Of a stretch of DNA of 32,915 bases, positions 1 to 32,915 are shown in pieces. Location: NCBI GenBank assembly GCA_018268455.1, contig JAFDWM010000302.1, forward strand, positions 1 through 32,915. Direction: 5' to 3'. The stretch's first letter is position 1, and the number at the start of each line of letters is the position of its first letter. The stretch comes from Actinomycetota bacterium. Lineage in GTDB: Bacteria > Actinomycetota > Actinomycetes > Actinomycetales > Microbacteriaceae. The position numbers and the translations under genes are program-made. The notes beneath the pieces were generated by a model that saw only the letters and a list, made by a program, of their open reading frames with translations, searched no databases and was not told the DNA's origin.

Positions 1-22
1 CCTGCTCTTCGTGCCCATCACG

Positions 23-96
23 GACATCCTCCCCGACAGGCCCGCGAACACACGGATCCCGCCTGGTCAGTGTCCGGGAACAGGGGTCAACCGCAC
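23..96. repeat. Left arm of 74-bp window-terminal inverted repeat
   Basis: These 74 bases are the exact reverse complement of the last 74 bases of the window (32842-32915). Identity stops at base 97 here and base 32841 there. It cannot be seen whether the match continues past the right end; bases 1-22 lie beyond the overlap. At the right end the repeat is read as the tail of a DUF222/HNH frame, whereas here no DUF222 coding sequence adjoins it. It could be a genuine dispersed repeat, an inversion point, or an assembly or amplification fold-back. Confidence 0.9.
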
Positions 97-109
97 GCCC
101 CTCGCCGCA

Positions 110-190
110 CAGTTCGGGAGGAATTCTCCCCCTCGGGAGGACCAATCCCCAGGATCCCTCCTCCCGAACCCGAGTTCTCCTCCCGAACGG
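110..190. repeat. Four-unit palindromic element E1 (unit TCCTCCCGAA)
   Basis: Units at 110-122 and 129-141 (minus sense), then 159-171 and 178-190 (plus sense). Read in one sense they are TCCTCCCGAACTG, TCCTCCCGAGGGG, TCCTCCCGAACCC and TCCTCCCGAACGG. Both same-strand pairs are offset by exactly 19 bases. The 17-base centre carries GGATCC at 152-157, one base before the third unit. The spacing matches the five other elements in this window although the unit differs. It lies upstream of the RNase HI gene and ends about 90 bases before that gene's -10 box. Confidence 0.8.
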
Positions 191-278
191 GGGACCCCTC
201 CCGAGGCTCGCGGCCGGATCCGGCATCGCCCGGGCGGGCCCGAGGCGGGACGCGCCCGGCGCGCACCGTCTCGCACCG

Positions 279-290
279 TACGGTTGAGGG
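279..290 (+). promoter_or_regulatory. Leaderless -10 box of the RNase HI gene
   Basis: TACGGT at 279-284 is followed by six bases and then the ATG at 291, the spacing expected if transcription starts on the start codon. No convincing -35 box is seen. A GAGGG lies directly against the ATG, too close to act as a normal ribosome binding site. Confidence 0.55.
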
Positions 291-1085
291 ATGACGATCA
301 CCGCCGCGGCAGACGGATCCGCCCTGGGTAACCCCGGACCCAACGGCTGGGCCTGGTACATCGACGACGCGAACTGGGCGGCGGGCGGATCCCCGCACGG
401 TACGAACAATCAGGGCGAGCTGCGGGCGGTGCTCGAGCTGCTGCAGGCGACCGCGGATGCCGACGACAATCTCGTGATCGAGTGCGACAGCAGGTACGTG
501 ATCGACTCCGTGACGAAGTGGATGCCCGGCTGGAAGCGCAAGGGCTGGCGTAAGGCCGACGGCGGCCCTGTGCTCAACCGCGACCTGCTCGAGGGGATCG
601 ACGAAGCCCTGCGCGGCCGCGACGTGTCGTTCTCCTGGGTCAAGGGCCACGCCGGTCACCCACTGAACGAGGCGGCCGACTCCCGGGCCAACGCCGCGGC
701 GACCGCGTATCAGCGCAAGCAGGAACCCGACCGCGGGCCGGGCTACTCCGGAGCAGGATCCGCATCGGGTTCCACCACCAAAACGCCCACGCCGGCATCT
801 GCGAAAGAGCCGGCATCCAGGACGGCACCGGCAGCGCCGGCACCGAAAGACCCGACAGCGAAGGCCCCCGCCGTCGCCGCGCTCCCGGTCGTCGCCGCAT
901 CCGCCGCCCCGGCGCCCGCACTCTGGGCCGAGGCGTCCGATCTCCTCGACGGCCTGGACCTTCCCTCCCCCGCGACTCCGATCGAGCTGCGTGTGGCGCT
1001 CACCGCCGACGAGCACGCGCGCCTGCGCGACCGCGCCGACGCCCAGGGCATCTCGCTCGAGGAAGCGCTGCGCCGACTGATCTGA
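291..1085 (+). CDS. rnhA: Ribonuclease HI with ribbon-helix-helix-like C-terminal extension
   Basis: Cleaves the RNA strand of RNA-DNA hybrids. The first ~145 of 264 residues form an RNase HI domain with a full DEDD site: D8 (AADGSA), E43 (NQGELRAV), D66 (ECDSRY) and D130 (NEAADSRAN), plus H120 (VKGHAGH). Residues ~147-225 are an Ala/Pro/Lys-rich linker. The last 34 residues (231-264; IELRVALTADEHARLRD then GISLEEALRRLI) read like a ribbon-helix-helix fold: a strand, then two helices. Ordinary RNase HI is ~150 residues and, when extended, usually carries an N-terminal hybrid-binding domain, so this tail is unusual. It may add nucleic-acid binding or dimerisation (inference). The start is supported by a -10 box six bases upstream. 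Confidence 0.9.
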   Translation: MTITAAADGSALGNPGPNGWAWYIDDANWAAGGSPHGTNNQGELRAVLELLQATADADDNLVIECDSRYVIDSVTKWMPGWKRKGWRKADGGPVLNRDLLEGIDEALRGRDVSFSWVKGHAGHPLNEAADSRANAAATAYQRKQEPDRGPGYSGAGSASGSTTKTPTPASAKEPASRTAPAAPAPKDPTAKAPAVAALPVVAASAAPAPALWAEASDLLDGLDLPSPATPIELRVALTADEHARLRDRADAQGISLEEALRRLI

Positions 1086-1127
1086 GAGTGCCGGGCTGTC
1101 AATTGGCCCCGCACCTTCTGAGTCGCG

Positions 1128-1208
1128 CATCGAGTTCGGAGATCTGCGACGACTTCGGACGGATCCGCAGATTCGGTCCGAAGATCGCGTACATCTCCGA
1201 GCCGGGCG
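1128..1208. repeat. Four-unit palindromic element E2 (unit TCCGA), reversed
   Basis: Units at 1128-1140 and 1147-1159 (minus sense: TCCGAACTCGATG, TCCGAAGTCGTCG), then 1177-1189 and 1196-1208 (plus sense: TCCGAAGATCGCG, TCCGAGCCGGGCG). Offsets are 19 and 19 with a 17-base centre. GGATCC (1161-1166) sits one base from the second unit, so the element has the same layout as the others but in reverse orientation. The match between units is weaker than elsewhere (core TCCGA). It lies between the convergent ends of rnhA and panB. Confidence 0.65.
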
Positions 1209-1213
1209 CACGC

Positions 1214-1326
1214 GGATCCGGCCAGCGTGGTCCCGGCCAGCGCAGTCTCCGCAAGACACGCGACCCGACCAGCGTGGTCCCGGCCAGCACGGTCCGCAAG
1301 ACACGCGACCCTGCCAGCACGGATCC
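1214..1326. repeat. Degenerate tandem repeat, about 46-bp unit
   Basis: Two adjacent copies of a block that begins CCAGCGTGGTCCCGGCCAGC and ends CCGCAAGACACGCGACCC (about 1222-1266 and 1268-1310), then a partial third copy. The array is bounded by GGATCC at 1214 and 1321. It fills the convergent gap between rnhA and panB together with element E2. No coding function is evident. Confidence 0.7.
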
Positions 1327-1343
1327 GCCAAGCCACGCCCGCT

Positions 1344-2213
1344 CTACCGCCCCGCGAGCAGCTCCCGCAGCCGGTCGGCCTCACCCTCGGGCATGCCGTA
1401 TCCGTGCTCCGGCGCCGGGTACGCCCCGGACCGCACCTCGGACGCATACGCCGTGACACCGTCGATCGCCGCGGTGCGCAGATCCGCGTAGCGCTTCACG
1501 AACTTCGCGGCGGGGCCGGGGTAGATGCCGAGCAGGTCGTGGAAGACGAGCACCTGGCCGTCGGCGGCCGGTCCTGCGCCGATGCCGATCACGGGGATGT
1601 CGAGCAGCGGCACGAGCGCGGCGGTGACCTCGCTGGGCACGGCTTCGACGACGATGAGCGCGCAGCCGGCGGCCTGCAGGGCGAGCGCGCTGTCGATGAG
1701 GTCGAGCGCGGCGTCGGCGCTGCGACCCTGGGCGCGGTACCCGCCGAGCGAGGTCGCGGTCTGCGGCGTGAGGCCGACGTGCCCGACCACCGGGATCCCC
1801 GCGGCGACGAGGGCGCGTGCCCGGTCGACCGAGGTGCCGCCGCGCTCGATCTTCACCAGGTCGCAGCCGGTCTCCTTCACGAAGCGCTGCGCCGTCGCGA
1901 TCGCCTCGGCATCGGATCCCTCGTACGAACCGAACGGCAGGTCGGCGACGAGCAGCGCGCGGTGCAGGCCCCGGCGCACCGCCTTCGTGAGCATGATCAT
2001 CTCGTCGACGGTGACCGGCACGGTGCTGTCGTAGCCGAGCACGGTCATCGCCGCGGAGTCGCCGACGAGCACCATGTCGACGCCCGCGGCGTCGGCGATC
2101 TGCGCGCCGGGGTGGTCGTAGGCGGTGACCATGACGATCGGCTCACCGGCGGCCTTCTTCGCGGCCAGGTCGCCGAGGATGAGCGGCTTCTCGGACGCGG
2201 GCCGGGCGCTCAT
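1344..2213 (-). CDS. panB: 3-methyl-2-oxobutanoate hydroxymethyltransferase
   Basis: First committed step of pantothenate synthesis: 2-oxoisovalerate plus 5,10-methylene-tetrahydrofolate gives ketopantoate, in the cytoplasm. The 289 residues match the family's usual size. Recognisable blocks are [18 protein letters not shown] near the N terminus, [20 protein letters not shown] (substrate and metal site), the central VKIERGG and GHVGLTPQ, and [19 protein letters not shown]. It is the last gene of DUF2520-panC-panD-panB. Its ATG overlaps the panD stop in an ATGA, implying translational coupling. Confidence 0.95.
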
Positions 2214-2620
2214 GCGAACACCGCCTCGGCGCCGGCGTCGGTGAGCAGCGTGCCCACCGCATCGTCGACCCGGATGATCGCGTTCGAGCGGTCCACGTGC
2301 ACCACTGTCGGCTCGTAGGCCGCCAGGTCCTCCCGCGAGTAGTCGGCGTAGGAGATGACGATCACGGTGTCGCCGGAGTGCACCAGCCGCGCGGCGGCGC
2401 CGTTCACCTGGATCACGCCGGATCCGCGCTCGCCCTCCAGCGCGTAGGTGACGAAGCGCTGGCCGTTGTCGACGTCGACGACGTGCACCTGCTCGTGCGG
2501 CAGGATGTCGGCGGCCTCGAGCAGGTCGGCGGCGATGGTGATGGATCCGACGTAGTGCAGGTCGGATCCGGTCACCGTTGCCCGGTGGATCTTCGACTTC
2601 AGCATCGTGCGCTGCATCAT
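2210..2620 (-). CDS. panD: Aspartate 1-decarboxylase proenzyme
   Basis: Makes beta-alanine from L-aspartate for pantothenate. The protein is 136 residues, the family norm, and starts [17 protein letters not shown]. The self-cleavage site is G25-S26 in [10 protein letters not shown]; the new N-terminal serine becomes the pyruvoyl cofactor. Also typical are [25 protein letters not shown] and [11 protein letters not shown] much longer open frame extends upstream but overlaps panC and is unlike PanD. The ATG at 2620 overlaps the panC stop as ATGA, which fixes the start, and the stop overlaps the panB ATG in the same way. Confidence 0.95.
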
Positions 2621-3483
2621 GCGCTCGCTCTCGTGTCTGTGCCGTGCAGGAGGTGGTTGTCGATGAGCCGGGCGGATCCGACCCGCGCCGCGACGGCCAG
2701 CAGCGCCTCGGTCTCCAGCGTCGCGACCGGCGTGAGGTCGTCGGCGGAGCGCAGCTCGAGATACTCGGGCGCGATCCCGGCGTCGTCGAGCACGGCGCGG
2801 GCAGCGGCGACGATCGCGACGGCGTCGCGCTCGCCCGCGTAGGCGACGGCGGCGGCCGCGTCGAGGGCGCGGTTCAGTGCGGTCGCCTGCCGGCGCGCAT
2901 CCGGGTCGAGGTAGACGTTGCGCGAGCTCATCGCGAGCCCGTCGGCCTCGCGCACGATCGGGCACGCGACGATGCGCACGTCGATGTTCAGGTCGCGCAC
3001 GAGGCGGCGGATGACGAGTATCTGCTGCGCGTCCTTCTGCCCGAAGTACGCGGCGTCGGGGGCGACGATGCCGAACAGCTTGGCGACGACGGTCGCGACG
3101 CCGTCGAAGTGGAAGGCGCCGCGCGCAGCCCCGTCGAGCACGGCGGTGACGCCGTCGATGTGGATGGTGGTGGCGAAGCCGTCGGGGTAGATCTCGGCGG
3201 GATCCGGCGCGAAGAGCACGTCGACACCCTCGGCCTCGGCGAGCGCCGCGTCGCGTGCCTCATCACGGGGATAGGCACTGAGATCCTCGCTCGGCCCGAA
3301 CTGCGTCGGGTTCACGAAGAGCGAGACGACGACGAACGAGTCGTTCGCGCGGGCCTCGCGCATGAGAGGGACGTGCCCGGCATGGAAGGCGCCCATGGTC
3401 GGGACCAGCCCGACTGTCTTCCCTGCGGCACGGGCCTCACGCACCGCTGCGCGCACCTCGGCGATGGTGCGGAGGGTCCTCAT
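2617..3483 (-). CDS. panC: Pantoate-beta-alanine ligase (pantothenate synthetase)
   Basis: ATP-dependent condensation of pantoate and beta-alanine to pantothenate. The 288-residue protein carries the nucleotidyltransferase HxGH motif in [40 protein letters not shown], the FGQKDAQQ motif and the late MSSRNVYL, all as in PanC. The second motif residue F (GAFHAGH) replaces the more usual L. The ATG at 3483 overlaps the stop of the upstream DUF2520 gene by ATGA. Confidence 0.95.
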
Positions 3484-4310
3484 GCGGCGCTCCGCGTGCT
3501 CTCGCTGCTGTCGGTGGACGAGGCTGCGTCGGGGGCGGGCTGAGCGGCGCGCTCGGCAGCGGTGCGGCGGGCGGCGATCTCGCGGGTCTGCGTGGCGAGC
3601 GCGTCGAACAGACCGAGCAGGGCCGGGTCGTCGGCGGCGATCGCTGCGCGCTGGCGGGCGACCGTCTGCTCGTCACCGCGGGCGATCGGCCCGGTGAGGG
3701 CGGCGTCGGCGCCGAGCGCGGCCCAGTTCTCGACGGTCTGCCGCACCAGGGGTGCGAGCGCGGCGCGCGCGTCGGCCGGAGAGATCCCCGCGGATCCGAC
3801 GATCTGCTCGGCGGCGTCGAGCACAGCGAGCACCAGGTTCGAGGCGACCGAGGCGGCGGCGTGGTAGCCGGCACGGTGCGCGTCATCGATGCGGACCGGC
3901 CGCATGCCGAGCGCCTCGGCGAGCGCGCGGGCGAGCGCGAGGGCAGAGGGGGTGCGTCCGTCGATCGCCGCGCCGATGCCGCGGAAGATGCCGGGTGCTT
4001 CGGATCCGGTGAAGGTCTGCAGTGGATGCACGCTGAAGTCGACGTCGTCGAGGCCGGTGGCGCCGGAGACGTGGCCGACGAGACCCGCGTGCGGGCGGGC
4101 GTTCGTGGCGGCCTCTGCGATCGCGGCGTCCGGCACGCACAGCAGCGCGATGTCGGACCTCGGGATCCGCTCGCCGCGACGCAGCGGCCCGCGCACGTCG
4201 AAGCCGGCGTCGACGAGGGCGCGCGCGAGCACGGATCCGAGCCGCCCGGCGCCGATGACGGCGACAGTACGGGCGGGCGCGACAGCGACGAGAGAAGGTG
4301 TGGTGTTCAT
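3480..4310 (-). CDS. Rossmann-like / DUF2520 oxidoreductase, first gene of the pan operon
   Basis: A 276-residue dehydrogenase-like protein. The N-terminal Rossmann fold has RTVAVIGAGRLGSVLARALV (GxGxxG), then ALLCVPDAAIAE, HVSGA and FSVHPLQTF. An all-helical DUF2520 part follows (about residues 120-250, with HRAGYHAAASVASNLVLAV), then a charged, low-complexity tail. Homologues precede panC and panD in many actinobacteria (the Rv3603c arrangement, from memory). Ketopantoate reductase is the one pathway step without a gene here, so this is a positional candidate, unproven. The start MNTTPSLVAV at 4310 is preferred over a longer frame because the extra 43 residues are Pro/Asp-rich intergenic translation. 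Confidence 0.85.
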   Translation of the reverse strand: MNTTPSLVAVAPARTVAVIGAGRLGSVLARALVDAGFDVRGPLRRGERIPRSDIALLCVPDAAIAEAATNARPHAGLVGHVSGATGLDDVDFSVHPLQTFTGSEAPGIFRGIGAAIDGRTPSALALARALAEALGMRPVRIDDAHRAGYHAAASVASNLVLAVLDAAEQIVGSAGISPADARAALAPLVRQTVENWAALGADAALTGPIARGDEQTVARQRAAIAADDPALLGLFDALATQTREIAARRTAAERAAQPAPDAASSTDSSESTRSAA

Positions 4311-4387
4311 GGTCGGATCCGGGCCGGGATCGGGGCGGCGAGGATGGGAGAAGTATCCGCCCACGGGGGGATCCGGGCCAAATCGCG

Positions 4388-4465
4388 GATCAATACGACA
4401 CATTGAATCAATCAGATTACGGCATGATGGCAATAGCATTACGCCGTATTGTTGGCTTATTGATC
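4388..4465. promoter_or_regulatory. AT-rich island with nested inverted repeats upstream of the pan operon
   Basis: This is an abrupt AT-rich patch in GC-rich surroundings. It holds inverted repeats GATCAATA/TATTGATC (4388-4395, 4458-4465), CAATACG/CGTATTG (4391-4397, 4445-4451) and TACGGC/GCCGTA (4418-4423, 4443-4448). It lies between the VWA gene and the DUF2520 start, both on the minus strand, so it may hold a promoter or operator for the pan operon, a terminator for the VWA gene, or both. No confident -10/-35 pair was chosen. Confidence 0.4.
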
Positions 4466-4484
4466 TGCATAGCCAGACCTTGGA

Positions 4485-5111
4485 TCACGGACGGGTCGGA
4501 TCCGCCGCTCCGCGCTCGGCCTGCGTGTACCCCGTGCGATCACCGGCGCGCCGCCGCGTGAGCTTGGCCGCGTGGGCCGCCATCATGGGGGCGATGTTGT
4601 GCATGTCGAAGGTCAGCGCGTCCTTCGCGTCGATGCCGATATGGCCGGCGGCGAGCACCGCATCCTGGTTGGCGCCGAGGAACGAGACGTCCCAGTCGTA
4701 GTCGTCGCGCTGGCGCCGGATGATGCGCTCGATCGCGGCCCGGTCGTACTCCTGCGAGGAGTTCTCCTCCCCGTCGGTGACGATCGTGGCGAGCACGGTG
4801 CCGGGGCGGGCATGCTCGGGCAGTGCCGCCAAGGCGGCGCCGAAGCCGGCGAACGACATGCCGATCGCGTCGAAGAGCGCGGTGCCGCCGCGCGGTTCGA
4901 GAACGATCTTCACATCGCCGGGCTGAGCGAAGGCGTAGGTGTGCTCGATCACGTTGTCGAACGTCACGACATCGACGGTGACCATGCCGGATCCTGCGGC
5001 CTGAGAGTCGACGAGGTGCTGAGCGGCGGCGGCCATCTCCTTCGCGCTGCCCTCCATGGATCCGGAGCGGTCGAGGACGATCAACATCGCGGTGTAGTTC
5101 ATGTCAGCCAT
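4485..5111 (-). CDS. VWA domain protein with complete MIDAS
   Basis: A 208-residue single-domain von Willebrand factor A protein, predicted cytoplasmic (no signal peptide). The metal-ion-dependent adhesion site is complete: D14-R-S-G-S18 (LDRSGSME), T77 (RGGTALFDA) and D113 (IVTDGEEN). The resemblance is to stand-alone VWA proteins of the TerY type; its partner is unknown. The start at 5111 has AAGGA seven bases upstream. It is transcribed divergently from the HTH fusion gene across a 136-bp AT-rich region with a symmetric operator-like site. No ATPase partner such as a MoxR protein is adjacent. Confidence 0.85.
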   Translation of the reverse strand: MADMNYTAMLIVLDRSGSMEGSAKEMAAAAQHLVDSQAAGSGMVTVDVVTFDNVIEHTYAFAQPGDVKIVLEPRGGTALFDAIGMSFAGFGAALAALPEHARPGTVLATIVTDGEENSSQEYDRAAIERIIRRQRDDYDWDVSFLGANQDAVLAAGHIGIDAKDALTFDMHNIAPMMAAHAAKLTRRRAGDRTGYTQAERGAADPTRP

Positions 5112-5145
5112 GGAGAATCCTTCTCTCTTAGTAGCAACTCCTATT

Positions 5146-5204
5146 GTGCTCTTAGTTATACCCCCAATATGCAAAGAGCACAAGCCGTTCGTTGCAGATA
5201 GCAT
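5146..5204. promoter_or_regulatory. Divergent promoter region with GTGCTCTT/AAGAGCAC inverted repeat
   Basis: On the minus strand, -35 TTGTGC (5183-5178), a 17-base spacer and -10 TATAAC (5160-5155) form a good promoter for the VWA gene. The inverted repeat GTGCTCTT (5146-5153) / AAGAGCAC (5174-5181) spans it: one arm lies on the -35, the other near the transcript start. On the plus strand TAGCAT (5199-5204) could be the -10 of the HTH gene. A regulator bound here could control both genes; the adjacent HTH protein is the obvious candidate (inference). Confidence 0.55.
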
Positions 5205-5247
5205 AAGAAGAGTCACTGACACCGCTCGGAGCTGAAGGGAAGCGCGT

Positions 5248-6174
5248 ATGGCATCCGCATCGAAGAAGACCGGCGACGAGGAGGTCGGCCGCCGCATCGC
5301 GGAGCGCCGCGGTGGCCTGCGCATGTCCCGAGAGGATCTCGCCCGCAGCATCGGTGCGTCGTACGCGATGGTCGCGCAGATCGAGACCGGATGGCGGATG
5401 CCGTCGTACGAGAAGCAGCTGCTCATCGCCAAGTCTCTCGGCGCGCGGCTCGACGAGCTGTTCGGCGAGGACGACGACCTCCTCGAAGCGCCGCTCGATG
5501 ACTCCGCATCGAGCCCACCGGCCAGCGCGCCGGCGCAGGTGTCGGAGGCTTTCCCGCTCGGAGAACTCTCGGCGAAGAAGGCGAGCGGATGCGCGCGCAA
5601 GCGGCAGGGGGTCTCCGCGACGAGCACACTTTCGGCCCCGAGCGCGCCGCCGTCGACGAGTGCACGACCGACGTTCGATGAAGCCGTCGAGCGCGCGGCT
5701 GCGGCGTTGCGCGATCTGCCACCGTCTCGCCGACTCGACGCCCTGGCGCGATTGCAGCTGAGCGTGACCCGCGAAGTCGTCGACGAGGAGCGACGGCAGA
5801 CCGGCTACCAACGCGAGCGATCGGGGTGGATCACCGAGCTGAAGCCAGACGAGGTCTTCGTTTTCGGCTCAAACGCGGAAGGGCGCCATGGCGCGGGTGC
5901 CGCCCGCACCGCATACGAGAAGTTCGGTGCCGAGTGGGGATCCGGGTCCGGCCCCCACGGCCAGTCATACGCGATCGACACCATGAGCGGACTGGGCGTG
6001 CTGCGCGACGAGGTCGCGACGTTCCTCCGCTACGCGCGACGCCACCCGCAGCTGCGGTTCCTCGTCACCCCGATCGGCACCGGCGTGGCCGGCTATCGCG
6101 CCGACGAGATCGCGTACCTGTTCGAAGATGCTCCCGAGAACGTCGTCCTGCCTGCGGAGTTCGCGCTGCGATAG
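5248..6174 (+). CDS. XRE-type HTH protein fused to an A1S_2505-like (macro-like) domain
   Basis: The protein has 308 residues. Residues ~10-72 form an XRE/Cro-type helix-turn-helix (GRRIAERRGGLRMSREDLAR, SYAMVAQIETGWRMPSYEK, LGARLDELF). A long Ser/Ala/Pro linker and a short helical part follow. Residues ~195-308 match the small domain named A1S_2505 phage non-structural protein: VFVFGSNAEGRHGAGAA, HGQSYAIDT, FLVTPIGTGVAGYRADEIA, NVVLPAEF. The GSNxxGxHGxGAA block recalls nucleotide- or ADP-ribose-binding macro-like folds. A ligand-sensing regulator of itself and the divergent VWA gene is a reasonable inference. GAAGGGAAG upstream supports the ATG at 5248. Confidence 0.75.
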   Translation: MASASKKTGDEEVGRRIAERRGGLRMSREDLARSIGASYAMVAQIETGWRMPSYEKQLLIAKSLGARLDELFGEDDDLLEAPLDDSASSPPASAPAQVSEAFPLGELSAKKASGCARKRQGVSATSTLSAPSAPPSTSARPTFDEAVERAAAALRDLPPSRRLDALARLQLSVTREVVDEERRQTGYQRERSGWITELKPDEVFVFGSNAEGRHGAGAARTAYEKFGAEWGSGSGPHGQSYAIDTMSGLGVLRDEVATFLRYARRHPQLRFLVTPIGTGVAGYRADEIAYLFEDAPENVVLPAEFALR

Positions 6175-6189
6175 CCGCGTGCCGGCGGT

Positions 6190-6535
6190 CGAAGTTGCAC
6201 GCCGGGGTGCGGACGTTCTCGTCACACCATGACCCGCATGTCCTTCGGCCATCCGTCCATGCTCAGGAGCGGGGTGATTTCGGCGACGGCGACGGCGGCG
6301 CCGCGGATGTCTCCGTCGGCGTCGAGCGCAGGCTTCCAGACGTTCTCGTCGGTGAGGATCTTGTCGAGCTCCGGGGTGTGGAACGGCAACGTGAACCCGA
6401 CAGAGTACGACAAGCGCGCCCGGTCAACCAGGTCGTGAACTCCTTCGTCCCGCCCGCACCGTCGGCACGGATCAGGACGCCTTTCCCGGGCCGCGGGTTC
6501 TCCCGCCGGGCAATCGTGCTCAGCAAATAGGACAA
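6190..6535 (-). pseudogene. IS1380-family transposase remnant, frameshifted and truncated
   Basis: The minus-strand pieces match the middle of IS1380-type transposases. The first is GKGVLIRADGAGGTKEFTTW followed by LTGR. After a one-base loss near 6415 the frame continues SYSVGFTLPFHTPELDKIL and DADGDIRGAAV to MRVMV. A conserved Arg codon is then TGA (6222-6224), beyond which the same frame still reads RERPHPGVQLR. So there is one frameshift, one nonsense change, and both ends of the gene are missing. No terminal inverted repeats are recognisable. It marks past transposition beside the restriction system. Confidence 0.75.
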
Positions 6536-6568
6536 AGTCGACGTTCTAAATATGAAAAAGAGGGAGCC

Positions 6569-6808
6569 TCATGTAGGAAAAAGCCGGACATTCAGAGGGG
6601 AGAAAGTCAAAGACGCGAGCGCGACTCGATCAACTGATCTCGATCGATCGCCTTCTGCTCGACACTCGCCCGCCTTGCCGAAGAACGATCGCCGCAGCAG
6701 GGCAGTCACCTGCGCGAGGCTGCTCGCCGCCTGAAGGAAGTCGAGTGGATGCGGCGAGCGCAGCGCGTCGGCAAGATCGGCGATGAGCGAGGTCGGATTA
6801 TCGTGCAC
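6569..6808 (-). pseudogene. Possible remnant of a short hypothetical gene
   Basis: From a GTG at 6808 the minus strand reads a helical stretch, SLIADLADALRSPHPLDFLQ, then AASSLAQVTALL. This resembles the N terminus of hypothetical proteins seen in Microbacteriaceae (from memory). The rest is basic and unlike a folded protein. No promoter or ribosome site was found. It is probably decayed or spurious; apart from this and the IS1380 remnant nothing is seen between 6175 and 6940. Confidence 0.25.
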
Positions 6809-6940
6809 GGCGTCGGCATGTTCGTGCGACCTCCACCTGACGCGGTCGGGTCTCACGCGTCTGCGCCGGTATACGGTGTCACGAAACCAGGCGCCTGGTT
6901 CGCTCCGCTCCGTCTTCTCGAGTCACGACTTCCCCTGCGC

Positions 6941-7819
6941 TCACACGCACAGATCAAGGGGAAGATCGGCGATGTCCCGCAGGCGTTTGCCGCTGATCAG
7001 AGTCTCCAGAATCGATTGAGATTCATCGTTGTCCAGCGCTGCTGTGGCGGCAACCAGTTCGGGAAGGGCGAAGTGATAGACGGTGTCGACATCGCCAGTA
7101 CCGAGCGCAAGTGAGGCGATGCGGGCGGGCGACGGCTCGCCCGTAACCACCGCGATGTGAGGGGCGCGCCCTTTACGGTTACGAAGGACGCCAAGCGCTT
7201 CGGTTCGTGCGTTTTGCGCTCGATCGGAACGCAAAGTCCATTTGCACGAGACAACGGCATGAACAATGCCATGAGATTGATTCGCTTGACGAATTGGTGA
7301 AAGCACGCCATATTGTCCGTCTACCAGGATATTGGTCGAATTGATTTCACTGTCGGGGACGGGCAGACGAATCACAATCACATCGGGGGACACATCGTAC
7401 GCGTTGCCCAATACCGCCGCCAAGGTCGGGCTTTCATCGACCATCTGTGCGAGCTCCGCGAGATGACGATAAGGCTCGAACCGAGCCAGGTGATATCCCT
7501 TCCTGGAACTCCCTACATTCTCGACTGCCCAGCGCGCCGGACGAAGCATACTGAAAAGCGGCAGCGTACGCGCAATAAAGGTACGCACAGATCCTTCAAA
7601 CTGACTCCCTGCTCGCTGACCATCAAGCTTCACACCGCCGATTCCCGCTCCAAGCTGCGTCGCAATCGCAAGCGCGGCTTCTCTCGAAAAGCGCTGACTC
7701 GAGTCGGCATTCGATGCAACGCCTTTGTCATCGACCACCAGAGTCCGCTCTGCAATCAGCTCGCGGTGGAAGTCGGCACGCGCCAGGGAGAGGCGCGCGT
7801 ACCCGCTCCTCTCCATCAT
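6941..7819 (-). CDS. NgoMIV-type type II restriction endonuclease
   Basis: A 292-residue nuclease predicted to cut G^CCGGC. The catalytic set corresponds to that of NgoMIV with a constant offset: E75 (SQFEGS), D146 (VSPDVIVI), S191-C192-K193 and E207 in VVSCKWTLRSDRAQNARTEA. The recognition residues R197, D199 and R200 are also kept (RSDR). It lies directly downstream of its methyltransferase, with stop and start joined as TGATG, so the two are translationally coupled. The start could be either of the two tandem ATGs. Base composition is less GC-rich than that of the flanking genes and the GGATCC hexamer is absent, as expected of acquired DNA. No key residue is missing, so it is probably active. 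Confidence 0.93.
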   Translation of the reverse strand: MMERSGYARLSLARADFHRELIAERTLVVDDKGVASNADSSQRFSREAALAIATQLGAGIGGVKLDGQRAGSQFEGSVRTFIARTLPLFSMLRPARWAVENVGSSRKGYHLARFEPYRHLAELAQMVDESPTLAAVLGNAYDVSPDVIVIRLPVPDSEINSTNILVDGQYGVLSPIRQANQSHGIVHAVVSCKWTLRSDRAQNARTEALGVLRNRKGRAPHIAVVTGEPSPARIASLALGTGDVDTVYHFALPELVAATAALDNDESQSILETLISGKRLRDIADLPLDLCV

Positions 7820-9096
7820 CAGCTCACCCTGCTCGCGAACTTCGCAACGACCTCGTGCCGCCAGTGGCCCGACTGCCCGGTGAAACCCTTAAATTCTCCG
7901 AGGCTGTAGCGCTCTTCGCCATCCTCAAGAACAACAGTGAGCTCGAAGTCTCGCTTCAATGCCGCGAGCCGCTGCTGAACAGCAGCTTCGCTGCCCTCGT
8001 TATAGGCCTCAACCAGCTCTTCGAGGCTCAGCGGCCGCTCGCTCCTAGCAAGCGCCCTATACACGGGGTCATGGAGCTGCGTTATCCCAGCGAAGTCAGC
8101 ACGCGGCTCTCCGTCGTGCCGCAGAGCTGCAGCGATCCGCTCACCGATTGCCTTCGCCACCGGCGGCGGGAACGCGTTGCCGATCTGGCGGTATTGAGAT
8201 GTCTTGCGCCCGGAGAACACATATTTGTCCTCGTCAGTCCAGCCTTGGATCCGCGCAGCCATCTCGATTGTGAGGCGCGGCATCACGACCGAAGGCGCTG
8301 GGGCGTCCGCCCGAGGAACGTCGTCGGCAACCCCGCGGCCGTCGACGCCGAGCTTTGCCCATGCCTGCTTTGCGCGCGTGGGTCCGAGGTCAGCCCCGCC
8401 ATGCTTCTTGCTGCCGCCAACGAGGGTAGGGCCGATGTCGTTCGCCATCTCGCGCCATGCGTTTGCATGCTTCCACCCGTTCGATGCCATGAGCTCGTAG
8501 AGCGAGTCCCCGACGGTCACACGGTTCTTCACGTCCGGCTCTGGCCATCGAAAGTAAGGCATGTCGGCGGCCGGGAGCGCCACAAGCACGAATCGCGGCC
8601 GAAGCTGCGGGACGCCGAAGTCCGACGCATGAAGCAGCTTCCATTCGCCGATGAAGTCGAACTCTTCGAGCCGATCGAGGATCCGCTGACGATAGGCAGC
8701 AAATCGGGGCGCGGCGAGACCTCGCACGTTCTCGAGCAACACGGCTTTCGGTTGGATGACTGGGATCTGCTCGATCGCCCACGCGAAGAGATCACGCTCA
8801 TCTGATGTGCCAAGCTGCTTCCCCGCTGCCGAGAACGGGGGGCACGGCACGCCTCCCGCGAACAGCGATACTCCTGCGAAGTCCGCGGGGTTCCAGACAT
8901 CCGGATTCGCAACGTCACCAACAACCACCGGGGCGCCCAGGTTCTGCCGGAGGGTGTCGGCTGCCGTCCCGTCAAGCTCGACTGCGAGCCTGTGCACAAA
9001 TCCGGCCTTGTGGAGTCCGAGCGACTGCCCACCGGCACCCGCGCATACTTCAACGACGCTGAACTCCTGCTTATCTGTTGCGCGGCTCTTCCTCAC
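7819..9096 (-). CDS. DNA cytosine-5 methyltransferase of the NgoMIV-type system
   Basis: Protects GCCGGC sites (specificity inferred from its partner nuclease). It is 425 residues from GTG 9096. Motif I is EVCAGAGGQSLG (16-27), motif IV GGVPCPPFS with catalytic C85, motif VI ENV, motif VIII PQLRPRF, and motifs IX-X RQIGNAFPPPVAKAIG. About 95 extra residues follow (LARSERPLSLEELVEAYNEG onward), possibly a winged-helix module. The GTG start is preferred to an upstream TTG at 9198: TACCAT lies exactly six bases before it, motif I then falls near the usual distance, and the longer form would overlap the divergent vsr gene. Confidence 0.92.
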   Translation of the reverse strand: MRKSRATDKQEFSVVEVCAGAGGQSLGLHKAGFVHRLAVELDGTAADTLRQNLGAPVVVGDVANPDVWNPADFAGVSLFAGGVPCPPFSAAGKQLGTSDERDLFAWAIEQIPVIQPKAVLLENVRGLAAPRFAAYRQRILDRLEEFDFIGEWKLLHASDFGVPQLRPRFVLVALPAADMPYFRWPEPDVKNRVTVGDSLYELMASNGWKHANAWREMANDIGPTLVGGSKKHGGADLGPTRAKQAWAKLGVDGRGVADDVPRADAPAPSVVMPRLTIEMAARIQGWTDEDKYVFSGRKTSQYRQIGNAFPPPVAKAIGERIAAALRHDGEPRADFAGITQLHDPVYRALARSERPLSLEELVEAYNEGSEAAVQQRLAALKRDFELTVVLEDGEERYSLGEFKGFTGQSGHWRHEVVAKFASRVS

Positions 9097-9108
9097 GGAG
9101 CCATGGTA
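9097..9108 (-). promoter_or_regulatory. Leaderless -10 box of the methyltransferase gene
   Basis: On the minus strand TACCAT (9108-9103) is followed by GGCTCC and then the GTG at 9096, the same TANNNT-N6-start pattern as other genes here. The GGAGGGG about 18 bases before the GTG is too far away to be its ribosome binding site. Confidence 0.5.
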
Positions 9109-9173
9109 ATTCGCCCCTCCGACATTGGCCGCTGCCGCTCCGGGAGCCCGAGGTGCTCGGCGCGCTCTCGTCG

Positions 9174-9185
9174 TAGCCTTGACAG
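9174..9185 (+). promoter_or_regulatory. Leaderless -10 box of vsr
   Basis: TAGCCT (9174-9179) followed by six bases and the ATG at 9186. It supports this ATG over the internal one at codon 22 and gives vsr its own promoter, divergent from the methyltransferase. Confidence 0.5.
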
Positions 9186-9665
9186 ATGGACCCGACAACC
9201 GGCGCCCCGGGTCTGCGGGTCACACCGAGCGCGGCCCGCAGACGGAACATGCAGGCGAATCGTCGTCGCAATACCAAGCCAGAGCTCGCTTTGAGGTCCG
9301 CGATGCATCGCGCCGGCATGCGCTATCGCTGTGATCTCCGCCTCGACCTTCCCGCGGGCCGGGTACGCCCGGACATCGTCTTCACCCGGAAGAAGGTTGC
9401 GGTCTTCATCGATGGCTGCTTCTGGCATTGCTGCCCCGCGCACGGATCCCGTCCGTCAGTGAATCAGTCCTATTGGTCTCCCAAGCTTGCCCGCAACGTC
9501 GAACGGGATAAGCAGAACACGGAGCAACTTCAAGCGGCCGGCTGGAGGGTCATCCGGATCTGGGAGCACGAGAGTGTTGATGACGCGTTAGAACGCGTTC
9601 GTCAGGCGATCATGCTGTCGCCCCAAAGGCCCGCCACCCGCCGCATTGAGCGCGAGCGCTTGTAG
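9186..9665 (+). CDS. vsr: Very short patch repair endonuclease
   Basis: A 159-residue Vsr nuclease that nicks beside T:G mismatches left by deamination of 5-methylcytosine, so repairing the damage its partner methyltransferase makes likely. Family marks: NTKPELALRSAMHRAGMRYR, RPDIVFTRKK with the catalytic Asp D63, VFIDGCFWHCCPAHG, YWSPKLARNVERDKQN and RIWEHE. The divergent placement next to an m5C methyltransferase is standard. The first ~25 residues are a basic extension. No frameshift was seen. Confidence 0.93.
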   Translation: MDPTTGAPGLRVTPSAARRRNMQANRRRNTKPELALRSAMHRAGMRYRCDLRLDLPAGRVRPDIVFTRKKVAVFIDGCFWHCCPAHGSRPSVNQSYWSPKLARNVERDKQNTEQLQAAGWRVIRIWEHESVDDALERVRQAIMLSPQRPATRRIERERL

Positions 9666-9764
9666 GGCCGAAACTGCAGACCTTCGCATCCCCGGATCCG
9701 CTCCAGCCGCGTCCAACCCCGAGCTGATCGCGTCCAGCCATAAGGCTGTGGCGCTGAGCGCGAA

Positions 9765-10008
9765 TCAGATCACGCGGAAGGGCTCCTCGCGGCCGACGCG
9801 CACGGGCCCGACGAGGCCGACGCGGCGGGCCATGCGATTCGAGCTGGAGCGGGACCGCCCCGTGGCCGGCGCAGGCCATCATCCCGTGTCCGCCCGGGGT
9901 CGGATCCGCCAGCGCCGTCTCGCCGAACCGCTGCGAGATGAGCGCCGGCTCGGTGACCGCGCGCCACACCTTCTCGATGGGCGCGGCGATGCGGATCGTG
10001 CGGCGCAC
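9765..10008 (-). pseudogene. SRPBCC (AHSA1-like) domain gene fragment
   Basis: The minus strand from about 10008 reads TIRIAAPIEKVWRAVTEPAL then ISQRFGE and HGAVPLQLES, the N-terminal half of an SRPBCC/AHSA1-type ligand-binding domain. After this the frame turns into low-complexity Arg/Pro sequence. Another frame reads ARRVGLVGPVRVGREEPFRV to a stop at 9765. The C-terminal half of the fold is missing, so this is a decayed gene. It occupies most of the gap between vsr and the MazG gene; nothing else is seen there apart from the MazG promoter. Confidence 0.5.
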
Positions 10009-10083
10009 GATGAGGGCGCCCTCGTCGACGACGGCGGGGACGGCGACCCGGATCCGATCGAGGCGCGCATCCCTCGCCCCTGC

Positions 10084-10096
10084 TACCGTCACTCCC
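10084..10096 (+). promoter_or_regulatory. Leaderless -10 box of the MazG-DUF2075 pair
   Basis: TACCGT (10084-10089), seven bases, then the ATG at 10097. It supports the short MazG start against an upstream open frame that overlaps the SRPBCC remnant. Confidence 0.5.
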
Positions 10097-10492
10097 ATGC
10101 CGTCGCCCACGACTCTCGCCGCCCTCCGCGCCTTCGTCGAGGAGCGGGAATGGGATCAGTTCCACACTCCGGAGAACCTTGCCAAGAGCATTGCGATCGA
10201 ATCGGGCGAACTGCTCGAGTGCTTTCAGTGGGGTGGCGAGTACGACCAGACGCGCGTGGAGGAAGAGCTCGCCGACGTCGTGACGTACTGCATCCACCTC
10301 GCGAATCGGATCGGGGTCGACCTGGACGAGATCGTGCTGCGCAAGCTCGAGTCGACGCGCACGAAGTATCCGGCGGATCAGGCGCGCGGGCGGATGGTGA
10401 AGTACACGCAGCTCGCGGCGGAACGGGAGGCGGCGGCCGCGGCGGACGAGGTCGGGGCGACCGGAACCGGCTCAGAGACCGACGCACCATGA
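10097..10492 (+). CDS. MazG-like nucleotide pyrophosphohydrolase
   Basis: A 131-residue all-helical protein of the MazG / RS21-C6 class, which hydrolyses non-canonical or excess NTPs to NMP and pyrophosphate. Seen: FVEEREWDQFHTPENLAKSI, metal-binding IESGELLECFQW and EEELADVVTYCIHLANRIG, then LRKLESTRTKYPADQARG. The C-terminal ~25 residues are Ala-rich. The stop overlaps the ATG of the next gene (ATGA), so both proteins are made from one coupled message. Nucleotide housekeeping or a role in defence together with the helicase-like partner are both possible. Confidence 0.88.
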   Translation: MPSPTTLAALRAFVEEREWDQFHTPENLAKSIAIESGELLECFQWGGEYDQTRVEEELADVVTYCIHLANRIGVDLDEIVLRKLESTRTKYPADQARGRMVKYTQLAAEREAAAAADEVGATGTGSETDAP

Positions 10493-12240
10493 CGCGCATC
10501 GAGCGGGTGCCGTTCCGGCGCGAGGCGGTCGACGCGCGCGCGGGCACGGATCCGCAACTCACCAACTGGCCCGTCGTGTACGTGATCGACGGCGCGCGAA
10601 GCCGGCGGGCGGCACCCGATCTGTACGTCGGCGAGACCGTCAACGCGCACCAGCGCATGATCCAGCACCTGACCGGGCCGAAGCGCGACGCCCGGCTCGA
10701 CACGATCCACGTCGTGATCGACGACCAGTTCAACAAGTCGGCCTGCCTCGACCTCGAGGCCCATCTGATCCGGTGGTTCTCGGGCGACGGCGCCTACCAG
10801 GTGCTGAACAGCAACGCCGGGCTCGCGTCCGACGCGCAGTACTTCGACCGCACGCGCTACCGCGACTCGTTCCGCGACGTGTTCGACGAGCTGCGCGCCG
10901 AGGGCCTGTTCCGGCAGAGCATCCGCGAGATCGAGAACAGCGACATGTTCAAGCTCTCGCCGTTCAAGGCCCTCAATCACGACCAGAACGTCGCCGTCGA
11001 CAGCATCCTCAAGGCGCTGCTCGAAGATCTCCTCCACCCCGAGACACGCTCGACGCTCGTGATTCAGGGCGGTCCGGGCACCGGCAAGACGATCGTCGCG
11101 ATCTTCCTGATGAAGCTGCTCGCCGACATCGCCGCCCATCGCGACGGCGACGAGATCGAGCAGGATTCGCTGTTCGTCGACTACTTCCTCGAGGGCAACC
11201 GCGACCTGCTCGCGGGCCTGCGCATGGCACTCGTCATCCCGCAGCAGTCGCTGCGCACCTCGGTGCAGCGCGTGTTCGGCAAGACGCCCGGGCTGGATCC
11301 GAAATCCGTCTTGAGCCCGTTCCAACTCGCGGAGTCCGCCGACGCGTTCGACCTGGTCTTCGTCGACGAGGCGCACCGCCTCGGGCGTCGCGCGAACCAG
11401 GCTTCAGGTGTGCAGAACAAGAAGTTCACGCAGATCAACGAGCGGCTGTTCGGCCGCGACGACCCCTCTCTCACGCAGCTCGACTGGATCCGCGCCCGCA
11501 GCCGCCACCAGATCCTGCTCGTCGACGAACTGCAGAGCGTGCGTCCGCACGACCTCGCTCCGCAGACGCTGCAGCAGATCGTGCGGGCGGCGAAGAACTC
11601 CGACCACCACTTCCATCTGATGACGCAGATGCGGGTGAAGGCGGGATCCGACTACGTCGGGTTCGTGCGGGCGGCTCTGCGCGGTGAGGATCCGGTTCGA
11701 CCCGACCTGGGCGACTACGACCTGCGCTTCTTCGACGATCTCGGCGAGATGAGAGCCGCGATCCGCGCCGCGGAGGCGGAGCACAGGCTGGCGCGACTCG
11801 TCGCCGGGTTCGCCTGGGACTGGGTCACGAAGCCGCGCAAGGGCAAGCAGCGCCGGACCGATTTCGACATCGAGATCGACGGGGAACGGCTGCTCTGGAA
11901 CGTGACCGACAAGGACTGGATCAACTCGCCCGGCGCGGTCGATCAGGTCGGATCGATCCACACCGTGCAGGGCTACGACCTGAACTACGCGGGCGTCATC
12001 ATCGGGCCCGACCTCCGGCTGGATCCGACGACGGGGAAGATCGTCGCGGATCGGGACAACTATCGCGACAAGAAGGGCAAGGAGAAGACCGGATCCTTCG
12101 CCGGCGGCTTCACCGACGAGCAGCTCCTCGCGTTCATCCGCAACATCTACGGCGTGCTGCTCACCCGCGGCATCCGCGGCACGTTCGTCTACGTGTGCGA
12201 CCCGGGGCTGCGGGAGCGCCTGCGACCCCTGTTCGCCTGA
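10489..12240 (+). CDS. GIY-YIG nuclease fused to DUF2075 P-loop (helicase-like) protein
   Basis: The protein has 583 residues. Residues ~27-100 form a GIY-YIG-type domain (VVYVIDG, then DLYVGETVNAHQRMIQHL, and LEAHLIRWF). A connecting region ends at SPFKALNHDQNVAVDSI. The DUF2075 P-loop part follows, with Walker A GGPGTGKT (194-201), Walker B LVFVDEAHRLG (~289-299), a third motif ILLVDELQSV, HHFHLMTQMRVKAGSDY and the helicase-like VDQVGSIHTVQGYDLNYAGV. A C-terminal conserved block is LLTRGIRGTFVYVCDP. It is probably a cytoplasmic nucleic-acid nuclease-translocase. The biochemical role is not established; proximity to the restriction system suggests defence. It is translationally coupled to the MazG gene. 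Confidence 0.85.
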   Translation: MTRIERVPFRREAVDARAGTDPQLTNWPVVYVIDGARSRRAAPDLYVGETVNAHQRMIQHLTGPKRDARLDTIHVVIDDQFNKSACLDLEAHLIRWFSGDGAYQVLNSNAGLASDAQYFDRTRYRDSFRDVFDELRAEGLFRQSIREIENSDMFKLSPFKALNHDQNVAVDSILKALLEDLLHPETRSTLVIQGGPGTGKTIVAIFLMKLLADIAAHRDGDEIEQDSLFVDYFLEGNRDLLAGLRMALVIPQQSLRTSVQRVFGKTPGLDPKSVLSPFQLAESADAFDLVFVDEAHRLGRRANQASGVQNKKFTQINERLFGRDDPSLTQLDWIRARSRHQILLVDELQSVRPHDLAPQTLQQIVRAAKNSDHHFHLMTQMRVKAGSDYVGFVRAALRGEDPVRPDLGDYDLRFFDDLGEMRAAIRAAEAEHRLARLVAGFAWDWVTKPRKGKQRRTDFDIEIDGERLLWNVTDKDWINSPGAVDQVGSIHTVQGYDLNYAGVIIGPDLRLDPTTGKIVADRDNYRDKKGKEKTGSFAGGFTDEQLLAFIRNIYGVLLTRGIRGTFVYVCDPGLRERLRPLFA

Positions 12241-12334
12241 GGTCGCGAGAGCGGGATCCGGATCCGGCCGACTCGTCCACGCCACGCGCACGCGACGCGC
12301 CGGGATTGTCCGCCGCGGCTGGTTGGCTGGACGG

Positions 12335-13438
12335 ATGGAGATCCCCACTCTGGCCCTGCTCGTCGTCGTCGCCGCGCTGCTGATCGCGTTCGCGCTCACG
12401 GTATGGCTTCTGAGCAGGCGCAATCGCCGCACGCGGGACGAGCTGCAGCGCCGCTACGCCGATGAGGAGAGCTCGCTCGTCGAGCGGCAGGCCAGTGCGA
12501 CGCGCGAGCTGCAGAGTTCGCACAGCGAGACCCTCGCGTCGCTGACCACGCAGCACGACACCGAGATCAAGCAGAGCCTCGACGCGCACGAAGAGCAGGT
12601 GCGCACGCTCACCGCCGAGCGCGATGCCGCCGTCGCCGCGGAGGAGGGATCCCGCCTGCTCGCCGGTCGCGGACTGCGCTGGGAACTCGCCTCGCGCGAG
12701 GTGCTCGTCGACGCCTGCGAGGCGGCGGGGCTCGACGCGATCATCGCGACCAACATCGTCTTCTCTCCGCACGAGGAGGGATCCATCGCGCCATACGCCG
12801 CCCAGCTCGACCATCTCGTGATCACCGAGAAGGCGGTCGTGCTGGTCGACAGCAAGAACTGGAACGGCGTCATCCTCGACGGCAGGAAGCCGTCGTCGCT
12901 CGCCGGTGCGCTCGGCGTGCTGTTCGACGAGAGCGCGCTGCCGGCCTCGTACGCCATCGCGCTGACCCGCGACGGCGATGAGCGTCTCGACGTGCGCACT
13001 CTGCTCGGATCCGAATCGCCCGCCTCCCGCGTGCGGCACCAGGCTCGGCGCTTCCATCGGCACCTCGCGGCGAAGCACGGATCCGCCCCCTACCTGCAGA
13101 CCTGCGTGTTCTACTCGCACCCCGACGCCCGCGTCTGGACCGGCGGACTCGACGAGAGCGCGAACGCACAGACGCGCATCGCCTCGGTGCGCACCATCCA
13201 GAAGGCGCTGCTCGACGCGCAGTCGGGAGGCCCCGCCGGCCCGTCGTCGCACCAGCTCACGCAGCTCGTCGCGACGATCCGCGAGCTCGGCAGCGACCTG
13301 CACGGCACGGGGCGCTTCGCCTCCGAGTTCCGCAGCCCGGTGCCACTGAACTTCCGCATGCCCGCGCACGGGAGCACGAGCGCGCGTGCAGGCTCGGGCG
13401 ATGGGCCGCGGATCGGCAGCGAGCGCGCTCGGGTCTGA
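12335..13438 (+). CDS. Membrane-anchored coiled-coil NERD domain protein
   Basis: The protein has 367 residues. Residues ~3-27 form a transmembrane helix (LALLVVVAALLIAFALTVWL) with a basic inside edge (SRRNRRTRDEL). Residues ~35-105 are a charged coiled coil. A nuclease-related NERD domain follows: LLAGRGLRWELASREVL, then YAAQLDHLVITEKAVVLVDS and KNWNG (D-H-L, D-x-K pattern of the PD-(D/E)XK fold). The last ~40 residues look disordered. The RmuC-like layout (membrane helix, coiled coil, nuclease fold) suggests a DNA-end or recombination function, by inference. The ATG at 12335 is chosen over TTG 12323. A weak TTGGCT-N6 precedes it; no clear ribosome site. Confidence 0.75.
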   Translation: MEIPTLALLVVVAALLIAFALTVWLLSRRNRRTRDELQRRYADEESSLVERQASATRELQSSHSETLASLTTQHDTEIKQSLDAHEEQVRTLTAERDAAVAAEEGSRLLAGRGLRWELASREVLVDACEAAGLDAIIATNIVFSPHEEGSIAPYAAQLDHLVITEKAVVLVDSKNWNGVILDGRKPSSLAGALGVLFDESALPASYAIALTRDGDERLDVRTLLGSESPASRVRHQARRFHRHLAAKHGSAPYLQTCVFYSHPDARVWTGGLDESANAQTRIASVRTIQKALLDAQSGGPAGPSSHQLTQLVATIRELGSDLHGTGRFASEFRSPVPLNFRMPAHGSTSARAGSGDGPRIGSERARV

Positions 13439-13449
13439 GCGGGGACGAC

Positions 13450-16400
13450 CTACTCCAGCAGCCCCCGGATGTCGTCCGCCGTGAGCGCCCCGCTCTGCAC
13501 GGCACCCTCCCCGTCGAAGACCCGCGCGAACAGGGCCGCCTTCGACTCGCGCAGGGCGATCACCTTCTCCTCGATCGTGTTGCGCGAGACCAGGCGGTAC
13601 ACGATGACGGGCCTGGTCTGGCCGATCCGGTGCGCGCGATCGATCGCCTGCTCCTCCACGGCGGGGTTCCACCACGGATCCAGCAGCACGACGTAGTCGA
13701 TCTCGACGAGGTTGAGCCCGAAACCGCCCGCGCGCAGCGACACGAAGAACACCGGATCCGTGCCCGTGCGGAAGTCGCTGATGACCTTGTCCCGCTTCAC
13801 GGTGGCACCGTCGAGGTACGCGAAGGCGAGTCCCGCCGTGGCGGCACGATCGCGGGCGGCACCGAGGAACTGCGTGAACTGGCTCAGCACGAGAACGCGA
13901 TGTCCCTCCTCCGCGGCCTCGACCAGAAGCTCGATGAGCGCGTCGAGCTTCGCCGACGGCGCGTCGCCGATGTCGCCGAGCGCCGGATCCAGAGCAAGCT
14001 GGCGCAGCTTCATCAGCGAGCGGAAGATCTGGAAACGATTCGCATCGACGTCGTCGATGAGCCCGAGCACCTTCTGGCGCTCGCGCTGGAAATGCACGTC
14101 GTACAACTTCCGGTGCTTCGGGTGCAGCTCGATGTCGAGCACCTGCTCCTGCTTCGGCGGCAGCTCGGACGCCACCAGATCCTTCGTGCGGCGCAGCAGG
14201 AAGGGCCGGATCCGCCGCTGCAGTCGGGTGAGCAGCTCCCCGTCGTGCGCCTTCTCGATCGGGCGGCGATACGTCTCACCGAACTGCTTGCGCGAACCGA
14301 GCAGGCCCGGAGCCGCCAGCGAGACGAGAGCCCAGAGCTCGTCCAGGTTGTTCTCCATGGGCGTGCCGGTGATCACGATGGTGAACGGTGCACCGAGCGT
14401 GCGCGCCGCCTTGTACCCCTGCGAGGCGGCGTTCTTGATCTGCTGCGCCTCATCCAGCAGCAGACCCGACCACTCGAGCTCACGGTAGGCGTCCGCCTCG
14501 CCGCGGAACAAAGCGTAACTGGTGACCACGACATGGCTCCCGCGCACCTCATCGGCCAACGGTCCGCGCTTGCGGCCCGCCATCGCGGAGATCGTGGTCA
14601 CGGTCAGACCCGGCGCGAACTTCGCGCACTCGGCGGCCCAGTTGCCGACCACGCTCGTGGGTGCCACGACGAGGAACGGCGGACGCTGCGGATCCTCCTC
14701 CCGCGCGATCTCCATCATCGCGATCGCCTGCAGCGTCTTGCCGAGGCCCATGTCATCGGCGAGCACGCCGCCGAGCCCGTGCGTGCGCAGGAAGTGCAGC
14801 CACGACAGACCCGCCTGCTGGTAATCGCGCAGCGTCGCGCGCAGGCCTGCCGGCGCGGCGACCTGCTCGAGCACGTCACCGGATCCGAGAGACTGCACGG
14901 CGAGCCACCATGCCGACTCCTGCGCCGTGACCATGCCGAGCTCGGCGAGCTCCTGCCAGAGATCGACCTGGTAGCGGCTCACCCGCAGCTCCGAGGTCGG
15001 CTTGTCGGTGAGCGCGCGGGCCTCTTCGATGATCGCGCGCAGCTGGTCGAACTCCGGCGCGTCCAGCGGGAAGAACGTGCCGCTGGGCAGCACGAAGATC
15101 GGGTCGTCGAGCGCGAGCGCGGTGAACAGCTCCGAGAAATCGACGCTCTCGCCATCGACGGTGACGGTGATGTGCAGATCGAACCAGTCACCGTCGCTCT
15201 CGCTGCTGACCCCGACCACGGGCAGTCCGGCCGCCGCGCGATACTCCGGCAGCTGCTCGTTCTGCTCGAGGCGCAGGCCCTCGATCTCCTGCAACGCAGG
15301 CAGCACCTCGGTGACGAACAGCACGGCGTGCGCCTGGCCGAGCGTGCGATCTGCCGGTGGCGCGCCCTCGGCTCTGCTCGCCGACGCCGGCGCTTCCAGG
15401 AACGCGGCATGGGATCCGAACGCCGACCGGACGTCCTCGAGGACTCCCCGCTCGCGGCCGAGGTCACGTGCGCCGCCGGGGCGTTGCCAATCCCAGCTGA
15501 GGTGCAGTTGGGGCGCGGTGTGCGTGATCCGCAGCAGCAACTCCGACTGCGGCGGCTTCGGGATCTCGACGCTGCCGTCGGGCGAGCGCACCGTCACCGC
15601 CGACTGCAGGCGCGGCAGGTAGTCGGTGAGGAACATCGGAGCTTCGTCGGGTGGGATCCGCATCGCCGCCTTGCGTCGCAGCAGCTGAACGGCGGTCGTC
15701 GAGAGCGGCTGCGATGCGCGACGAAGCACGACCCCTCGCCCCGCCTCTTCGTCGATCAGCTCGGCATACACCATCGGCGGGGATCCGATCCAGAACGTCT
15801 CGGATCCCTCTGCCGCGTTCTCGACCTCCGTCGCTCCGGTGAGCGAAAGCGCGCCGCCACGACGCGACAGCTGCGCCTCGGCCACCGGGGTCTCGTGCTC
15901 GCGCAGCTCGACCGGTCGCTGCGCCTTGTCATCGAACACGATCGCGATGCCGGCATCGCGGATGCGGATCAGGAGGTCCCAGAGCTCGCGACCCGCGATC
16001 GCGTCGACCGGGATCCAGTCGGGCGCGTAGTAGCCGTAGTGCCCGTATCCGCTGTTCAGCGCGTAGGCGATCGGGATGCCCGCCAGCACCGCCGCGGTTG
16101 CACTGTGGTCCACTTCGTTCTGCAGCCGGGACCACGACGACTGTCCTTTGATCCAGCTGCCGCGCGTGCCCCGCACGCCGGCACGCAGCGCCGGATATGG
16201 ACCTTTCGGGGTGTCGTCGTTGTAGCGGTAGCGGGTGTGCTTCTCCTCATGCATTCCGAAGAACACACAGCGCTCGACATCCGTCACGGGCCCGGCGCTG
16301 AGCACGGCGTCGAGCTCTCGCTGCCAGGCCGGCCGCTGCGGCACAAGCTCCGAGCGCTCCCCGCGCGCGTTCTCGGCATCGGTGATGACGCGCAGGTACC

Positions 16401-16668
16401 CCGCAGCCGCGTGCGGACACGGCTCGGGACGCGCACACGTGCACCGCGCGTCGATCCCCTCGCCCGAGAGAAACCTGATCAGCGTCGAGACGGGCCGGGC
16501 GGGTTCATCGATGACGAACTCCACCTCCAGCACTCCTCGAACGCGCTCACGGTTGACTTCGAAGACAGCGCCGCGCTGCAGAAGTCGCAGCGCCTCACCC
16601 AAGGTCGCCATCGGCACCTGGTCGCGCAAGGTGTCGAGTGCGTGGGCGGAGATCTGCATGGTGTCCAT
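13450..16668 (-). CDS. SWIM zinc-finger SNF2-family helicase
   Basis: A 1072-residue Snf2/Rad54-class ATPase. A SWIM zinc finger lies near the N terminus (C76-T-C78 ... C84-P-H86). The middle (~100-560) is a variable region. The SNF2 ATPase follows: [20 protein letters not shown], Walker A DDMGLGKT (~633), [11 protein letters not shown] (~739), [17 protein letters not shown]. The C-terminal helicase lobe has [25 protein letters not shown] and [20 protein letters not shown]. It remodels protein-DNA complexes; the target is unknown. The open frame runs far upstream, but the conserved sequence begins at [14 protein letters not shown] and a GGAAG precedes the ATG at 16668. It is convergent with the NERD gene (11 bases apart). 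Confidence 0.92.
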   Translation of the reverse strand: [1072 protein letters not shown]

Positions 16669-16766
16669 GCTTCCATCTGCCGGGGACATCGCAGGACCCG
16701 GTCCGGGGAGGGTGGGGGTCGGGGCGGGCTCGACTGCCGACTCCGACTCGGCGTGCGGGAAGGCCG

Positions 16767-17654
16767 TCAGCAGCCGGGTGCGCCGGGACGCTCGGTGCAG
16801 GTGTTCTGCACCAGGGCGGTGTGCGCCTTCACGACGCGGATCTGCTGCGACGCGGCCGGACCGGTGAGCGTGCCGGCGATCGGGATCCACCCCGCGCCGA
16901 GGTCGATCTCGGCGGTGTAGCTCGTGACGACCGTGGCCGTGAACGTGCCGGGCTGTGTGTAGACGTGGCTCGTGTCGGTCGGCGTGAACTGGGCCTGGCC
17001 GGCGTCCTTCCACGACGTGCCTGCCGTCGTGGTCGTGCGCTGCTCGCCGTCGCCGTAGTCGAAGGCGTAGCCGACGGGCGTGAAGCGGATGGTCAGCGTG
17101 CGGCCGAGGATGGTGCCGGGGATGGTCTCGGTCTTCGCCGAGCTGAGGAAGTTCGCGGGCAGGCCCACGACGGCGATGTTGTCCGGCTCGCCGGCGATCG
17201 TCGTGCTCGAGGGCACGAAGCGCGCGACATCGGAGAGGGTGATCGTTCGGGCCGGGGTGCCCGGCGCGGGAGGAGCGGCCGGATCCGCGGGCAGTGCGAC
17301 AACCTCGTCCACGCGGATCCCGCCGAGGCAGCTCTGGTTCTCGTGGACATCGTCGCGACAGGTCTGGGAGATCGGCGGGGGCGGTGCCGGGGCGCCGTTC
17401 GGCTCGGAACCGTAGGGGCTCTCGTCGGACGGGTTCCATCCACCGGGGACAGGGTCTGTGGCGTCGGTCTGCTGCGTCTGCGTACCGGTCAGGGTCACGC
17501 CATCGTTGTCGGCACTCGGACACTGCCCCAGCACCGCAAGTATCTCCTGACTACAAAGCTGGGTGCGGACGATCAACCCAGCCGATGGGGAGACTGTGCC
17601 CACCACCATGACAGCGACGATCAGATGCCTCGCTAGGAACCCGAAGCCGCGCAT
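16767..17654 (-). CDS. Secreted PKD-like domain protein
   Basis: A 295-residue exported protein. Signal peptide: basic start, then HLIVAVMVVGTVSPSAG. Residues ~45-110 are low-complexity and Cys-containing. A conserved middle part follows (VARFVPSSTTIAGEPDNIAV, GRTLTIRFTPVGYAFDYGDG). The end is a PKD-like beta-sandwich: YxFDYGDG, SHVYTQPGTFTATVVTSYTA. Paired cysteines (CRDDVHENQSC and the C-terminal CTERPGAPGC) suggest disulphides outside the cell. It overlaps the upstream lipoprotein gene by 22 bases, so the two form an operon. Role unknown; surface or cell-wall association is inferred. Confidence 0.7.
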   Translation of the reverse strand: MRGFGFLARHLIVAVMVVGTVSPSAGLIVRTQLCSQEILAVLGQCPSADNDGVTLTGTQTQQTDATDPVPGGWNPSDESPYGSEPNGAPAPPPPISQTCRDDVHENQSCLGGIRVDEVVALPADPAAPPAPGTPARTITLSDVARFVPSSTTIAGEPDNIAVVGLPANFLSSAKTETIPGTILGRTLTIRFTPVGYAFDYGDGEQRTTTTAGTSWKDAGQAQFTPTDTSHVYTQPGTFTATVVTSYTAEIDLGAGWIPIAGTLTGPAASQQIRVVKAHTALVQNTCTERPGAPGC

Positions 17655-18184
17655 GTCTCGCTAGAACTTTCTGATCGTGTGATCATCAGGGCCGCACCTT
17701 TGTTGGCGCGAGCAAACTCAACGGCTACGGCGGAGACCTTGGGGCGACCAACTGGCGTTACGTCCTGTCCGTCCTTGTTCATCACTCGCGTGTCCCCGAC
17801 ACCGAGGCAGACGATAGCTGCCACGGAGCCTCCCCTTGGGTCGTACTTGGTTCCGGAGAACGATTGCACGACGAGGCTTCCGCTGACAGTCAGGCCTGCT
17901 GCCTTAATGTCGCGACGAGCCTTGATGTCGTCTTCGAGCGCGGACCCAGCGAGATACTTATCGGGAGCCGCGCTGCTGTCGCCGTTCCGGCTGGCATTGC
18001 CCGCATCGGTGTACTCCCGGTACACCGCCTCCGCCGCCTTGAACGCCTCGGCCTCGCTCGTGAACAGCGGGGTCGGCGTGGGCGTGGGCGCAGGGCCCGG
18101 AGTGCATCCGCCCAGCACGACAGCCACAGCGAGGACGCCGGTGGCGATGCCGGTTCGGACGACGGACTGACGCGGGGAGTGCAC
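17633..18184 (-). CDS. Small lipoprotein with NTF2-like length
   Basis: A 183-residue predicted lipoprotein: a hydrophobic segment ending VLAVAVVLGGC, with lipobox Cys at 27, then a Pro/Thr linker. The mature part (EAEAFKAAEAVYREYTDAGN, VQSFSGTKYD, VCLGVGDTRVMNKDG, VSAVAVEFARANKGAALMIT) has the size and helix-then-strand order of small NTF2-like lipoproteins, but no catalytic motif is recognised. It starts with GTG. It runs into the PKD gene with a 22-base overlap, so the two are presumably co-expressed and both displayed outside the membrane. Confidence 0.7.
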   Translation of the reverse strand: MHSPRQSVVRTGIATGVLAVAVVLGGCTPGPAPTPTPTPLFTSEAEAFKAAEAVYREYTDAGNASRNGDSSAAPDKYLAGSALEDDIKARRDIKAAGLTVSGSLVVQSFSGTKYDPRGGSVAAIVCLGVGDTRVMNKDGQDVTPVGRPKVSAVAVEFARANKGAALMITRSESSSETCAASGS

Positions 18185-18222
18185 GAGTCCACGCTAGCCA
18201 AGGCTCAGGCGCTCCCGCGAAG

Positions 18223-18231
18223 TTATCCACA
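18223..18231 (+). promoter_or_regulatory. Perfect DnaA-box sequence TTATCCACA
   Basis: A single match to the DnaA consensus in the gap between the lipoprotein start and the tetR stop. There are no neighbouring boxes or AT-rich region, so it is not an origin. It could be incidental or a DnaA-titration site. Confidence 0.3.
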
Positions 18232-18251
18232 GGCATGCCCGCGGGGCGGCC

Positions 18252-18334
18252 GCGTTCCGTCTCGCTCCGACGACGTCGGTGCGCACGCTGCCCCGGGAAA
18301 GCACCCCTCGACAACCCCAGCGAGGACGGAACGC
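18252..18334. terminator. Long-loop hairpin after tetR
   Basis: GCGTTCCGTC (18252-18261) pairs with GACGGAACGC (18325-18334), with an inner GGTGC/GCACC pair. It lies just downstream of the tetR stop on the minus strand. No T-run, so at best a weak terminator. Its size resembles the four-unit elements, but it lacks their direct repeats and GGATCC. Confidence 0.25.
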
Positions 18335-18337
18335 CCG

Positions 18338-18910
18338 TCAGCCCACCGCGATCCCGCGGAGGATGAGTTCGACGAGTCCGTCCACCCGGTCTGCCGTCAA
18401 CGGACGACCGAGCAGCGTCGCGTACGACGTCGCCGCGACGAACAGGTCGGCGACGACCGCCGGATCCGCATCGGCGCGCACGACGCCTTCGTCCACCGCA
18501 CGGGTGATCCTCGCAACGATCCACGACACGATCGGATCCGCGAATCGCCGGTTCAGGGCCGCGCCCAGCTCGGGATCTGTGGCGGTCACGGCGATCAGCG
18601 CCCGCGCGATCTCCACATTCTCCGCGCTGGTCTGATTCTTCGACGCGGCACCGAACCAGCCGCGCAGATCGGCAGCGAGGTCTGTGGTGAACTGGCGCTC
18701 GGGATCCAGCCCCGGCAGGGCCCCCTCCAGCAGTGCCTCACCGAGGATCGCGGCCTTCGACGGCCACCACCGGTAGATCGTCTGCTTCGAGACGCCCGCC
18801 TCGGCGGCCAGTCCCTCGATGGTCACGGCGTCGTAGCCGTCCGCGGCGAGTGCGCGCCGCATCGCCGCCAGCACGGACTGACGGGCATTCTCACTGCGCG
18901 GACGAGGCAT
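18338..18910 (-). CDS. TetR family transcriptional regulator
   Basis: The protein has 190 residues. The N-terminal TetR helix-turn-helix is ALAADGYDAVTIEGLAAEAG then VSKQTIYRWWPSKAAILGEA, the classic recognition helix. The C-terminal ligand domain is of the TetR_C type, with FGAASKNQTSAENVEIARAL and LGRPLTADRVDGLVELILRG. It is divergent from the SDR gene with 101 bases between them, so it probably represses that gene and itself in response to an unknown small molecule. TACGCT-N6-ATG supports the start; the CGGAGG touching the ATG is too close to serve as a ribosome site. Confidence 0.9.
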   Translation of the reverse strand: MPRPRSENARQSVLAAMRRALAADGYDAVTIEGLAAEAGVSKQTIYRWWPSKAAILGEALLEGALPGLDPERQFTTDLAADLRGWFGAASKNQTSAENVEIARALIAVTATDPELGAALNRRFADPIVSWIVARITRAVDEGVVRADADPAVVADLFVAATSYATLLGRPLTADRVDGLVELILRGIAVG

Positions 18911-18947
18911 CCTCCGAGCGTATCGAGGTGTACTCTGATGAATAAGT
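18911..18947. promoter_or_regulatory. tetR/SDR divergent promoters and weak dyad
   Basis: Minus strand: TACGCT (18922-18917), six bases, then the tetR ATG at 18910. Plus strand: TACTCT (18931-18936) is a plausible -10 for the SDR gene. An imperfect dyad ACTCTGATGAATAAGT (18932-18947) overlaps it and could be the TetR operator. Confidence 0.4.
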
Positions 18948-19011
18948 GGACGCACCGTTGCGAAACTCGAATGGCAGCCGCGCGATCCACCACCCGATGA
19001 AGGAGACACCC

Positions 19012-20007
19012 ATGGCCCTGACCGCGAATTCCACCATCGGCGACTGGCTGGCCGATCCGACCGGCGGCGACCTGATCCGCGGGCTGCTGGCGCAGTCCGG
19101 AGCGAGCGCCGACTCCCTCACCCCCGTGCTCGGGCTGCCCCTGCAGCAGCTCGTCGTGATGAGCCAGGGTGCGATGCCGCAGTCGGTCGTCGACGATCTC
19201 GTCCGCGCGGCGAACGGCGGGGAGACCCCCGAGGATGCGGCTCCGACCGGCTGGACCGAGCAGACGACTCCCGGCCGCTTCGCCGGCAAGACCGTCATCG
19301 TCACGGGCGCCGCGTCGGGCATCGGCAAGGCGACGGCGTCGCGGATCGCGCGGGAGGGCGGGCGCGTCATCGCCTGCGACATCGCGGCGGAGAAGCTCGA
19401 CGCACTGGCCGCGGAGCTTCCCGGTATCGTCACCGTCGCGGGTGATCTCACCCAGCAGGACGCCATCAACCGCGTCATCGCGGCGGCCGGCGAGCGCATC
19501 GACGGCCTCGCGAACGTCGCCGGGATCAACGACGACTTCTCCCCTGCCGGCGAGACGCCTGACGCCGTCTGGGACCGGGTGATCGCGATCAACCTCACCG
19601 CACCGTTCAAGCTCATGCGCGCGGTGCTGCCGCTCATGGAGGCGGCGGGACGCGGATCCATCCTCAACGTCTCGAGCGAGGCAGGCCTGCGCGGCAACGC
19701 GTCGGGCAACGCGTACACCGCGAGTAAGCACGGCATCATCGGCGTCACCAAGTCGGCGGCGTTCATGTACGGGCCGAAGGGGATCCGGGTGAACTCCGTC
19801 GCCCCCGGCGGTGTCGCCACCGGGATCCCGATGGCTCCGCACATGTCCGAGGCCGGATCCGCCCGCCTCGCACCGTTCCAGCAGGCGATCCCCACGGTCG
19901 CGACCGCCGAGCACCTCGCCGCCTCGATCACGTTCCTGCTCTCGGACGACGCCGTGAACATCAACGGCGCGATCCTCGCCTCGGACGGCGGGTGGTCGGT
20001 GCAGTAG
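19012..20007 (+). CDS. SDR oxidoreductase with N-terminal helical extension
   Basis: The protein has 331 residues. Residues ~90-331 are a classical short-chain dehydrogenase: TVIVTGAASGIGKATA (NAD(P) site), ANVAGIND, ILNVSSEAG (catalytic Ser region), AYTASKHG (Tyr ~234, Lys ~238), INGAILASDGGWSVQ. The first ~85 residues (STIGDWLADPTGGDLIRGLL, LGLPLQQLVVMSQGAMPQSV) are not part of the SDR fold. They resemble the short helical tail of some actinobacterial family 3 beta-glucosidases (from memory, unverified). AGGAG seven bases upstream fixes the start at 19012. It is divergent from tetR, which probably controls it. Substrate unknown. Confidence 0.88.
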   Translation: MALTANSTIGDWLADPTGGDLIRGLLAQSGASADSLTPVLGLPLQQLVVMSQGAMPQSVVDDLVRAANGGETPEDAAPTGWTEQTTPGRFAGKTVIVTGAASGIGKATASRIAREGGRVIACDIAAEKLDALAAELPGIVTVAGDLTQQDAINRVIAAAGERIDGLANVAGINDDFSPAGETPDAVWDRVIAINLTAPFKLMRAVLPLMEAAGRGSILNVSSEAGLRGNASGNAYTASKHGIIGVTKSAAFMYGPKGIRVNSVAPGGVATGIPMAPHMSEAGSARLAPFQQAIPTVATAEHLAASITFLLSDDAVNINGAILASDGGWSVQ

Positions 20008-20020
20008 CCCGTCGTCGTGC

Positions 20021-20101
20021 GACGCCTGCACGACCGCCGGACGCCTGCGCGATGCGATCCCCGGATCCGTCCTGCATCCGTCGCAGGATCGTGCGGGCGT
20101 C
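20021..20101. repeat. Four-unit palindromic element E3 (unit TCGTGCAGGCGTC)
   Basis: Units at 20021-20033 and 20040-20052 (minus sense: TCGTGCAGGCGTC, TCGCGCAGGCGTC), then 20070-20082 and 20089-20101 (plus sense: TCCTGCATCCGTC, TCGTGCGGGCGTC). Offsets are 19 and 19 with a 17-base centre. GGATCC at 20063-20068 lies one base before the third unit. Starts 14 bases after the SDR stop and is followed 65 bases later by element E4. Confidence 0.8.
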
Positions 20102-20165
20102 GCACCGAGAGCGCCCCGCAGAGCGGGCTGGATCCCACACAGACGTCGTCGGCACCGCGGGCCCC

Positions 20166-20250
20166 GTCACGATCTGCACATGATGTGACGATCTGCACAC
20201 GATCTGGCCGGATCCGTGTGCAGATCGTCTCAGGGTGTGCTGATCGTGAC
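20166..20250. repeat. Four-unit palindromic element E4 (unit TGTGCAGATCGTC)
   Basis: Units at 20166-20180 and 20185-20199 (minus sense), 20217-20231 and 20236-20250 (plus sense). The first three have the core TGTGCAGATCGT; the fourth reads TGTGCTGATCGTG. Offsets 19 and 19, 17-base centre, GGATCC at 20210-20215 one base before the third unit. Same unit family as E5 and E6. Together with E3 it fills the gap before the pRiA4b-like gene. Confidence 0.9.
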
Positions 20251-20335
20251 ACCCTCCCCCGCCCCGGGCCCCGCAGAGCACCCCCGGCCCCTACTCCGGG
20301 CCCCACAGCGGCCCCGCGACGTCCGCGCCCTTCCT

Positions 20336-20347
20336 TACGCTGGTCAC
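20336..20347 (+). promoter_or_regulatory. Leaderless -10 box of the pRiA4b-like gene
   Basis: TACGCT (20336-20341), six bases, then the ATG at 20348. It supports this ATG over a long open frame that would translate elements E3 and E4. Confidence 0.55.
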
Positions 20348-21721
20348 ATGACCCGCTACCGCCTGCGCGCCACCCTCGTCGACAGCACACCGGAGATCTG
20401 GCGCGCCTTCGAGATCCGCGGGAGCGAGCGGCTGCGCATGCTGCACCTCGCCCTGCAGACCATGTTCGGCTGGCGGGAGTCGCATCTGCACATGTTCACC
20501 GACGCGGATCCGCTTGCGCGCGGCAGCGTCGGCCGCCGCTGGGAGTCGCCCGACATGCCGGAGGCAGACCCCGCCGCGCTGTCGGAGGAGGAGTTCACCG
20601 TCGCCGACGTCTTCGACGCGGGCGGGCCGCTCTGGTACGAGTACGACTTCGGAGACGGGTGGATCCATCGCCTCGACGTCGTGCAGACGCTCCCCGACGA
20701 CCCCGCGCTCGCACCGGTCGTGCTTCTCGACGGGTCGCGTCGGGGCCCGTTCGAAGACGCCGGGGGCGTGCACGGCTACGAGGAGAAGCTGGCGATCGCG
20801 GCGGATCCGAGCCATCCCGAGCACCGCGAAATCGTGGACTGGATCCGCACCACGAGCGGTCCGTGGGTGCCGCAGGATCCCGAGGACTTCGACCTGATCG
20901 GTGCGCAGACCGAGCTCAACCTGCTGTTCGCGCCCGACGTGACCGGCATCTCCCGGTTCGACATGTCGGGTCTGGTGAAGGTCGACGAGCTGCGCCGGCC
21001 GCAGGATCTGACCGAGGCCTCGCCGCTCGTCGCACTCGCGTCCACCCTGCCCGTGCCGATTCGAGCGGAGCTGCGCCAGCACCTGCAGCGCACCGGTGCT
21101 CTGTCGCTGGAGGAGATGGATCCCGCGGAAGCCGCCCGGGCGATCCGTCCGTTCGGCTGGCTGATGGAAGCCGTCGGCGCCGAAGGCCTCACACTCACCT
21201 CCGCCGGCTGGCTTCCTCCCGCCACGGTGCTCGCGGGCATGATCGAGCTCGGGTGGATCAACGAGTGGATCGGCAAGGGCAACCGCGAAGACCTGACGCC
21301 GCCGATCGGCAATCTGCGTCAGGCTGCCCAGCGACTCGGTCTGGTGCGGGTGCAGAAGGGGCGCCTGCTGCTGTCGGTCGCGGCCCGCAAGGCCCTCGGA
21401 GATCCGCTGACCCAGCTGCGCCTGATCGCGGGTTCCCTGCTGCGCAAGCTCAGCGACGCCGAGGTCGACGCCGGCACGCTCCTGCTGCTCGCGATCGCCG
21501 ACGGCACACCCCGCGAGGATCGCTGGCGCACCGTCGCCTTCGGCCTGGAGATGTGCGGGTGGCGGTCGTCGAGTGGATGGCGGTTCACCCCGACCGACAT
21601 CGATCACGCGACGTTCGAGGTGCAGCAGGTGCTCGAGGTGCTGGGCGACACGACCTGGCGCGGCCGCCGTCGCGAGGACGGTCCGCTGCTGCGGCAGTTC
21701 GCGGCAGTCGCCCTGCGCTAA
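20348..21721 (+). CDS. Plasmid pRiA4b ORF-3-like family protein
   Basis: The protein has 457 residues. Residues ~1-170 form the pRiA4b ORF-3-like domain: YRLRATLVDSTPEIWRAFEI, LHLALQTMFGWRESHLHMF, VADVFDAGGPLWYEYDFGDG, WIHRLDVV, GPFEDAGGVHGYEEKL. The Y-DFGDGW-H segment is the family hallmark. The remaining ~290 residues are helical, with a repeated SAGWLPPATVLAGMIELGWI-like pattern and a late ALGDPLTQLRLIAG, and are not assigned. The family is found on plasmids and in chromosomes with unknown function. Uniquely in this window, the gene is bracketed by four-unit elements on both sides (E3/E4 and E5). Confidence 0.85.
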   Translation: MTRYRLRATLVDSTPEIWRAFEIRGSERLRMLHLALQTMFGWRESHLHMFTDADPLARGSVGRRWESPDMPEADPAALSEEEFTVADVFDAGGPLWYEYDFGDGWIHRLDVVQTLPDDPALAPVVLLDGSRRGPFEDAGGVHGYEEKLAIAADPSHPEHREIVDWIRTTSGPWVPQDPEDFDLIGAQTELNLLFAPDVTGISRFDMSGLVKVDELRRPQDLTEASPLVALASTLPVPIRAELRQHLQRTGALSLEEMDPAEAARAIRPFGWLMEAVGAEGLTLTSAGWLPPATVLAGMIELGWINEWIGKGNREDLTPPIGNLRQAAQRLGLVRVQKGRLLLSVAARKALGDPLTQLRLIAGSLLRKLSDAEVDAGTLLLLAIADGTPREDRWRTVAFGLEMCGWRSSSGWRFTPTDIDHATFEVQQVLEVLGDTTWRGRRREDGPLLRQFAAVALR

Positions 21722-21761
21722 CTGTTCTTCCCGGGGAGGCCGGGGTCACGGAGGCGTGTGC

Positions 21762-21830
21762 TCAGACGGCGTCCCACGGATCGACGATGTTCAGGTCGAG
21801 CCCGTCGAAGTCCCGGGCGGAGCGCGGCCG
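21762..21830 (-). pseudogene. Possible C-terminal tail of a VapC-like PIN toxin
   Basis: The minus strand reads ARDFDGLDLNIVDPWDAV and a stop at 21762. This resembles the end of VapC PIN domains (RNVRDF...G...NPW). No upstream part remains: the fragment abuts element E5, whose first unit begins at 21837. A chance short match is possible. Confidence 0.3.
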
Positions 21831-21836
21831 GATCCT

Positions 21837-21922
21837 GTCACGATCAGCACATCATGTGACGATCAGCACACGAATCCGGCTGGATCCCTGTGCAGATCGT
21901 CACAATGTGTGCAGATCGTCAC
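21837..21922. repeat. Four-unit palindromic element E5 (units TGTGCTGATCGT / TGTGCAGATCGT)
   Basis: Units at 21837-21851 and 21856-21870 (minus sense: both TGTGCTGATCGT), 21889-21903 and 21908-21922 (plus sense: both TGTGCAGATCGTCAC). Offsets 19 and 19, 18-base centre, GGATCC at 21882-21887 one base before the third unit. Here the two arms carry the two alternative variants, CTG on one side and CAG on the other. It lies between the convergent pRiA4b-like and permease genes. Confidence 0.9.
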
Positions 21923-21992
21923 GCGCCCCGCGTCGGGGCCCGGCGCAGCCCCGAGTCCGCGCCCCCGAAGCACCCCGAGCGCAGCAGTCGCG

Positions 21993-23594
21993 TCAGCTTC
22001 CCAGGCCGTCGTCGAACACCTGCAGCGCGGAGGTGTCGTTCGTCGCGTCCGCGCGGGCGAGCACCTTGCCACGGAAGAAGTTCGGCGAGACTCTCGCCTG
22101 CAGGAACATCAGGATCACGCCGATGCCGAGCACCGTGACGCCGATGATGCCGACCAGGCCGACGCCCGCGATATTGCTGCCGGAGCCCGCATCGGGGCTC
22201 ATGGCGTCGATCGTGGTCTTCACGAACACGATCAGCAGCAGGATGCCGCCGATGCCCGGCAGCACGACCTTCATGACGACGGATCCGAAGCCCTCACGGA
22301 ACGCCGACTTGCGGAAGTACCAGGGGCTCGCGAGCGCCGTGACGCCGTAGTAGAAGCACACCATCATGCCGAGCGCGGTGATCGTGTCCCACAGCACATC
22401 CTCGCTGATGAAGCGCATGACGGCGTAGAACACGGAAGCGACGATCGACGACCACATCAGCGCGACGTGCGGCGACTTGAACTTCGGGTGCACGCGCTTC
22501 AGCGATGCAGGCAGCGCGCCGTAGTGCGACATGGCGAGCAGGGTGCGCGCCGGCGAGATCGCGGTCGAGTTGATCGACGCCATGGCGCTCACAAGGATCG
22601 CGAGCGAGAGCAGGATCGCGGCCGGGCCCATGACCGGGTGTGCGAGGGCGGCGAACACGTTCTCGATGATGTCCGGGTTGCCGAGGCCCGTCTCACCGTC
22701 GCCGAGTCCGGCGAACGCGACGGTGGCGGTCGCGGTGCCGACGTACAGGACGACGAGGATCGCGACGAGGATCATCGCCGCCTTGCTCTCGGTGGAGAGG
22801 CGCCCCTTCGAGGGCTTGGTCTCCTCACCCATGGTGAGCACGGTGTCCCAACCCCAGTAGACGAAGATCGACACCGCGATGCCCGCCGCGAAGGCGCTGA
22901 AGCTCGGCACCTCGAACGGGTTAAACCAGCTCAGTTCCGGGAGCTTGGCCTCCTTGTTGGCGGGGTTCGCGGCGCCGACGAACATCGCCACGACGAACCA
23001 CACCATCACCGCCATCTGGAAGAACACGGTGATGTACTGGAACACCTTCGTCGAGGTCATTCCGCGATACGAGATGAACGTCGCGAGCGCCATGAACCCC
23101 AAGCACACCGCGATGTTGATGAACTTGTTCTCGGCGAGGTCGGCGATCGACGGATCCCCGACGACGATGCTGATCGACTGGAACAGGAACTCCACCGCGA
23201 TGCCGGCGAGGTTCGACAGCACCAGCACGGTCGCCGCGATCAGACCCCAGCCGGCCATCCACCCGATCCACGGCCCGAACGCCCGGGTCGCCCAGGTGAA
23301 CGAGGTGCCGGAGTCGGGCATCGCGGAGTTCAGCGCGCGATAGCCGAGTGCCACGAGCAGCATCGGGATGAAGCCCATGAGGAAGATCGCGGGGGTCTGG
23401 TAGCCGACCTCACTCGCCGCCGGTCCCACGGCCGCGGTCAGCGTGTACGCCGGCGCACATGTCGAGATCCCGATCACGAGGGCGCCCAGCACACCCACGG
23501 TGCCGGTCGGAAGGCCCTTCTTACTGATGCCCGTCACCGAGTCGAGCGTGCGCGTCGCCGGATCCGGCGCTCCTTGGTCGTACTTCACAGCCAT
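21993..23594 (-). CDS. APC family amino acid/polyamine permease
   Basis: A 533-residue membrane protein with about 12 hydrophobic segments. The N-terminal substrate-binding loop is typical of the amino acid-polyamine-organocation superfamily: TGTVGVLGALVIGISTCAPA then YTLTAAVGP. Also characteristic are NSAMPDSGTSFTWATRAFGP, WMAGWGLIAATVLVLSNLAG and STAISPARTLLAMSHYGALP. The substrate is not predictable. The start MAVKYDQ at 23594 has AGGAA upstream. A -10 TAGAAT (23673-23668, minus) would give a leader of about 66 bases. No regulator or enzyme is co-oriented with it, so the substrate context is missing. It is divergent from purL and convergent with the pRiA4b-like gene. Confidence 0.9.
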   Translation of the reverse strand: MAVKYDQGAPDPATRTLDSVTGISKKGLPTGTVGVLGALVIGISTCAPAYTLTAAVGPAASEVGYQTPAIFLMGFIPMLLVALGYRALNSAMPDSGTSFTWATRAFGPWIGWMAGWGLIAATVLVLSNLAGIAVEFLFQSISIVVGDPSIADLAENKFINIAVCLGFMALATFISYRGMTSTKVFQYITVFFQMAVMVWFVVAMFVGAANPANKEAKLPELSWFNPFEVPSFSAFAAGIAVSIFVYWGWDTVLTMGEETKPSKGRLSTESKAAMILVAILVVLYVGTATATVAFAGLGDGETGLGNPDIIENVFAALAHPVMGPAAILLSLAILVSAMASINSTAISPARTLLAMSHYGALPASLKRVHPKFKSPHVALMWSSIVASVFYAVMRFISEDVLWDTITALGMMVCFYYGVTALASPWYFRKSAFREGFGSVVMKVVLPGIGGILLLIVFVKTTIDAMSPDAGSGSNIAGVGLVGIIGVTVLGIGVILMFLQARVSPNFFRGKVLARADATNDTSALQVFDDGLGS

Positions 23595-23640
23595 GTGATT
23601 CCTGCTTCCTAGCGCTCCGTTGCGCCGTGGCTCCGAATCG

Positions 23641-23673
23641 GCACGTGCACAGACGGTGCCTCCATCGATTCTA
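23641..23673 (-). promoter_or_regulatory. Permease promoter with GCACGTGC palindrome
   Basis: On the minus strand TAGAAT (23673-23668) is a good -10. The palindrome GCACGTGC (23641-23648) lies about 15 bases downstream of the expected transcript start and could be an operator. Confidence 0.4.
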
Positions 23674-23715
23674 TGCGTGGGCTGAAGACGGCGGGGGTCG
23701 GATCCGGGACCCCAC

Positions 23716-23801
23716 GTCACGATCTGCACACGAAGTCACGATCCGCACAGGTTTTGGCCGGATCCGGTGGGCAGATCGTCACAGGGGGTGCAGATCGTGA
23801 C
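23716..23801. repeat. Four-unit palindromic element E6 (unit TGTGCAGATCGTG)
   Basis: Units at 23716-23730 and 23735-23749 (minus sense: TGTGCAGATCGTG, TGTGCGGATCGTG), 23768-23782 and 23787-23801 (plus sense: TGGGCAGATCGTC, GGTGCAGATCGTG). Offsets 19 and 19, 18-base centre, GGATCC at 23760-23765. The most diverged copy of the E4/E5 family, situated between the divergent promoters of the permease and purL. Confidence 0.88.
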
Positions 23802-23868
23802 AGGGGTGGGTCCCACGGACCCCGTCCGGCCCCCACCGGCCCCGGGATCCACCGGGCTCGCCCGCCGG

Positions 23869-23906
23869 TAGACTGGACCCTGCCCCGCCTCCCCTCGTTC
23901 CAGGAG
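23869..23906 (+). promoter_or_regulatory. purL promoter -10 and ribosome binding site
   Basis: TAGACT (23869-23874) is a plausible -10, giving a leader of about 30 bases. AGGAG (23902-23906) lies five bases before the GTG at 23912 and decides that start. No -35 or PurR-like site is evident. Confidence 0.5.
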
Positions 23907-23911
23907 CCCGC

Positions 23912-26239
<2,328 letters not shown>

Positions 26240-26268
26240 CGGCGGGGCTGCGGCACCAGGATCGACAC

Positions 26269-26418
26269 ATGAACGACGAACTCGAGACTATCGATGACGA
26301 GTACGGCGACCTCGGCGAGCGCCGGCGCCGCCGGATCCGCATCGTCGCCTGGGTGACGATCGTCGCACTCATCCTCGTGGGCGGCGGATCCACACTGCTC
26401 ACCCTGCTGCTGGGCTGA
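26269..26418 (+). CDS. Small single-pass membrane protein (49 aa)
   Basis: Reads MNDELETIDDEYGDL, then a basic stop-transfer stretch RRRRRIR, then a transmembrane helix IVAWVTIVALILVGGG and STLLTLLLG. AGGA lies about eight bases before the ATG. It starts 29 bases after the purL stop on the same strand, so it is probably co-transcribed. Acidic-then-basic-then-hydrophobic order is typical of small actinobacterial membrane proteins of unknown function. The basic stretch next to the helix predicts the N terminus inside the cell. Confidence 0.7.
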   Translation: MNDELETIDDEYGDLGERRRRRIRIVAWVTIVALILVGGGSTLLTLLLG

Positions 26419-26424
26419 CTCCCG

Positions 26425-26868
26425 TCAGCGCGTGAAGTGCCGGGTGGCCGGCGCCGAGCGCAGCAGGGCGAGTCCGACGGCGAGCACTGCGACCTGCAGG
26501 AACAGGAGCACCGGCATCAGGTTCCCGGCGCCGAGCGCGAGCACGGCGGCGACGAGGGCGATCACGACTCCGATGACGGCGCAGGTGCTCGCCCCCGCGC
26601 GTGCCCGCAGGCGCCCATGGAGCAGCCCGGAGGCGGGGACGGCGAGGCCTGTGGCGAGCGCACAGAGACCGGCGCCGATGAGCGTCACGGTGAACGCGAT
26701 GATGGTGTCGGACACCCCGGCCGAAAGGTCGATGATCCCGCTGACCAGGTAGAACACGCCGAGCGCCGCGAAGCCGAGCGCGCCGATCAGCAGCAGCACC
26801 ACGGCGGCGACGACGACGCCCGGTGCACGCCGTCCCGCGGCTGTGCGCTGCTTCACCGGATCCGCCAC
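26425..26868 (-). CDS. Four-helix integral membrane protein
   Basis: A 147-residue hydrophobic protein with about four transmembrane helices: VVVAAVVLLLIGALGFAALG, TIIAFTVTLIGAGLCALATG, CAVIGVVIALVAAVLALGAG and MPVLLFLQVAVLAVGLALL. Basic residues flank the first helix and the loop between the second and third (HGRLRARAG), and the C terminus is short and basic. No family is recognised. The gene ends six bases from the preceding small gene (convergent). The ATG at 26868 starts MADPVKQRTAAG; no strong ribosome site. Confidence 0.7.
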   Translation of the reverse strand: MADPVKQRTAAGRRAPGVVVAAVVLLLIGALGFAALGVFYLVSGIIDLSAGVSDTIIAFTVTLIGAGLCALATGLAVPASGLLHGRLRARAGASTCAVIGVVIALVAAVLALGAGNLMPVLLFLQVAVLAVGLALLRSAPATRHFTR

Positions 26869-27011
26869 GACTCCTCCGTCCTCGGCCCGGCGTCGCGGGC
26901 CGCCTCTCGGTCAGGAAGGTTACCCCACCGCGCGATGCGCCCAGCCCGGCAGCGCGTGGCCCAGCGTCGCGGCGGAACCGGGGCGTGACAGGGGACGGTC
27001 AGCGGATCCGC

Positions 27012-27023
27012 GAGAATGGCTCC
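27012..27023 (+). promoter_or_regulatory. Probable leaderless -10 of the SGNH hydrolase gene
   Basis: GAGAAT (27012-27017), six bases, then the ATG at 27024. The first base departs from TANNNT, so weaker than the others. Confidence 0.35.
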
Positions 27024-27719
27024 ATGCCCGCCGACGCCGATGTCCTCGCCCGCGCCCTCGCCTCCGCAGACCCGCTCACCTGGGTGCTGACGGGCGACTC
27101 GATCACCCACGGCGTGGTGCACACGCAGGGCGCCCGCACCTATGCCGAGCACCTGCACGCGATCGTGCGCGGCGAACTCGGCCGGGTCGACGACGCCGTC
27201 ATCGACACCGCCATCAGCGGGTGGCGCGTCGTGCAGCTGCTGGAGCAGTTCGACCGCCGCGTCGCGACCTGGAACCCGCAGATCGTCACGCTGATGATCG
27301 GCACGAACGACTGCTCCGATGCCGGAGTGTTCCCGGTGATCACGCCGGAGGAGTTCGGCTCGTCGGTCGCCGAGTTCGTCCGCCGCGTGCGCGGGATCGG
27401 CGCGATCCCGGTGCTGCTCACGCCGCCCGTGATCGACGTCGCGAACGCTCCCGAACGCGCACGGATCGCGGCATTCGCGCAGGCCATCCGCGATGTGGCC
27501 GCCACCGAGGAGACGGTTCTCGTGGACCAGTTCGCACGGTTCACCGAACTCGGCAACGGCCGGGTGCCGTGGGGGCTCCTCAACGACCCGTTCCACCCCA
27601 ACGCCGCCGGCCACGAGGCGCTCGCCCTCGAACTCGCCACCGTGCTCGGCCTGGATCCCGAGGGCTCCCGCGTGCTTCCGAAGCTGCGTGCCGGCGTCGC
27701 GGCGGCCCGCCTGGACTGA
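27024..27719 (+). CDS. SGNH/GDSL-family hydrolase
   Basis: A 231-residue cytoplasmic (no signal peptide) esterase or lipase-like hydrolase. Block I TGDSITHG carries the nucleophile S26. Block II Gly is in DTAISGWRVVQLL, block III is MIGTNDCSD, and block V NDPFHPNAAGHEAL supplies the Asp-x-x-His pair. Substrate unknown; many relatives deacetylate sugars. An open frame extends upstream but the added part is basic and overlaps the promoter; ATG 27024 is six bases from the -10. It is probably monocistronic, with 77 bases to the next gene. Confidence 0.88.
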   Translation: MPADADVLARALASADPLTWVLTGDSITHGVVHTQGARTYAEHLHAIVRGELGRVDDAVIDTAISGWRVVQLLEQFDRRVATWNPQIVTLMIGTNDCSDAGVFPVITPEEFGSSVAEFVRRVRGIGAIPVLLTPPVIDVANAPERARIAAFAQAIRDVAATEETVLVDQFARFTELGNGRVPWGLLNDPFHPNAAGHEALALELATVLGLDPEGSRVLPKLRAGVAAARLD

Positions 27720-27782
27720 GGGTCCGCTGACGAGACTGCTGTGACCTCGGCGCTCGCGACGTCACACGGATCCGCGTCGGCA

Positions 27783-27796
27783 TAGGCTGGGGCATC
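27783..27796 (+). promoter_or_regulatory. Probable leaderless -10 of the coiled-coil membrane gene
   Basis: TAGGCT (27783-27788), eight bases, then the ATG at 27797. A dyad GTGAC/GTCAC (27741-27745, 27761-27765) lies upstream near the -35 position. Confidence 0.4.
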
Positions 27797-28774
27797 ATGG
27801 ATCCCCTGCAGCAGATCCTCCAGTTCGTCGGTCACTACTGGTGGATGATCTTCCCCCTCATGGGCATCGCCGGCGGCTTCGCCCGACGCTGGCAGGTCAT
27901 GTCGAGGCAGCGTCATGTGCAACGGCTCGAGACCCTGCGTCTGAAGAGCGAGATCAGGGCCGCCGAGATCGCCGCCGGCGAGCACGCCGCGCCGCGGCTG
28001 TCGCCGCGTGCCGCCGCCGCGCAGCACGAGCAGTCCTCGAAGGAGTTGCTCGGGCGGCTGTTCGCGGAGCACGACGAGATCACCGCACGCTGGCTGGACT
28101 ACGAGCTCGACGTCGCGAAGATGATCGCGTTCCCGGCGATGAGCGACGGCCGACAGCCGCTGACGGCGGCATTCCTGCGTGCGAAGAAGACCGCCGACGC
28201 GCTGCGTCCGAGTTCAGTGGACGCGAAGGTCAGCGAGCAGCAGGTGAGCGAGTACCTCGATGCCGTGGGCAGCTACGCTGTCGCGTTCGAGATCGCCGAG
28301 AAGGACGCCCGGCGGCTGCGCGACTCCGGCTTCACCGACGCCGAGCGCAAGCGCCTCGAGCGCGCGCAGCACATGCTCTCGGTCGCCGTCGACCAGTCCG
28401 CCACGGCCGCGGAGCGCCAGACCGCCTACCGCCGCGTGCGCGAGGAGCTGGACGGTCTCATCGACCTCTCCGACGCCGCGGTCGAGAACCTGGAGAAGAA
28501 GGTCGCCCTGCAGCTCGAGCAGAGGCCGGATCCGCAGCGCACAGGCACCGCCGCGACGCAGTCCGTGCCGCTCACCCCGCCGGCGGATCCTGGTCCTGCG
28601 CCGTCGGTTCCGCTGACGCCGCCGGCGGATCCTGGTCCTGCGCCGTCGGTTCCGCTGACGCCACCGCCGGCCGAGGACCCGTCCGGGGTCCTGCCCGAAC
28701 CCGACCGGATCCCGGAGCCCGTGCGTCGGCCCACGAGCCCGCCGCCCGCACCGCTGCACCGCCCCGAGCCGTGA
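27797..28774 (+). CDS. Membrane-anchored coiled-coil protein with Pro-rich tail
   Basis: The protein has 325 residues. An N-terminal transmembrane helix (HYWWMIFPLMGIAGGF) is followed by a basic stretch and ~170 residues of charged helix (SSKELLGRLFAEHDEITARW, EKDARRLRDSGFTDAERKRL) likely to form coiled coil. The last ~85 residues are Pro-rich and disordered, with the unit SVPLTPPADPGPAP occurring two and a half times from a 42-bp DNA repeat. The family is not recognised by name; the layout suggests an inner-membrane scaffold. Its stop overlaps the GTG of the next gene (GTGA), so the two are coupled. Confidence 0.75.
   Translation: MDPLQQILQFVGHYWWMIFPLMGIAGGFARRWQVMSRQRHVQRLETLRLKSEIRAAEIAAGEHAAPRLSPRAAAAQHEQSSKELLGRLFAEHDEITARWLDYELDVAKMIAFPAMSDGRQPLTAAFLRAKKTADALRPSSVDAKVSEQQVSEYLDAVGSYAVAFEIAEKDARRLRDSGFTDAERKRLERAQHMLSVAVDQSATAAERQTAYRRVREELDGLIDLSDAAVENLEKKVALQLEQRPDPQRTGTAATQSVPLTPPADPGPAPSVPLTPPADPGPAPSVPLTPPPAEDPSGVLPEPDRIPEPVRRPTSPPPAPLHRPEP
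28579..28662 (+). repeat. 42-bp tandem repeat inside the Pro-rich tail
   Basis: Two exact copies of a 42-base unit beginning GCCGGCGGATCCTGGTCCTG, plus a diverged partial copy before them. In frame it encodes a 14-residue Pro-rich repeat. Each copy contains one GGATCC and one GCCGGC. Copy number could vary between strains. Confidence 0.85.
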
Positions 28775-29736
28775 CCGACGCCCCGCTGAAGGTCGGCCTC
28801 GTCGGCGCCGGGCGGATCGCCGCATCGCACATCGACGCGTGGCAGGCGATCGGTGCGGAGTGCGTGATCTTCTCACGCACCCGGCCGACGGCGCTGGCCG
28901 CACGGCACGGCATCGAGATCACGGACCACGTCGGTGCGCTCCTCGACCGCGTCGACGTGGTCGGGATCCTCGCCCCCACCCCCACTCATCCCGACTTCGC
29001 TCTGCGCGCGATCGCCCGCGGCCGGCACGTCGTGTGCGAGAAGCCGCTGGCCGTGAACGCCGCCGAGGCGCAGCGGATGGTCGAAGCCGCGGCCAGGGCC
29101 GGAGTGCGCCTGTTCCCGGCGCATGTGGTGCGGTACTTCGCCGAGTACGAGCGAATCCAGCGCGAGATCGCCAGGGACGCGATCGGCGCACTGCGCACGC
29201 TGCGGCTGAGCCGGTCGGGATCCGGCCCGGTCGCGCGCTGGTTCTACGACGAGCACGCGGGCGGCGGGCTCATCCGCGACCTGCTCATCCACGACATCGA
29301 CCAGGCGCTCTGGCTGGCCGGCCCCGTCGCGACCGTGCAAGCGGAGCAGGATCCGCCCAGCGTCGACGGGCGCTCGTCCACCCCGGTCACGGCGACGGTG
29401 CGCCTTGAGCACACCAGTGGCGTCACGACCCGCATCGACGGGGGCTGGCTGGGCGGCGATGCGCCGTTCCGCACCACGATCGAGGCCGTGGGGGCCGGTG
29501 GTGCGCTCGCCTATGACAGCGCCGCCGGATCCGACATCGCCCCGCCCGCCGATGGATATCTGCCGCCCGCGACGGAGGATCATCCGTACCGCGCGCAGAT
29601 CGCCGACTTCGCCGAGGCGATCCGCACGGGACGCGAGGCGCGTGTCACGCCCGCCGATGGTGTGGCCGCCGTGGCCGCGGTCGACGCCGCCTATGCCTCG
29701 CTCGCCGCGGGAGGCCGACCGATCGCCGTCGCCTGA
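28771..29736 (+). CDS. Gfo/Idh/MocA family oxidoreductase
   Basis: A 321-residue NAD(P)-dependent dehydrogenase. The N-terminal Rossmann fold is VGLVGAGRIAASHIDAW, then VDVVGILAPTPTH, HVVCEKPLA (the family's conserved EKP) and LFPAHVVRYFAEY. The C-terminal sheet domain includes GGGLIRDLLIHDIDQALWLA with the conserved D-x-x-x-H region. It acts on a sugar, inositol or similar polyol; substrate not predictable. The GTG start overlaps the upstream stop by GTGA; coupling to a membrane scaffold gene is unusual, with no sugar transporter nearby. Confidence 0.9.
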   Translation: MTDAPLKVGLVGAGRIAASHIDAWQAIGAECVIFSRTRPTALAARHGIEITDHVGALLDRVDVVGILAPTPTHPDFALRAIARGRHVVCEKPLAVNAAEAQRMVEAAARAGVRLFPAHVVRYFAEYERIQREIARDAIGALRTLRLSRSGSGPVARWFYDEHAGGGLIRDLLIHDIDQALWLAGPVATVQAEQDPPSVDGRSSTPVTATVRLEHTSGVTTRIDGGWLGGDAPFRTTIEAVGAGGALAYDSAAGSDIAPPADGYLPPATEDHPYRAQIADFAEAIRTGREARVTPADGVAAVAAVDAAYASLAAGGRPIAVA

Positions 29737-29758
29737 TCCGGCGCGGCTCGCGCATTTC

Positions 29759-30994
29759 TCATCCGAAGTCGATGATGGATCCGTAGAGCGGGTACGCGCT
29801 GGTCAGTGCGCAGGACGCGGGCGTGATCACGAGCGTGTCGCCGGTGCTCGCCGGGAAGTCGACCATGCCGCGCAGCGTGAACCGCGCCAGCACGAACGGC
29901 AGGCTGGTGCCGGTCGCGACGTCGGGACGGTCGAGCAGGCCGAAGTGCAGGTGCGGACCGGTCGACGGGCCCGTGTTGCCGAGCCGGCCGATCACCTGTC
30001 CGGTCTTCACCCGATCGCCGACGTGCACGCTCACGCTGCCCGTCTGCAGGTGACCGTAGAAGGCGTAGACGTCGTCGGCGAGCTTCAGGATCACCAGGTT
30101 GCCGCCCGGACTCTCGGTCGACTGGGCGCTCTCGGGGTGCGACGGGTCGGTCTCGGCGATGCCGTCCCTGGCGGCGACCACCGTGCCGTCGCCGACGGCG
30201 AGCAGGTCGGTGCCGAACCCGTAGAACGCGTCGTTGGTCGCGCCGGTGCCGTCGTACACGCGGTCGCCCTTCGTCTTCGCCCAGTCGACCGCGAACGTCT
30301 CCGCCGTCGCGATGCGGGATCCGCCGGCCGGCAGACGCAGGTCGCGATGCAGGTTCGGCGTGCAGCATCCGCTCGTCGCGAGCCATCCGCTTCCCGCCAG
30401 CGGCGGTGCGATGGCGACGGCGGGCGTGCGGTCGACGGTGACCGGGATCCCGGTGATCTCGGTCTGGGCGAACAGCGCAGCACCGGGCACCGCCGGCACC
30501 GTGAAGCCGATGCGATGGGTCAGCGTGGCAGGGACGGCCTCGCCTGCCGGGAGAACGAGGTCGCCCTCCACGACCACTGTCGCCGATGAGGCGATGACTG
30601 CGGACGGCACGGCCGGGAACACCGTCTGCGTCGCGGCCGTGAGCGCCGCGCCCTCGATCGTCATGAGGTCGCGCCCGTCGGGGGCGACGACGGTGACCGC
30701 GGTGAGGGTGACCGGGTCGCTGAAGCCGTTGGTGACGAGCAGGTCGTACTCGACGTGGTCTCTGCCGTCGCTGCCGCGCACCACCAGAGCCTTGTCCATC
30801 GGCTGCACCATGAGGGCGGTCACACCGGCCGCGCCGGAGTTCGGTGCGGACGACGGTGTCGCCGTGTTCGCCGTGCCGGCTGTGGCCGACGTGGCCGACC
30901 TGGCCGACACGATCGGCTCGCTGCTGCAGCCCGCGCATGCGACGACCGCGGCGACCATCGCGGCGCCGATCGTCATCCGTGTCCGACCTCGCAC
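29759..30994 (-). CDS. M23 (LytM) family peptidase lipoprotein
   Basis: A 411-residue exported lipoprotein. The signal is MRGRTRMTIGAAMVAAVVAC ending at lipobox Cys 23 (CAGC). A low-complexity linker and a beta-rich domain (~45-230) follow, then the M23 metallopeptidase: NLHRDLRLPAGG, AETFAVDW, VVAARDG, YGHLQTGSV, VGDRVKTGQVIGRLGNTGPS and HLHFG (348-352). The zinc ligands are probably the His of NLHR, the Asp of AVDW and the first His of HLHFG, as in the ETFAIDW-type branch. It should cut peptidoglycan peptide bridges outside the membrane. GTG 30994 gives a positively charged signal start and has GATAAT exactly six bases upstream; an internal ATG at 30976 is the alternative. Confidence 0.87.
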   Translation of the reverse strand: MRGRTRMTIGAAMVAAVVACAGCSSEPIVSARSATSATAGTANTATPSSAPNSGAAGVTALMVQPMDKALVVRGSDGRDHVEYDLLVTNGFSDPVTLTAVTVVAPDGRDLMTIEGAALTAATQTVFPAVPSAVIASSATVVVEGDLVLPAGEAVPATLTHRIGFTVPAVPGAALFAQTEITGIPVTVDRTPAVAIAPPLAGSGWLATSGCCTPNLHRDLRLPAGGSRIATAETFAVDWAKTKGDRVYDGTGATNDAFYGFGTDLLAVGDGTVVAARDGIAETDPSHPESAQSTESPGGNLVILKLADDVYAFYGHLQTGSVSVHVGDRVKTGQVIGRLGNTGPSTGPHLHFGLLDRPDVATGTSLPFVLARFTLRGMVDFPASTGDTLVITPASCALTSAYPLYGSIIDFG

Positions 30995-31006
30995 GCGCTC
31001 ATTATC
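30995..31006 (-). promoter_or_regulatory. Leaderless -10 box of the M23 peptidase gene
   Basis: On the minus strand GATAAT (31006-31001), six bases, then the GTG at 30994. One base from the ideal TATAAT. Confidence 0.55.
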
Positions 31007-31117
31007 CAGCCGGCTCGGTGGCGGAGGGAATGACCCGATCCGGTGGCTGGGGGATCGCGCGACCCGATCGCCGACTATCGTGTGCTCCGGGGCGGACTCG
31101 CGTGTGCTCGAGGGCGG

Positions 31118-31360
31118 GACTCGGGCGCAGGCTTGGAGACTCGGCACAGGCTCGGGGACTCGGACGGCGATGCGACCGGGCGCAGGCTTGGGAACTCGGG
31201 CGGCGACTCGGGCGCAGACTTGGACGCTCGGGCGGCGGCACGACCGCGCGCCTTGGGACTCGGGCGCTGGCTTGGACGCTCGAGCGGCGCCACGACCGGG
31301 CGCGATGGGCGGTGGTTCGGGCGTACGCAAGGGTGGCTTGGGCAGCGACTCGGGCGGCCA
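31118..31360. repeat. Degenerate tandem array, about 19-20 bp period
   Basis: GACTCGG-like units in one orientation at 31118, 31138, 31157, 31205 and 31257, with variants (GGGAACTCGGG, GGACGCTCGGG, GGACGCTCGAG) and recurring GGCGCAGGCTTGG between them. It fills most of the 511-base gap between the M23 and DUF222 genes. It is open on the minus strand but the translation is Pro/Ser/Arg low complexity, so non-coding is preferred. Confidence 0.6.
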
Positions 31361-31449
31361 TTCGACGAGGTGTGAGCGGCACCGGGGTACGTGGTCGACC
31401 ATGTCGTCGCTGCGACCGACTTTTGCAGGGAATTCCCAGGTCTGAGTGG

Positions 31450-31505
31450 AAAATCGACTGTGGAAAACTCTCGTATTTTTCTTCGATTTTTGGTAGGCTG
31501 GGGGC
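31450..31505 (+). promoter_or_regulatory. AT-rich promoter of the DUF222 gene
   Basis: TAGGCT (31494-31499), six bases, then the ATG at 31506, again leaderless. The upstream 45 bases are unusually AT-rich and hold the inverted repeat AAAATCGA/TCGATTTT (31450-31457, 31483-31490), a possible operator. Confidence 0.5.
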
Positions 31506-32915
31506 ATGTCCAGCACCCTTGATCCGCTTCTGGAAGCCACCCGGCTTCTCGCGGAAGTATGGGGTGAAGCGCACTCCGGCGCGGAACTGTCCCGGGACCG
31601 ACTGGTCGCGGTGAACGACGCGATCGGCCTGGTGAAAAGGACCACGGATGCGGTGCATTCCGAGGTCGCCGCGGGCATCGCGCGGGAGTCCCGGCGCGAG
31701 CTCGGGCCGGGCAGTCTCGCGAAGCAGCAGGGCTACCGCAACCCGGCACAGCTGATCGCGACGACCACCGGAGCCTCGACCGGAGACGCGGCCCGGCTCG
31801 TGAAAGTCGGAGAAGCGACCGCACCCCGCGCGAACCTGATCGGCCAGGCCCTGCCGGCGAAGTTCCCGGCCGTGGCCGCCGCGCTCGCCACCGGACGGAT
31901 CGGCGCGGCGACCGCGGACCTGCTGGTCACGTTCCTGGACCGGATGATCGTGAAGATCGGCCGCACCGCCGCCGCCGAAGCAGAAGACCTGCTGGTCGAG
32001 AAAGCACCCGGACTGTCCCTCGACGAAGTGCGGAAGATGATTACCCGGCTCGAGGCGCACCTGGACCCGGACGGTGTCGCACCCCGCGAAGACGAACTGC
32101 GCGCGAAAGCCGCACTGACCCTGTTCGAACGCGACGGGATGCTGCACCTGAACGCGATCCTCGACCCGGCCCGCGCCGCCGCCGTGAAGACCGCGATCGA
32201 AGGATTCGTGTCCGCCGAATTCGCCGCGAAACGTGAAGGTCGCGACCCCGACGCCCCCGACACCGACCGGCGCACCCTGACACAGATCCAAGCCGACGCA
32301 CTCACCCACCTCGCCGAACACGCCCTCACCTGCCAGAAGAACAAAACGTTGAACGGGGCGACCGTGATCATCCGCGTCAACGCCACCGACCTGGAACACG
32401 GCACCGGACACGGACTCATCGACGGCATCACCCAGCCCATCAGCATCCCCACCGTGCGCCGCATGGCCGCAGGAGGAGGACTCATCGGCTGGATCTGCGG
32501 ACAGAACGGGGAAATCCTGAACTGGGGCCGCGACCGGCGCCTGTTCACCCGCGCGCAACGCCACGCCCTCACCGAACGCGACGGCGGCTGCGCATTCTGC
32601 GGCCTCCCACCCGGCATGACGAAAGCCCACCACATCGACTGGTGGGCCCGAGACCACGGCAACACCAACCTCGCCAACGGCGTCCTGCTCTGCGAAACCT
32701 GCCACCACCTCATCCACGACAACAACTGGAACATCCACATCGACGGCACCGGCATCCACGCCAAAGTCTGGTTCCTCCCCCCACCCGGCACCGGATCCCC
32801 ACCCCGCCTCGGCGGACGCGCCCGCACCGAAACACTCACCTGTGCGGTTGACCCCTGTTCCCGGACACTGACCAGGCGGGATCCGTGTGTTCGCGGGCCT
32901 GTCGGGGAGGATGTC
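31506..32915 (+). CDS. DUF222 / HNH endonuclease (13E12 repeat family), runs off the window
   Basis: At least 470 residues with no stop before the window ends. Residues ~35-330 are the helical DUF222 region (VHSEVAAGIARESRREL, LAKQQGYRNPAQLIATTTGA, LHLNAILDPARAAAVKTAIE). The HNH nuclease follows: CAFCGLPPGMTKAHHIDWW, NLANGVLLCETCHHLIHDNN. The zinc cysteines and the HNH residues are intact. The family is multi-copy in Microbacteriaceae, Mycobacterium and relatives, of uncertain function. The family's usual end falls near LGGRARTETL; from 32842 the frame is made of the terminal inverted repeat, so the true C terminus is doubtful. Confidence 0.88.
   Translation, partial: MSSTLDPLLEATRLLAEVWGEAHSGAELSRDRLVAVNDAIGLVKRTTDAVHSEVAAGIARESRRELGPGSLAKQQGYRNPAQLIATTTGASTGDAARLVKVGEATAPRANLIGQALPAKFPAVAAALATGRIGAATADLLVTFLDRMIVKIGRTAAAEAEDLLVEKAPGLSLDEVRKMITRLEAHLDPDGVAPREDELRAKAALTLFERDGMLHLNAILDPARAAAVKTAIEGFVSAEFAAKREGRDPDAPDTDRRTLTQIQADALTHLAEHALTCQKNKTLNGATVIIRVNATDLEHGTGHGLIDGITQPISIPTVRRMAAGGGLIGWICGQNGEILNWGRDRRLFTRAQRHALTERDGGCAFCGLPPGMTKAHHIDWWARDHGNTNLANGVLLCETCHHLIHDNNWNIHIDGTGIHAKVWFLPPPGTGSPPRLGGRARTETLTCAVDPCSRTLTRRDPCVRGPVGEDV
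32842..32915. repeat. Right arm of 74-bp window-terminal inverted repeat
   Basis: Exact reverse complement of 23-96. Here it continues the DUF222 frame as CAVDPCSRTLTRRDPC and further, sequence not typical of the family's end. See the left arm for the alternatives. Confidence 0.9.

Follow-up and report, generated by a model that had tools for sequence, protein, structure and literature searches.

The window, by which we mean the whole stretch of 32,915 nucleotides analysed here, comes from a Microbacterium genome through which repeat elements of several unit families are dispersed. It contains six such elements (Table 1), which, when the positions were re-read, were found where the sequence-only reading had placed them. 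Sites 4 to 6 share one unit family, and sites 1, 2 and 3 represent three others.

Table 1. Repeat elements of the window, with their words, gene context and scan results
Element	Position	Strand	Word	Context	Score	Offset
Site 1, four-unit	110..190	.	TTCGGGAGGA	before RNase H gene	60	19
Site 2, degenerate four-unit	1128..1208	.	TCGGAGAT/TTCGGA	between convergent RNase H gene and panB	42 only	
Site 3, four-unit	20021..20101	.	GACGCCTGCACGA	after short-chain dehydrogenase gene	51	19
Site 4, four-unit	20166..20250	.	ACGATCTGCACA		63	19
Site 5, four-unit	21837..21922	.	site 4 family	between convergent PRiA4_ORF3 and permease genes	62	19
Site 6, four-unit	23716..23801	.	site 4 family	between divergent permease gene and purL	60	19

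The similarity between the window elements and the rest of the genome is confined to the element itself. Site 1 matches, at 84% over 74 bp, an element adjoining a DUF559 gene on another contig (C233, locus L193); site 4 (81% over 89 bp), site 5 (83% over 98 bp) and site 6 (81% over 89 bp) match the element adjoining the DUF559 gene on C275 (L030/L194); and BLAST aligns site 2, at 79% over 94 bp, with an element adjoining a truncated DUF559-family gene on C211 (L035/L195). Site 3 matches positions 12257-12342 of L046 (88% over 81 bp), and no cognate gene was found in the genome for its family or, likewise, for the CGAGACTGCA family. Because the window contains none of the winged-helix/DUF559 genes, the gene that explains the elements was invisible to the sequence-only reading.

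Element anatomy and spacing

The element is a palindrome of about 82 bp with four copies of one short word, the outer cores lying 28-34 bp and the inner cores 9/10-15 bp from the dyad on either side. This dyad-set anatomy is common to all unit families: the words change but keep their distances from the dyad, in agreement with the earlier claim that the spacing is conserved rather than the sequence. The elements fold stably, and the spacers, which are not scored by the scan, pair across the dyad at 0.63 compared to a background of 0.289. Of the earlier suggestion of extended hairpin RNAs, hairpin-forming ability is supported at the DNA level because these unscored spacers are palindromic as well. 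Tandem arrays of elements occur, identical element copies frame one gene, and 6 of the 13 elements classed by context, with rough gene calls, lie between convergent genes. The words, as read by eye, show no apparent GTAG or CGTC tag.

The element scan left the direct offset free between 13 and 26 and the centre free between 6 and 31, with a maximum score of 66. All five of the strongest matches in the window (63, 62, 60, 60 and 51) have an offset of exactly 19, and 40 order-3 Markov shuffles of the window yielded on average 0.075 matches of at least 50 (3 in total, of which one has offset 19). The geometry is far above chance for five of the six sites. At the remaining site, 1128-1208, geometry alone is at chance level (42, compared to 40-41 at other places in the window), but homology links it to a family member. 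Across 420 kb of the same genome, including the window, all 19 matches of at least 50 have offset 19, a count that includes one place twice and a tandem direct repeat (L048 14081); the Markov control for these 420 kb gave zero matches of at least 50 and 3 at 48-49. In a further 389 kb of the genome, 5 of the 12 matches of at least 50 have offset 19, and the other seven show other offsets in GC-rich or tandem-looking sequence.

Of the rules proposed from the sequence, the offset of 19 describes the five strongest window matches but is not universal, being 18 in other species and protein clades. GGATCC does lie in the centre of all six window sites, but it is no rule, and we rejected it as a defining part of the element given that none of the 20 CGAGAC-family elements contains this form. 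GGATCC is very frequent genome-wide (7,651 sites). Of 98 elements, 27 contain GGATCC or GGATGC in their central ~21 bp, in most cases at a distance of 4-6 bp from the dyad.

The winged-helix/DUF559 genes and their flanks

Several of the unit families each correspond to a single gene, whose product joins a winged-helix (AbiEi-like) domain at the N terminus to a DUF559 (Vsr-like, PD-(D/E)XK) nuclease domain at the C terminus. In this genome, DUF559 genes are located on contigs C233, C275, C211, C215 and C11. Of six proteins, five have a DUF559 match above the cut-off and the truncated one lacks the domain; the winged-helix match does not reach the curated Pfam cut-off in any of the proteins tested. 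The nuclease-type residues D247, D258, G259, H263, R269 and D272 are nearly invariant, and the profile matches the endonuclease structures 3hrl (an endonuclease-like protein) and 3r3p (a mobile intron protein). DUF559 genes are present in all 79 sampled Microbacterium genomes, and 103 of 148 genomes in a sample of the class encode profile-matching proteins, some of which match in the nuclease part only. The genes occupy fixed chromosomal positions, with 64 of 72 loci falling into 11 syntenic groups. Plasmids and phages carry at most a few distant relatives (4 plasmid records, 1 phage record), no DUF559 relative was confirmed in viral contigs searched with two query proteins, and no dedicated PADLOC family appeared among the matches.

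The elements are concentrated around these genes. The flanks (up to 1.3 kb) of 40 DUF559 genes taken from other Microbacterium genomes contained 40 elements with offset 18 or 19 (score at least 52), compared to 9 in the remaining ~0.68 Mb of these stretches. At a score of at least 50, elements flank 30 of the 40 genes (13 on both sides), and 10 have no flanking element, with some of the flank matches being tandem or low-complexity sequence (L163, L174, L177). Many loci have their upstream element close to the start codon, and elements are also found directly 3' of the stop codon.

Word and gene go together across loci and genomes, which favors the earlier proposal that the elements are targets of a protein with variable specificity. 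The words on the two flanks of one gene agree at 0.775 (28 loci). Agreement is 0.436 when the syntenic gene of another species is compared and 0.334 with other genes, and the flank-word agreement was reached in none of 10,000 shuffles; protein identity and word identity are correlated (Mantel r 0.30, 0 of 5,000). When the word of one gene clade was followed across 79 genomes, we found 9-42 matches where the gene carries this word, 10-25 in seven further genomes (genes there unchecked) and 3-9 in eleven; the word is absent in 24 of the 79. Dispersed copies of the cognate repeat are present elsewhere in the genome and agree internally, as expected under the other earlier proposal, a palindromic repeat homogenised within each copy. 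The two proposals fit the data best when combined.

Lineage-specific presence is clear in one case. A single near-clean empty site (L075 compared to L077) shows a difference of ~136 bp and no clear target duplication, between species too far apart for a firm reading. An apparent empty site at L135/L180 was dropped as a tandem copy, and the less clean sites L156 and L183 (differences of 105-144 and 161 bp) were left out. Among 25 related genes outside the family, none has elements with offset 18 or 19 at a score of at least 50. Matching sequence on both sides of the gene exceeds the 95th percentile of a cross-locus control at 8 of these 25, in five of which the match consists of long palindromes; this control is imperfect, being inflated by shared flanking genes, such that none of the 28 Microbacterium loci passes the same percentile although their median is twice that of the control (50 compared to 25).

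Known systems and rival explanations

REPIN/RAYT systems are described as dispersed intergenic palindromes of inverted units, with a resident gene that has its own type of repeat on its flanks, co-divergence of word and gene, and vertical inheritance of the gene (PMC3116915, PMC8266576). The Microbacterium elements are likewise dispersed intergenic palindromes of inverted units, their own repeat type adjoins the gene (30 of 40 genes, as above), word and gene co-diverge, and the gene is inherited vertically, but it is no RAYT. The Y1 (HUH) transposase PF01797 has no match in this genome, and REP/RAYT membership was accordingly rejected. The enzyme here combines a winged helix with a Vsr-like nuclease, four words at a fixed direct offset of 18 or 19 stand in place of two REPs, and several unrelated words come under one geometry. 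CGTC-tagged REPs are dispersed palindromic repeats without a known dedicated transposase (PMC3733652), but the four related families reported there come from other phyla, the main text naming neither Microbacterium nor Actinobacteria. The nuclease domain, with its profile matches to 3hrl and 3r3p, resembles Vsr-like nucleases and Vsr-type homing endonucleases, and a Caulobacter DUF559 protein has been described as Vsr-like (PMC12907096); unlike Vsr-type enzymes, however, the Microbacterium proteins have an extra N-terminal winged helix and flanking cognate palindromes, and are neither intron-borne nor tied here to a methylase. The winged helix is shared with the AbiEi antitoxin, the product name used in plasmid records and public annotation, whereas the C-terminal nuclease domain is not. 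The single AbiEii match of the genome is on C293, with none on the contigs of DUF559 genes, and an AbiE type IV toxin-antitoxin was rejected because no AbiEii gene adjoins them.

The winged-helix domain, the many upstream elements near a start codon and the position of site 6 in a divergent promoter gap would suit a transcription regulator of the AbiEi type, with the flanking elements as its operator and the dispersed ones as its regulon. We consider this rather unlikely, given that elements also lie behind stop codons and between convergent genes, that the nuclease domain is conserved and that tandem element arrays occur. Less probable again is a defence or conflict system in which the nuclease is directed against invading DNA, with the elements as its store, decoys or self-marking sites. 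The pairing of a PD-(D/E)XK nuclease with an AbiEi-type domain agrees with it, as does the report that the Caulobacter protein damages DNA upon methylation loss (PMC12907096), but the fixed chromosomal positions, the scarcity of relatives on plasmids and phages, and the PADLOC result speak against it.

Short dispersed palindromes with lineage-specific presence, and identical copies framing one gene, also recall MITEs of several ordinary transposons, with the DUF559 genes as passengers. Because a single geometry is shared by all families and words co-diverge with genes, classical MITEs are disfavored, and the sole near-clean empty site lacks a clear target duplication; we regard this origin as very improbable. 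An explanation by ordinary terminators of transcription, or by palindromes arising by chance in GC-rich DNA, is scarcely credible. Many do lie between convergent genes and fold stably, but shuffles do not yield such elements and one lies in a divergent gap. Terminators were rejected, in line with the sequence-only reading, because the fixed direct-repeat offset and the association with one gene family contradict them.

A proposed repeat-nuclease partnership

The pairing of palindrome and nuclease looks like an unrecognised repeat-spreading system. In our assessment, the four-unit palindromes and the winged-helix/DUF559 gene probably constitute a system akin to REPIN/RAYT but centred on an unrelated nuclease. 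The geometry, the dispersal, the association with the gene, the matching of words to genes and one clear case of lineage-specific presence are observed; binding and cutting by the DUF559 protein, and the copying of the elements, are what we infer. Under this model, each unit family would belong to a chromosomal winged-helix/DUF559 gene with elements on one or both sides. The protein may act as a multimer that binds the words, either in duplex DNA or in the folded palindrome; its nuclease would nick or cut at the element, and repair or replication would then copy the element into new intergenic places, overwriting diverged copies. As the specificity of the protein drifts, the word would drift too, and the geometry, presumably set by the protein assembly, would stay. 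The functional parallel would be a REPIN population kept by its RAYT.

More broadly, Actinobacteria may well possess a RAYT-independent repeat-maintaining system, with a winged-helix/Vsr-like nuclease that spreads palindromes of ~80-110 bp and keeps them homogeneous. Each Microbacterium genome would hold several such pairs, with drifting words and a frozen geometry, and the multi-unit form would allow a concerted shift of specificity in the protein and in dozens of sites. The literature on DUF559 or Microbacterium, among the matches listed, contains no link to such repeats. If the model is correct, the DUF559 gene family would gain a role, and the REPIN/RAYT way of life would have a second, unrelated solution. 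Moreover, the same gene position across several species, with its own word in each and a single geometry, would provide a natural series for the joint change of a DNA-binding protein and its many genomic sites.

Geometry and anatomy of the elements

We have shown dispersed palindromes of four units whose geometry is frozen and whose words drift, the words being tied to genes for winged-helix/DUF559 proteins. All six sites claimed by the sequence-only reading were present in the window sequence. When the window (the entire contig C225; the draft genome totals 3.6 Mb) was scanned for four 11-base units, two direct and two inverted, with the offset left free at 13-26 and the centre at 6-31, the five top-scoring matches (63, 62, 60, 60 and 51, for an agreement among the four units with a maximum of 66) all had an offset of 19; 40 order-3 Markov shuffles of the window yielded a total of 3 matches of at least 50, one of them at offset 19. 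Site 2 scored 42, barely above other places in the window (40-41). The claimed offset-19 geometry is beyond chance, with 19/19 matches of at least 50 in 420 kb of the genome including the window (one place counted twice and one a tandem direct repeat) and none in the Markov control. In a further 389 kb, offset 19 was found in 5/12 such matches; the other seven (offsets 15, 18, 21, 24 and 26) resemble GC-rich or tandem sequence. Given the window, shuffle and genome scans, we conclude that the geometry is real and dispersed in the genome, including unit families beyond those initially recognized.

The 98 elements with scores of at least 52, from all families, share one layout when aligned on the dyad: outer cores lie 28-34 bp and inner cores 9 or 10 to 15 bp from it, background begins beyond about 41 bp, and a change of offset from 19 to 18 shifts the inner core only. 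Because these distances are common to all families and the words differ, the proposal that spacing is kept rather than sequence stands. Cross-dyad pairing in the spacers, which carry no weight in the scan score, reaches 0.63 (0.289 for flanking DNA), and their direct-repeat agreement is 0.40 compared to 0.315. Thus, palindromy is kept over the whole arm and not in the words alone, a pattern that favours a folded or cruciform state. By contrast, the expectation of GGATCC in every centre did not survive: GGATCC or GGATGC falls inside the central ~21 bp of just 27 of the 98 elements, mostly 4-6 bp off the dyad. GGATCC has 7,651 copies in the 3.6 Mb (reversed word, 61); in a sample of this genome, it occurs at 2.23 per kb and GGATGC at 0.5 per kb, with the opposite trend in other Microbacterium stretches (0.33 and 1.32 per kb). 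GGATCC appears to be a highly iterated hexamer specific to this species, comparable to HIP1 of cyanobacteria.

The window elements align with other places in the genome across the element only. The unit family CGAGACTGCA has 28+28 exact genomic matches compared to 3+1 for the reversed word, and GTGCAGATCGTCAC, the word of sites 4-6, has 9; of 148 other genomes, 25 have some, none more than 3. The nearest named relatives of one window protein belong to Microbacterium species. A dispersed element (L075) is missing from the orthologous site (L077) in a species with 89-91% identical flanks; 19 stretches of relatives from a DNA search (L228-L246) contained no element of at least 50, a result of little weight since most contain only the permease or purL relative. 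Pfam-supported genes bordering the window sites encode RNase H, panB, a short-chain dehydrogenase, PRiA4_ORF3, an amino-acid permease and purL. Of 20 elements from the genome sample, a rough gene caller placed 6 between tandem, 6 between convergent and 1 between divergent genes, 2 inside a called gene and 5 at an edge.

Coordinates of the elements and of neighbouring features
Feature	Sequence	Position	Content
Site 1	window	110-190	four-unit element
Site 2	window	1128-1208	four-unit element
Site 3	window	20021-20101	four-unit element
Site 4	window	20166-20250	four-unit element
Site 5	window	21837-21922	four-unit element
Site 6	window	23716-23801	four-unit element
Gene cluster	window	6941-17523	NgoMIV-type restriction enzyme, C5 cytosine methylase, Schlafen-group helicase protein, SNF2-type helicase; probably a defence island
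Tandem array	L113 (contig C11)	about 2515-2830	four ~100-bp palindromic repeats
AbiEii neighbourhood	C293	about 386-464 and 1950	genome's only AbiEii gene, ~1.5 kb from a sites 4-6 family element
Offset-19 elements	L090	468, 2142	near a PRiA4_ORF3 gene
Offset-19 element	L091	9638	near a PRiA4_ORF3 gene
Offset-19 elements	L084	9622, 11312	near a PRiA4_ORF3 gene

DUF559 genes and their proteins

Contig C275 begins with an element, an identical copy lies 1,000 bp further, and a DUF559 protein gene stands in between; BLAST links window sites 4-6 to these elements. On C233, a second DUF559 gene has four flanking elements of the site 1 family (three of at least 50, one of 49). With a profile from 18 such proteins, four genes were recovered genome-wide. 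DUF559 has no match in the truncated third gene (C211), whose adjoining element was paired with site 2 by BLAST; the fourth (C215) is flanked, by eye, by palindromes and not tetrads. Another DUF559 gene, the fifth (C11), is more divergent; it adjoins, again by eye, the tandem array of palindromic repeats. No cognate gene was found in the genome for the site 3 and CGAGACTGCA families.

An AbiEi-type N-terminal winged helix gave weak Pfam matches in 5/6 proteins, none reaching the curated cut-off; with PADLOC, 6/6 matched AbiEi. DUF559 was over the cut-off in 5/6, the truncated protein lacking it. In the nuclease part, D, DG, H, R and D positions are nearly invariant, and PDB profile matches include 3hrl, an endonuclease-like protein (E 3.8e-7), and 3r3p, a mobile intron protein (E 0.0036). 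A paper on a Caulobacter DUF559 protein describes a Vsr-like enzyme that causes a DNA damage response upon loss of a cytosine methylase (PMC12907096). Distant relatives occur on plasmids (four records, two query proteins) and in phages (one record, one query protein).

Association across species and matching of words to genes

DUF559 is present in 79/79 Microbacterium genomes, and by our own count 19 of the first 29 loci scanned have at least one offset-18/19 element of at least 50. In 40 further stretches (at most 20 kb each, chosen by table score order with flanks unseen), 40 offset-18/19 elements of at least 52 lay no more than 1.3 kb from the gene, compared to 9 in the other ~0.68 Mb; other offsets gave 2 and 1, respectively. 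At the threshold of 50, 30/40 genes have one or more elements (13/40 on both sides) and 10/40 have none. Some flank matches are tandem or low-complexity sequence (L163, L174, L177). Because 64/72 loci sort into 11 syntenic groups, the DUF559 genes appear to be resident and not newly arrived. Runs of several elements next to one gene (L128, L140, L155, L188) suggest local amplification.

The words match the genes. Consensus words on the two flanks of one gene are 0.775 identical (28 loci with both sides), compared to 0.436 for the syntenic gene in another species (42 pairs) and 0.334 for other genes (714 pairs), and 0/10,000 shuffles reached the observed mean. Among 54 genes, protein and word identity are correlated (Mantel r 0.30, 0/5,000), word identity rising from 0.29 at <30% protein identity (340 pairs) to 0.92 at >80% (5 pairs); offset 18 or 19 mostly tracks the protein tree, with exceptions. 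A search of the 79 genomes for the double word CGAGAACAGG-N8-CGAGAACAGG (at most 2 mismatches) gave 36, 37, 17 and 9 matches in the four genomes (G007, G071, G069, G033) already known to have roughly CGAGAACAGG at the DUF559 gene (L161, L125, L134, L139). G058 has 42, some framing a DUF559 gene, as noticed after the search. The other 74 genomes comprise 24 with none, 32 with 1-2, eleven with 3-9 and seven (G017, G020, G027, G053, G063, G070, G072) with 10-25. The reversed control gave at most 2 per genome, and for 31 plus/minus partners among the matches listed, the distance is 47 bp in 30 cases and 48 bp in the remaining one.

Beyond the genus, profile-matching proteins occur in 103/148 genomes sampled across the class. 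Offset-18/19 elements of at least 50 were found at 0/25 such loci outside Microbacteriaceae, and in the same scan at 1/2 Microbacterium and 1/2 sister-genus loci. At eight of the 25 outside-family genes, sequence matching between the two sides (22-108 bp) exceeds the 95th percentile of cross-locus comparisons, an imperfect control in that shared neighbours inflate it (Microbacterium loci score 0/28 despite a median twice the control). In five of them (L272, L257, L253, L251, L254), what matches is 66-108 bp long and forms a long hairpin when the native sequence alone is folded. Two records of Actinomyces and one MAG with the label Propionibacterium (L090, L091, L084) also contain offset-19 four-unit elements, with words such as CCGAACGGTGG, and no DUF559 gene was found in these stretches.

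A proposed system for maintaining repeats

Under the model that we propose, the protein would bind, cut and copy the elements. By behaviour, the nearest known kind is REPIN/RAYT (PMC3116915, PMC8266576); membership fails on the enzyme. We found no description of the element-DUF559 pair in open-licence PubMed Central, and an account in a subscription journal or preprint is possible. We lean towards a REPIN/RAYT-like system built on an unrelated winged-helix/DUF559 nuclease. Confidence in this reading and in its wider consequence is tempered mainly by the eighteen unexplained CGAGAACAGG-matching genomes and by the imperfect flank control outside the family. With about an even chance, Actinobacteria would have a RAYT-independent system for maintaining repeats, in which a winged-helix/Vsr-like nuclease spreads and homogenises palindromes.
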